From Phytophthora sp. 'mugwort' (lineage: Eukaryota; Oomycota; Peronosporomycetes; Peronosporales; Peronosporaceae), in assembly GCA_033558025.1 (NCBI GenBank), contig JAUCEF010000003.1, positions 3,374,001 through 3,438,000 of the forward strand: a DNA stretch of 64,000 nt, written 5' to 3'. Under the pieces are notes generated by a model, which saw only the letters and a list, made by a program, of their open reading frames with translations, ran no database searches and was not told the origin of the DNA. Below, piece by piece: positions 1-64,000 of this stretch (within the stretch, counting starts at the first letter, position 1; every line of letters starts with the position of its first letter). Both the position numbers and the translations under genes were made by a program.

Positions 1-532
1 TTCCCAAATGTGCACTTCGCGGTTCTCCTGCGAAACTCGCTGACCTTGAGTAACACTTTTCTTTTCGCTTCCTTATATATCGCTCGTGTGCCTTTTCCAT
101 ACATGGGATCGGCCCTTCAATGCTTGAGCTTATCAGTTTATCATCGGTCGACTTGGCATTCATTCGCTTGCCTATGTATCAGATATTTCGGTGCCTTATT
201 CGCTTTGACTTGCTTTGTCTTCCTGGTGCCCTCGCGTTGCCTCCACCGTGTGTTGTCGGATCTATCTGTCTTCTTCCCTTTACTCGTCATATTAGAAGTG
301 TGTTGTACATTATCAGCACAAGCGTTAGGAGTCGGCGAGGCGCTCGGTTTTGAGGCACGGCCAGTCGACGGACCGCGAACCTATCCAACACGCAAATGGA
401 TAAATCGCTGCAGCGCGGTCGAAAGCGGGTGGGGTGTTCCATTTAAACGTCGGCACCGTGACTAGCAGAAAAGGCTTCGGCGCGGGTGTGCAGCGAGCGA
501 ATGCGTATAGACCGAAAACGCGAGTGGAGATG

Positions 533-538
533 TATAAA
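533..538 (+). promoter_or_regulatory. TATAAA element 132 bp upstream of the tRNA
   Basis: TATAAA recurs at the same place in every unit. It lies much further upstream than the roughly 30 bp typical of TATA elements that assist RNA polymerase III at tRNA genes, so a role for the tRNA is doubtful. It could serve an unannotated transcript or be chance A/T sequence. Confidence 0.3.
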
Positions 539-578
539 TTGATTTGCTGTTGTTAGGTGGCATTGTTCATAGAGTGGC

Positions 579-666
579 GTGTGTATGGTAGTGCGGTGTT
601 TTGGTTGTGTATTGATGTGTTGTGTTCGTCGATATTTGTGTTGTGGTAGAGCGCGTTTGTTGTTGT
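579..666 (+). other. G/T-rich tract just upstream of the tRNA
   Basis: Only five C occur in these 88 bases (594, 627, 630, 652, 654). The tract holds the leader length variants: ATT-plus, TG-minus, and the G-to-A change seen at 26478 and 46061. It abuts the tRNA and contains TGGTAGAGCGC at 644-654, an 11-base copy of part of the tRNA D arm at 686-696. Confidence 0.7.
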
Positions 667-676
667 CCTGGGGATG

Positions 677-688
677 TAGCTCAAATGG
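677..688 (+). promoter_or_regulatory. Internal A box of copy 1
   Basis: TAGCTCAAATGG matches the RNA polymerase III type 2 A box over T8 to G19. The GC at tRNA positions 10-11 is the most conserved part and is changed to AC in eight copies of the array. Confidence 0.85.
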
Positions 689-720
689 TAGAGCGCTCGC
701 TTAGCATGCGAGAGGTACAG

Positions 721-731
721 GGATCGATACC
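721..731 (+). promoter_or_regulatory. Internal B box of copy 1
   Basis: GGATCGATACC corresponds to the TFIIIC-binding B box (consensus GGTTCGANTCC). A replaces T at positions 54 and 60; A54 is common in eukaryotic tRNA-Ala. Confidence 0.85.
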
Positions 732-798
732 CTGCTTCTCCACTGATCATGTTACTGTGATAAAAGCAGTTGGCATCAGCACTTTCCCAAATGTGCAC

Positions 799-817
799 TT
801 CGCGGTTCTCCTGCGAA
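799..817 (+). other. Small hairpin in the 3' trailer
   Basis: TTCGCGG (799-805) can pair with CC plus GCGAA (810-811, 813-817) around a TTCT loop, with T812 bulged. It lies between the tRNA and the first T run and appears in every unit. Seven pairs with a bulge is modest, so it may be chance. Confidence 0.35.
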
Positions 818-839
818 ACTCGCTGACCTTGAGTAACAC

Positions 840-848
840 TTTTCTTTT
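840..848 (+). terminator. First possible RNA polymerase III terminator (T4-C-T4)
   Basis: TTTTCTTTT is the first run of four or more T on the coding strand after the tRNA, with 97 nt between. Most eukaryotic tRNA genes have a T run within a few tens of bases. If used, the primary transcript would carry a trailer of roughly 100 nt. The element recurs in every unit. Confidence 0.5.
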
Positions 849-856
849 CGCTTCCT

Positions 857-863
857 TATATAT
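857..863 (+). promoter_or_regulatory. TATATAT motif after the T run
   Basis: The motif is nine bases beyond the T4-C-T4 run and is present in every unit; one unit has C for the preceding T (40786). No transcript start can be assigned to it. Confidence 0.2.
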
Positions 864-875
864 CGCTCGTGTGCC

Positions 876-879
876 TTTT
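876..879 (+). terminator. Second T run, polymorphic T4/T3
   Basis: TTTT here is TTT in 33 of 82 spacers. It could act as a backup polymerase III terminator where four T remain. The loss is common in type A (26 of 41) and never seen in types C or F. Confidence 0.3.
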
Positions 880-1452
880 CCATACATGGGATCGGCCCTT
901 CAATGCTTGAGCTTATCAGTTTATCATCGGTCGACTTGGCATTCATTCGCTTGCCTATGTATCAGATATTTCGGTGCCTTACTCGCTTTGACTTGCTTTG
1001 TCTTCCTGGCGCCCTCGCGTTGCCTCCACCGTCTGTTGTCGGATCTATCTGTCTTCTTCCCTTTACTCGTCATACTAGAAGTGTGTTGTACATTATCAGC
1101 ACAAGCGTTAGGAGTCGGCGAGGCGCTCGGTTTTGAGGCACGGCCAGTCGACGGACCGCGAACCTATCCAACACGCAAATGGATAAATCGCTGCAGCGCG
1201 GTCGAAAGCGGGTGGGGTGTTCCATTTAAACGTCGGCACCGTGACTAGCAGAAAAGGCTTCGGCGCGGGTGTGCAGCGAGCGAATGCGTATAGACCGAAA
1301 ACGCGAGTGGAGATGTATAAATTGATTTGCTGTTGTTAGGTGGCATTGTTCATAGAGTGGCGTGTGTATGGTAGTGCGGTGTTTTGGTTGTGTATTGATG
1401 TGTTGTGTTCGTCGATATTTGTGTTGTGGTAGAGCGCGTTTGTTGTTGTCCT

Positions 1453-1525
1453 GGGGATGTAGCTCAAATGGTAGAGCGCTCGCTTAGCATGCGAGAGGTA
1501 CAGGGATCGATACCCTGCTTCTCCA
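1453..1525 (+). tRNA. tRNA-Ala-AGC: tRNA-Ala(AGC), copy 2
   Basis: Same as copy 1. Standard leader; followed by spacer C4. Confidence 0.95.
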
Positions 1526-2235
1526 CTGATCATGTTACTGTGATAAAAGCAGTTGGCATCAGCACTTTCCCAAATGTGCACTTCGCGGTTCTCCTGCGAA
1601 ACTCGCTGACCTTGAGTAACACTTTTCTTTTCGCTTCCTTATATATCGCTCGTGTGCCTTTTCCATACATGGGATCGGCCCTTCAATGCTTGAGCTTATC
1701 AGTTTATCATCGGTCGACTTGGCATTCATTCGCTTGCCTATGTATCAGATATTTCGGTGCCTTATTCGCTTTGACTTGCTTTGTCTTCCTGGTGCCCTCG
1801 CGTTGCCTTCACCGTGTGTTGTCGGATCTATCTGTCTTCTTCCCTTTACTCGTCATATTAGAAGTGTGTTGTACATTATCAGCACAAGCGTTAGGAGTCG
1901 GCGAGGCGCTCGGTTTTGAGGCACGGCCAGTCGACGGACCGCGAACCTATCCAACACGCAAATGGATAAATCGCTGCAGCGCGGTCGAAAGCGGGTGGGG
2001 TGTTCCATTTAAACGTCGGCACCGTGACTAGCAGAAAAGGCTTCGGCGCGGGTGTGCAGCGAGCGAATGCGTATAGACCGAAAACGCGAGTGGAGATGTA
2101 TAAATTGATTTGCTGTTGTTAGGTGGCATTGTTCATAGAGTGGCGTGTGTATGGTAGTGCGGTGTTTTGGTTGTGTATTGATGTGTTGTGTTCGTCGATA
2201 TTTGTGTTGTGGTAGAGCGCGTTTGTTGTTGTCCT

Positions 2236-2308
2236 GGGGATGTAACTCAAATGGTAGAGCGCTCGCTTAGCATGCGAGAGGTACAGGGATCGATACCCTG
2301 CTTCTCCA
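2236..2308 (+). tRNA. tRNA-Ala-AGC: tRNA-Ala(AGC), copy 3, G10A variant
   Basis: G-to-A at 2245 (tRNA position 10) turns the G10:C25 pair of the D stem into A:C and changes the A box core from TAGC to TAAC. Transcription and folding may both be weakened, so this could be a pseudogene. Standard leader after a C4 spacer; followed by A4. Confidence 0.78.
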
Positions 2309-3018
2309 CTGATCATGTTACTGTGATAAAAGCAGTTGGCATCAGCACTTTCCCAAATGTGCACTTCGCGGTTCTCCTGCGAAACTCGCTGACCTTGAGT
2401 AACACTTTTCTTTTCGCTTCCTTATATATCGCTCGTGTGCCTTTTCCATACATGGGATCGGCCCTTCAATGCTTGAGCTTATCAGTTTATCATCGGTCGA
2501 CTTGGCATTCATTCGCTTGCCTATGTATCAGATATTTCGGTGCCTTATTCGCTTTGACTTGCTTTGTCTTCCTGGTGCCCTCGCGTTGCCTCCACCGTGT
2601 GTTGTCGGATCTATCTGTCTTCTTCCCTTTACTCGTCATATTAGAAGTGTGTTGTACATTATCAGCACAAGCGTTAGGAGTCGGCGAGGCGCTCGGTTTT
2701 GAGGCACGGCCAGTCGACGGACCGCGAACCTATCCAACACGCAAATGGATAAATCGCTGCAGCGCGGTCGAAAGCGGGTGGGGTGTTCCATTTAAACGTC
2801 GGCACCGTGACTAGCAGAAAAGGCTTCGGCGCGGGTGTGCAGCGAGCGAATGCGTATAGACCGAAAACGCGAGTGGAGATGTATAAATTGATTTGCTGTT
2901 GTTAGGTGGCATTGTTCATAGAGTGGCGTGTGTATGGTAGTGCGGTGTTTTGGTTGTGTATTGATGTGTTGTGTTCGTCGATATTTGTGTTGTGGTAGAG
3001 CGCGTTTGTTGTTGTCCT

Positions 3019-3091
3019 GGGGATGTAGCTCAAATGGTAGAGCGCTCGCTTAGCATGCGAGAGGTACAGGGATCGATACCCTGCTTCTCCA
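3019..3091 (+). tRNA. tRNA-Ala-AGC: tRNA-Ala(AGC), copy 4
   Basis: Same as copy 1. Standard leader; followed by C4. Confidence 0.95.
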
Positions 3092-3801
3092 CTGATCATG
3101 TTACTGTGATAAAAGCAGTTGGCATCAGCACTTTCCCAAATGTGCACTTCGCGGTTCTCCTGCGAAACTCGCTGACCTTGAGTAACACTTTTCTTTTCGC
3201 TTCCTTATATATCGCTCGTGTGCCTTTTCCATACATGGGATCGGCCCTTCAATGCTTGAGCTTATCAGTTTATCATCGGTCGACTTGGCATTCATTCGCT
3301 TGCCTATGTATCAGATATTTCGGTGCCTTATTCGCTTTGACTTGCTTTGTCTTCCTGGTGCCCTCGCGTTGCCTTCACCGTGTGTTGTCGGATCTATCTG
3401 TCTTCTTCCCTTTACTCGTCATATTAGAAGTGTGTTGTACATTATCAGCACAAGCGTTAGGAGTCGGCGAGGCGCTCGGTTTTGAGGCACGGCCAGTCGA
3501 CGGACCGCGAACCTATCCAACACGCAAATGGATAAATCGCTGCAGCGCGGTCGAAAGCGGGTGGGGTGTTCCATTTAAACGTCGGCACCGTGACTAGCAG
3601 AAAAGGCTTCGGCGCGGGTGTGCAGCGAGCGAATGCGTATAGACCGAAAACGCGAGTGGAGATGTATAAATTGATTTGCTGTTGTTAGGTGGCATTGTTC
3701 ATAGAGTGGCGTGTGTATGGTAGTGCGGTGTTTTGGTTGTGTATTGATGTGTTGTGTTCGTCGATATTTGTGTTGTGGTAGAGCGCGTTTGTTGTTGTCC
3801 T

Positions 3802-3874
3802 GGGGATGTAACTCAAATGGTAGAGCGCTCGCTTAGCATGCGAGAGGTACAGGGATCGATACCCTGCTTCTCCA
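3802..3874 (+). tRNA. tRNA-Ala-AGC: tRNA-Ala(AGC), copy 5, G10A variant
   Basis: G10A at 3811, preceded by a C4 spacer. Followed by A3 with a private C-to-G at 4405, shared only with the unit after copy 16. Confidence 0.78.
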
Positions 3875-4583
3875 CTGATCATGTTACTGTGATAAAAGCA
3901 GTTGGCATCAGCACTTTCCCAAATGTGCACTTCGCGGTTCTCCTGCGAAACTCGCTGACCTTGAGTAACACTTTTCTTTTCGCTTCCTTATATATCGCTC
4001 GTGTGCCTTTCCATACATGGGATCGGCCCTTCAATGCTTGAGCTTATCAGTTTATCATCGGTCGACTTGGCATTCATTCGCTTGCCTATGTATCAGATAT
4101 TTCGGTGCCTTATTCGCTTTGACTTGCTTTGTCTTCCTGGTGCCCTCGCGTTGCCTCCACCGTGTGTTGTCGGATCTATCTGTCTTCTTCCCTTTACTCG
4201 TCATATTAGAAGTGTGTTGTACATTATCAGCACAAGCGTTAGGAGTCGGCGAGGCGCTCGGTTTTGAGGCACGGCCAGTCGACGGACCGCGAACCTATCC
4301 AACACGCAAATGGATAAATCGCTGCAGCGCGGTCGAAAGCGGGTGGGGTGTTCCATTTAAACGTCGGCACCGTGACTAGCAGAAAAGGCTTCGGCGCGGG
4401 TGTGGAGCGAGCGAATGCGTATAGACCGAAAACGCGAGTGGAGATGTATAAATTGATTTGCTGTTGTTAGGTGGCATTGTTCATAGAGTGGCGTGTGTAT
4501 GGTAGTGCGGTGTTTTGGTTGTGTATTGATGTGTTGTGTTCGTCGATATTTGTGTTGTGGTAGAGCGCGTTTGTTGTTGTCCT

Positions 4584-4656
4584 GGGGATGTAGCTCAAAT
4601 GGTAGAGCGCTCGCTTAGCATGCGAGAGGTACAGGGATCGATACCCTGCTTCTCCA
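4584..4656 (+). tRNA. tRNA-Ala-AGC: tRNA-Ala(AGC), copy 6
   Basis: Same as copy 1. Standard leader; followed by D4. Confidence 0.95.
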
Positions 4657-5364
4657 CTGATCATGTTACTGTGATAAAAGCAGTTGGCATCAGCACTTTC
4701 CCAAATGTGCACTTCGCGGTTCTCCTGCGAAACTCGCTGACCTTGAGTAACACTTTTCTTTTCGCTTCCTTATATATCGCTCGTGTGCCTTTTCCATACA
4801 TGGGATCGGCCCTTCAATGCTTGAGCTTATCAGTTTATCATCGGTCGACTTGGCATTCATTCGCTTGCCTATGTATCAGATATTTCGGTGCCTTATTCGC
4901 TTTGACTTGCTTTGTCTTCCTGGCGCCCTCGCGTTGCCTCCACCGTATGTTGTCGGATCTATCTGTCTTCTTCCCTTTACTCGTCATATTAGAAGTGTGT
5001 TGTACACTATCAGCACAAGCGTTAGGAGTCGGCGAGGCGCTCGGTTTTGAGGTACGGCCAGTCGACGGACCGCGAACCTATCCAACACGCAAATGGATAA
5101 ATCGCTGCAGCGCGGTCGAAAGCGGGTGGGGTGTTCCATTTAAACGTCGGCACCGTGACTAGCAGAAAAGGCTTCGGCGCGGGTGTGCAGCGAGCGAATG
5201 CGTATAGACCGAAAACGCGAGTGGAGATGTATAAATTGATTTGCTGTTGTTAGGTGGCATTGTTCATAGAGTGGCGTGTGTATGGTAGTGCGGTGTTTTG
5301 GTTGTGTATTGATGTGTTGTGTTCGTCGATATTTGTGTTGGTAGAGCGCGTTTGTTGTTGTCCT

Positions 5365-5437
5365 GGGGATGTAGCTCAAATGGTAGAGCGCTCGCTTAGC
5401 ATGCGAGAGGTACAGGGATCGATACCCTGCTTCTCCA
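5365..5437 (+). tRNA. tRNA-Ala-AGC: tRNA-Ala(AGC), copy 7
   Basis: tRNA as copy 1. TG-minus leader; followed by A3 with T-to-C at 5874, shared only with the unit after copy 18. Confidence 0.95.
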
Positions 5438-6146
5438 CTGATCATGTTACTGTGATAAAAGCAGTTGGCATCAGCACTTTCCCAAATGTGCACTTCGCGG
5501 TTCTCCTGCGAAACTCGCTGACCTTGAGTAACACTTTTCTTTTCGCTTCCTTATATATCGCTCGTGTGCCTTTCCATACATGGGATCGGCCCTTCAATGC
5601 TTGAGCTTATCAGTTTATCATCGGTCGACTTGGCATTCATTCGCTTGCCTATGTATCAGATATTTCGGTGCCTTATTCGCTTTGACTTGCTTTGTCTTCC
5701 TGGTGCCCTCGCGTTGCCTCCACCGTGTGTTGTCGGATCTATCTGTCTTCTTCCCTTTACTCGTCATATTAGAAGTGTGTTGTACATTATCAGCACAAGC
5801 GTTAGGAGTCGGCGAGGCGCTCGGTTTTGAGGCACGGCCAGTCGACGGACCGCGAACCTATCCAACACGCAAACGGATAAATCGCTGCAGCGCGGTCGAA
5901 AGCGGGTGGGGTGTTCCATTTAAACGTCGGCACCGTGACTAGCAGAAAAGGCTTCGGCGCGGGTGTGCAGCGAGCGAATGCGTATAGACCGAAAACGCGA
6001 GTGGAGATGTATAAATTGATTTGCTGTTGTTAGGTGGCATTGTTCATAGAGTGGCGTGTGTATGGTAGTGCGGTGTTTTGGTTGTGTATTGATGTGTTGT
6101 GTTCGTCGATATTTGTGTTGTGGTAGAGCGCGTTTGTTGTTGTCCT

Positions 6147-6219
6147 GGGGATGTAGCTCAAATGGTAGAGCGCTCGCTTAGCATGCGAGAGGTACAGGGA
6201 TCGATACCCTGCTTCTCCA
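6147..6219 (+). tRNA. tRNA-Ala-AGC: tRNA-Ala(AGC), copy 8
   Basis: Same as copy 1. Standard leader; followed by A3. Confidence 0.95.
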
Positions 6220-6931
6220 CTGATCATGTTACTGTGATAAAAGCAGTTGGCATCAGCACTTTCCCAAATGTGCACTTCGCGGTTCTCCTGCGAAACTCGC
6301 TGACCTTGAGTAACACTTTTCTTTTCGCTTCCTTATATATCGCTCGTGTGCCTTTCCATACATGGGATCGGCCCTTCAATGCTTGAGCTTATCAGTTTAT
6401 CATCGGTCGACTTGGCATTCATTCGCTTGCCTATGTATCAGATATTTCGGTGCCTTATTCGCTTTGACTTGCTTTGTCTTCCTGGTGCCCTCGCGTTGCC
6501 TCCACCGTGTGTTGTCGGATCTATCTGTCTTCTTCCCTTTACTCGTCATATTAGAAGTGTGTTGTACATTATCAGCACAAGCGTTAGGAGTCGGCGAGGC
6601 GCTCGGTTTTGAGGCACGGCCAGTCGACGGACCGCGAACCTATCCAACACGCAAATGGATAAATCGCTGCAGCGCGGTCGAAAGCGGGTGGGGTGTTCCA
6701 TTTAAACGTCGGCACCGTGACTAGCAGAAAAGGCTTCGGCGCGGGTGTGCAGCGAGCGAATGCGTATAGACCGAAAACGCGAGTGGAGATGTATAAATTG
6801 ATTTGCTGTTGTTAGGTGGCATTGTTCATAGAGTGGCGTGTGTATGGTAGTGCGGTGTTTTGGTTGTGTATTGATGTGTTGTGTTCGTCGATATTATTTG
6901 TGTTGTGGTAGAGCGCGTTTGTTGTTGTCCT

Positions 6932-7004
6932 GGGGATGTAGCTCAAATGGTAGAGCGCTCGCTTAGCATGCGAGAGGTACAGGGATCGATACCCTGCTTC
7001 TCCA
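6932..7004 (+). tRNA. tRNA-Ala-AGC: tRNA-Ala(AGC), copy 9
   Basis: tRNA as copy 1. First ATT-plus leader in the window; followed by E4. Confidence 0.95.
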
Positions 7005-7714
7005 CTGATCATGTTACTGTGATAAAAGCAGTTGGCATCAGCACTTTCCCAAATGTGCACTTCGCGGTTCTCCTGCGAAACTCGCTGACCTTGAGTAACA
7101 CTTTTCTTTTCGCTTCCTTATATATCGCTCGTGTGCCTTTTCCATACATGGGATCGGCCCTTCAATGCTTGAGCTTATCAGTTTATCATCGGTCGACTTG
7201 GCATTCATTCGCTTGCCTATGTATCAGATATTTCGGTGCCTTATTCGCTTTGACTTGCTTTGTCTTCCTGGCGCCCTCGCGTTGCCTCCACCGTGTGTTG
7301 TCGGATCTATCTGTCTTCTTCCCTTTACTCGTCATATTAGAAGTGTGTTGTACACTATCAGCACAAGCGTTAGGAGTCGGCGAGGCGCTCGGTTTTGAGG
7401 TACGGCCAGTCGACGGACCGCGAACCTATCCAACACGCAAATGGATAAATCGCTGCAGCGCGGTCGAAAGCGGGTGGGGTGTTCCATTTAAACGTCGGCA
7501 CCGTGACTAGCAGAAAAGGCTTCGGCGCGGGTGTGCAGCGAGCGAATGCGTATAGACCGAAAACGCGAGTGGAGATGTATAAATTGATTTGCTGTTGTTA
7601 GGTGGCATTGTTCATAGAGTGGCGTGTGTATGGTAGTGCGGTGTTTTGGTTGTGTATTGATGTGTTGTGTTCGTCGATATTTGTGTTGTGGTAGAGCGCG
7701 TTTGTTGTTGTCCT

Positions 7715-7787
7715 GGGGATGTAGCTCAAATGGTAGAGCGCTCGCTTAGCATGCGAGAGGTACAGGGATCGATACCCTGCTTCTCCA
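7715..7787 (+). tRNA. tRNA-Ala-AGC: tRNA-Ala(AGC), copy 10
   Basis: Same as copy 1. Standard leader; followed by F4. The 8,611-bp match to the second block ends in this unit. Confidence 0.95.
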
Positions 7788-8497
7788 CTGATCATGTTAC
7801 TGTGATAAAAGCAGTTGGCATCAGCACTTTCCCAAATGTGCACTTCGCGGTTCTCCTGCGAAACTCGCTGACCTTGAGTAACACTTTTCTTTTCGCTTCC
7901 TTATATATCGCTCGTGTGCCTTTTCCATACATGGGATCGGCCCTTCAATGCTTGAGCTTATCAGTTTATCATCGGTCGACTTGGCATTCATTCGCTTGCC
8001 TATGTATCAGATATTTCGGTGCCTTATTCGCTTTGACTTGCTTTGTCTTCCTGGTGCCCTCGCGTTGCCTTCACCGTGTGTTGTCGGATCTATCTGTCTT
8101 CTTCCCTTTACTCGTCATATTAGAAGTGTGTTGTACACTATCAGCACAAGCGTTAGGAGTCGGCGAGGCGCTCGGTTTTGAGGTACGGCCAGTCGACGGA
8201 CCGCGAACCTATCCAACACGCAAATGGATAAATCGCTGCAGCGCGGTCGAAAGCGGGTGGGGTGTTCCATTTAAACGTCGGCACCGTGACTAGCAGAAAA
8301 GGCTTCGGCGCGGGTGTGCAGCGAGCGAATGCGTATAGACCGAAAACGCGAGTGGAGATGTATAAATTGATTTGCTGTTGTTAGGTGGCATTGTTCATAG
8401 AGTGGCGTGTGTATGGTAGTGCGGTGTTTTGGTTGTGTATTGATGTGTTGTGTTCGTCGATATTTGTGTTGTGGTAGAGCGCGTTTGTTGTTGTCCT

Positions 8498-8570
8498 GGG
8501 GATGTAGCTCAAATGGTAGAGCGCTCGCTTAGCATGCGAGAGGTACAGGGATCGATACCCTGCTTCTCCA
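8498..8570 (+). tRNA. tRNA-Ala-AGC: tRNA-Ala(AGC), copy 11
   Basis: Same as copy 1. Standard leader; followed by A4, the partner of the spacer at the left window edge. Confidence 0.95.
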
Positions 8571-9280
8571 CTGATCATGTTACTGTGATAAAAGCAGTTG
8601 GCATCAGCACTTTCCCAAATGTGCACTTCGCGGTTCTCCTGCGAAACTCGCTGACCTTGAGTAACACTTTTCTTTTCGCTTCCTTATATATCGCTCGTGT
8701 GCCTTTTCCATACATGGGATCGGCCCTTCAATGCTTGAGCTTATCAGTTTATCATCGGTCGACTTGGCATTCATTCGCTTGCCTATGTATCAGATATTTC
8801 GGTGCCTTATTCGCTTTGACTTGCTTTGTCTTCCTGGTGCCCTCGCGTTGCCTCCACCGTGTGTTGTCGGATCTATCTGTCTTCTTCCCTTTACTCGTCA
8901 TATTAGAAGTGTGTTGTACATTATCAGCACAAGCGTTAGGAGTCGGCGAGGCGCTCGGTTTTGAGGCACGGCCAGTCGACGGACCGCGAACCTATCCAAC
9001 ACGCAAATGGATAAATCGCTGCAGCGCGGTCGAAAGCGGGTGGGGTGTTCCATTTAAACGTCGGCACCGTGACTAGCAGAAAAGGCTTCGGCGCGGGTGT
9101 GCAGCGAGCGAATGCGTATAGACCGAAAACGCGAGTGGAGATGTATAAATTGATTTGCTGTTGTTAGGTGGCATTGTTCATAGAGTGGCGTGTGTATGGT
9201 AGTGCGGTGTTTTGGTTGTGTATTGATGTGTTGTGTTCGTCGATATTTGTGTTGTGGTAGAGCGCGTTTGTTGTTGTCCT

Positions 9281-9353
9281 GGGGATGTAGCTCAAATGGT
9301 AGAGCGCTCGCTTAGCATGCGAGAGGTACAGGGATCGATACCCTGCTTCTCCA
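9281..9353 (+). tRNA. tRNA-Ala-AGC: tRNA-Ala(AGC), copy 12
   Basis: Block partner of copy 1. Standard leader; followed by B4. Confidence 0.95.
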
Positions 9354-10063
9354 CTGATCATGTTACTGTGATAAAAGCAGTTGGCATCAGCACTTTCCCA
9401 AATGTGCACTTCGCGGTTCTCCTGCGAAACTCGCTGACCTTGAGTAACACTTTTCTTTTCGCTTCCTTATATATCGCTCGTGTGCCTTTTCCATACATGG
9501 GATCGGCCCTTCAATGCTTGAGCTTATCAGTTTATCATCGGTCGACTTGGCATTCATTCGCTTGCCTATGTATCAGATATTTCGGTGCCTTACTCGCTTT
9601 GACTTGCTTTGTCTTCCTGGCGCCCTCGCGTTGCCTCCACCGTCTGTTGTCGGATCTATCTGTCTTCTTCCCTTTACTCGTCATACTAGAAGTGTGTTGT
9701 ACATTATCAGCACAAGCGTTAGGAGTCGGCGAGGCGCTCGGTTTTGAGGCACGGCCAGTCGACGGACCGCGAACCTATCCAACACGCAAATGGATAAATC
9801 GCTGCAGCGCGGTCGAAAGCGGGTGGGGTGTTCCATTTAAACGTCGGCACCGTGACTAGCAGAAAAGGCTTCGGCGCGGGTGTGCAGCGAGCGAATGCGT
9901 ATAGACCGAAAACGCGAGTGGAGATGTATAAATTGATTTGCTGTTGTTAGGTGGCATTGTTCATAGAGTGGCGTGTGTATGGTAGTGCGGTGTTTTGGTT
10001 GTGTATTGATGTGTTGTGTTCGTCGATATTTGTGTTGTGGTAGAGCGCGTTTGTTGTTGTCCT

Positions 10064-10136
10064 GGGGATGTAGCTCAAATGGTAGAGCGCTCGCTTAGCA
10101 TGCGAGAGGTACAGGGATCGATACCCTGCTTCTCCA
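10064..10136 (+). tRNA. tRNA-Ala-AGC: tRNA-Ala(AGC), copy 13
   Basis: Block partner of copy 2. Standard leader; followed by C4. Confidence 0.95.
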
Positions 10137-10846
10137 CTGATCATGTTACTGTGATAAAAGCAGTTGGCATCAGCACTTTCCCAAATGTGCACTTCGCGGT
10201 TCTCCTGCGAAACTCGCTGACCTTGAGTAACACTTTTCTTTTCGCTTCCTTATATATCGCTCGTGTGCCTTTTCCATACATGGGATCGGCCCTTCAATGC
10301 TTGAGCTTATCAGTTTATCATCGGTCGACTTGGCATTCATTCGCTTGCCTATGTATCAGATATTTCGGTGCCTTATTCGCTTTGACTTGCTTTGTCTTCC
10401 TGGTGCCCTCGCGTTGCCTTCACCGTGTGTTGTCGGATCTATCTGTCTTCTTCCCTTTACTCGTCATATTAGAAGTGTGTTGTACATTATCAGCACAAGC
10501 GTTAGGAGTCGGCGAGGCGCTCGGTTTTGAGGCACGGCCAGTCGACGGACCGCGAACCTATCCAACACGCAAATGGATAAATCGCTGCAGCGCGGTCGAA
10601 AGCGGGTGGGGTGTTCCATTTAAACGTCGGCACCGTGACTAGCAGAAAAGGCTTCGGCGCGGGTGTGCAGCGAGCGAATGCGTATAGACCGAAAACGCGA
10701 GTGGAGATGTATAAATTGATTTGCTGTTGTTAGGTGGCATTGTTCATAGAGTGGCGTGTGTATGGTAGTGCGGTGTTTTGGTTGTGTATTGATGTGTTGT
10801 GTTCGTCGATATTTGTGTTGTGGTAGAGCGCGTTTGTTGTTGTCCT

Positions 10847-10919
10847 GGGGATGTAACTCAAATGGTAGAGCGCTCGCTTAGCATGCGAGAGGTACAGGGA
10901 TCGATACCCTGCTTCTCCA
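10847..10919 (+). tRNA. tRNA-Ala-AGC: tRNA-Ala(AGC), copy 14, G10A variant
   Basis: G10A at 10856; block partner of copy 3. Preceded by C4, followed by A4. Confidence 0.78.
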
Positions 10920-11629
10920 CTGATCATGTTACTGTGATAAAAGCAGTTGGCATCAGCACTTTCCCAAATGTGCACTTCGCGGTTCTCCTGCGAAACTCGC
11001 TGACCTTGAGTAACACTTTTCTTTTCGCTTCCTTATATATCGCTCGTGTGCCTTTTCCATACATGGGATCGGCCCTTCAATGCTTGAGCTTATCAGTTTA
11101 TCATCGGTCGACTTGGCATTCATTCGCTTGCCTATGTATCAGATATTTCGGTGCCTTATTCGCTTTGACTTGCTTTGTCTTCCTGGTGCCCTCGCGTTGC
11201 CTCCACCGTGTGTTGTCGGATCTATCTGTCTTCTTCCCTTTACTCGTCATATTAGAAGTGTGTTGTACATTATCAGCACAAGCGTTAGGAGTCGGCGAGG
11301 CGCTCGGTTTTGAGGCACGGCCAGTCGACGGACCGCGAACCTATCCAACACGCAAATGGATAAATCGCTGCAGCGCGGTCGAAAGCGGGTGGGGTGTTCC
11401 ATTTAAACGTCGGCACCGTGACTAGCAGAAAAGGCTTCGGCGCGGGTGTGCAGCGAGCGAATGCGTATAGACCGAAAACGCGAGTGGAGATGTATAAATT
11501 GATTTGCTGTTGTTAGGTGGCATTGTTCATAGAGTGGCGTGTGTATGGTAGTGCGGTGTTTTGGTTGTGTATTGATGTGTTGTGTTCGTCGATATTTGTG
11601 TTGTGGTAGAGCGCGTTTGTTGTTGTCCT

Positions 11630-11702
11630 GGGGATGTAGCTCAAATGGTAGAGCGCTCGCTTAGCATGCGAGAGGTACAGGGATCGATACCCTGCTTCTC
11701 CA
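11630..11702 (+). tRNA. tRNA-Ala-AGC: tRNA-Ala(AGC), copy 15
   Basis: Block partner of copy 4. Standard leader; followed by C4. Confidence 0.95.
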
Positions 11703-12412
11703 CTGATCATGTTACTGTGATAAAAGCAGTTGGCATCAGCACTTTCCCAAATGTGCACTTCGCGGTTCTCCTGCGAAACTCGCTGACCTTGAGTAACACT
11801 TTTCTTTTCGCTTCCTTATATATCGCTCGTGTGCCTTTTCCATACATGGGATCGGCCCTTCAATGCTTGAGCTTATCAGTTTATCATCGGTCGACTTGGC
11901 ATTCATTCGCTTGCCTATGTATCAGATATTTCGGTGCCTTATTCGCTTTGACTTGCTTTGTCTTCCTGGTGCCCTCGCGTTGCCTTCACCGTGTGTTGTC
12001 GGATCTATCTGTCTTCTTCCCTTTACTCGTCATATTAGAAGTGTGTTGTACATTATCAGCACAAGCGTTAGGAGTCGGCGAGGCGCTCGGTTTTGAGGCA
12101 CGGCCAGTCGACGGACCGCGAACCTATCCAACACGCAAATGGATAAATCGCTGCAGCGCGGTCGAAAGCGGGTGGGGTGTTCCATTTAAACGTCGGCACC
12201 GTGACTAGCAGAAAAGGCTTCGGCGCGGGTGTGCAGCGAGCGAATGCGTATAGACCGAAAACGCGAGTGGAGATGTATAAATTGATTTGCTGTTGTTAGG
12301 TGGCATTGTTCATAGAGTGGCGTGTGTATGGTAGTGCGGTGTTTTGGTTGTGTATTGATGTGTTGTGTTCGTCGATATTTGTGTTGTGGTAGAGCGCGTT
12401 TGTTGTTGTCCT

Positions 12413-12485
12413 GGGGATGTAACTCAAATGGTAGAGCGCTCGCTTAGCATGCGAGAGGTACAGGGATCGATACCCTGCTTCTCCA
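12413..12485 (+). tRNA. tRNA-Ala-AGC: tRNA-Ala(AGC), copy 16, G10A variant
   Basis: G10A at 12422; block partner of copy 5. Followed by A3 with the private G at 13016. Confidence 0.78.
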
Positions 12486-13194
12486 CTGATCATGTTACTG
12501 TGATAAAAGCAGTTGGCATCAGCACTTTCCCAAATGTGCACTTCGCGGTTCTCCTGCGAAACTCGCTGACCTTGAGTAACACTTTTCTTTTCGCTTCCTT
12601 ATATATCGCTCGTGTGCCTTTCCATACATGGGATCGGCCCTTCAATGCTTGAGCTTATCAGTTTATCATCGGTCGACTTGGCATTCATTCGCTTGCCTAT
12701 GTATCAGATATTTCGGTGCCTTATTCGCTTTGACTTGCTTTGTCTTCCTGGTGCCCTCGCGTTGCCTCCACCGTGTGTTGTCGGATCTATCTGTCTTCTT
12801 CCCTTTACTCGTCATATTAGAAGTGTGTTGTACATTATCAGCACAAGCGTTAGGAGTCGGCGAGGCGCTCGGTTTTGAGGCACGGCCAGTCGACGGACCG
12901 CGAACCTATCCAACACGCAAATGGATAAATCGCTGCAGCGCGGTCGAAAGCGGGTGGGGTGTTCCATTTAAACGTCGGCACCGTGACTAGCAGAAAAGGC
13001 TTCGGCGCGGGTGTGGAGCGAGCGAATGCGTATAGACCGAAAACGCGAGTGGAGATGTATAAATTGATTTGCTGTTGTTAGGTGGCATTGTTCATAGAGT
13101 GGCGTGTGTATGGTAGTGCGGTGTTTTGGTTGTGTATTGATGTGTTGTGTTCGTCGATATTTGTGTTGTGGTAGAGCGCGTTTGTTGTTGTCCT

Positions 13195-13267
13195 GGGGAT
13201 GTAGCTCAAATGGTAGAGCGCTCGCTTAGCATGCGAGAGGTACAGGGATCGATACCCTGCTTCTCCA
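13195..13267 (+). tRNA. tRNA-Ala-AGC: tRNA-Ala(AGC), copy 17
   Basis: Block partner of copy 6. Standard leader; followed by D4. Confidence 0.95.
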
Positions 13268-13975
13268 CTGATCATGTTACTGTGATAAAAGCAGTTGGCA
13301 TCAGCACTTTCCCAAATGTGCACTTCGCGGTTCTCCTGCGAAACTCGCTGACCTTGAGTAACACTTTTCTTTTCGCTTCCTTATATATCGCTCGTGTGCC
13401 TTTTCCATACATGGGATCGGCCCTTCAATGCTTGAGCTTATCAGTTTATCATCGGTCGACTTGGCATTCATTCGCTTGCCTATGTATCAGATATTTCGGT
13501 GCCTTATTCGCTTTGACTTGCTTTGTCTTCCTGGCGCCCTCGCGTTGCCTCCACCGTATGTTGTCGGATCTATCTGTCTTCTTCCCTTTACTCGTCATAT
13601 TAGAAGTGTGTTGTACACTATCAGCACAAGCGTTAGGAGTCGGCGAGGCGCTCGGTTTTGAGGTACGGCCAGTCGACGGACCGCGAACCTATCCAACACG
13701 CAAATGGATAAATCGCTGCAGCGCGGTCGAAAGCGGGTGGGGTGTTCCATTTAAACGTCGGCACCGTGACTAGCAGAAAAGGCTTCGGCGCGGGTGTGCA
13801 GCGAGCGAATGCGTATAGACCGAAAACGCGAGTGGAGATGTATAAATTGATTTGCTGTTGTTAGGTGGCATTGTTCATAGAGTGGCGTGTGTATGGTAGT
13901 GCGGTGTTTTGGTTGTGTATTGATGTGTTGTGTTCGTCGATATTTGTGTTGGTAGAGCGCGTTTGTTGTTGTCCT

Positions 13976-14048
13976 GGGGATGTAGCTCAAATGGTAGAGC
14001 GCTCGCTTAGCATGCGAGAGGTACAGGGATCGATACCCTGCTTCTCCA
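13976..14048 (+). tRNA. tRNA-Ala-AGC: tRNA-Ala(AGC), copy 18
   Basis: Block partner of copy 7. TG-minus leader; followed by A3 with C at 14485. Confidence 0.95.
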
Positions 14049-14757
14049 CTGATCATGTTACTGTGATAAAAGCAGTTGGCATCAGCACTTTCCCAAATGT
14101 GCACTTCGCGGTTCTCCTGCGAAACTCGCTGACCTTGAGTAACACTTTTCTTTTCGCTTCCTTATATATCGCTCGTGTGCCTTTCCATACATGGGATCGG
14201 CCCTTCAATGCTTGAGCTTATCAGTTTATCATCGGTCGACTTGGCATTCATTCGCTTGCCTATGTATCAGATATTTCGGTGCCTTATTCGCTTTGACTTG
14301 CTTTGTCTTCCTGGTGCCCTCGCGTTGCCTCCACCGTGTGTTGTCGGATCTATCTGTCTTCTTCCCTTTACTCGTCATATTAGAAGTGTGTTGTACATTA
14401 TCAGCACAAGCGTTAGGAGTCGGCGAGGCGCTCGGTTTTGAGGCACGGCCAGTCGACGGACCGCGAACCTATCCAACACGCAAACGGATAAATCGCTGCA
14501 GCGCGGTCGAAAGCGGGTGGGGTGTTCCATTTAAACGTCGGCACCGTGACTAGCAGAAAAGGCTTCGGCGCGGGTGTGCAGCGAGCGAATGCGTATAGAC
14601 CGAAAACGCGAGTGGAGATGTATAAATTGATTTGCTGTTGTTAGGTGGCATTGTTCATAGAGTGGCGTGTGTATGGTAGTGCGGTGTTTTGGTTGTGTAT
14701 TGATGTGTTGTGTTCGTCGATATTTGTGTTGTGGTAGAGCGCGTTTGTTGTTGTCCT

Positions 14758-14830
14758 GGGGATGTAGCTCAAATGGTAGAGCGCTCGCTTAGCATGCGAG
14801 AGGTACAGGGATCGATACCCTGCTTCTCCA
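14758..14830 (+). tRNA. tRNA-Ala-AGC: tRNA-Ala(AGC), copy 19
   Basis: Block partner of copy 8. Standard leader; followed by A3. Confidence 0.95.
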
Positions 14831-15542
14831 CTGATCATGTTACTGTGATAAAAGCAGTTGGCATCAGCACTTTCCCAAATGTGCACTTCGCGGTTCTCCT
14901 GCGAAACTCGCTGACCTTGAGTAACACTTTTCTTTTCGCTTCCTTATATATCGCTCGTGTGCCTTTCCATACATGGGATCGGCCCTTCAATGCTTGAGCT
15001 TATCAGTTTATCATCGGTCGACTTGGCATTCATTCGCTTGCCTATGTATCAGATATTTCGGTGCCTTATTCGCTTTGACTTGCTTTGTCTTCCTGGTGCC
15101 CTCGCGTTGCCTCCACCGTGTGTTGTCGGATCTATCTGTCTTCTTCCCTTTACTCGTCATATTAGAAGTGTGTTGTACATTATCAGCACAAGCGTTAGGA
15201 GTCGGCGAGGCGCTCGGTTTTGAGGCACGGCCAGTCGACGGACCGCGAACCTATCCAACACGCAAATGGATAAATCGCTGCAGCGCGGTCGAAAGCGGGT
15301 GGGGTGTTCCATTTAAACGTCGGCACCGTGACTAGCAGAAAAGGCTTCGGCGCGGGTGTGCAGCGAGCGAATGCGTATAGACCGAAAACGCGAGTGGAGA
15401 TGTATAAATTGATTTGCTGTTGTTAGGTGGCATTGTTCATAGAGTGGCGTGTGTATGGTAGTGCGGTGTTTTGGTTGTGTATTGATGTGTTGTGTTCGTC
15501 GATATTATTTGTGTTGTGGTAGAGCGCGTTTGTTGTTGTCCT

Positions 15543-15615
15543 GGGGATGTAGCTCAAATGGTAGAGCGCTCGCTTAGCATGCGAGAGGTACAGGGATCGA
15601 TACCCTGCTTCTCCA
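15543..15615 (+). tRNA. tRNA-Ala-AGC: tRNA-Ala(AGC), copy 20
   Basis: Block partner of copy 9. ATT-plus leader; followed by E4. Confidence 0.95.
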
Positions 15616-16325
15616 CTGATCATGTTACTGTGATAAAAGCAGTTGGCATCAGCACTTTCCCAAATGTGCACTTCGCGGTTCTCCTGCGAAACTCGCTGAC
15701 CTTGAGTAACACTTTTCTTTTCGCTTCCTTATATATCGCTCGTGTGCCTTTTCCATACATGGGATCGGCCCTTCAATGCTTGAGCTTATCAGTTTATCAT
15801 CGGTCGACTTGGCATTCATTCGCTTGCCTATGTATCAGATATTTCGGTGCCTTATTCGCTTTGACTTGCTTTGTCTTCCTGGCGCCCTCGCGTTGCCTCC
15901 ACCGTGTGTTGTCGGATCTATCTGTCTTCTTCCCTTTACTCGTCATATTAGAAGTGTGTTGTACACTATCAGCACAAGCGTTAGGAGTCGGCGAGGCGCT
16001 CGGTTTTGAGGTACGGCCAGTCGACGGACCGCGAACCTATCCAACACGCAAATGGATAAATCGCTGCAGCGCGGTCGAAAGCGGGTGGGGTGTTCCATTT
16101 AAACGTCGGCACCGTGACTAGCAGAAAAGGCTTCGGCGCGGGTGTGCAGCGAGCGAATGCGTATAGACCGAAAACGCGAGTGGAGATGTATAAATTGATT
16201 TGCTGTTGTTAGGTGGCATTGTTCATAGAGTGGCGTGTGTATGGTAGTGCGGTGTTTTGGTTGTGTATTGATGTGTTGTGTTCGTCGATATTTGTGTTGT
16301 GGTAGAGCGCGTTTGTTGTTGTCCT

Positions 16326-16398
16326 GGGGATGTAGCTCAAATGGTAGAGCGCTCGCTTAGCATGCGAGAGGTACAGGGATCGATACCCTGCTTCTCCA
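16326..16398 (+). tRNA. tRNA-Ala-AGC: tRNA-Ala(AGC), copy 21
   Basis: Same as copy 1. Standard leader; followed by A3, where copy 10 has F4, so the block match stops here. Confidence 0.95.
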
Positions 16399-17107
16399 CT
16401 GATCATGTTACTGTGATAAAAGCAGTTGGCATCAGCACTTTCCCAAATGTGCACTTCGCGGTTCTCCTGCGAAACTCGCTGACCTTGAGTAACACTTTTC
16501 TTTTCGCTTCCTTATATATCGCTCGTGTGCCTTTCCATACATGGGATCGGCCCTTCAATGCTTGAGCTTATCAGTTTATCATCGGTCGACTTGGCATTCA
16601 TTCGCTTGCCTATGTATCAGATATTTCGGTGCCTTATTCGCTTTGACTTGCTTTGTCTTCCTGGTGCCCTCGCGTTGCCTCCACCGTGTGTTGTCGGATC
16701 TATCTGTCTTCTTCCCTTTACTCGTCATATTAGAAGTGTGTTGTACATTATCAGCACAAGCGTTAGGAGTCGGCGAGGCGCTCGGTTTTGAGGCACGGCC
16801 AGTCGACGGACCGCGAACCTATCCAACACGCAAATGGATAAATCGCTGCAGCGCGGTCGAAAGCGGGTGGGGTGTTCCATTTAAACGTCGGCACCGTGAC
16901 TAGCAGAAAAGGCTTCGGCGCGGGTGTGCAGCGAGCGAATGCGTATAGACCGAAAACGCGAGTGGAGATGTATAAATTGATTTGCTGTTGTTAGGTGGCA
17001 TTGTTCATAGAGTGGCGTGTGTATGGTAGTGCGGTGTTTTGGTTGTGTATTGATGTGTTGTGTTCGTCGATATTTGTGTTGTGGTAGAGCGCGTTTGTTG
17101 TTGTCCT

Positions 17108-17180
17108 GGGGATGTAGCTCAAATGGTAGAGCGCTCGCTTAGCATGCGAGAGGTACAGGGATCGATACCCTGCTTCTCCA
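17108..17180 (+). tRNA. tRNA-Ala-AGC: tRNA-Ala(AGC), copy 22
   Basis: Same as copy 1. Standard leader; followed by F4. Copies 22-23 and 24-25 form an F-A dimer repeated at 1,566 bp. Confidence 0.95.
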
Positions 17181-17890
17181 CTGATCATGTTACTGTGATA
17201 AAAGCAGTTGGCATCAGCACTTTCCCAAATGTGCACTTCGCGGTTCTCCTGCGAAACTCGCTGACCTTGAGTAACACTTTTCTTTTCGCTTCCTTATATA
17301 TCGCTCGTGTGCCTTTTCCATACATGGGATCGGCCCTTCAATGCTTGAGCTTATCAGTTTATCATCGGTCGACTTGGCATTCATTCGCTTGCCTATGTAT
17401 CAGATATTTCGGTGCCTTATTCGCTTTGACTTGCTTTGTCTTCCTGGTGCCCTCGCGTTGCCTTCACCGTGTGTTGTCGGATCTATCTGTCTTCTTCCCT
17501 TTACTCGTCATATTAGAAGTGTGTTGTACACTATCAGCACAAGCGTTAGGAGTCGGCGAGGCGCTCGGTTTTGAGGTACGGCCAGTCGACGGACCGCGAA
17601 CCTATCCAACACGCAAATGGATAAATCGCTGCAGCGCGGTCGAAAGCGGGTGGGGTGTTCCATTTAAACGTCGGCACCGTGACTAGCAGAAAAGGCTTCG
17701 GCGCGGGTGTGCAGCGAGCGAATGCGTATAGACCGAAAACGCGAGTGGAGATGTATAAATTGATTTGCTGTTGTTAGGTGGCATTGTTCATAGAGTGGCG
17801 TGTGTATGGTAGTGCGGTGTTTTGGTTGTGTATTGATGTGTTGTGTTCGTCGATATTTGTGTTGTGGTAGAGCGCGTTTGTTGTTGTCCT

Positions 17891-17963
17891 GGGGATGTAG
17901 CTCAAATGGTAGAGCGCTCGCTTAGCATGCGAGAGGTACAGGGATCGATACCCTGCTTCTCCA
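17891..17963 (+). tRNA. tRNA-Ala-AGC: tRNA-Ala(AGC), copy 23
   Basis: Same as copy 1. Standard leader; followed by A4. Confidence 0.95.
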
Positions 17964-18673
17964 CTGATCATGTTACTGTGATAAAAGCAGTTGGCATCAG
18001 CACTTTCCCAAATGTGCACTTCGCGGTTCTCCTGCGAAACTCGCTGACCTTGAGTAACACTTTTCTTTTCGCTTCCTTATATATCGCTCGTGTGCCTTTT
18101 CCATACATGGGATCGGCCCTTCAATGCTTGAGCTTATCAGTTTATCATCGGTCGACTTGGCATTCATTCGCTTGCCTATGTATCAGATATTTCGGTGCCT
18201 TATTCGCTTTGACTTGCTTTGTCTTCCTGGTGCCCTCGCGTTGCCTCCACCGTGTGTTGTCGGATCTATCTGTCTTCTTCCCTTTACTCGTCATATTAGA
18301 AGTGTGTTGTACATTATCAGCACAAGCGTTAGGAGTCGGCGAGGCGCTCGGTTTTGAGGCACGGCCAGTCGACGGACCGCGAACCTATCCAACACGCAAA
18401 TGGATAAATCGCTGCAGCGCGGTCGAAAGCGGGTGGGGTGTTCCATTTAAACGTCGGCACCGTGACTAGCAGAAAAGGCTTCGGCGCGGGTGTGCAGCGA
18501 GCGAATGCGTATAGACCGAAAACGCGAGTGGAGATGTATAAATTGATTTGCTGTTGTTAGGTGGCATTGTTCATAGAGTGGCGTGTGTATGGTAGTGCGG
18601 TGTTTTGGTTGTGTATTGATGTGTTGTGTTCGTCGATATTTGTGTTGTGGTAGAGCGCGTTTGTTGTTGTCCT

Positions 18674-18746
18674 GGGGATGTAGCTCAAATGGTAGAGCGC
18701 TCGCTTAGCATGCGAGAGGTACAGGGATCGATACCCTGCTTCTCCA
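18674..18746 (+). tRNA. tRNA-Ala-AGC: tRNA-Ala(AGC), copy 24
   Basis: Same as copy 1. Standard leader; followed by F4. Partner of copy 10 at offset 10,959 bp. Confidence 0.95.
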
Positions 18747-19456
18747 CTGATCATGTTACTGTGATAAAAGCAGTTGGCATCAGCACTTTCCCAAATGTGC
18801 ACTTCGCGGTTCTCCTGCGAAACTCGCTGACCTTGAGTAACACTTTTCTTTTCGCTTCCTTATATATCGCTCGTGTGCCTTTTCCATACATGGGATCGGC
18901 CCTTCAATGCTTGAGCTTATCAGTTTATCATCGGTCGACTTGGCATTCATTCGCTTGCCTATGTATCAGATATTTCGGTGCCTTATTCGCTTTGACTTGC
19001 TTTGTCTTCCTGGTGCCCTCGCGTTGCCTTCACCGTGTGTTGTCGGATCTATCTGTCTTCTTCCCTTTACTCGTCATATTAGAAGTGTGTTGTACACTAT
19101 CAGCACAAGCGTTAGGAGTCGGCGAGGCGCTCGGTTTTGAGGTACGGCCAGTCGACGGACCGCGAACCTATCCAACACGCAAATGGATAAATCGCTGCAG
19201 CGCGGTCGAAAGCGGGTGGGGTGTTCCATTTAAACGTCGGCACCGTGACTAGCAGAAAAGGCTTCGGCGCGGGTGTGCAGCGAGCGAATGCGTATAGACC
19301 GAAAACGCGAGTGGAGATGTATAAATTGATTTGCTGTTGTTAGGTGGCATTGTTCATAGAGTGGCGTGTGTATGGTAGTGCGGTGTTTTGGTTGTGTATT
19401 GATGTGTTGTGTTCGTCGATATTTGTGTTGTGGTAGAGCGCGTTTGTTGTTGTCCT

Positions 19457-19529
19457 GGGGATGTAGCTCAAATGGTAGAGCGCTCGCTTAGCATGCGAGA
19501 GGTACAGGGATCGATACCCTGCTTCTCCA
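19457..19529 (+). tRNA. tRNA-Ala-AGC: tRNA-Ala(AGC), copy 25
   Basis: Same as copy 1. Standard leader; followed by A4. Confidence 0.95.
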
Positions 19530-20239
19530 CTGATCATGTTACTGTGATAAAAGCAGTTGGCATCAGCACTTTCCCAAATGTGCACTTCGCGGTTCTCCTG
19601 CGAAACTCGCTGACCTTGAGTAACACTTTTCTTTTCGCTTCCTTATATATCGCTCGTGTGCCTTTTCCATACATGGGATCGGCCCTTCAATGCTTGAGCT
19701 TATCAGTTTATCATCGGTCGACTTGGCATTCATTCGCTTGCCTATGTATCAGATATTTCGGTGCCTTATTCGCTTTGACTTGCTTTGTCTTCCTGGTGCC
19801 CTCGCGTTGCCTCCACCGTGTGTTGTCGGATCTATCTGTCTTCTTCCCTTTACTCGTCATATTAGAAGTGTGTTGTACATTATCAGCACAAGCGTTAGGA
19901 GTCGGCGAGGCGCTCGGTTTTGAGGCACGGCCAGTCGACGGACCGCGAACCTATCCAACACGCAAATGGATAAATCGCTGCAGCGCGGTCGAAAGCGGGT
20001 GGGGTGTTCCATTTAAACGTCGGCACCGTGACTAGCAGAAAAGGCTTCGGCGCGGGTGTGCAGCGAGCGAATGCGTATAGACCGAAAACGCGAGTGGAGA
20101 TGTATAAATTGATTTGCTGTTGTTAGGTGGCATTGTTCATAGAGTGGCGTGTGTATGGTAGTGCGGTGTTTTGGTTGTGTATTGATGTGTTGTGTTCGTC
20201 GATATTTGTGTTGTGGTAGAGCGCGTTTGTTGTTGTCCT

Positions 20240-20312
20240 GGGGATGTAGCTCAAATGGTAGAGCGCTCGCTTAGCATGCGAGAGGTACAGGGATCGATAC
20301 CCTGCTTCTCCA
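20240..20312 (+). tRNA. tRNA-Ala-AGC: tRNA-Ala(AGC), copy 26
   Basis: Same as copy 1. Standard leader; followed by B4. Confidence 0.95.
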
Positions 20313-21022
20313 CTGATCATGTTACTGTGATAAAAGCAGTTGGCATCAGCACTTTCCCAAATGTGCACTTCGCGGTTCTCCTGCGAAACTCGCTGACCTT
20401 GAGTAACACTTTTCTTTTCGCTTCCTTATATATCGCTCGTGTGCCTTTTCCATACATGGGATCGGCCCTTCAATGCTTGAGCTTATCAGTTTATCATCGG
20501 TCGACTTGGCATTCATTCGCTTGCCTATGTATCAGATATTTCGGTGCCTTACTCGCTTTGACTTGCTTTGTCTTCCTGGCGCCCTCGCGTTGCCTCCACC
20601 GTCTGTTGTCGGATCTATCTGTCTTCTTCCCTTTACTCGTCATACTAGAAGTGTGTTGTACATTATCAGCACAAGCGTTAGGAGTCGGCGAGGCGCTCGG
20701 TTTTGAGGCACGGCCAGTCGACGGACCGCGAACCTATCCAACACGCAAATGGATAAATCGCTGCAGCGCGGTCGAAAGCGGGTGGGGTGTTCCATTTAAA
20801 CGTCGGCACCGTGACTAGCAGAAAAGGCTTCGGCGCGGGTGTGCAGCGAGCGAATGCGTATAGACCGAAAACGCGAGTGGAGATGTATAAATTGATTTGC
20901 TGTTGTTAGGTGGCATTGTTCATAGAGTGGCGTGTGTATGGTAGTGCGGTGTTTTGGTTGTGTATTGATGTGTTGTGTTCGTCGATATTTGTGTTGTGGT
21001 AGAGCGCGTTTGTTGTTGTCCT

Positions 21023-21095
21023 GGGGATGTAGCTCAAATGGTAGAGCGCTCGCTTAGCATGCGAGAGGTACAGGGATCGATACCCTGCTTCTCCA
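21023..21095 (+). tRNA. tRNA-Ala-AGC: tRNA-Ala(AGC), copy 27
   Basis: Same as copy 1. Standard leader; followed by C4. Confidence 0.95.
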
Positions 21096-21805
21096 CTGAT
21101 CATGTTACTGTGATAAAAGCAGTTGGCATCAGCACTTTCCCAAATGTGCACTTCGCGGTTCTCCTGCGAAACTCGCTGACCTTGAGTAACACTTTTCTTT
21201 TCGCTTCCTTATATATCGCTCGTGTGCCTTTTCCATACATGGGATCGGCCCTTCAATGCTTGAGCTTATCAGTTTATCATCGGTCGACTTGGCATTCATT
21301 CGCTTGCCTATGTATCAGATATTTCGGTGCCTTATTCGCTTTGACTTGCTTTGTCTTCCTGGTGCCCTCGCGTTGCCTTCACCGTGTGTTGTCGGATCTA
21401 TCTGTCTTCTTCCCTTTACTCGTCATATTAGAAGTGTGTTGTACATTATCAGCACAAGCGTTAGGAGTCGGCGAGGCGCTCGGTTTTGAGGCACGGCCAG
21501 TCGACGGACCGCGAACCTATCCAACACGCAAATGGATAAATCGCTGCAGCGCGGTCGAAAGCGGGTGGGGTGTTCCATTTAAACGTCGGCACCGTGACTA
21601 GCAGAAAAGGCTTCGGCGCGGGTGTGCAGCGAGCGAATGCGTATAGACCGAAAACGCGAGTGGAGATGTATAAATTGATTTGCTGTTGTTAGGTGGCATT
21701 GTTCATAGAGTGGCGTGTGTATGGTAGTGCGGTGTTTTGGTTGTGTATTGATGTGTTGTGTTCGTCGATATTTGTGTTGTGGTAGAGCGCGTTTGTTGTT
21801 GTCCT

Positions 21806-21878
21806 GGGGATGTAACTCAAATGGTAGAGCGCTCGCTTAGCATGCGAGAGGTACAGGGATCGATACCCTGCTTCTCCA
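21806..21878 (+). tRNA. tRNA-Ala-AGC: tRNA-Ala(AGC), copy 28, G10A variant
   Basis: G10A at 21815 after a C4 spacer; followed by A4. Confidence 0.78.
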
Positions 21879-22588
21879 CTGATCATGTTACTGTGATAAA
21901 AGCAGTTGGCATCAGCACTTTCCCAAATGTGCACTTCGCGGTTCTCCTGCGAAACTCGCTGACCTTGAGTAACACTTTTCTTTTCGCTTCCTTATATATC
22001 GCTCGTGTGCCTTTTCCATACATGGGATCGGCCCTTCAATGCTTGAGCTTATCAGTTTATCATCGGTCGACTTGGCATTCATTCGCTTGCCTATGTATCA
22101 GATATTTCGGTGCCTTATTCGCTTTGACTTGCTTTGTCTTCCTGGTGCCCTCGCGTTGCCTCCACCGTGTGTTGTCGGATCTATCTGTCTTCTTCCCTTT
22201 ACTCGTCATATTAGAAGTGTGTTGTACATTATCAGCACAAGCGTTAGGAGTCGGCGAGGCGCTCGGTTTTGAGGCACGGCCAGTCGACGGACCGCGAACC
22301 TATCCAACACGCAAATGGATAAATCGCTGCAGCGCGGTCGAAAGCGGGTGGGGTGTTCCATTTAAACGTCGGCACCGTGACTAGCAGAAAAGGCTTCGGC
22401 GCGGGTGTGCAGCGAGCGAATGCGTATAGACCGAAAACGCGAGTGGAGATGTATAAATTGATTTGCTGTTGTTAGGTGGCATTGTTCATAGAGTGGCGTG
22501 TGTATGGTAGTGCGGTGTTTTGGTTGTGTATTGATGTGTTGTGTTCGTCGATATTTGTGTTGTGGTAGAGCGCGTTTGTTGTTGTCCT

Positions 22589-22661
22589 GGGGATGTAGCT
22601 CAAATGGTAGAGCGCTCGCTTAGCATGCGAGAGGTACAGGGATCGATACCCTGCTTCTCCA
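22589..22661 (+). tRNA. tRNA-Ala-AGC: tRNA-Ala(AGC), copy 29
   Basis: Same as copy 1. Standard leader; followed by C4. Confidence 0.95.
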
Positions 22662-23371
22662 CTGATCATGTTACTGTGATAAAAGCAGTTGGCATCAGCA
22701 CTTTCCCAAATGTGCACTTCGCGGTTCTCCTGCGAAACTCGCTGACCTTGAGTAACACTTTTCTTTTCGCTTCCTTATATATCGCTCGTGTGCCTTTTCC
22801 ATACATGGGATCGGCCCTTCAATGCTTGAGCTTATCAGTTTATCATCGGTCGACTTGGCATTCATTCGCTTGCCTATGTATCAGATATTTCGGTGCCTTA
22901 TTCGCTTTGACTTGCTTTGTCTTCCTGGTGCCCTCGCGTTGCCTTCACCGTGTGTTGTCGGATCTATCTGTCTTCTTCCCTTTACTCGTCATATTAGAAG
23001 TGTGTTGTACATTATCAGCACAAGCGTTAGGAGTCGGCGAGGCGCTCGGTTTTGAGGCACGGCCAGTCGACGGACCGCGAACCTATCCAACACGCAAATG
23101 GATAAATCGCTGCAGCGCGGTCGAAAGCGGGTGGGGTGTTCCATTTAAACGTCGGCACCGTGACTAGCAGAAAAGGCTTCGGCGCGGGTGTGCAGCGAGC
23201 GAATGCGTATAGACCGAAAACGCGAGTGGAGATGTATAAATTGATTTGCTGTTGTTAGGTGGCATTGTTCATAGAGTGGCGTGTGTATGGTAGTGCGGTG
23301 TTTTGGTTGTGTATTGATGTGTTGTGTTCGTCGATATTTGTGTTGTGGTAGAGCGCGTTTGTTGTTGTCCT

Positions 23372-23444
23372 GGGGATGTAACTCAAATGGTAGAGCGCTC
23401 GCTTAGCATGCGAGAGGTACAGGGATCGATACCCTGCTTCTCCA
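23372..23444 (+). tRNA. tRNA-Ala-AGC: tRNA-Ala(AGC), copy 30, G10A variant
   Basis: G10A at 23381 after C4; followed by A3 without the G marker of copies 5 and 16. Confidence 0.78.
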
Positions 23445-24153
23445 CTGATCATGTTACTGTGATAAAAGCAGTTGGCATCAGCACTTTCCCAAATGTGCAC
23501 TTCGCGGTTCTCCTGCGAAACTCGCTGACCTTGAGTAACACTTTTCTTTTCGCTTCCTTATATATCGCTCGTGTGCCTTTCCATACATGGGATCGGCCCT
23601 TCAATGCTTGAGCTTATCAGTTTATCATCGGTCGACTTGGCATTCATTCGCTTGCCTATGTATCAGATATTTCGGTGCCTTATTCGCTTTGACTTGCTTT
23701 GTCTTCCTGGTGCCCTCGCGTTGCCTCCACCGTGTGTTGTCGGATCTATCTGTCTTCTTCCCTTTACTCGTCATATTAGAAGTGTGTTGTACATTATCAG
23801 CACAAGCGTTAGGAGTCGGCGAGGCGCTCGGTTTTGAGGCACGGCCAGTCGACGGACCGCGAACCTATCCAACACGCAAATGGATAAATCGCTGCAGCGC
23901 GGTCGAAAGCGGGTGGGGTGTTCCATTTAAACGTCGGCACCGTGACTAGCAGAAAAGGCTTCGGCGCGGGTGTGCAGCGAGCGAATGCGTATAGACCGAA
24001 AACGCGAGTGGAGATGTATAAATTGATTTGCTGTTGTTAGGTGGCATTGTTCATAGAGTGGCGTGTGTATGGTAGTGCGGTGTTTTGGTTGTGTATTGAT
24101 GTGTTGTGTTCGTCGATATTTGTGTTGTGGTAGAGCGCGTTTGTTGTTGTCCT

Positions 24154-24226
24154 GGGGATGTAGCTCAAATGGTAGAGCGCTCGCTTAGCATGCGAGAGGT
24201 ACAGGGATCGATACCCTGCTTCTCCA
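24154..24226 (+). tRNA. tRNA-Ala-AGC: tRNA-Ala(AGC), copy 31
   Basis: Same as copy 1. Standard leader; followed by C4. Confidence 0.95.
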
Positions 24227-24936
24227 CTGATCATGTTACTGTGATAAAAGCAGTTGGCATCAGCACTTTCCCAAATGTGCACTTCGCGGTTCTCCTGCGA
24301 AACTCGCTGACCTTGAGTAACACTTTTCTTTTCGCTTCCTTATATATCGCTCGTGTGCCTTTTCCATACATGGGATCGGCCCTTCAATGCTTGAGCTTAT
24401 CAGTTTATCATCGGTCGACTTGGCATTCATTCGCTTGCCTATGTATCAGATATTTCGGTGCCTTATTCGCTTTGACTTGCTTTGTCTTCCTGGTGCCCTC
24501 GCGTTGCCTTCACCGTGTGTTGTCGGATCTATCTGTCTTCTTCCCTTTACTCGTCATATTAGAAGTGTGTTGTACATTATCAGCACAAGCGTTAGGAGTC
24601 GGCGAGGCGCTCGGTTTTGAGGCACGGCCAGTCGACGGACCGCGAACCTATCCAACACGCAAATGGATAAATCGCTGCAGCGCGGTCGAAAGCGGGTGGG
24701 GTGTTCCATTTAAACGTCGGCACCGTGACTAGCAGAAAAGGCTTCGGCGCGGGTGTGCAGCGAGCGAATGCGTATAGACCGAAAACGCGAGTGGAGATGT
24801 ATAAATTGATTTGCTGTTGTTAGGTGGCATTGTTCATAGAGTGGCGTGTGTATGGTAGTGCGGTGTTTTGGTTGTGTATTGATGTGTTGTGTTCGTCGAT
24901 ATTTGTGTTGTGGTAGAGCGCGTTTGTTGTTGTCCT

Positions 24937-25009
24937 GGGGATGTAACTCAAATGGTAGAGCGCTCGCTTAGCATGCGAGAGGTACAGGGATCGATACCCT
25001 GCTTCTCCA
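24937..25009 (+). tRNA. tRNA-Ala-AGC: tRNA-Ala(AGC), copy 32, G10A variant
   Basis: G10A at 24946 after C4; followed by A3. The next G10A copy is not seen until 63 kb. Confidence 0.78.
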
Positions 25010-25718
25010 CTGATCATGTTACTGTGATAAAAGCAGTTGGCATCAGCACTTTCCCAAATGTGCACTTCGCGGTTCTCCTGCGAAACTCGCTGACCTTGAG
25101 TAACACTTTTCTTTTCGCTTCCTTATATATCGCTCGTGTGCCTTTCCATACATGGGATCGGCCCTTCAATGCTTGAGCTTATCAGTTTATCATCGGTCGA
25201 CTTGGCATTCATTCGCTTGCCTATGTATCAGATATTTCGGTGCCTTATTCGCTTTGACTTGCTTTGTCTTCCTGGTGCCCTCGCGTTGCCTCCACCGTGT
25301 GTTGTCGGATCTATCTGTCTTCTTCCCTTTACTCGTCATATTAGAAGTGTGTTGTACATTATCAGCACAAGCGTTAGGAGTCGGCGAGGCGCTCGGTTTT
25401 GAGGCACGGCCAGTCGACGGACCGCGAACCTATCCAACACGCAAATGGATAAATCGCTGCAGCGCGGTCGAAAGCGGGTGGGGTGTTCCATTTAAACGTC
25501 GGCACCGTGACTAGCAGAAAAGGCTTCGGCGCGGGTGTGCAGCGAGCGAATGCGTATAGACCGAAAACGCGAGTGGAGATGTATAAATTGATTTGCTGTT
25601 GTTAGGTGGCATTGTTCATAGAGTGGCGTGTGTATGGTAGTGCGGTGTTTTGGTTGTGTATTGATGTGTTGTGTTCGTCGATATTTGTGTTGTGGTAGAG
25701 CGCGTTTGTTGTTGTCCT

Positions 25719-25791
25719 GGGGATGTAGCTCAAATGGTAGAGCGCTCGCTTAGCATGCGAGAGGTACAGGGATCGATACCCTGCTTCTCCA
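25719..25791 (+). tRNA. tRNA-Ala-AGC: tRNA-Ala(AGC), copy 33
   Basis: Same as copy 1. Standard leader; followed by B4. Confidence 0.95.
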
Positions 25792-26501
25792 CTGATCATG
25801 TTACTGTGATAAAAGCAGTTGGCATCAGCACTTTCCCAAATGTGCACTTCGCGGTTCTCCTGCGAAACTCGCTGACCTTGAGTAACACTTTTCTTTTCGC
25901 TTCCTTATATATCGCTCGTGTGCCTTTTCCATACATGGGATCGGCCCTTCAATGCTTGAGCTTATCAGTTTATCATCGGTCGACTTGGCATTCATTCGCT
26001 TGCCTATGTATCAGATATTTCGGTGCCTTACTCGCTTTGACTTGCTTTGTCTTCCTGGCGCCCTCGCGTTGCCTCCACCGTCTGTTGTCGGATCTATCTG
26101 TCTTCTTCCCTTTACTCGTCATACTAGAAGTGTGTTGTACATTATCAGCACAAGCGTTAGGAGTCGGCGAGGCGCTCGGTTTTGAGGCACGGCCAGTCGA
26201 CGGACCGCGAACCTATCCAACACGCAAATGGATAAATCGCTGCAGCGCGGTCGAAAGCGGGTGGGGTGTTCCATTTAAACGTCGGCACCGTGACTAGCAG
26301 AAAAGGCTTCGGCGCGGGTGTGCAGCGAGCGAATGCGTATAGACCGAAAACGCGAGTGGAGATGTATAAATTGATTTGCTGTTGTTAGGTGGCATTGTTC
26401 ATAGAGTGGCGTGTGTATGGTAGTGCGGTGTTTTGGTTGTGTATTGATGTGTTGTGTTCGTCGATATTTGTGTTGTGATAGAGCGCGTTTGTTGTTGTCC
26501 T

Positions 26502-26574
26502 GGGGATGTAGCTCAAATGGTAGAGCGCTCGCTTAGCATGCGAGAGGTACAGGGATCGATACCCTGCTTCTCCA
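26502..26574 (+). tRNA. tRNA-Ala-AGC: tRNA-Ala(AGC), copy 34
   Basis: tRNA as copy 1. The leader has G-to-A at 26478, shared only with copy 59. Followed by A3 with a private G-to-A at 27082. Confidence 0.95.
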
Positions 26575-27283
26575 CTGATCATGTTACTGTGATAAAAGCA
26601 GTTGGCATCAGCACTTTCCCAAATGTGCACTTCGCGGTTCTCCTGCGAAACTCGCTGACCTTGAGTAACACTTTTCTTTTCGCTTCCTTATATATCGCTC
26701 GTGTGCCTTTCCATACATGGGATCGGCCCTTCAATGCTTGAGCTTATCAGTTTATCATCGGTCGACTTGGCATTCATTCGCTTGCCTATGTATCAGATAT
26801 TTCGGTGCCTTATTCGCTTTGACTTGCTTTGTCTTCCTGGTGCCCTCGCGTTGCCTCCACCGTGTGTTGTCGGATCTATCTGTCTTCTTCCCTTTACTCG
26901 TCATATTAGAAGTGTGTTGTACATTATCAGCACAAGCGTTAGGAGTCGGCGAGGCGCTCGGTTTTGAGGCACGGCCAGTCGACGGACCGCGAACCTATCC
27001 AACACGCAAATGGATAAATCGCTGCAGCGCGGTCGAAAGCGGGTGGGGTGTTCCATTTAAACGTCGGCACCGTGACTAGCAAAAAAGGCTTCGGCGCGGG
27101 TGTGCAGCGAGCGAATGCGTATAGACCGAAAACGCGAGTGGAGATGTATAAATTGATTTGCTGTTGTTAGGTGGCATTGTTCATAGAGTGGCGTGTGTAT
27201 GGTAGTGCGGTGTTTTGGTTGTGTATTGATGTGTTGTGTTCGTCGATATTTGTGTTGTGGTAGAGCGCGTTTGTTGTTGTCCT

Positions 27284-27356
27284 GGGGATGTAGCTCAAAT
27301 GGTAGAGCGCTCGCTTAGCATGCGCGAGGTACAGGGATCGATACCCTGCTTCTCCA
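27284..27356 (+). tRNA. tRNA-Ala-AGC: tRNA-Ala(AGC), copy 35, A42C variant
   Basis: A-to-C at 27325 (position 42) breaks the U28:A42 pair in the anticodon stem, leaving four pairs with a central U:C mismatch. Anticodon, A box and B box are intact, so it may be transcribed but folded less stably. Standard leader; followed by A3. Confidence 0.82.
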
Positions 27357-28065
27357 CTGATCATGTTACTGTGATAAAAGCAGTTGGCATCAGCACTTTC
27401 CCAAATGTGCACTTCGCGGTTCTCCTGCGAAACTCGCTGACCTTGAGTAACACTTTTCTTTTCGCTTCCTTATATATCGCTCGTGTGCCTTTCCATACAT
27501 GGGATCGGCCCTTCAATGCTTGAGCTTATCAGTTTATCATCGGTCGACTTGGCATTCATTCGCTTGCCTATGTATCAGATATTTCGGTGCCTTATTCGCT
27601 TTGACTTGCTTTGTCTTCCTGGTGCCCTCGCGTTGCCTCCACCGTGTGTTGTCGGATCTATCTGTCTTCTTCCCTTTACTCGTCATATTAGAAGTGTGTT
27701 GTACATTATCAGCACAAGCGTTAGGAGTCGGCGAGGCGCTCGGTTTTGAGGCACGGCCAGTCGACGGACCGCGAACCTATCCAACACGCAAATGGATAAA
27801 TCGCTGCAGCGCGGTCGAAAGCGGGTGGGGTGTTCCATTTAAACGTCGGCACCGTGACTAGCAGAAAAGGCTTCGGCGCGGGTGTGCAGCGAGCGAATGC
27901 GTATAGACCGAAAACGCGAGTGGAGATGTATAAATTGATTTGCTGTTGTTAGGTGGCATTGTTCATAGAGTGGCGTGTGTATGGTAGTGCGGTGTTTTGG
28001 TTGTGTATTGATGTGTTGTGTTCGTCGATATTTGTGTTGTGGTAGAGCGCGTTTGTTGTTGTCCT

Positions 28066-28138
28066 GGGGATGTAGCTCAAATGGTAGAGCGCTCGCTTAG
28101 CATGCGAGAGGTACAGGGATCGATACCCTGCTTCTCCA
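28066..28138 (+). tRNA. tRNA-Ala-AGC: tRNA-Ala(AGC), copy 36
   Basis: Same as copy 1. Standard leader; followed by A3. Confidence 0.95.
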
Positions 28139-28847
28139 CTGATCATGTTACTGTGATAAAAGCAGTTGGCATCAGCACTTTCCCAAATGTGCACTTCGCG
28201 GTTCTCCTGCGAAACTCGCTGACCTTGAGTAACACTTTTCTTTTCGCTTCCTTATATATCGCTCGTGTGCCTTTCCATACATGGGATCGGCCCTTCAATG
28301 CTTGAGCTTATCAGTTTATCATCGGTCGACTTGGCATTCATTCGCTTGCCTATGTATCAGATATTTCGGTGCCTTATTCGCTTTGACTTGCTTTGTCTTC
28401 CTGGTGCCCTCGCGTTGCCTCCACCGTGTGTTGTCGGATCTATCTGTCTTCTTCCCTTTACTCGTCATATTAGAAGTGTGTTGTACATTATCAGCACAAG
28501 CGTTAGGAGTCGGCGAGGCGCTCGGTTTTGAGGCACGGCCAGTCGACGGACCGCGAACCTATCCAACACGCAAATGGATAAATCGCTGCAGCGCGGTCGA
28601 AAGCGGGTGGGGTGTTCCATTTAAACGTCGGCACCGTGACTAGCAGAAAAGGCTTCGGCGCGGGTGTGCAGCGAGCGAATGCGTATAGACCGAAAACGCG
28701 AGTGGAGATGTATAAATTGATTTGCTGTTGTTAGGTGGCATTGTTCATAGAGTGGCGTGTGTATGGTAGTGCGGTGTTTTGGTTGTGTATTGATGTGTTG
28801 TGTTCGTCGATATTTGTGTTGTGGTAGAGCGCGTTTGTTGTTGTCCT

Positions 28848-28920
28848 GGGGATGTAGCTCAAATGGTAGAGCGCTCGCTTAGCATGCGCGAGGTACAGGG
28901 ATCGATACCCTGCTTCTCCA
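28848..28920 (+). tRNA. tRNA-Ala-AGC: tRNA-Ala(AGC), copy 37, A42C variant
   Basis: A42C at 28889. Standard leader; followed by A3. Confidence 0.82.
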
Positions 28921-29632
28921 CTGATCATGTTACTGTGATAAAAGCAGTTGGCATCAGCACTTTCCCAAATGTGCACTTCGCGGTTCTCCTGCGAAACTCG
29001 CTGACCTTGAGTAACACTTTTCTTTTCGCTTCCTTATATATCGCTCGTGTGCCTTTCCATACATGGGATCGGCCCTTCAATGCTTGAGCTTATCAGTTTA
29101 TCATCGGTCGACTTGGCATTCATTCGCTTGCCTATGTATCAGATATTTCGGTGCCTTATTCGCTTTGACTTGCTTTGTCTTCCTGGTGCCCTCGCGTTGC
29201 CTCCACCGTGTGTTGTCGGATCTATCTGTCTTCTTCCCTTTACTCGTCATATTAGAAGTGTGTTGTACATTATCAGCACAAGCGTTAGGAGTCGGCGAGG
29301 CGCTCGGTTTTGAGGCACGGCCAGTCGACGGACCGCGAACCTATCCAACACGCAAATGGATAAATCGCTGCAGCGCGGTCGAAAGCGGGTGGGGTGTTCC
29401 ATTTAAACGTCGGCACCGTGACTAGCAGAAAAGGCTTCGGCGCGGGTGTGCAGCGAGCGAATGCGTATAGACCGAAAACGCGAGTGGAGATGTATAAATT
29501 GATTTGCTGTTGTTAGGTGGCATTGTTCATAGAGTGGCGTGTGTATGGTAGTGCGGTGTTTTGGTTGTGTATTGATGTGTTGTGTTCGTCGATATTATTT
29601 GTGTTGTGGTAGAGCGCGTTTGTTGTTGTCCT

Positions 29633-29705
29633 GGGGATGTAGCTCAAATGGTAGAGCGCTCGCTTAGCATGCGAGAGGTACAGGGATCGATACCCTGCTT
29701 CTCCA
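29633..29705 (+). tRNA. tRNA-Ala-AGC: tRNA-Ala(AGC), copy 38
   Basis: tRNA as copy 1. ATT-plus leader; followed by A3. Confidence 0.95.
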
Positions 29706-30417
29706 CTGATCATGTTACTGTGATAAAAGCAGTTGGCATCAGCACTTTCCCAAATGTGCACTTCGCGGTTCTCCTGCGAAACTCGCTGACCTTGAGTAAC
29801 ACTTTTCTTTTCGCTTCCTTATATATCGCTCGTGTGCCTTTCCATACATGGGATCGGCCCTTCAATGCTTGAGCTTATCAGTTTATCATCGGTCGACTTG
29901 GCATTCATTCGCTTGCCTATGTATCAGATATTTCGGTGCCTTATTCGCTTTGACTTGCTTTGTCTTCCTGGTGCCCTCGCGTTGCCTCCACCGTGTGTTG
30001 TCGGATCTATCTGTCTTCTTCCCTTTACTCGTCATATTAGAAGTGTGTTGTACATTATCAGCACAAGCGTTAGGAGTCGGCGAGGCGCTCGGTTTTGAGG
30101 CACGGCCAGTCGACGGACCGCGAACCTATCCAACACGCAAATGGATAAATCGCTGCAGCGCGGTCGAAAGCGGGTGGGGTGTTCCATTTAAACGTCGGCA
30201 CCGTGACTAGCAGAAAAGGCTTCGGCGCGGGTGTGCAGCGAGCGAATGCGTATAGACCGAAAACGCGAGTGGAGATGTATAAATTGATTTGCTGTTGTTA
30301 GGTGGCATTGTTCATAGAGTGGCGTGTGTATGGTAGTGCGGTGTTTTGGTTGTGTATTGATGTGTTGTGTTCGTCGATATTATTTGTGTTGTGGTAGAGC
30401 GCGTTTGTTGTTGTCCT

Positions 30418-30490
30418 GGGGATGTAGCTCAAATGGTAGAGCGCTCGCTTAGCATGCGAGAGGTACAGGGATCGATACCCTGCTTCTCCA
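30418..30490 (+). tRNA. tRNA-Ala-AGC: tRNA-Ala(AGC), copy 39
   Basis: tRNA as copy 1. ATT-plus leader; followed by the only D' spacer (T4), a D type with C instead of T at the last diagnostic site. Confidence 0.95.
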
Positions 30491-31198
30491 CTGATCATGT
30501 TACTGTGATAAAAGCAGTTGGCATCAGCACTTTCCCAAATGTGCACTTCGCGGTTCTCCTGCGAAACTCGCTGACCTTGAGTAACACTTTTCTTTTCGCT
30601 TCCTTATATATCGCTCGTGTGCCTTTTCCATACATGGGATCGGCCCTTCAATGCTTGAGCTTATCAGTTTATCATCGGTCGACTTGGCATTCATTCGCTT
30701 GCCTATGTATCAGATATTTCGGTGCCTTATTCGCTTTGACTTGCTTTGTCTTCCTGGCGCCCTCGCGTTGCCTCCACCGTATGTTGTCGGATCTATCTGT
30801 CTTCTTCCCTTTACTCGTCATATTAGAAGTGTGTTGTACACTATCAGCACAAGCGTTAGGAGTCGGCGAGGCGCTCGGTTTTGAGGCACGGCCAGTCGAC
30901 GGACCGCGAACCTATCCAACACGCAAATGGATAAATCGCTGCAGCGCGGTCGAAAGCGGGTGGGGTGTTCCATTTAAACGTCGGCACCGTGACTAGCAGA
31001 AAAGGCTTCGGCGCGGGTGTGCAGCGAGCGAATGCGTATAGACCGAAAACGCGAGTGGAGATGTATAAATTGATTTGCTGTTGTTAGGTGGCATTGTTCA
31101 TAGAGTGGCGTGTGTATGGTAGTGCGGTGTTTTGGTTGTGTATTGATGTGTTGTGTTCGTCGATATTTGTGTTGGTAGAGCGCGTTTGTTGTTGTCCT

Positions 31199-31271
31199 GG
31201 GGATGTAGCTCAAATGGTAGAGCGCTCGCTTAGCATGCGAGAGGTACAGGGATCGATACCCTGCTTCTCCA
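31199..31271 (+). tRNA. tRNA-Ala-AGC: tRNA-Ala(AGC), copy 40
   Basis: tRNA as copy 1. TG-minus leader; followed by E3, the only E spacer not preceded by an ATT-plus leader. Confidence 0.95.
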
Positions 31272-31980
31272 CTGATCATGTTACTGTGATAAAAGCAGTT
31301 GGCATCAGCACTTTCCCAAATGTGCACTTCGCGGTTCTCCTGCGAAACTCGCTGACCTTGAGTAACACTTTTCTTTTCGCTTCCTTATATATCGCTCGTG
31401 TGCCTTTCCATACATGGGATCGGCCCTTCAATGCTTGAGCTTATCAGTTTATCATCGGTCGACTTGGCATTCATTCGCTTGCCTATGTATCAGATATTTC
31501 GGTGCCTTATTCGCTTTGACTTGCTTTGTCTTCCTGGCGCCCTCGCGTTGCCTCCACCGTGTGTTGTCGGATCTATCTGTCTTCTTCCCTTTACTCGTCA
31601 TATTAGAAGTGTGTTGTACACTATCAGCACAAGCGTTAGGAGTCGGCGAGGCGCTCGGTTTTGAGGTACGGCCAGTCGACGGACCGCGAACCTATCCAAC
31701 ACGCAAATGGATAAATCGCTGCAGCGCGGTCGAAAGCGGGTGGGGTGTTCCATTTAAACGTCGGCACCGTGACTAGCAGAAAAGGCTTCGGCGCGGGTGT
31801 GCAGCGAGCGAATGCGTATAGACCGAAAACGCGAGTGGAGATGTATAAATTGATTTGCTGTTGTTAGGTGGCATTGTTCATAGAGTGGCGTGTGTATGGT
31901 AGTGCGGTGTTTTGGTTGTGTATTGATGTGTTGTGTTCGTCGATATTTGTGTTGTGGTAGAGCGCGTTTGTTGTTGTCCT

Positions 31981-32053
31981 GGGGATGTAGCTCAAATGGT
32001 AGAGCGCTCGCTTAGCATGCGAGAGGTACAGGGATCGATACCCTGCTTCTCCA
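31981..32053 (+). tRNA. tRNA-Ala-AGC: tRNA-Ala(AGC), copy 41
   Basis: Same as copy 1. Standard leader; followed by D3, the only D spacer with three T. Confidence 0.95.
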
Positions 32054-32765
32054 CTGATCATGTTACTGTGATAAAAGCAGTTGGCATCAGCACTTTCCCA
32101 AATGTGCACTTCGCGGTTCTCCTGCGAAACTCGCTGACCTTGAGTAACACTTTTCTTTTCGCTTCCTTATATATCGCTCGTGTGCCTTTCCATACATGGG
32201 ATCGGCCCTTCAATGCTTGAGCTTATCAGTTTATCATCGGTCGACTTGGCATTCATTCGCTTGCCTATGTATCAGATATTTCGGTGCCTTATTCGCTTTG
32301 ACTTGCTTTGTCTTCCTGGCGCCCTCGCGTTGCCTCCACCGTATGTTGTCGGATCTATCTGTCTTCTTCCCTTTACTCGTCATATTAGAAGTGTGTTGTA
32401 CACTATCAGCACAAGCGTTAGGAGTCGGCGAGGCGCTCGGTTTTGAGGTACGGCCAGTCGACGGACCGCGAACCTATCCAACACGCAAATGGATAAATCG
32501 CTGCAGCGCGGTCGAAAGCGGGTGGGGTGTTCCATTTAAACGTCGGCACCGTGACTAGCAGAAAAGGCTTCGGCGCGGGTGTGCAGCGAGCGAATGCGTA
32601 TAGACCGAAAACGCGAGTGGAGATGTATAAATTGATTTGCTGTTGTTAGGTGGCATTGTTCATAGAGTGGCGTGTGTATGGTAGTGCGGTGTTTTGGTTG
32701 TGTATTGATGTGTTGTGTTCGTCGATATTATTTGTGTTGTGGTAGAGCGCGTTTGTTGTTGTCCT

Positions 32766-32838
32766 GGGGATGTAGCTCAAATGGTAGAGCGCTCGCTTAG
32801 CATGCGAGAGGTACAGGGATCGATACCCTGCTTCTCCA
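32766..32838 (+). tRNA. tRNA-Ala-AGC: tRNA-Ala(AGC), copy 42
   Basis: tRNA as copy 1. ATT-plus leader; followed by A4 with a 2-base TA deletion at 33341/33342. Confidence 0.95.
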
Positions 32839-33549
32839 CTGATCATGTTACTGTGATAAAAGCAGTTGGCATCAGCACTTTCCCAAATGTGCACTTCGCG
32901 GTTCTCCTGCGAAACTCGCTGACCTTGAGTAACACTTTTCTTTTCGCTTCCTTATATATCGCTCGTGTGCCTTTTCCATACATGGGATCGGCCCTTCAAT
33001 GCTTGAGCTTATCAGTTTATCATCGGTCGACTTGGCATTCATTCGCTTGCCTATGTATCAGATATTTCGGTGCCTTATTCGCTTTGACTTGCTTTGTCTT
33101 CCTGGTGCCCTCGCGTTGCCTCCACCGTGTGTTGTCGGATCTATCTGTCTTCTTCCCTTTACTCGTCATATTAGAAGTGTGTTGTACATTATCAGCACAA
33201 GCGTTAGGAGTCGGCGAGGCGCTCGGTTTTGAGGCACGGCCAGTCGACGGACCGCGAACCTATCCAACACGCAAATGGATAAATCGCTGCAGCGCGGTCG
33301 AAAGCGGGTGGGGTGTTCCATTTAAACGTCGGCACCGTGACGCAGAAAAGGCTTCGGCGCGGGTGTGCAGCGAGCGAATGCGTATAGACCGAAAACGCGA
33401 GTGGAGATGTATAAATTGATTTGCTGTTGTTAGGTGGCATTGTTCATAGAGTGGCGTGTGTATGGTAGTGCGGTGTTTTGGTTGTGTATTGATGTGTTGT
33501 GTTCGTCGATATTATTTGTGTTGTGGTAGAGCGCGTTTGTTGTTGTCCT

Positions 33550-33622
33550 GGGGATGTAGCTCAAATGGTAGAGCGCTCGCTTAGCATGCGAGAGGTACAG
33601 GGATCGATACCCTGCTTCTCCA
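33550..33622 (+). tRNA. tRNA-Ala-AGC: tRNA-Ala(AGC), copy 43
   Basis: tRNA as copy 1. ATT-plus leader; followed by E4. Confidence 0.95.
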
Positions 33623-34332
33623 CTGATCATGTTACTGTGATAAAAGCAGTTGGCATCAGCACTTTCCCAAATGTGCACTTCGCGGTTCTCCTGCGAAACT
33701 CGCTGACCTTGAGTAACACTTTTCTTTTCGCTTCCTTATATATCGCTCGTGTGCCTTTTCCATACATGGGATCGGCCCTTCAATGCTTGAGCTTATCAGT
33801 TTATCATCGGTCGACTTGGCATTCATTCGCTTGCCTATGTATCAGATATTTCGGTGCCTTATTCGCTTTGACTTGCTTTGTCTTCCTGGCGCCCTCGCGT
33901 TGCCTCCACCGTGTGTTGTCGGATCTATCTGTCTTCTTCCCTTTACTCGTCATATTAGAAGTGTGTTGTACACTATCAGCACAAGCGTTAGGAGTCGGCG
34001 AGGCGCTCGGTTTTGAGGTACGGCCAGTCGACGGACCGCGAACCTATCCAACACGCAAATGGATAAATCGCTGCAGCGCGGTCGAAAGCGGGTGGGGTGT
34101 TCCATTTAAACGTCGGCACCGTGACTAGCAGAAAAGGCTTCGGCGCGGGTGTGCAGCGAGCGAATGCGTATAGACCGAAAACGCGAGTGGAGATGTATAA
34201 ATTGATTTGCTGTTGTTAGGTGGCATTGTTCATAGAGTGGCGTGTGTATGGTAGTGCGGTGTTTTGGTTGTGTATTGATGTGTTGTGTTCGTCGATATTT
34301 GTGTTGTGGTAGAGCGCGTTTGTTGTTGTCCT

Positions 34333-34405
34333 GGGGATGTAGCTCAAATGGTAGAGCGCTCGCTTAGCATGCGAGAGGTACAGGGATCGATACCCTGCTT
34401 CTCCA
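34333..34405 (+). tRNA. tRNA-Ala-AGC: tRNA-Ala(AGC), copy 44
   Basis: tRNA as copy 1. Standard leader; followed by A3 with C-to-G at 34437 and the TA deletion at 34907/34908. Confidence 0.95.
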
Positions 34406-35115
34406 CTGATCATGTTACTGTGATAAAAGCAGTTGGGATCAGCACTTTCCCAAATGTGCACTTCGCGGTTCTCCTGCGAAACTCGCTGACCTTGAGTAAC
34501 ACTTTTCTTTTCGCTTCCTTATATATCGCTCGTGTGCCTTTCCATACATGGGATCGGCCCTTCAATGCTTGAGCTTATCAGTTTATCATCGGTCGACTTG
34601 GCATTCATTCGCTTGCCTATGTATCAGATATTTCGGTGCCTTATTCGCTTTGACTTGCTTTGTCTTCCTGGTGCCCTCGCGTTGCCTCCACCGTGTGTTG
34701 TCGGATCTATCTGTCTTCTTCCCTTTACTCGTCATATTAGAAGTGTGTTGTACATTATCAGCACAAGCGTTAGGAGTCGGCGAGGCGCTCGGTTTTGAGG
34801 CACGGCCAGTCGACGGACCGCGAACCTATCCAACACGCAAATGGATAAATCGCTGCAGCGCGGTCGAAAGCGGGTGGGGTGTTCCATTTAAACGTCGGCA
34901 CCGTGACGCAGAAAAGGCTTCGGCGCGGGTGTGCAGCGAGCGAATGCGTATAGACCGAAAACGCGAGTGGAGATGTATAAATTGATTTGCTGTTGTTAGG
35001 TGGCATTGTTCATAGAGTGGCGTGTGTATGGTAGTGCGGTGTTTTGGTTGTGTATTGATGTGTTGTGTTCGTCGATATTATTTGTGTTGTGGTAGAGCGC
35101 GTTTGTTGTTGTCCT

Positions 35116-35188
35116 GGGGATGTAGCTCAAATGGTAGAGCGCTCGCTTAGCATGCGAGAGGTACAGGGATCGATACCCTGCTTCTCCA
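35116..35188 (+). tRNA. tRNA-Ala-AGC: tRNA-Ala(AGC), copy 45
   Basis: tRNA as copy 1. ATT-plus leader; followed by E4. Confidence 0.95.
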
Positions 35189-35898
35189 CTGATCATGTTA
35201 CTGTGATAAAAGCAGTTGGCATCAGCACTTTCCCAAATGTGCACTTCGCGGTTCTCCTGCGAAACTCGCTGACCTTGAGTAACACTTTTCTTTTCGCTTC
35301 CTTATATATCGCTCGTGTGCCTTTTCCATACATGGGATCGGCCCTTCAATGCTTGAGCTTATCAGTTTATCATCGGTCGACTTGGCATTCATTCGCTTGC
35401 CTATGTATCAGATATTTCGGTGCCTTATTCGCTTTGACTTGCTTTGTCTTCCTGGCGCCCTCGCGTTGCCTCCACCGTGTGTTGTCGGATCTATCTGTCT
35501 TCTTCCCTTTACTCGTCATATTAGAAGTGTGTTGTACACTATCAGCACAAGCGTTAGGAGTCGGCGAGGCGCTCGGTTTTGAGGTACGGCCAGTCGACGG
35601 ACCGCGAACCTATCCAACACGCAAATGGATAAATCGCTGCAGCGCGGTCGAAAGCGGGTGGGGTGTTCCATTTAAACGTCGGCACCGTGACTAGCAGAAA
35701 AGGCTTCGGCGCGGGTGTGCAGCGAGCGAATGCGTATAGACCGAAAACGCGAGTGGAGATGTATAAATTGATTTGCTGTTGTTAGGTGGCATTGTTCATA
35801 GAGTGGCGTGTGTATGGTAGTGCGGTGTTTTGGTTGTGTATTGATGTGTTGTGTTCGTCGATATTTGTGTTGTGGTAGAGCGCGTTTGTTGTTGTCCT

Positions 35899-35971
35899 GG
35901 GGATGTAGCTCAAATGGTAGAGCGCTCGCTTAGCATGCGAGAGGTACAGGGATCGATACCCTGCTTCTCCA
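35899..35971 (+). tRNA. tRNA-Ala-AGC: tRNA-Ala(AGC), copy 46
   Basis: Same as copy 1. Standard leader; followed by G3. Confidence 0.95.
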
Positions 35972-36680
35972 CTGATCATGTTACTGTGATAAAAGCAGTT
36001 GGCATCAGCACTTTCCCAAATGTGCACTTCGCGGTTCTCCTGCGAAACTCGCTGACCTTGAGTAACACTTTTCTTTTCGCTTCCTTATATATCGCTCGTG
36101 TGCCTTTCCATACATGGGATCGGCCCTTCAATGCTTGAGCTTATCAGTTTATCATCGGTCGACTTGGCATTCATTCGCTTGCCTATGTATCAGATATTTC
36201 GGTGCCTTATTCGCTTTGACTTGCTTTGTCTTCCTGGTGCCCTCGCGTTGCCTCCACCGTGTGTTGTCGGATCTATCTGTCTTCTTCCCTTTACTCGTCA
36301 TATTAGAAGTGTGTTGTACACTATCAGCACAAGCGTTAGGAGTCGGCGAGGCGCTCGGTTTTGAGGTACGGCCAGTCGACGGACCGCGAACCTATCCAAC
36401 ACGCAAATGGATAAATCGCTGCAGCGCGGTCGAAAGCGGGTGGGGTGTTCCATTTAAACGTCGGCACCGTGACTAGCAGAAAAGGCTTCGGCGCGGGTGT
36501 GCAGCGAGCGAATGCGTATAGACCGAAAACGCGAGTGGAGATGTATAAATTGATTTGCTGTTGTTAGGTGGCATTGTTCATAGAGTGGCGTGTGTATGGT
36601 AGTGCGGTGTTTTGGTTGTGTATTGATGTGTTGTGTTCGTCGATATTTGTGTTGTGGTAGAGCGCGTTTGTTGTTGTCCT

Positions 36681-36753
36681 GGGGATGTAGCTCAAATGGT
36701 AGAGCGCTCGCTTAGCATGCGAGAGGTACAGGGATCGATACCCTGCTTCTCCA
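36681..36753 (+). tRNA. tRNA-Ala-AGC: tRNA-Ala(AGC), copy 47
   Basis: Same as copy 1. Standard leader; followed by A4. Confidence 0.95.
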
Positions 36754-37463
36754 CTGATCATGTTACTGTGATAAAAGCAGTTGGCATCAGCACTTTCCCA
36801 AATGTGCACTTCGCGGTTCTCCTGCGAAACTCGCTGACCTTGAGTAACACTTTTCTTTTCGCTTCCTTATATATCGCTCGTGTGCCTTTTCCATACATGG
36901 GATCGGCCCTTCAATGCTTGAGCTTATCAGTTTATCATCGGTCGACTTGGCATTCATTCGCTTGCCTATGTATCAGATATTTCGGTGCCTTATTCGCTTT
37001 GACTTGCTTTGTCTTCCTGGTGCCCTCGCGTTGCCTCCACCGTGTGTTGTCGGATCTATCTGTCTTCTTCCCTTTACTCGTCATATTAGAAGTGTGTTGT
37101 ACATTATCAGCACAAGCGTTAGGAGTCGGCGAGGCGCTCGGTTTTGAGGCACGGCCAGTCGACGGACCGCGAACCTATCCAACACGCAAATGGATAAATC
37201 GCTGCAGCGCGGTCGAAAGCGGGTGGGGTGTTCCATTTAAACGTCGGCACCGTGACTAGCAGAAAAGGCTTCGGCGCGGGTGTGCAGCGAGCGAATGCGT
37301 ATAGACCGAAAACGCGAGTGGAGATGTATAAATTGATTTGCTGTTGTTAGGTGGCATTGTTCATAGAGTGGCGTGTGTATGGTAGTGCGGTGTTTTGGTT
37401 GTGTATTGATGTGTTGTGTTCGTCGATATTTGTGTTGTGGTAGAGCGCGTTTGTTGTTGTCCT

Positions 37464-37536
37464 GGGGATGTAGCTCAAATGGTAGAGCGCTCGCTTAGCA
37501 TGCGAGAGGTACAGGGATCGATACCCTGCTTCTCCA
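37464..37536 (+). tRNA. tRNA-Ala-AGC: tRNA-Ala(AGC), copy 48
   Basis: Same as copy 1. Standard leader; followed by A4. Confidence 0.95.
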
Positions 37537-38246
37537 CTGATCATGTTACTGTGATAAAAGCAGTTGGCATCAGCACTTTCCCAAATGTGCACTTCGCGGT
37601 TCTCCTGCGAAACTCGCTGACCTTGAGTAACACTTTTCTTTTCGCTTCCTTATATATCGCTCGTGTGCCTTTTCCATACATGGGATCGGCCCTTCAATGC
37701 TTGAGCTTATCAGTTTATCATCGGTCGACTTGGCATTCATTCGCTTGCCTATGTATCAGATATTTCGGTGCCTTATTCGCTTTGACTTGCTTTGTCTTCC
37801 TGGTGCCCTCGCGTTGCCTCCACCGTGTGTTGTCGGATCTATCTGTCTTCTTCCCTTTACTCGTCATATTAGAAGTGTGTTGTACATTATCAGCACAAGC
37901 GTTAGGAGTCGGCGAGGCGCTCGGTTTTGAGGCACGGCCAGTCGACGGACCGCGAACCTATCCAACACGCAAATGGATAAATCGCTGCAGCGCGGTCGAA
38001 AGCGGGTGGGGTGTTCCATTTAAACGTCGGCACCGTGACTAGCAGAAAAGGCTTCGGCGCGGGTGTGCAGCGAGCGAATGCGTATAGACCGAAAACGCGA
38101 GTGGAGATGTATAAATTGATTTGCTGTTGTTAGGTGGCATTGTTCATAGAGTGGCGTGTGTATGGTAGTGCGGTGTTTTGGTTGTGTATTGATGTGTTGT
38201 GTTCGTCGATATTTGTGTTGTGGTAGAGCGCGTTTGTTGTTGTCCT

Positions 38247-38319
38247 GGGGATGTAGCTCAAATGGTAGAGCGCTCGCTTAGCATGCGAGAGGTACAGGGA
38301 TCGATACCCTGCTTCTCCA
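38247..38319 (+). tRNA. tRNA-Ala-AGC: tRNA-Ala(AGC), copy 49
   Basis: tRNA as copy 1. Standard leader; followed by A3 with C-to-G at 38351. Confidence 0.95.
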
Positions 38320-39031
38320 CTGATCATGTTACTGTGATAAAAGCAGTTGGGATCAGCACTTTCCCAAATGTGCACTTCGCGGTTCTCCTGCGAAACTCGC
38401 TGACCTTGAGTAACACTTTTCTTTTCGCTTCCTTATATATCGCTCGTGTGCCTTTCCATACATGGGATCGGCCCTTCAATGCTTGAGCTTATCAGTTTAT
38501 CATCGGTCGACTTGGCATTCATTCGCTTGCCTATGTATCAGATATTTCGGTGCCTTATTCGCTTTGACTTGCTTTGTCTTCCTGGTGCCCTCGCGTTGCC
38601 TCCACCGTGTGTTGTCGGATCTATCTGTCTTCTTCCCTTTACTCGTCATATTAGAAGTGTGTTGTACATTATCAGCACAAGCGTTAGGAGTCGGCGAGGC
38701 GCTCGGTTTTGAGGCACGGCCAGTCGACGGACCGCGAACCTATCCAACACGCAAATGGATAAATCGCTGCAGCGCGGTCGAAAGCGGGTGGGGTGTTCCA
38801 TTTAAACGTCGGCACCGTGACTAGCAGAAAAGGCTTCGGCGCGGGTGTGCAGCGAGCGAATGCGTATAGACCGAAAACGCGAGTGGAGATGTATAAATTG
38901 ATTTGCTGTTGTTAGGTGGCATTGTTCATAGAGTGGCGTGTGTATGGTAGTGCGGTGTTTTGGTTGTGTATTGATGTGTTGTGTTCGTCGATATTATTTG
39001 TGTTGTGGTAGAGCGCGTTTGTTGTTGTCCT

Positions 39032-39104
39032 GGGGATGTAGCTCAAATGGTAGAGCGCTCGCTTAGCATGCGAGAGGTACAGGGATCGATACCCTGCTTC
39101 TCCA
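39032..39104 (+). tRNA. tRNA-Ala-AGC: tRNA-Ala(AGC), copy 50
   Basis: tRNA as copy 1. ATT-plus leader; followed by the only H4 spacer, with G at 39136. H combines the +363 C of type B with the remaining sites of type E. Confidence 0.95.
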
Positions 39105-39817
39105 CTGATCATGTTACTGTGATAAAAGCAGTTGGGATCAGCACTTTCCCAAATGTGCACTTCGCGGTTCTCCTGCGAAACTCGCTGACCTTGAGTAACA
39201 CTTTTCTTTTCGCTTCCTTATATATCGCTCGTGTGCCTTTTCCATACATGGGATCGGCCCTTCAATGCTTGAGCTTATCAGTTTATCATCGGTCGACTTG
39301 GCATTCATTCGCTTGCCTATGTATCAGATATTTCGGTGCCTTATTCGCTTTGACTTGCTTTGTCTTCCTGGCGCCCTCGCGTTGCCTCCACCGTCTGTTG
39401 TCGGATCTATCTGTCTTCTTCCCTTTACTCGTCATATTAGAAGTGTGTTGTACACTATCAGCACAAGCGTTAGGAGTCGGCGAGGCGCTCGGTTTTGAGG
39501 TACGGCCAGTCGACGGACCGCGAACCTATCCAACACGCAAATGGATAAATCGCTGCAGCGCGGTCGAAAGCGGGTGGGGTGTTCCATTTAAACGTCGGCA
39601 CCGTGACTAGCAGAAAAGGCTTCGGCGCGGGTGTGCAGCGAGCGAATGCGTATAGACCGAAAACGCGAGTGGAGATGTATAAATTGATTTGCTGTTGTTA
39701 GGTGGCATTGTTCATAGAGTGGCGTGTGTATGGTAGTGCGGTGTTTTGGTTGTGTATTGATGTGTTGTGTTCGTCGATATTATTTGTGTTGTGGTAGAGC
39801 GCGTTTGTTGTTGTCCT

Positions 39818-39890
39818 GGGGATGTAGCTCAAATGGTAGAGCGCTCGCTTAGCATGCGAGAGGTACAGGGATCGATACCCTGCTTCTCCA
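39818..39890 (+). tRNA. tRNA-Ala-AGC: tRNA-Ala(AGC), copy 51
   Basis: tRNA as copy 1. ATT-plus leader; followed by E3. Confidence 0.95.
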
Positions 39891-40599
39891 CTGATCATGT
39901 TACTGTGATAAAAGCAGTTGGCATCAGCACTTTCCCAAATGTGCACTTCGCGGTTCTCCTGCGAAACTCGCTGACCTTGAGTAACACTTTTCTTTTCGCT
40001 TCCTTATATATCGCTCGTGTGCCTTTCCATACATGGGATCGGCCCTTCAATGCTTGAGCTTATCAGTTTATCATCGGTCGACTTGGCATTCATTCGCTTG
40101 CCTATGTATCAGATATTTCGGTGCCTTATTCGCTTTGACTTGCTTTGTCTTCCTGGCGCCCTCGCGTTGCCTCCACCGTGTGTTGTCGGATCTATCTGTC
40201 TTCTTCCCTTTACTCGTCATATTAGAAGTGTGTTGTACACTATCAGCACAAGCGTTAGGAGTCGGCGAGGCGCTCGGTTTTGAGGTACGGCCAGTCGACG
40301 GACCGCGAACCTATCCAACACGCAAATGGATAAATCGCTGCAGCGCGGTCGAAAGCGGGTGGGGTGTTCCATTTAAACGTCGGCACCGTGACTAGCAGAA
40401 AAGGCTTCGGCGCGGGTGTGCAGCGAGCGAATGCGTATAGACCGAAAACGCGAGTGGAGATGTATAAATTGATTTGCTGTTGTTAGGTGGCATTGTTCAT
40501 AGAGTGGCGTGTGTATGGTAGTGCGGTGTTTTGGTTGTGTATTGATGTGTTGTGTTCGTCGATATTTGTGTTGTGGTAGAGCGCGTTTGTTGTTGTCCT

Positions 40600-40672
40600 G
40601 GGGATGTAGCTCAAATGGTAGAGCGCTCGCTTAGCATGCGAGAGGTACAGGGATCGATACCCTGCTTCTCCA
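40600..40672 (+). tRNA. tRNA-Ala-AGC: tRNA-Ala(AGC), copy 52
   Basis: tRNA as copy 1. Standard leader; followed by the only J4 spacer (type B without the +312 C), with G at 40704 and a private T-to-C at 40786 beside the TATATAT motif. Confidence 0.95.
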
Positions 40673-41385
40673 CTGATCATGTTACTGTGATAAAAGCAGT
40701 TGGGATCAGCACTTTCCCAAATGTGCACTTCGCGGTTCTCCTGCGAAACTCGCTGACCTTGAGTAACACTTTTCTTTTCGCTTCCCTATATATCGCTCGT
40801 GTGCCTTTTCCATACATGGGATCGGCCCTTCAATGCTTGAGCTTATCAGTTTATCATCGGTCGACTTGGCATTCATTCGCTTGCCTATGTATCAGATATT
40901 TCGGTGCCTTATTCGCTTTGACTTGCTTTGTCTTCCTGGCGCCCTCGCGTTGCCTCCACCGTCTGTTGTCGGATCTATCTGTCTTCTTCCCTTTACTCGT
41001 CATACTAGAAGTGTGTTGTACATTATCAGCACAAGCGTTAGGAGTCGGCGAGGCGCTCGGTTTTGAGGCACGGCCAGTCGACGGACCGCGAACCTATCCA
41101 ACACGCAAATGGATAAATCGCTGCAGCGCGGTCGAAAGCGGGTGGGGTGTTCCATTTAAACGTCGGCACCGTGACTAGCAGAAAAGGCTTCGGCGCGGGT
41201 GTGCAGCGAGCGAATGCGTATAGACCGAAAACGCGAGTGGAGATGTATAAATTGATTTGCTGTTGTTAGGTGGCATTGTTCATAGAGTGGCGTGTGTATG
41301 GTAGTGCGGTGTTTTGGTTGTGTATTGATGTGTTGTGTTCGTCGATATTATTTGTGTTGTGGTAGAGCGCGTTTGTTGTTGTCCT

Positions 41386-41458
41386 GGGGATGTAGCTCAA
41401 ATGGTAGAGCGCTCGCTTAGCATGCGAGAGGTACAGGGATCGATACCCTGCTTCTCCA
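41386..41458 (+). tRNA. tRNA-Ala-AGC: tRNA-Ala(AGC), copy 53
   Basis: tRNA as copy 1. ATT-plus leader; followed by C4. Confidence 0.95.
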
Positions 41459-42171
41459 CTGATCATGTTACTGTGATAAAAGCAGTTGGCATCAGCACTT
41501 TCCCAAATGTGCACTTCGCGGTTCTCCTGCGAAACTCGCTGACCTTGAGTAACACTTTTCTTTTCGCTTCCTTATATATCGCTCGTGTGCCTTTTCCATA
41601 CATGGGATCGGCCCTTCAATGCTTGAGCTTATCAGTTTATCATCGGTCGACTTGGCATTCATTCGCTTGCCTATGTATCAGATATTTCGGTGCCTTATTC
41701 GCTTTGACTTGCTTTGTCTTCCTGGTGCCCTCGCGTTGCCTTCACCGTGTGTTGTCGGATCTATCTGTCTTCTTCCCTTTACTCGTCATATTAGAAGTGT
41801 GTTGTACATTATCAGCACAAGCGTTAGGAGTCGGCGAGGCGCTCGGTTTTGAGGCACGGCCAGTCGACGGACCGCGAACCTATCCAACACGCAAATGGAT
41901 AAATCGCTGCAGCGCGGTCGAAAGCGGGTGGGGTGTTCCATTTAAACGTCGGCACCGTGACTAGCAGAAAAGGCTTCGGCGCGGGTGTGCAGCGAGCGAA
42001 TGCGTATAGACCGAAAACGCGAGTGGAGATGTATAAATTGATTTGCTGTTGTTAGGTGGCATTGTTCATAGAGTGGCGTGTGTATGGTAGTGCGGTGTTT
42101 TGGTTGTGTATTGATGTGTTGTGTTCGTCGATATTATTTGTGTTGTGGTAGAGCGCGTTTGTTGTTGTCCT

Positions 42172-42244
42172 GGGGATGTAGCTCAAATGGTAGAGCGCTC
42201 GCTTAGCATGCGAGAGGTACAGGGATCGATACCCTGCTTCTCCA
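42172..42244 (+). tRNA. tRNA-Ala-AGC: tRNA-Ala(AGC), copy 54
   Basis: tRNA as copy 1. ATT-plus leader; followed by C4. Confidence 0.95.
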
Positions 42245-42954
42245 CTGATCATGTTACTGTGATAAAAGCAGTTGGCATCAGCACTTTCCCAAATGTGCAC
42301 TTCGCGGTTCTCCTGCGAAACTCGCTGACCTTGAGTAACACTTTTCTTTTCGCTTCCTTATATATCGCTCGTGTGCCTTTTCCATACATGGGATCGGCCC
42401 TTCAATGCTTGAGCTTATCAGTTTATCATCGGTCGACTTGGCATTCATTCGCTTGCCTATGTATCAGATATTTCGGTGCCTTATTCGCTTTGACTTGCTT
42501 TGTCTTCCTGGTGCCCTCGCGTTGCCTTCACCGTGTGTTGTCGGATCTATCTGTCTTCTTCCCTTTACTCGTCATATTAGAAGTGTGTTGTACATTATCA
42601 GCACAAGCGTTAGGAGTCGGCGAGGCGCTCGGTTTTGAGGCACGGCCAGTCGACGGACCGCGAACCTATCCAACACGCAAATGGATAAATCGCTGCAGCG
42701 CGGTCGAAAGCGGGTGGGGTGTTCCATTTAAACGTCGGCACCGTGACTAGCAGAAAAGGCTTCGGCGCGGGTGTGCAGCGAGCGAATGCGTATAGACCGA
42801 AAACGCGAGTGGAGATGTATAAATTGATTTGCTGTTGTTAGGTGGCATTGTTCATAGAGTGGCGTGTGTATGGTAGTGCGGTGTTTTGGTTGTGTATTGA
42901 TGTGTTGTGTTCGTCGATATTTGTGTTGTGGTAGAGCGCGTTTGTTGTTGTCCT

Positions 42955-43027
42955 GGGGATGTAGCTCAAATGGTAGAGCGCTCGCTTAGCATGCGAGAGG
43001 TACAGGGATCGATACCCTGCTTCTCCA
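42955..43027 (+). tRNA. tRNA-Ala-AGC: tRNA-Ala(AGC), copy 55
   Basis: Same as copy 1. Standard leader; followed by C4. Third C spacer in a row, none followed by a G10A tRNA. Confidence 0.95.
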
Positions 43028-43737
43028 CTGATCATGTTACTGTGATAAAAGCAGTTGGCATCAGCACTTTCCCAAATGTGCACTTCGCGGTTCTCCTGCG
43101 AAACTCGCTGACCTTGAGTAACACTTTTCTTTTCGCTTCCTTATATATCGCTCGTGTGCCTTTTCCATACATGGGATCGGCCCTTCAATGCTTGAGCTTA
43201 TCAGTTTATCATCGGTCGACTTGGCATTCATTCGCTTGCCTATGTATCAGATATTTCGGTGCCTTATTCGCTTTGACTTGCTTTGTCTTCCTGGTGCCCT
43301 CGCGTTGCCTTCACCGTGTGTTGTCGGATCTATCTGTCTTCTTCCCTTTACTCGTCATATTAGAAGTGTGTTGTACATTATCAGCACAAGCGTTAGGAGT
43401 CGGCGAGGCGCTCGGTTTTGAGGCACGGCCAGTCGACGGACCGCGAACCTATCCAACACGCAAATGGATAAATCGCTGCAGCGCGGTCGAAAGCGGGTGG
43501 GGTGTTCCATTTAAACGTCGGCACCGTGACTAGCAGAAAAGGCTTCGGCGCGGGTGTGCAGCGAGCGAATGCGTATAGACCGAAAACGCGAGTGGAGATG
43601 TATAAATTGATTTGCTGTTGTTAGGTGGCATTGTTCATAGAGTGGCGTGTGTATGGTAGTGCGGTGTTTTGGTTGTGTATTGATGTGTTGTGTTCGTCGA
43701 TATTTGTGTTGTGGTAGAGCGCGTTTGTTGTTGTCCT

Positions 43738-43810
43738 GGGGATGTAGCTCAAATGGTAGAGCGCTCGCTTAGCATGCGAGAGGTACAGGGATCGATACCC
43801 TGCTTCTCCA
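43738..43810 (+). tRNA. tRNA-Ala-AGC: tRNA-Ala(AGC), copy 56
   Basis: Same as copy 1. Standard leader; followed by B3. Confidence 0.95.
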
Positions 43811-44519
43811 CTGATCATGTTACTGTGATAAAAGCAGTTGGCATCAGCACTTTCCCAAATGTGCACTTCGCGGTTCTCCTGCGAAACTCGCTGACCTTGA
43901 GTAACACTTTTCTTTTCGCTTCCTTATATATCGCTCGTGTGCCTTTCCATACATGGGATCGGCCCTTCAATGCTTGAGCTTATCAGTTTATCATCGGTCG
44001 ACTTGGCATTCATTCGCTTGCCTATGTATCAGATATTTCGGTGCCTTACTCGCTTTGACTTGCTTTGTCTTCCTGGCGCCCTCGCGTTGCCTCCACCGTC
44101 TGTTGTCGGATCTATCTGTCTTCTTCCCTTTACTCGTCATACTAGAAGTGTGTTGTACATTATCAGCACAAGCGTTAGGAGTCGGCGAGGCGCTCGGTTT
44201 TGAGGCACGGCCAGTCGACGGACCGCGAACCTATCCAACACGCAAATGGATAAATCGCTGCAGCGCGGTCGAAAGCGGGTGGGGTGTTCCATTTAAACGT
44301 CGGCACCGTGACTAGCAGAAAAGGCTTCGGCGCGGGTGTGCAGCGAGCGAATGCGTATAGACCGAAAACGCGAGTGGAGATGTATAAATTGATTTGCTGT
44401 TGTTAGGTGGCATTGTTCATAGAGTGGCGTGTGTATGGTAGTGCGGTGTTTTGGTTGTGTATTGATGTGTTGTGTTCGTCGATATTTGTGTTGTGGTAGA
44501 GCGCGTTTGTTGTTGTCCT

Positions 44520-44592
44520 GGGGATGTAGCTCAAATGGTAGAGCGCTCGCTTAGCATGCGAGAGGTACAGGGATCGATACCCTGCTTCTCCA
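44520..44592 (+). tRNA. tRNA-Ala-AGC: tRNA-Ala(AGC), copy 57
   Basis: Same as copy 1. Standard leader; followed by C4. Copies 55-58 form a C-B dimer repeated twice (C4-B3-C4-B3). Confidence 0.95.
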
Positions 44593-45302
44593 CTGATCAT
44601 GTTACTGTGATAAAAGCAGTTGGCATCAGCACTTTCCCAAATGTGCACTTCGCGGTTCTCCTGCGAAACTCGCTGACCTTGAGTAACACTTTTCTTTTCG
44701 CTTCCTTATATATCGCTCGTGTGCCTTTTCCATACATGGGATCGGCCCTTCAATGCTTGAGCTTATCAGTTTATCATCGGTCGACTTGGCATTCATTCGC
44801 TTGCCTATGTATCAGATATTTCGGTGCCTTATTCGCTTTGACTTGCTTTGTCTTCCTGGTGCCCTCGCGTTGCCTTCACCGTGTGTTGTCGGATCTATCT
44901 GTCTTCTTCCCTTTACTCGTCATATTAGAAGTGTGTTGTACATTATCAGCACAAGCGTTAGGAGTCGGCGAGGCGCTCGGTTTTGAGGCACGGCCAGTCG
45001 ACGGACCGCGAACCTATCCAACACGCAAATGGATAAATCGCTGCAGCGCGGTCGAAAGCGGGTGGGGTGTTCCATTTAAACGTCGGCACCGTGACTAGCA
45101 GAAAAGGCTTCGGCGCGGGTGTGCAGCGAGCGAATGCGTATAGACCGAAAACGCGAGTGGAGATGTATAAATTGATTTGCTGTTGTTAGGTGGCATTGTT
45201 CATAGAGTGGCGTGTGTATGGTAGTGCGGTGTTTTGGTTGTGTATTGATGTGTTGTGTTCGTCGATATTTGTGTTGTGGTAGAGCGCGTTTGTTGTTGTC
45301 CT

Positions 45303-45375
45303 GGGGATGTAGCTCAAATGGTAGAGCGCTCGCTTAGCATGCGAGAGGTACAGGGATCGATACCCTGCTTCTCCA
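45303..45375 (+). tRNA. tRNA-Ala-AGC: tRNA-Ala(AGC), copy 58
   Basis: Same as copy 1. Standard leader; followed by B3. Confidence 0.95.
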
Positions 45376-46084
45376 CTGATCATGTTACTGTGATAAAAGC
45401 AGTTGGCATCAGCACTTTCCCAAATGTGCACTTCGCGGTTCTCCTGCGAAACTCGCTGACCTTGAGTAACACTTTTCTTTTCGCTTCCTTATATATCGCT
45501 CGTGTGCCTTTCCATACATGGGATCGGCCCTTCAATGCTTGAGCTTATCAGTTTATCATCGGTCGACTTGGCATTCATTCGCTTGCCTATGTATCAGATA
45601 TTTCGGTGCCTTACTCGCTTTGACTTGCTTTGTCTTCCTGGCGCCCTCGCGTTGCCTCCACCGTCTGTTGTCGGATCTATCTGTCTTCTTCCCTTTACTC
45701 GTCATACTAGAAGTGTGTTGTACATTATCAGCACAAGCGTTAGGAGTCGGCGAGGCGCTCGGTTTTGAGGCACGGCCAGTCGACGGACCGCGAACCTATC
45801 CAACACGCAAATGGATAAATCGCTGCAGCGCGGTCGAAAGCGGGTGGGGTGTTCCATTTAAACGTCGGCACCGTGACTAGCAGAAAAGGCTTCGGCGCGG
45901 GTGTGCAGCGAGCGAATGCGTATAGACCGAAAACGCGAGTGGAGATGTATAAATTGATTTGCTGTTGTTAGGTGGCATTGTTCATAGAGTGGCGTGTGTA
46001 TGGTAGTGCGGTGTTTTGGTTGTGTATTGATGTGTTGTGTTCGTCGATATTTGTGTTGTGATAGAGCGCGTTTGTTGTTGTCCT

Positions 46085-46157
46085 GGGGATGTAGCTCAAA
46101 TGGTAGAGCGCTCGCTTAGCATGCGAGAGGTACAGGGATCGATACCCTGCTTCTCCA
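46085..46157 (+). tRNA. tRNA-Ala-AGC: tRNA-Ala(AGC), copy 59
   Basis: tRNA as copy 1. Leader G-to-A at 46061, as in copy 34 and again right after a B spacer. Followed by A3. Confidence 0.95.
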
Positions 46158-46866
46158 CTGATCATGTTACTGTGATAAAAGCAGTTGGCATCAGCACTTT
46201 CCCAAATGTGCACTTCGCGGTTCTCCTGCGAAACTCGCTGACCTTGAGTAACACTTTTCTTTTCGCTTCCTTATATATCGCTCGTGTGCCTTTCCATACA
46301 TGGGATCGGCCCTTCAATGCTTGAGCTTATCAGTTTATCATCGGTCGACTTGGCATTCATTCGCTTGCCTATGTATCAGATATTTCGGTGCCTTATTCGC
46401 TTTGACTTGCTTTGTCTTCCTGGTGCCCTCGCGTTGCCTCCACCGTGTGTTGTCGGATCTATCTGTCTTCTTCCCTTTACTCGTCATATTAGAAGTGTGT
46501 TGTACATTATCAGCACAAGCGTTAGGAGTCGGCGAGGCGCTCGGTTTTGAGGCACGGCCAGTCGACGGACCGCGAACCTATCCAACACGCAAATGGATAA
46601 ATCGCTGCAGCGCGGTCGAAAGCGGGTGGGGTGTTCCATTTAAACGTCGGCACCGTGACTAGCAGAAAAGGCTTCGGCGCGGGTGTGCAGCGAGCGAATG
46701 CGTATAGACCGAAAACGCGAGTGGAGATGTATAAATTGATTTGCTGTTGTTAGGTGGCATTGTTCATAGAGTGGCGTGTGTATGGTAGTGCGGTGTTTTG
46801 GTTGTGTATTGATGTGTTGTGTTCGTCGATATTTGTGTTGTGGTAGAGCGCGTTTGTTGTTGTCCT

Positions 46867-46939
46867 GGGGATGTAGCTCAAATGGTAGAGCGCTCGCTTA
46901 GCATGCGAGAGGTACAGGGATCGATACCCTGCTTCTCCA
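46867..46939 (+). tRNA. tRNA-Ala-AGC: tRNA-Ala(AGC), copy 60
   Basis: Same as copy 1. Standard leader; followed by A4. Confidence 0.95.
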
Positions 46940-47652
46940 CTGATCATGTTACTGTGATAAAAGCAGTTGGCATCAGCACTTTCCCAAATGTGCACTTCGC
47001 GGTTCTCCTGCGAAACTCGCTGACCTTGAGTAACACTTTTCTTTTCGCTTCCTTATATATCGCTCGTGTGCCTTTTCCATACATGGGATCGGCCCTTCAA
47101 TGCTTGAGCTTATCAGTTTATCATCGGTCGACTTGGCATTCATTCGCTTGCCTATGTATCAGATATTTCGGTGCCTTATTCGCTTTGACTTGCTTTGTCT
47201 TCCTGGTGCCCTCGCGTTGCCTCCACCGTGTGTTGTCGGATCTATCTGTCTTCTTCCCTTTACTCGTCATATTAGAAGTGTGTTGTACATTATCAGCACA
47301 AGCGTTAGGAGTCGGCGAGGCGCTCGGTTTTGAGGCACGGCCAGTCGACGGACCGCGAACCTATCCAACACGCAAATGGATAAATCGCTGCAGCGCGGTC
47401 GAAAGCGGGTGGGGTGTTCCATTTAAACGTCGGCACCGTGACTAGCAGAAAAGGCTTCGGCGCGGGTGTGCAGCGAGCGAATGCGTATAGACCGAAAACG
47501 CGAGTGGAGATGTATAAATTGATTTGCTGTTGTTAGGTGGCATTGTTCATAGAGTGGCGTGTGTATGGTAGTGCGGTGTTTTGGTTGTGTATTGATGTGT
47601 TGTGTTCGTCGATATTATTTGTGTTGTGGTAGAGCGCGTTTGTTGTTGTCCT

Positions 47653-47725
47653 GGGGATGTAGCTCAAATGGTAGAGCGCTCGCTTAGCATGCGAGAGGTA
47701 CAGGGATCGATACCCTGCTTCTCCA
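47653..47725 (+). tRNA. tRNA-Ala-AGC: tRNA-Ala(AGC), copy 61
   Basis: tRNA as copy 1. ATT-plus leader; followed by E4. Partner of copy 45 at offset 12,537 bp. Confidence 0.95.
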
Positions 47726-48435
47726 CTGATCATGTTACTGTGATAAAAGCAGTTGGCATCAGCACTTTCCCAAATGTGCACTTCGCGGTTCTCCTGCGAA
47801 ACTCGCTGACCTTGAGTAACACTTTTCTTTTCGCTTCCTTATATATCGCTCGTGTGCCTTTTCCATACATGGGATCGGCCCTTCAATGCTTGAGCTTATC
47901 AGTTTATCATCGGTCGACTTGGCATTCATTCGCTTGCCTATGTATCAGATATTTCGGTGCCTTATTCGCTTTGACTTGCTTTGTCTTCCTGGCGCCCTCG
48001 CGTTGCCTCCACCGTGTGTTGTCGGATCTATCTGTCTTCTTCCCTTTACTCGTCATATTAGAAGTGTGTTGTACACTATCAGCACAAGCGTTAGGAGTCG
48101 GCGAGGCGCTCGGTTTTGAGGTACGGCCAGTCGACGGACCGCGAACCTATCCAACACGCAAATGGATAAATCGCTGCAGCGCGGTCGAAAGCGGGTGGGG
48201 TGTTCCATTTAAACGTCGGCACCGTGACTAGCAGAAAAGGCTTCGGCGCGGGTGTGCAGCGAGCGAATGCGTATAGACCGAAAACGCGAGTGGAGATGTA
48301 TAAATTGATTTGCTGTTGTTAGGTGGCATTGTTCATAGAGTGGCGTGTGTATGGTAGTGCGGTGTTTTGGTTGTGTATTGATGTGTTGTGTTCGTCGATA
48401 TTTGTGTTGTGGTAGAGCGCGTTTGTTGTTGTCCT

Positions 48436-48508
48436 GGGGATGTAGCTCAAATGGTAGAGCGCTCGCTTAGCATGCGAGAGGTACAGGGATCGATACCCTG
48501 CTTCTCCA
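48436..48508 (+). tRNA. tRNA-Ala-AGC: tRNA-Ala(AGC), copy 62
   Basis: Same as copy 1. Standard leader; followed by G3, the second and last G spacer. Confidence 0.95.
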
Positions 48509-49217
48509 CTGATCATGTTACTGTGATAAAAGCAGTTGGCATCAGCACTTTCCCAAATGTGCACTTCGCGGTTCTCCTGCGAAACTCGCTGACCTTGAGT
48601 AACACTTTTCTTTTCGCTTCCTTATATATCGCTCGTGTGCCTTTCCATACATGGGATCGGCCCTTCAATGCTTGAGCTTATCAGTTTATCATCGGTCGAC
48701 TTGGCATTCATTCGCTTGCCTATGTATCAGATATTTCGGTGCCTTATTCGCTTTGACTTGCTTTGTCTTCCTGGTGCCCTCGCGTTGCCTCCACCGTGTG
48801 TTGTCGGATCTATCTGTCTTCTTCCCTTTACTCGTCATATTAGAAGTGTGTTGTACACTATCAGCACAAGCGTTAGGAGTCGGCGAGGCGCTCGGTTTTG
48901 AGGTACGGCCAGTCGACGGACCGCGAACCTATCCAACACGCAAATGGATAAATCGCTGCAGCGCGGTCGAAAGCGGGTGGGGTGTTCCATTTAAACGTCG
49001 GCACCGTGACTAGCAGAAAAGGCTTCGGCGCGGGTGTGCAGCGAGCGAATGCGTATAGACCGAAAACGCGAGTGGAGATGTATAAATTGATTTGCTGTTG
49101 TTAGGTGGCATTGTTCATAGAGTGGCGTGTGTATGGTAGTGCGGTGTTTTGGTTGTGTATTGATGTGTTGTGTTCGTCGATATTTGTGTTGTGGTAGAGC
49201 GCGTTTGTTGTTGTCCT

Positions 49218-49290
49218 GGGGATGTAGCTCAAATGGTAGAGCGCTCGCTTAGCATGCGAGAGGTACAGGGATCGATACCCTGCTTCTCCA
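49218..49290 (+). tRNA. tRNA-Ala-AGC: tRNA-Ala(AGC), copy 63
   Basis: Same as copy 1. Standard leader; followed by A4. Confidence 0.95.
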
Positions 49291-50000
49291 CTGATCATGT
49301 TACTGTGATAAAAGCAGTTGGCATCAGCACTTTCCCAAATGTGCACTTCGCGGTTCTCCTGCGAAACTCGCTGACCTTGAGTAACACTTTTCTTTTCGCT
49401 TCCTTATATATCGCTCGTGTGCCTTTTCCATACATGGGATCGGCCCTTCAATGCTTGAGCTTATCAGTTTATCATCGGTCGACTTGGCATTCATTCGCTT
49501 GCCTATGTATCAGATATTTCGGTGCCTTATTCGCTTTGACTTGCTTTGTCTTCCTGGTGCCCTCGCGTTGCCTCCACCGTGTGTTGTCGGATCTATCTGT
49601 CTTCTTCCCTTTACTCGTCATATTAGAAGTGTGTTGTACATTATCAGCACAAGCGTTAGGAGTCGGCGAGGCGCTCGGTTTTGAGGCACGGCCAGTCGAC
49701 GGACCGCGAACCTATCCAACACGCAAATGGATAAATCGCTGCAGCGCGGTCGAAAGCGGGTGGGGTGTTCCATTTAAACGTCGGCACCGTGACTAGCAGA
49801 AAAGGCTTCGGCGCGGGTGTGCAGCGAGCGAATGCGTATAGACCGAAAACGCGAGTGGAGATGTATAAATTGATTTGCTGTTGTTAGGTGGCATTGTTCA
49901 TAGAGTGGCGTGTGTATGGTAGTGCGGTGTTTTGGTTGTGTATTGATGTGTTGTGTTCGTCGATATTTGTGTTGTGGTAGAGCGCGTTTGTTGTTGTCCT

Positions 50001-50073
50001 GGGGATGTAGCTCAAATGGTAGAGCGCTCGCTTAGCATGCGAGAGGTACAGGGATCGATACCCTGCTTCTCCA
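50001..50073 (+). tRNA. tRNA-Ala-AGC: tRNA-Ala(AGC), copy 64
   Basis: Same as copy 1. Standard leader; followed by C4. Confidence 0.95.
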
Positions 50074-50783
50074 CTGATCATGTTACTGTGATAAAAGCAG
50101 TTGGCATCAGCACTTTCCCAAATGTGCACTTCGCGGTTCTCCTGCGAAACTCGCTGACCTTGAGTAACACTTTTCTTTTCGCTTCCTTATATATCGCTCG
50201 TGTGCCTTTTCCATACATGGGATCGGCCCTTCAATGCTTGAGCTTATCAGTTTATCATCGGTCGACTTGGCATTCATTCGCTTGCCTATGTATCAGATAT
50301 TTCGGTGCCTTATTCGCTTTGACTTGCTTTGTCTTCCTGGTGCCCTCGCGTTGCCTTCACCGTGTGTTGTCGGATCTATCTGTCTTCTTCCCTTTACTCG
50401 TCATATTAGAAGTGTGTTGTACATTATCAGCACAAGCGTTAGGAGTCGGCGAGGCGCTCGGTTTTGAGGCACGGCCAGTCGACGGACCGCGAACCTATCC
50501 AACACGCAAATGGATAAATCGCTGCAGCGCGGTCGAAAGCGGGTGGGGTGTTCCATTTAAACGTCGGCACCGTGACTAGCAGAAAAGGCTTCGGCGCGGG
50601 TGTGCAGCGAGCGAATGCGTATAGACCGAAAACGCGAGTGGAGATGTATAAATTGATTTGCTGTTGTTAGGTGGCATTGTTCATAGAGTGGCGTGTGTAT
50701 GGTAGTGCGGTGTTTTGGTTGTGTATTGATGTGTTGTGTTCGTCGATATTTGTGTTGTGGTAGAGCGCGTTTGTTGTTGTCCT

Positions 50784-50856
50784 GGGGATGTAGCTCAAAT
50801 GGTAGAGCGCTCGCTTAGCATGCGAGAGGTACAGGGATCGATACCCTGCTTCTCCA
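50784..50856 (+). tRNA. tRNA-Ala-AGC: tRNA-Ala(AGC), copy 65
   Basis: Same as copy 1. Standard leader; followed by A3. Confidence 0.95.
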
Positions 50857-51565
50857 CTGATCATGTTACTGTGATAAAAGCAGTTGGCATCAGCACTTTC
50901 CCAAATGTGCACTTCGCGGTTCTCCTGCGAAACTCGCTGACCTTGAGTAACACTTTTCTTTTCGCTTCCTTATATATCGCTCGTGTGCCTTTCCATACAT
51001 GGGATCGGCCCTTCAATGCTTGAGCTTATCAGTTTATCATCGGTCGACTTGGCATTCATTCGCTTGCCTATGTATCAGATATTTCGGTGCCTTATTCGCT
51101 TTGACTTGCTTTGTCTTCCTGGTGCCCTCGCGTTGCCTCCACCGTGTGTTGTCGGATCTATCTGTCTTCTTCCCTTTACTCGTCATATTAGAAGTGTGTT
51201 GTACATTATCAGCACAAGCGTTAGGAGTCGGCGAGGCGCTCGGTTTTGAGGCACGGCCAGTCGACGGACCGCGAACCTATCCAACACGCAAATGGATAAA
51301 TCGCTGCAGCGCGGTCGAAAGCGGGTGGGGTGTTCCATTTAAACGTCGGCACCGTGACTAGCAGAAAAGGCTTCGGCGCGGGTGTGCAGCGAGCGAATGC
51401 GTATAGACCGAAAACGCGAGTGGAGATGTATAAATTGATTTGCTGTTGTTAGGTGGCATTGTTCATAGAGTGGCGTGTGTATGGTAGTGCGGTGTTTTGG
51501 TTGTGTATTGATGTGTTGTGTTCGTCGATATTTGTGTTGTGGTAGAGCGCGTTTGTTGTTGTCCT

Positions 51566-51638
51566 GGGGATGTAGCTCAAATGGTAGAGCGCTCGCTTAG
51601 CATGCGCGAGGTACAGGGATCGATACCCTGCTTCTCCA
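51566..51638 (+). tRNA. tRNA-Ala-AGC: tRNA-Ala(AGC), copy 66, A42C variant
   Basis: A42C at 51607. Standard leader; followed by A3. Confidence 0.82.
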
Positions 51639-52347
51639 CTGATCATGTTACTGTGATAAAAGCAGTTGGCATCAGCACTTTCCCAAATGTGCACTTCGCG
51701 GTTCTCCTGCGAAACTCGCTGACCTTGAGTAACACTTTTCTTTTCGCTTCCTTATATATCGCTCGTGTGCCTTTCCATACATGGGATCGGCCCTTCAATG
51801 CTTGAGCTTATCAGTTTATCATCGGTCGACTTGGCATTCATTCGCTTGCCTATGTATCAGATATTTCGGTGCCTTATTCGCTTTGACTTGCTTTGTCTTC
51901 CTGGTGCCCTCGCGTTGCCTCCACCGTGTGTTGTCGGATCTATCTGTCTTCTTCCCTTTACTCGTCATATTAGAAGTGTGTTGTACATTATCAGCACAAG
52001 CGTTAGGAGTCGGCGAGGCGCTCGGTTTTGAGGCACGGCCAGTCGACGGACCGCGAACCTATCCAACACGCAAATGGATAAATCGCTGCAGCGCGGTCGA
52101 AAGCGGGTGGGGTGTTCCATTTAAACGTCGGCACCGTGACTAGCAGAAAAGGCTTCGGCGCGGGTGTGCAGCGAGCGAATGCGTATAGACCGAAAACGCG
52201 AGTGGAGATGTATAAATTGATTTGCTGTTGTTAGGTGGCATTGTTCATAGAGTGGCGTGTGTATGGTAGTGCGGTGTTTTGGTTGTGTATTGATGTGTTG
52301 TGTTCGTCGATATTTGTGTTGTGGTAGAGCGCGTTTGTTGTTGTCCT

Positions 52348-52420
52348 GGGGATGTAGCTCAAATGGTAGAGCGCTCGCTTAGCATGCGCGAGGTACAGGG
52401 ATCGATACCCTGCTTCTCCA
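52348..52420 (+). tRNA. tRNA-Ala-AGC: tRNA-Ala(AGC), copy 67, A42C variant
   Basis: A42C at 52389, directly after another A42C copy. Standard leader; followed by A3. Confidence 0.82.
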
Positions 52421-53129
52421 CTGATCATGTTACTGTGATAAAAGCAGTTGGCATCAGCACTTTCCCAAATGTGCACTTCGCGGTTCTCCTGCGAAACTCG
52501 CTGACCTTGAGTAACACTTTTCTTTTCGCTTCCTTATATATCGCTCGTGTGCCTTTCCATACATGGGATCGGCCCTTCAATGCTTGAGCTTATCAGTTTA
52601 TCATCGGTCGACTTGGCATTCATTCGCTTGCCTATGTATCAGATATTTCGGTGCCTTATTCGCTTTGACTTGCTTTGTCTTCCTGGTGCCCTCGCGTTGC
52701 CTCCACCGTGTGTTGTCGGATCTATCTGTCTTCTTCCCTTTACTCGTCATATTAGAAGTGTGTTGTACATTATCAGCACAAGCGTTAGGAGTCGGCGAGG
52801 CGCTCGGTTTTGAGGCACGGCCAGTCGACGGACCGCGAACCTATCCAACACGCAAATGGATAAATCGCTGCAGCGCGGTCGAAAGCGGGTGGGGTGTTCC
52901 ATTTAAACGTCGGCACCGTGACTAGCAGAAAAGGCTTCGGCGCGGGTGTGCAGCGAGCGAATGCGTATAGACCGAAAACGCGAGTGGAGATGTATAAATT
53001 GATTTGCTGTTGTTAGGTGGCATTGTTCATAGAGTGGCGTGTGTATGGTAGTGCGGTGTTTTGGTTGTGTATTGATGTGTTGTGTTCGTCGATATTTGTG
53101 TTGTGGTAGAGCGCGTTTGTTGTTGTCCT

Positions 53130-53202
53130 GGGGATGTAGCTCAAATGGTAGAGCGCTCGCTTAGCATGCGAGAGGTACAGGGATCGATACCCTGCTTCTC
53201 CA
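53130..53202 (+). tRNA. tRNA-Ala-AGC: tRNA-Ala(AGC), copy 68
   Basis: Same as copy 1. Standard leader; followed by A3. Confidence 0.95.
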
Positions 53203-53914
53203 CTGATCATGTTACTGTGATAAAAGCAGTTGGCATCAGCACTTTCCCAAATGTGCACTTCGCGGTTCTCCTGCGAAACTCGCTGACCTTGAGTAACACT
53301 TTTCTTTTCGCTTCCTTATATATCGCTCGTGTGCCTTTCCATACATGGGATCGGCCCTTCAATGCTTGAGCTTATCAGTTTATCATCGGTCGACTTGGCA
53401 TTCATTCGCTTGCCTATGTATCAGATATTTCGGTGCCTTATTCGCTTTGACTTGCTTTGTCTTCCTGGTGCCCTCGCGTTGCCTCCACCGTGTGTTGTCG
53501 GATCTATCTGTCTTCTTCCCTTTACTCGTCATATTAGAAGTGTGTTGTACATTATCAGCACAAGCGTTAGGAGTCGGCGAGGCGCTCGGTTTTGAGGCAC
53601 GGCCAGTCGACGGACCGCGAACCTATCCAACACGCAAATGGATAAATCGCTGCAGCGCGGTCGAAAGCGGGTGGGGTGTTCCATTTAAACGTCGGCACCG
53701 TGACTAGCAGAAAAGGCTTCGGCGCGGGTGTGCAGCGAGCGAATGCGTATAGACCGAAAACGCGAGTGGAGATGTATAAATTGATTTGCTGTTGTTAGGT
53801 GGCATTGTTCATAGAGTGGCGTGTGTATGGTAGTGCGGTGTTTTGGTTGTGTATTGATGTGTTGTGTTCGTCGATATTATTTGTGTTGTGGTAGAGCGCG
53901 TTTGTTGTTGTCCT

Positions 53915-53987
53915 GGGGATGTAGCTCAAATGGTAGAGCGCTCGCTTAGCATGCGAGAGGTACAGGGATCGATACCCTGCTTCTCCA
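53915..53987 (+). tRNA. tRNA-Ala-AGC: tRNA-Ala(AGC), copy 69
   Basis: tRNA as copy 1. ATT-plus leader; followed by D4. Confidence 0.95.
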
Positions 53988-54700
53988 CTGATCATGTTAC
54001 TGTGATAAAAGCAGTTGGCATCAGCACTTTCCCAAATGTGCACTTCGCGGTTCTCCTGCGAAACTCGCTGACCTTGAGTAACACTTTTCTTTTCGCTTCC
54101 TTATATATCGCTCGTGTGCCTTTTCCATACATGGGATCGGCCCTTCAATGCTTGAGCTTATCAGTTTATCATCGGTCGACTTGGCATTCATTCGCTTGCC
54201 TATGTATCAGATATTTCGGTGCCTTATTCGCTTTGACTTGCTTTGTCTTCCTGGCGCCCTCGCGTTGCCTCCACCGTATGTTGTCGGATCTATCTGTCTT
54301 CTTCCCTTTACTCGTCATATTAGAAGTGTGTTGTACACTATCAGCACAAGCGTTAGGAGTCGGCGAGGCGCTCGGTTTTGAGGTACGGCCAGTCGACGGA
54401 CCGCGAACCTATCCAACACGCAAATGGATAAATCGCTGCAGCGCGGTCGAAAGCGGGTGGGGTGTTCCATTTAAACGTCGGCACCGTGACTAGCAGAAAA
54501 GGCTTCGGCGCGGGTGTGCAGCGAGCGAATGCGTATAGACCGAAAACGCGAGTGGAGATGTATAAATTGATTTGCTGTTGTTAGGTGGCATTGTTCATAG
54601 AGTGGCGTGTGTATGGTAGTGCGGTGTTTTGGTTGTGTATTGATGTGTTGTGTTCGTCGATATTATTTGTGTTGTGGTAGAGCGCGTTTGTTGTTGTCCT

Positions 54701-54773
54701 GGGGATGTAGCTCAAATGGTAGAGCGCTCGCTTAGCATGCGAGAGGTACAGGGATCGATACCCTGCTTCTCCA
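54701..54773 (+). tRNA. tRNA-Ala-AGC: tRNA-Ala(AGC), copy 70
   Basis: tRNA as copy 1. ATT-plus leader; followed by A3. Confidence 0.95.
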
Positions 54774-55485
54774 CTGATCATGTTACTGTGATAAAAGCAG
54801 TTGGCATCAGCACTTTCCCAAATGTGCACTTCGCGGTTCTCCTGCGAAACTCGCTGACCTTGAGTAACACTTTTCTTTTCGCTTCCTTATATATCGCTCG
54901 TGTGCCTTTCCATACATGGGATCGGCCCTTCAATGCTTGAGCTTATCAGTTTATCATCGGTCGACTTGGCATTCATTCGCTTGCCTATGTATCAGATATT
55001 TCGGTGCCTTATTCGCTTTGACTTGCTTTGTCTTCCTGGTGCCCTCGCGTTGCCTCCACCGTGTGTTGTCGGATCTATCTGTCTTCTTCCCTTTACTCGT
55101 CATATTAGAAGTGTGTTGTACATTATCAGCACAAGCGTTAGGAGTCGGCGAGGCGCTCGGTTTTGAGGCACGGCCAGTCGACGGACCGCGAACCTATCCA
55201 ACACGCAAATGGATAAATCGCTGCAGCGCGGTCGAAAGCGGGTGGGGTGTTCCATTTAAACGTCGGCACCGTGACTAGCAGAAAAGGCTTCGGCGCGGGT
55301 GTGCAGCGAGCGAATGCGTATAGACCGAAAACGCGAGTGGAGATGTATAAATTGATTTGCTGTTGTTAGGTGGCATTGTTCATAGAGTGGCGTGTGTATG
55401 GTAGTGCGGTGTTTTGGTTGTGTATTGATGTGTTGTGTTCGTCGATATTATTTGTGTTGTGGTAGAGCGCGTTTGTTGTTGTCCT

Positions 55486-55558
55486 GGGGATGTAGCTCAA
55501 ATGGTAGAGCGCTCGCTTAGCATGCGAGAGGTACAGGGATCGATACCCTGCTTCTCCA
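55486..55558 (+). tRNA. tRNA-Ala-AGC: tRNA-Ala(AGC), copy 71
   Basis: tRNA as copy 1. ATT-plus leader; followed by D4. Confidence 0.95.
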
Positions 55559-56266
55559 CTGATCATGTTACTGTGATAAAAGCAGTTGGCATCAGCACTT
55601 TCCCAAATGTGCACTTCGCGGTTCTCCTGCGAAACTCGCTGACCTTGAGTAACACTTTTCTTTTCGCTTCCTTATATATCGCTCGTGTGCCTTTTCCATA
55701 CATGGGATCGGCCCTTCAATGCTTGAGCTTATCAGTTTATCATCGGTCGACTTGGCATTCATTCGCTTGCCTATGTATCAGATATTTCGGTGCCTTATTC
55801 GCTTTGACTTGCTTTGTCTTCCTGGCGCCCTCGCGTTGCCTCCACCGTATGTTGTCGGATCTATCTGTCTTCTTCCCTTTACTCGTCATATTAGAAGTGT
55901 GTTGTACACTATCAGCACAAGCGTTAGGAGTCGGCGAGGCGCTCGGTTTTGAGGTACGGCCAGTCGACGGACCGCGAACCTATCCAACACGCAAATGGAT
56001 AAATCGCTGCAGCGCGGTCGAAAGCGGGTGGGGTGTTCCATTTAAACGTCGGCACCGTGACTAGCAGAAAAGGCTTCGGCGCGGGTGTGCAGCGAGCGAA
56101 TGCGTATAGACCGAAAACGCGAGTGGAGATGTATAAATTGATTTGCTGTTGTTAGGTGGCATTGTTCATAGAGTGGCGTGTGTATGGTAGTGCGGTGTTT
56201 TGGTTGTGTATTGATGTGTTGTGTTCGTCGATATTTGTGTTGGTAGAGCGCGTTTGTTGTTGTCCT

Positions 56267-56339
56267 GGGGATGTAGCTCAAATGGTAGAGCGCTCGCTTA
56301 GCATGCGCGAGGTACAGGGATCGATACCCTGCTTCTCCA
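56267..56339 (+). tRNA. tRNA-Ala-AGC: tRNA-Ala(AGC), copy 72, A42C variant
   Basis: A42C at 56308 on a TG-minus leader, a combination unique in the window that suggests recombination within the leader or tRNA. Followed by A3. Confidence 0.82.
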
Positions 56340-57048
56340 CTGATCATGTTACTGTGATAAAAGCAGTTGGCATCAGCACTTTCCCAAATGTGCACTTCGC
56401 GGTTCTCCTGCGAAACTCGCTGACCTTGAGTAACACTTTTCTTTTCGCTTCCTTATATATCGCTCGTGTGCCTTTCCATACATGGGATCGGCCCTTCAAT
56501 GCTTGAGCTTATCAGTTTATCATCGGTCGACTTGGCATTCATTCGCTTGCCTATGTATCAGATATTTCGGTGCCTTATTCGCTTTGACTTGCTTTGTCTT
56601 CCTGGTGCCCTCGCGTTGCCTCCACCGTGTGTTGTCGGATCTATCTGTCTTCTTCCCTTTACTCGTCATATTAGAAGTGTGTTGTACATTATCAGCACAA
56701 GCGTTAGGAGTCGGCGAGGCGCTCGGTTTTGAGGCACGGCCAGTCGACGGACCGCGAACCTATCCAACACGCAAATGGATAAATCGCTGCAGCGCGGTCG
56801 AAAGCGGGTGGGGTGTTCCATTTAAACGTCGGCACCGTGACTAGCAGAAAAGGCTTCGGCGCGGGTGTGCAGCGAGCGAATGCGTATAGACCGAAAACGC
56901 GAGTGGAGATGTATAAATTGATTTGCTGTTGTTAGGTGGCATTGTTCATAGAGTGGCGTGTGTATGGTAGTGCGGTGTTTTGGTTGTGTATTGATGTGTT
57001 GTGTTCGTCGATATTTGTGTTGTGGTAGAGCGCGTTTGTTGTTGTCCT

Positions 57049-57121
57049 GGGGATGTAGCTCAAATGGTAGAGCGCTCGCTTAGCATGCGAGAGGTACAGG
57101 GATCGATACCCTGCTTCTCCA
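57049..57121 (+). tRNA. tRNA-Ala-AGC: tRNA-Ala(AGC), copy 73
   Basis: Same as copy 1. Standard leader; followed by A3. Confidence 0.95.
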
Positions 57122-57833
57122 CTGATCATGTTACTGTGATAAAAGCAGTTGGCATCAGCACTTTCCCAAATGTGCACTTCGCGGTTCTCCTGCGAAACTC
57201 GCTGACCTTGAGTAACACTTTTCTTTTCGCTTCCTTATATATCGCTCGTGTGCCTTTCCATACATGGGATCGGCCCTTCAATGCTTGAGCTTATCAGTTT
57301 ATCATCGGTCGACTTGGCATTCATTCGCTTGCCTATGTATCAGATATTTCGGTGCCTTATTCGCTTTGACTTGCTTTGTCTTCCTGGTGCCCTCGCGTTG
57401 CCTCCACCGTGTGTTGTCGGATCTATCTGTCTTCTTCCCTTTACTCGTCATATTAGAAGTGTGTTGTACATTATCAGCACAAGCGTTAGGAGTCGGCGAG
57501 GCGCTCGGTTTTGAGGCACGGCCAGTCGACGGACCGCGAACCTATCCAACACGCAAATGGATAAATCGCTGCAGCGCGGTCGAAAGCGGGTGGGGTGTTC
57601 CATTTAAACGTCGGCACCGTGACTAGCAGAAAAGGCTTCGGCGCGGGTGTGCAGCGAGCGAATGCGTATAGACCGAAAACGCGAGTGGAGATGTATAAAT
57701 TGATTTGCTGTTGTTAGGTGGCATTGTTCATAGAGTGGCGTGTGTATGGTAGTGCGGTGTTTTGGTTGTGTATTGATGTGTTGTGTTCGTCGATATTATT
57801 TGTGTTGTGGTAGAGCGCGTTTGTTGTTGTCCT

Positions 57834-57906
57834 GGGGATGTAGCTCAAATGGTAGAGCGCTCGCTTAGCATGCGAGAGGTACAGGGATCGATACCCTGCT
57901 TCTCCA
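57834..57906 (+). tRNA. tRNA-Ala-AGC: tRNA-Ala(AGC), copy 74
   Basis: tRNA as copy 1. ATT-plus leader; followed by E4. Confidence 0.95.
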
Positions 57907-58616
57907 CTGATCATGTTACTGTGATAAAAGCAGTTGGCATCAGCACTTTCCCAAATGTGCACTTCGCGGTTCTCCTGCGAAACTCGCTGACCTTGAGTAA
58001 CACTTTTCTTTTCGCTTCCTTATATATCGCTCGTGTGCCTTTTCCATACATGGGATCGGCCCTTCAATGCTTGAGCTTATCAGTTTATCATCGGTCGACT
58101 TGGCATTCATTCGCTTGCCTATGTATCAGATATTTCGGTGCCTTATTCGCTTTGACTTGCTTTGTCTTCCTGGCGCCCTCGCGTTGCCTCCACCGTGTGT
58201 TGTCGGATCTATCTGTCTTCTTCCCTTTACTCGTCATATTAGAAGTGTGTTGTACACTATCAGCACAAGCGTTAGGAGTCGGCGAGGCGCTCGGTTTTGA
58301 GGTACGGCCAGTCGACGGACCGCGAACCTATCCAACACGCAAATGGATAAATCGCTGCAGCGCGGTCGAAAGCGGGTGGGGTGTTCCATTTAAACGTCGG
58401 CACCGTGACTAGCAGAAAAGGCTTCGGCGCGGGTGTGCAGCGAGCGAATGCGTATAGACCGAAAACGCGAGTGGAGATGTATAAATTGATTTGCTGTTGT
58501 TAGGTGGCATTGTTCATAGAGTGGCGTGTGTATGGTAGTGCGGTGTTTTGGTTGTGTATTGATGTGTTGTGTTCGTCGATATTTGTGTTGTGGTAGAGCG
58601 CGTTTGTTGTTGTCCT

Positions 58617-58689
58617 GGGGATGTAGCTCAAATGGTAGAGCGCTCGCTTAGCATGCGAGAGGTACAGGGATCGATACCCTGCTTCTCCA
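58617..58689 (+). tRNA. tRNA-Ala-AGC: tRNA-Ala(AGC), copy 75
   Basis: Same as copy 1. Standard leader; followed by A4. Confidence 0.95.
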
Positions 58690-59399
58690 CTGATCATGTT
58701 ACTGTGATAAAAGCAGTTGGCATCAGCACTTTCCCAAATGTGCACTTCGCGGTTCTCCTGCGAAACTCGCTGACCTTGAGTAACACTTTTCTTTTCGCTT
58801 CCTTATATATCGCTCGTGTGCCTTTTCCATACATGGGATCGGCCCTTCAATGCTTGAGCTTATCAGTTTATCATCGGTCGACTTGGCATTCATTCGCTTG
58901 CCTATGTATCAGATATTTCGGTGCCTTATTCGCTTTGACTTGCTTTGTCTTCCTGGTGCCCTCGCGTTGCCTCCACCGTGTGTTGTCGGATCTATCTGTC
59001 TTCTTCCCTTTACTCGTCATATTAGAAGTGTGTTGTACATTATCAGCACAAGCGTTAGGAGTCGGCGAGGCGCTCGGTTTTGAGGCACGGCCAGTCGACG
59101 GACCGCGAACCTATCCAACACGCAAATGGATAAATCGCTGCAGCGCGGTCGAAAGCGGGTGGGGTGTTCCATTTAAACGTCGGCACCGTGACTAGCAGAA
59201 AAGGCTTCGGCGCGGGTGTGCAGCGAGCGAATGCGTATAGACCGAAAACGCGAGTGGAGATGTATAAATTGATTTGCTGTTGTTAGGTGGCATTGTTCAT
59301 AGAGTGGCGTGTGTATGGTAGTGCGGTGTTTTGGTTGTGTATTGATGTGTTGTGTTCGTCGATATTTGTGTTGTGGTAGAGCGCGTTTGTTGTTGTCCT

Positions 59400-59472
59400 G
59401 GGGATGTAGCTCAAATGGTAGAGCGCTCGCTTAGCATGCGAGAGGTACAGGGATCGATACCCTGCTTCTCCA
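59400..59472 (+). tRNA. tRNA-Ala-AGC: tRNA-Ala(AGC), copy 76
   Basis: Same as copy 1. Standard leader; followed by A3. Partner of copy 73 at 2,351 bp. Confidence 0.95.
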
Positions 59473-60184
59473 CTGATCATGTTACTGTGATAAAAGCAGT
59501 TGGCATCAGCACTTTCCCAAATGTGCACTTCGCGGTTCTCCTGCGAAACTCGCTGACCTTGAGTAACACTTTTCTTTTCGCTTCCTTATATATCGCTCGT
59601 GTGCCTTTCCATACATGGGATCGGCCCTTCAATGCTTGAGCTTATCAGTTTATCATCGGTCGACTTGGCATTCATTCGCTTGCCTATGTATCAGATATTT
59701 CGGTGCCTTATTCGCTTTGACTTGCTTTGTCTTCCTGGTGCCCTCGCGTTGCCTCCACCGTGTGTTGTCGGATCTATCTGTCTTCTTCCCTTTACTCGTC
59801 ATATTAGAAGTGTGTTGTACATTATCAGCACAAGCGTTAGGAGTCGGCGAGGCGCTCGGTTTTGAGGCACGGCCAGTCGACGGACCGCGAACCTATCCAA
59901 CACGCAAATGGATAAATCGCTGCAGCGCGGTCGAAAGCGGGTGGGGTGTTCCATTTAAACGTCGGCACCGTGACTAGCAGAAAAGGCTTCGGCGCGGGTG
60001 TGCAGCGAGCGAATGCGTATAGACCGAAAACGCGAGTGGAGATGTATAAATTGATTTGCTGTTGTTAGGTGGCATTGTTCATAGAGTGGCGTGTGTATGG
60101 TAGTGCGGTGTTTTGGTTGTGTATTGATGTGTTGTGTTCGTCGATATTATTTGTGTTGTGGTAGAGCGCGTTTGTTGTTGTCCT

Positions 60185-60257
60185 GGGGATGTAGCTCAAA
60201 TGGTAGAGCGCTCGCTTAGCATGCGAGAGGTACAGGGATCGATACCCTGCTTCTCCA
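60185..60257 (+). tRNA. tRNA-Ala-AGC: tRNA-Ala(AGC), copy 77
   Basis: tRNA as copy 1. Last ATT-plus leader in the window; followed by E4. Confidence 0.95.
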
Positions 60258-60967
60258 CTGATCATGTTACTGTGATAAAAGCAGTTGGCATCAGCACTTT
60301 CCCAAATGTGCACTTCGCGGTTCTCCTGCGAAACTCGCTGACCTTGAGTAACACTTTTCTTTTCGCTTCCTTATATATCGCTCGTGTGCCTTTTCCATAC
60401 ATGGGATCGGCCCTTCAATGCTTGAGCTTATCAGTTTATCATCGGTCGACTTGGCATTCATTCGCTTGCCTATGTATCAGATATTTCGGTGCCTTATTCG
60501 CTTTGACTTGCTTTGTCTTCCTGGCGCCCTCGCGTTGCCTCCACCGTGTGTTGTCGGATCTATCTGTCTTCTTCCCTTTACTCGTCATATTAGAAGTGTG
60601 TTGTACACTATCAGCACAAGCGTTAGGAGTCGGCGAGGCGCTCGGTTTTGAGGTACGGCCAGTCGACGGACCGCGAACCTATCCAACACGCAAATGGATA
60701 AATCGCTGCAGCGCGGTCGAAAGCGGGTGGGGTGTTCCATTTAAACGTCGGCACCGTGACTAGCAGAAAAGGCTTCGGCGCGGGTGTGCAGCGAGCGAAT
60801 GCGTATAGACCGAAAACGCGAGTGGAGATGTATAAATTGATTTGCTGTTGTTAGGTGGCATTGTTCATAGAGTGGCGTGTGTATGGTAGTGCGGTGTTTT
60901 GGTTGTGTATTGATGTGTTGTGTTCGTCGATATTTGTGTTGTGGTAGAGCGCGTTTGTTGTTGTCCT

Positions 60968-61040
60968 GGGGATGTAGCTCAAATGGTAGAGCGCTCGCTT
61001 AGCATGCGAGAGGTACAGGGATCGATACCCTGCTTCTCCA
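60968..61040 (+). tRNA. tRNA-Ala-AGC: tRNA-Ala(AGC), copy 78
   Basis: Same as copy 1. Standard leader; followed by A4. Confidence 0.95.
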
Positions 61041-61750
61041 CTGATCATGTTACTGTGATAAAAGCAGTTGGCATCAGCACTTTCCCAAATGTGCACTTCG
61101 CGGTTCTCCTGCGAAACTCGCTGACCTTGAGTAACACTTTTCTTTTCGCTTCCTTATATATCGCTCGTGTGCCTTTTCCATACATGGGATCGGCCCTTCA
61201 ATGCTTGAGCTTATCAGTTTATCATCGGTCGACTTGGCATTCATTCGCTTGCCTATGTATCAGATATTTCGGTGCCTTATTCGCTTTGACTTGCTTTGTC
61301 TTCCTGGTGCCCTCGCGTTGCCTCCACCGTGTGTTGTCGGATCTATCTGTCTTCTTCCCTTTACTCGTCATATTAGAAGTGTGTTGTACATTATCAGCAC
61401 AAGCGTTAGGAGTCGGCGAGGCGCTCGGTTTTGAGGCACGGCCAGTCGACGGACCGCGAACCTATCCAACACGCAAATGGATAAATCGCTGCAGCGCGGT
61501 CGAAAGCGGGTGGGGTGTTCCATTTAAACGTCGGCACCGTGACTAGCAGAAAAGGCTTCGGCGCGGGTGTGCAGCGAGCGAATGCGTATAGACCGAAAAC
61601 GCGAGTGGAGATGTATAAATTGATTTGCTGTTGTTAGGTGGCATTGTTCATAGAGTGGCGTGTGTATGGTAGTGCGGTGTTTTGGTTGTGTATTGATGTG
61701 TTGTGTTCGTCGATATTTGTGTTGTGGTAGAGCGCGTTTGTTGTTGTCCT

Positions 61751-61823
61751 GGGGATGTAGCTCAAATGGTAGAGCGCTCGCTTAGCATGCGAGAGGTACA
61801 GGGATCGATACCCTGCTTCTCCA
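61751..61823 (+). tRNA. tRNA-Ala-AGC: tRNA-Ala(AGC), copy 79
   Basis: Same as copy 1. Standard leader; followed by A4. Confidence 0.95.
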
Positions 61824-62533
61824 CTGATCATGTTACTGTGATAAAAGCAGTTGGCATCAGCACTTTCCCAAATGTGCACTTCGCGGTTCTCCTGCGAAAC
61901 TCGCTGACCTTGAGTAACACTTTTCTTTTCGCTTCCTTATATATCGCTCGTGTGCCTTTTCCATACATGGGATCGGCCCTTCAATGCTTGAGCTTATCAG
62001 TTTATCATCGGTCGACTTGGCATTCATTCGCTTGCCTATGTATCAGATATTTCGGTGCCTTATTCGCTTTGACTTGCTTTGTCTTCCTGGTGCCCTCGCG
62101 TTGCCTCCACCGTGTGTTGTCGGATCTATCTGTCTTCTTCCCTTTACTCGTCATATTAGAAGTGTGTTGTACATTATCAGCACAAGCGTTAGGAGTCGGC
62201 GAGGCGCTCGGTTTTGAGGCACGGCCAGTCGACGGACCGCGAACCTATCCAACACGCAAATGGATAAATCGCTGCAGCGCGGTCGAAAGCGGGTGGGGTG
62301 TTCCATTTAAACGTCGGCACCGTGACTAGCAGAAAAGGCTTCGGCGCGGGTGTGCAGCGAGCGAATGCGTATAGACCGAAAACGCGAGTGGAGATGTATA
62401 AATTGATTTGCTGTTGTTAGGTGGCATTGTTCATAGAGTGGCGTGTGTATGGTAGTGCGGTGTTTTGGTTGTGTATTGATGTGTTGTGTTCGTCGATATT
62501 TGTGTTGTGGTAGAGCGCGTTTGTTGTTGTCCT

Positions 62534-62606
62534 GGGGATGTAGCTCAAATGGTAGAGCGCTCGCTTAGCATGCGAGAGGTACAGGGATCGATACCCTGCT
62601 TCTCCA
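62534..62606 (+). tRNA. tRNA-Ala-AGC: tRNA-Ala(AGC), copy 80
   Basis: Same as copy 1. Standard leader; followed by C4. Confidence 0.95.
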
Positions 62607-63316
62607 CTGATCATGTTACTGTGATAAAAGCAGTTGGCATCAGCACTTTCCCAAATGTGCACTTCGCGGTTCTCCTGCGAAACTCGCTGACCTTGAGTAA
62701 CACTTTTCTTTTCGCTTCCTTATATATCGCTCGTGTGCCTTTTCCATACATGGGATCGGCCCTTCAATGCTTGAGCTTATCAGTTTATCATCGGTCGACT
62801 TGGCATTCATTCGCTTGCCTATGTATCAGATATTTCGGTGCCTTATTCGCTTTGACTTGCTTTGTCTTCCTGGTGCCCTCGCGTTGCCTTCACCGTGTGT
62901 TGTCGGATCTATCTGTCTTCTTCCCTTTACTCGTCATATTAGAAGTGTGTTGTACATTATCAGCACAAGCGTTAGGAGTCGGCGAGGCGCTCGGTTTTGA
63001 GGCACGGCCAGTCGACGGACCGCGAACCTATCCAACACGCAAATGGATAAATCGCTGCAGCGCGGTCGAAAGCGGGTGGGGTGTTCCATTTAAACGTCGG
63101 CACCGTGACTAGCAGAAAAGGCTTCGGCGCGGGTGTGCAGCGAGCGAATGCGTATAGACCGAAAACGCGAGTGGAGATGTATAAATTGATTTGCTGTTGT
63201 TAGGTGGCATTGTTCATAGAGTGGCGTGTGTATGGTAGTGCGGTGTTTTGGTTGTGTATTGATGTGTTGTGTTCGTCGATATTTGTGTTGTGGTAGAGCG
63301 CGTTTGTTGTTGTCCT

Positions 63317-63389
63317 GGGGATGTAACTCAAATGGTAGAGCGCTCGCTTAGCATGCGAGAGGTACAGGGATCGATACCCTGCTTCTCCA
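63317..63389 (+). tRNA. tRNA-Ala-AGC: tRNA-Ala(AGC), copy 81, G10A variant
   Basis: G10A at 63326, again after a C4 spacer; followed by A3. It reappears 38 kb after the previous G10A copy, so the C-then-G10A segment is probably dispersed through the array beyond this window. Confidence 0.78.
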
Positions 63390-64000
63390 CTGATCATGTT
63401 ACTGTGATAAAAGCAGTTGGCATCAGCACTTTCCCAAATGTGCACTTCGCGGTTCTCCTGCGAAACTCGCTGACCTTGAGTAACACTTTTCTTTTCGCTT
63501 CCTTATATATCGCTCGTGTGCCTTTCCATACATGGGATCGGCCCTTCAATGCTTGAGCTTATCAGTTTATCATCGGTCGACTTGGCATTCATTCGCTTGC
63601 CTATGTATCAGATATTTCGGTGCCTTATTCGCTTTGACTTGCTTTGTCTTCCTGGTGCCCTCGCGTTGCCTCCACCGTGTGTTGTCGGATCTATCTGTCT
63701 TCTTCCCTTTACTCGTCATATTAGAAGTGTGTTGTACATTATCAGCACAAGCGTTAGGAGTCGGCGAGGCGCTCGGTTTTGAGGCACGGCCAGTCGACGG
63801 ACCGCGAACCTATCCAACACGCAAATGGATAAATCGCTGCAGCGCGGTCGAAAGCGGGTGGGGTGTTCCATTTAAACGTCGGCACCGTGACTAGCAGAAA
63901 AGGCTTCGGCGCGGGTGTGCAGCGAGCGAATGCGTATAGACCGAAAACGCGAGTGGAGATGTATAAATTGATTTGCTGTTGTTAGGTGGCATTGTTCATA
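63390..64000 (+). repeat. Partial spacer, type A3, at the right edge
   Basis: The spacer has the usual trailer, T runs and TATAAA but is cut inside the leader region about 100 bp before the expected next tRNA. No gene is seen, and the array evidently continues. Confidence 0.9.

Follow-up and report, generated by a model that had tools for sequence, protein, structure and literature searches.

Tandem tRNA-Ala(AGC) genes in a satellite-like 783-bp repeat, each followed by a candidate box C/D RNA ahead of the first T-run

Results

Organization of the repeat array

The window, by which we mean the whole 64,000-base stretch of DNA that was analyzed, is occupied from end to end by units of about 783 bp, each carrying one tRNA-Ala(AGC) gene (Table 1). 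ARAGORN called 81 such genes from 670 to 63390, all on the + strand, and the distance from one gene to the next was 781-786 bp over the 80 intervals (783 bp in 39, 782 bp in 21, 785 bp in 10, 786 bp in five, 781 bp in four and 784 bp in one). A 23-base piece from the 3′ part of the tRNA gene occurred 81 times in the window, against 0 occurrences expected from shuffles. These results agree with the first-pass annotation, which had counted 81 copies in one orientation at about 783 bp each and had read the G3:U70 pair and the AGC anticodon as kept throughout; both are present in 81/81 copies. The consensus unit is 783 bp long with 49% G+C and a CpG observed/expected ratio of 1.19. The left partial unit (1-669) was identical to the consensus at 669/669 positions, and the right one (63317-64000) aligned with 683 identities, one mismatch and a one-base gap. 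Since both partial units match the consensus, the array extends beyond both edges of the window, as had also been claimed, while the accompanying phrase "no end in view" holds for the 64-kb window only. Tandem Repeats Finder, run with periods up to 500 bp, reported zero short tandem repeats in the window, a result without bearing on the 783-bp period because of that limit.

Table 1. Positions of the array, the repeat unit and the features discussed in the text
Feature	Position	Strand	Remarks
Tandem array, ~783-bp units	1..64000	+	80 complete units (670-63316) plus a partial unit at each edge
Exact repeat of 8612-16534, 7,923 bp	1..7923	+	Reaches the left window edge; units u1-u9 = u12-u20
Representative repeat unit	670..1452	+	Unit position p = window position 669+p
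tRNA-Ala(AGC) with A box and B box	670..742	+	A15/A48, A54/A58, G3:U70; U6:U67 mismatch
Stretch between tRNA and first TTTT, 97 nt	743..839	+	Candidate trailer or second RNA
Candidate box C/D RNA	750..838	+	Stem TGTTAC 750-755, C box GTGATAA 757-763, D box TTGA 829-832, stem GTAACA 833-838
First Pol III-terminator-like T-run 3′ of the tRNA	840..848	+	Sequence: TTTTCTTTT
GT-rich stretch, 80-83% G+T	1330..1449	+	Unit positions 661-780, just 5′ of the next tRNA
G10A tRNA variant, example	2236..2308	+	G10-C25 broken, A box altered; 8/81 copies
6-unit block, 4,698 bp	7715..12412	+	Identical to 18674-23371, 14-unit offset

Variation among the units

Alignment of the 80 complete units gave 786 columns, 23 of them variable, and resolved 30 distinct units with a mean pairwise difference of 4.5 (0.57%; mean identity 99.4%). 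The longest recurring run of identical successive units was nine, compared with at most five in 2000 shuffles of unit order, and since the recurring nine- and six-unit blocks exceed the lengths seen in shuffles, they point to recent segmental duplication. Only run length was exceptional, as the number of recurring runs of at least two units (15) fell within that of the shuffles (mean 8.5, sd 2.8, largest 23). A regular higher-order repeat was rejected; the longest blocks recur at differing offsets (11, 14, 25, 3 and 16 units), and the duplication was thus irregular. All four variant combinations were seen in 31 of 136 site pairs and in none of the 15 pairs lying within 50 bp, a pattern as expected from exchange between units. 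With many co-oriented, near-identical units and a tRNA in each, the locus is a tandem tRNA gene array, and by its length (at least 64 kb), its uniformity at this level of difference, its head-to-tail order and the concerted evolution visible in the recurring blocks it also has the form of satellite DNA. Substitution sites fell at 2 of 73 tRNA positions and 13 of 710 spacer positions (Fisher p 0.64), and at 3 of 179 positions of the supposed transcript and 12 of 604 in the remainder of the unit; neither the tRNA nor the transcript is better conserved within the array, and the comparison with the spacer detected no selection on the tRNA.

The tRNA gene and its missing proximal terminator

The gene has, in all 81 copies, the features of a eukaryotic tRNA-Ala(AGC), namely G3:U70, the AGC anticodon, a purine at 15 with A48 together with A54/A58, U17 and purines at 16 and 60. 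The pairs A15/A48 and A54/A58, kept in 81/81 copies, are the tertiary pairs of eukaryotic AGC-tRNA-Ala (PMC7566577). Variation within the tRNA is confined to G10A (8/81) and A42C (5/81), and 68/81 copies are identical. The acceptor stem is not fully paired: U6 faces U67 in 81/81 copies, flagged as non-standard by cmscan in the three copies aligned, where the usual base at 67 in tRNA-Ala is A67, and 13/81 copies carry a further stem-breaking change. The folding energy of the array tRNA was -25.6 kcal/mol versus -29.6 kcal/mol for a paired comparator. In the first 3200 bases, Rfam RF00005 scored 57 bits for three main-form copies and 49 bits for one G10A copy, and no Rfam match besides the tRNAs was found in 1-3200 up to E=1. 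Assigned with a consensus that we take to be standard, the A box lies at unit position 8 (intact in 73/81) and the B box at 52-53 (81/81). At unit position 577 a further A-box-like match lacks an accompanying B box, so box matches alone are weak proof.

There is no T-run close 3′ of the tRNA, the first TTTT lying 98 nt past its last base, A73 (unit position 171); in one study human tRNA trailers measured about 19 nt and ended mostly in U (PMC2871053). A first 97 nt free of TTTT is not in itself unusual, as the same was found in 916 of 2000 spacer shuffles. Given the U6:U67 mismatch, the lack of a proximal T-run and the spacer-like evolution of the tRNA, the copies are not to be assumed to be 81 ordinary active genes.

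A candidate box C/D RNA in the trailer

The trailer contains a terminal stem of 6 bp, a C box (GUGAUAA) and a D box (UUGA), each box with one departure from the consensus RUGAUGA and CUGA as given in PMC7671301. The C-box side, and the D-box side with the T-run, were each kept in 80/80 complete units, and the stem ends at unit position 169, one base before the TTTT that starts at 171. A relaxed C/D model, on which our conclusions about the element lean, was reached by 8/3000 shuffled trailers with a stem of 5 and by 3/3000 with a stem of 6. Under this model a C/D-like pair also turned up in some 15% (stem 5) or 5% (stem 6) of shuffled units taken whole, and because such pairs are common there, the case rests on the placement of the element between tRNA and T-run. 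A strict kink-turn model, fitted after the element was seen and using a pairing scheme that we assume to apply, gave 0/20000 shuffled trailers and one hit in 4000 whole-unit shuffles. A looser scan with 5-nt gaps, also chosen after the element was seen, gave 0 to 1 of 3000 trailer shuffles and 4/300 whole-unit shuffles, and permits an alternative arrangement with CTGA at unit position 154, a 7-bp stem and a 5-nt gap. The trailer has an ordinary folding energy (z -1.2 to -1.6), and an Rfam search of the trailer and spacer (740-1456) returned 0 family matches up to E=10. No target in rRNA emerged from a comparison covering only 912 bases of another organism's 18S, in which the longest antisense match was 6-7 nt against a control mean of 6.5. 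An H/ACA RNA was considered, as ACA directly precedes the T-run, but was rejected with the folding being ordinary.

Other searches

Open reading frames of up to 208 aa in 1-1600 span tRNA and spacer in several frames and lend no support to a protein-coding gene. An exact 11-base repeat of the D arm before the gene was rejected as an upstream tRNA fragment, some 11-base repeat being present in 72/1000 shuffled units. In a check for a SINE-derived satellite, no A-run longer than 4 was seen in the unit consensus. Pieces of spacer or tRNA found no match in a viral contig collection, nor did the tRNA in a genome contig collection; one plasmid and two phage records matched only query positions 6-63 and 8-84, essentially the tRNA.

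Discussion

Single-tRNA tandem arrays are a rare kind of gene array, but one already known. The one-isoacceptor array had initially been called striking, a view that the long single-tRNA arrays of maize, Arabidopsis and Hydractinia do not bear out. The maize tRNA satellite (tRNASAT_ZM) covers 91.95 kb on chr4L and, likened by description only, resembles this locus in being a tandem array of satellite size that takes its name from a tRNA; its unit length, isoacceptor and any trailer are not stated in the passages on it (PMC10335936). Arabidopsis has 27 tRNA-Pro genes, maize 28 tRNA-Ile genes and plant clusters 2 to 110 genes (PMC12652284, PMC11700998). The ncRNA tandem arrays of Hydractinia, again compared by description only, are presented in the available text without a C/D-like trailer, and their authors regard the significance of these arrays as unclear without functional data (PMC11067881). 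Entamoeba likewise has tRNA genes as units of tandem arrays, but with up to five tRNA genes per unit and short tandem repeats between them (PMC2652664), whereas one tRNA per unit is found here and Tandem Repeats Finder reported no such short repeats. The human 1q23.3 VNTR is also a tandem repeat bearing tRNA and differs in having 7.3-kb units, 9-43 per allele, and a CTCF site (PMC4041453).

We read the locus as a presumably nuclear and recently expanded tandem gene array in which each 783-bp unit carries one Pol III unit of tRNA and C/D-like trailer, and we put the probability of this reading at roughly 0.55. On this reading, the intragenic A and B boxes would be the binding sites of TFIIIC; Pol III, meeting no T-run at the end of the tRNA, would continue past it and terminate at TTTTCTTTT, which begins 98 nt downstream. 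Cleavage by RNase P and RNase Z would then yield tRNA-Ala plus a trailer of roughly 100 nt resembling a box C/D RNA. Unequal exchange and multi-unit duplication may keep the array uniform. Dicistronic tRNA-snoRNA genes of plants are reportedly treated in Kruszka 2003. Such Pol III genes are noted for plants and yeast and, as UM2 loci, for C. elegans (PMC2527325; plants also PMC8351944), and in C. elegans snoRNAs are transcribed from tRNA-like promoters lying upstream of them, with transcription ending at T-runs (PMC2527325). The unit shares with them a tRNA or tRNA-like promoter upstream, a small RNA downstream and a T-run stop; in the portions of both papers available these genes are not described as a long tandem array, and the C/D RNA here is a candidate. 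Judged from sequence, the trailer signature and its placement at the T-run suggest that the unit may be a tRNA-snoRNA Pol III unit. What is new here is a tRNA without its own T-run followed by a C/D-like element ahead of the first TTTT. The anatomy reported by the first-pass annotation stands, and tRNA amplification, one of its readings, has support, but the C/D-like trailer ending at the first T-run had been overlooked.

The same features are open to a doubtful yet substantial alternative, a structural satellite with a captured and largely inert tRNA passenger, most copies being silent or poorly processed. Equal variability of tRNA and spacer, the U6:U67 mismatch common to all copies, the further stem break in 13/81, the missing proximal T-run, and the satellite-like mixture of unit haplotypes and duplicated blocks are in keeping with an inert passenger; the intact A boxes (73/81) and B boxes (81/81) and the special tertiary positions kept in 81/81 copies speak against it, as does the CpG ratio of 1.19, which bears no trace of long-standing methylation, a modification that the organism may however lack, and the trailer signature adjoining the first T-run would have to be a coincidence. 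It is unlikely that the array would instead act through its B box, present in 81/81 copies, as a TFIIIC-bound chromatin, boundary or centromere-like domain and not through RNA. A CENP-B box was sought in the unit with a consensus that we take to be correct and rejected, the best match having 2/9 core mismatches and none having fewer, which counts against such a domain. The human 1q23.3 repeat has been proposed as a boundary element (PMC4041453), but that case rests on the CTCF site.

Amplification of tRNA-Ala dosage to serve the synthesis of a product rich in alanine, for example silk or some other structural protein, would fit the single isoacceptor, silk fibroin being about 30% alanine and one tRNA-Ala isoacceptor being raised in the Bombyx silk gland (PMC7566577). 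We hold it to be quite improbable, as the array has A15 where the named insect AGC-tRNA-Ala has G15 and G30=C40 where the silk-gland form has G30:U40 (PMC7566577), and U6:U67 and the variants would be odd in a gene selected for output. Slightly less probable still is the multiplication of a short real array by the assembler; the exact recurring blocks of 7,923 bp and of six units (4,698 bp) could arise in this way, but the 30 distinct units, their non-periodic order and the confinement of some variants to parts of the array argue for a real one.

Within the reading as a Pol III array of tRNA and C/D-like trailer, we tentatively propose, at well below even odds, an amplified tRNA-snoRNA gene in which the chief function of tRNA-Ala would be to provide an internal Pol III promoter, and a landmark for RNase Z, to a box C/D RNA that lies downstream and would be produced in large surplus. 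Such a role of the tRNA would account for the toleration of U6:U67, for the variants that break stems and for the absence of a T-run after the tRNA. The satellite would then consist of dicistronic tRNA-C/D RNA units; should the trailer prove to be a C/D RNA, a tRNA-snoRNA gene would have been amplified to satellite scale. The trailer has a defined extent, which makes direct probing possible, and A15 and U67 in all copies, with A10 and C42 in some, are markers for mature tRNA derived from the array if other genes lack them.

Organization of the tRNA-Ala(AGC) array

The window is occupied from edge to edge by a single tandem array. A first-pass annotation had described a satellite of 81 tRNA-Ala(AGC) genes in one orientation, about 783 bp apart and running past both edges, and this description held: ARAGORN located 81 such genes in the 64-kb window, all on the + strand and spaced 781-786 bp from gene to gene, and a consensus-like partial unit stands at the left edge (669/669 identical) and at the right (a single mismatch plus a 1-base gap over 684), indicating that both array ends lie outside the window. 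Chance is ruled out as the origin of the array, since a 23-base piece from the 3′ part of the tRNA gene matched 81 times versus 0 expected from shuffles. Alignment of the 80 complete units, from tRNA start to tRNA start, gave 786 columns, 23 of them variable, with a mean pairwise difference of 4.5 columns (0.57% divergence) and 30 distinct units. The asymmetry between the strands is steady along the window: each of its sixteen 4-kb bins had an AT skew near -0.24 and a GC skew near +0.10.

Single-tRNA arrays are already a known kind, given the precedents described in the cited parts of reports on a maize tRNA satellite of 91.95 kb (PMC10335936), tRNA arrays in Hydractinia and Nematostella (PMC11067881), plant tRNA clusters with between 2 and 110 genes (PMC12652284, PMC11700998), a tRNA-bearing repeat at human 1q23.3 (PMC4041453) and the tRNA gene arrays of Entamoeba (PMC2652664); the survey of Bermudez-Santana et al. 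likewise mentions homogeneous clusters and clusters with fifty and more members (PMC2888827). Among the top open-access literature matches, there was no tRNA-Ala(AGC) array at comparable scale and no tandem array of tRNA-snoRNA units.

Feature coordinates (unit positions count from the tRNA start; window position = 669 + unit position)
Feature	Window	Unit position	Strand	Remark
Trailer, 97 nt	743-839			between tRNA and first TTTT
First T-run, CTTTTCTTTT	840-848	from 171		Pol III-terminator-like
GT-rich stretch, 120 bp	1330-1449	661-780	tRNA strand (+)	80-83% G+T in consensus
D-arm copy, TGGTAGAGCGC	1427-1437			exact 11 bases; ends 15 bp upstream of next gene
Units 1-9 = units 12-20	1-7923 = 8612-16534			within exact repeat of 7,923 bp
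Units 10-15 = units 24-29	7715-12412 = 18674-23371

Block duplication and probable exchange between units

Long blocks of units recur in the same order (see table), and the longest run in 2000 shuffles of unit order was at most 5 units. Recurring short runs were unremarkable in number (15, versus a shuffle mean of 8.5 and a largest value of 23). The longest blocks are offset by 11, 14, 25, 3 and 16 units, which points to irregular segmental duplication and led us to reject a fixed higher-order repeat. All four variant combinations were found in 31 of 136 pairs of informative sites (0/15 within 50 bp, 31/121 farther apart), a pattern that exchange between units predicts and that recurrent mutation could also produce. 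Expansion of the array by the assembler is possible but unlikely, because the 30 unit types stand in a non-periodic order.

The repeated unit as a candidate Pol III transcription unit

The array tRNA combines G3:U70 and AGC with A15/A48, A54/A58 and U17, and its positions 16 and 60 are purines. The cited passages of Westhof et al. (2020, PMC7566577) describe these features as special to eukaryotic AGC-tRNA-Ala and as not observed in fungi and nematodes, giving A15 for mammals and G15 for those insects that are named there. Since the same source places no A34 tRNA-Ala in bacteria or archaea, a eukaryotic nucleus is the most likely origin. We consider it somewhat probable (about 0.55), from the anatomy of the unit, that the array is made of transcribable Pol III units: TFIIIC would bind the A and B boxes of the tRNA, Pol III would read across it as far as the T-run, and RNase Z would cleave the transcript into tRNA and trailer. 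The B box is intact in 81/81 copies and the A box in 73/81; G10A, which falls inside the A box, occurs in 8/81 copies and A42C in 5/81, each disrupting one stem pair, and U6:U67 leaves an acceptor position unpaired in every copy. The chief rival, a satellite with the tRNA as passenger, appears less likely to us. Within the array, substitution sites were alike in tRNA (2/73) and spacer (13/710; Fisher p 0.64), so that no selection on single tRNA copies is visible, in a test whose power is probably low because divergence is just 0.57%.

The unit consensus has no T4 close downstream of the tRNA gene; the first TTTT begins 98 nt past A73. Downstream poly(T) is named for flowering-plant tRNA genes (PMC11700998) and human trailers from deep sequencing are given as about 19 nt, mostly U-ended (PMC2871053), and the late T-run matters because a nearby one is normal for tRNA genes. 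Absence of TTTT over this stretch is no rarity for the base composition (916/2000 spacer shuffles). The intervening sequence, TGTTAC-T-GTGATAA ... CC-TTGA-GTAACA followed by the T-run, has box C/D RNA architecture (terminal stem, 3-nt loop, C box, D box, stem), with each box one base off RUGAUGA/CUGA. Under the kink-turn pairing scheme the two departures are mutually pairable, with A-U replacing G-C.

A bolder interpretation takes the trailer for a genuine C/D RNA, and we consider it less likely than not. With the model relaxed to one mismatch per box and gaps of at most 3, stem 5 was reached in 8/3000 and stem 6 in 3/3000 shuffled trailers, but a pair occurred anywhere in 15% (stem 5) and 5% (stem 6) of whole shuffled units; a strict kink-turn model, fitted after the element had been seen, was reached by 0/20000 shuffled trailers and had a single hit in 4000 shuffles of whole units. 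The C-box side, and likewise the D-box side with the T-run, is present in 80/80 units, and the full stretch is identical in 76/80, the other 4 differing at unit position 105. Ordinary folding energy and the lack of any Rfam match in one unit's spacer count against a C/D RNA; no rRNA complement was found in a 912-base stretch of foreign 18S. In the cited part of a C. elegans study, joint transcripts of tRNA-like promoter and snoRNA were sequenced at 4/6 loci tested, and tRNA-snoRNA genes of plants and yeast are cited (PMC2527325). The layout is similar to that of the array unit; the worm loci yielded no stable promoter part in that account and thus show no mature tRNA.

Spacer composition

CpG observed/expected was 1.19 in the unit consensus although the DNA is repeated; this gives no sign of long-term methylation and suggests an organism or locus without CpG methylation. 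The GT-rich stretch abuts the next tRNA on its upstream side, and a TATAAA lies just ahead of it at unit position 647. The D-arm copy may be chance, since 72/1000 shuffled units held some 11-base repeat. Neither a search of viral_contigs with one 29-base spacer pattern nor a search of plasmids and phages with one whole unit revealed an outside relative of the spacer. Two contigs that IMG/VR lists as viral carry Rfam matches to eukaryotic 18S rRNA (L001, 3632-4543; L002, 4059-4305) and may therefore be misfiled eukaryotic DNA.
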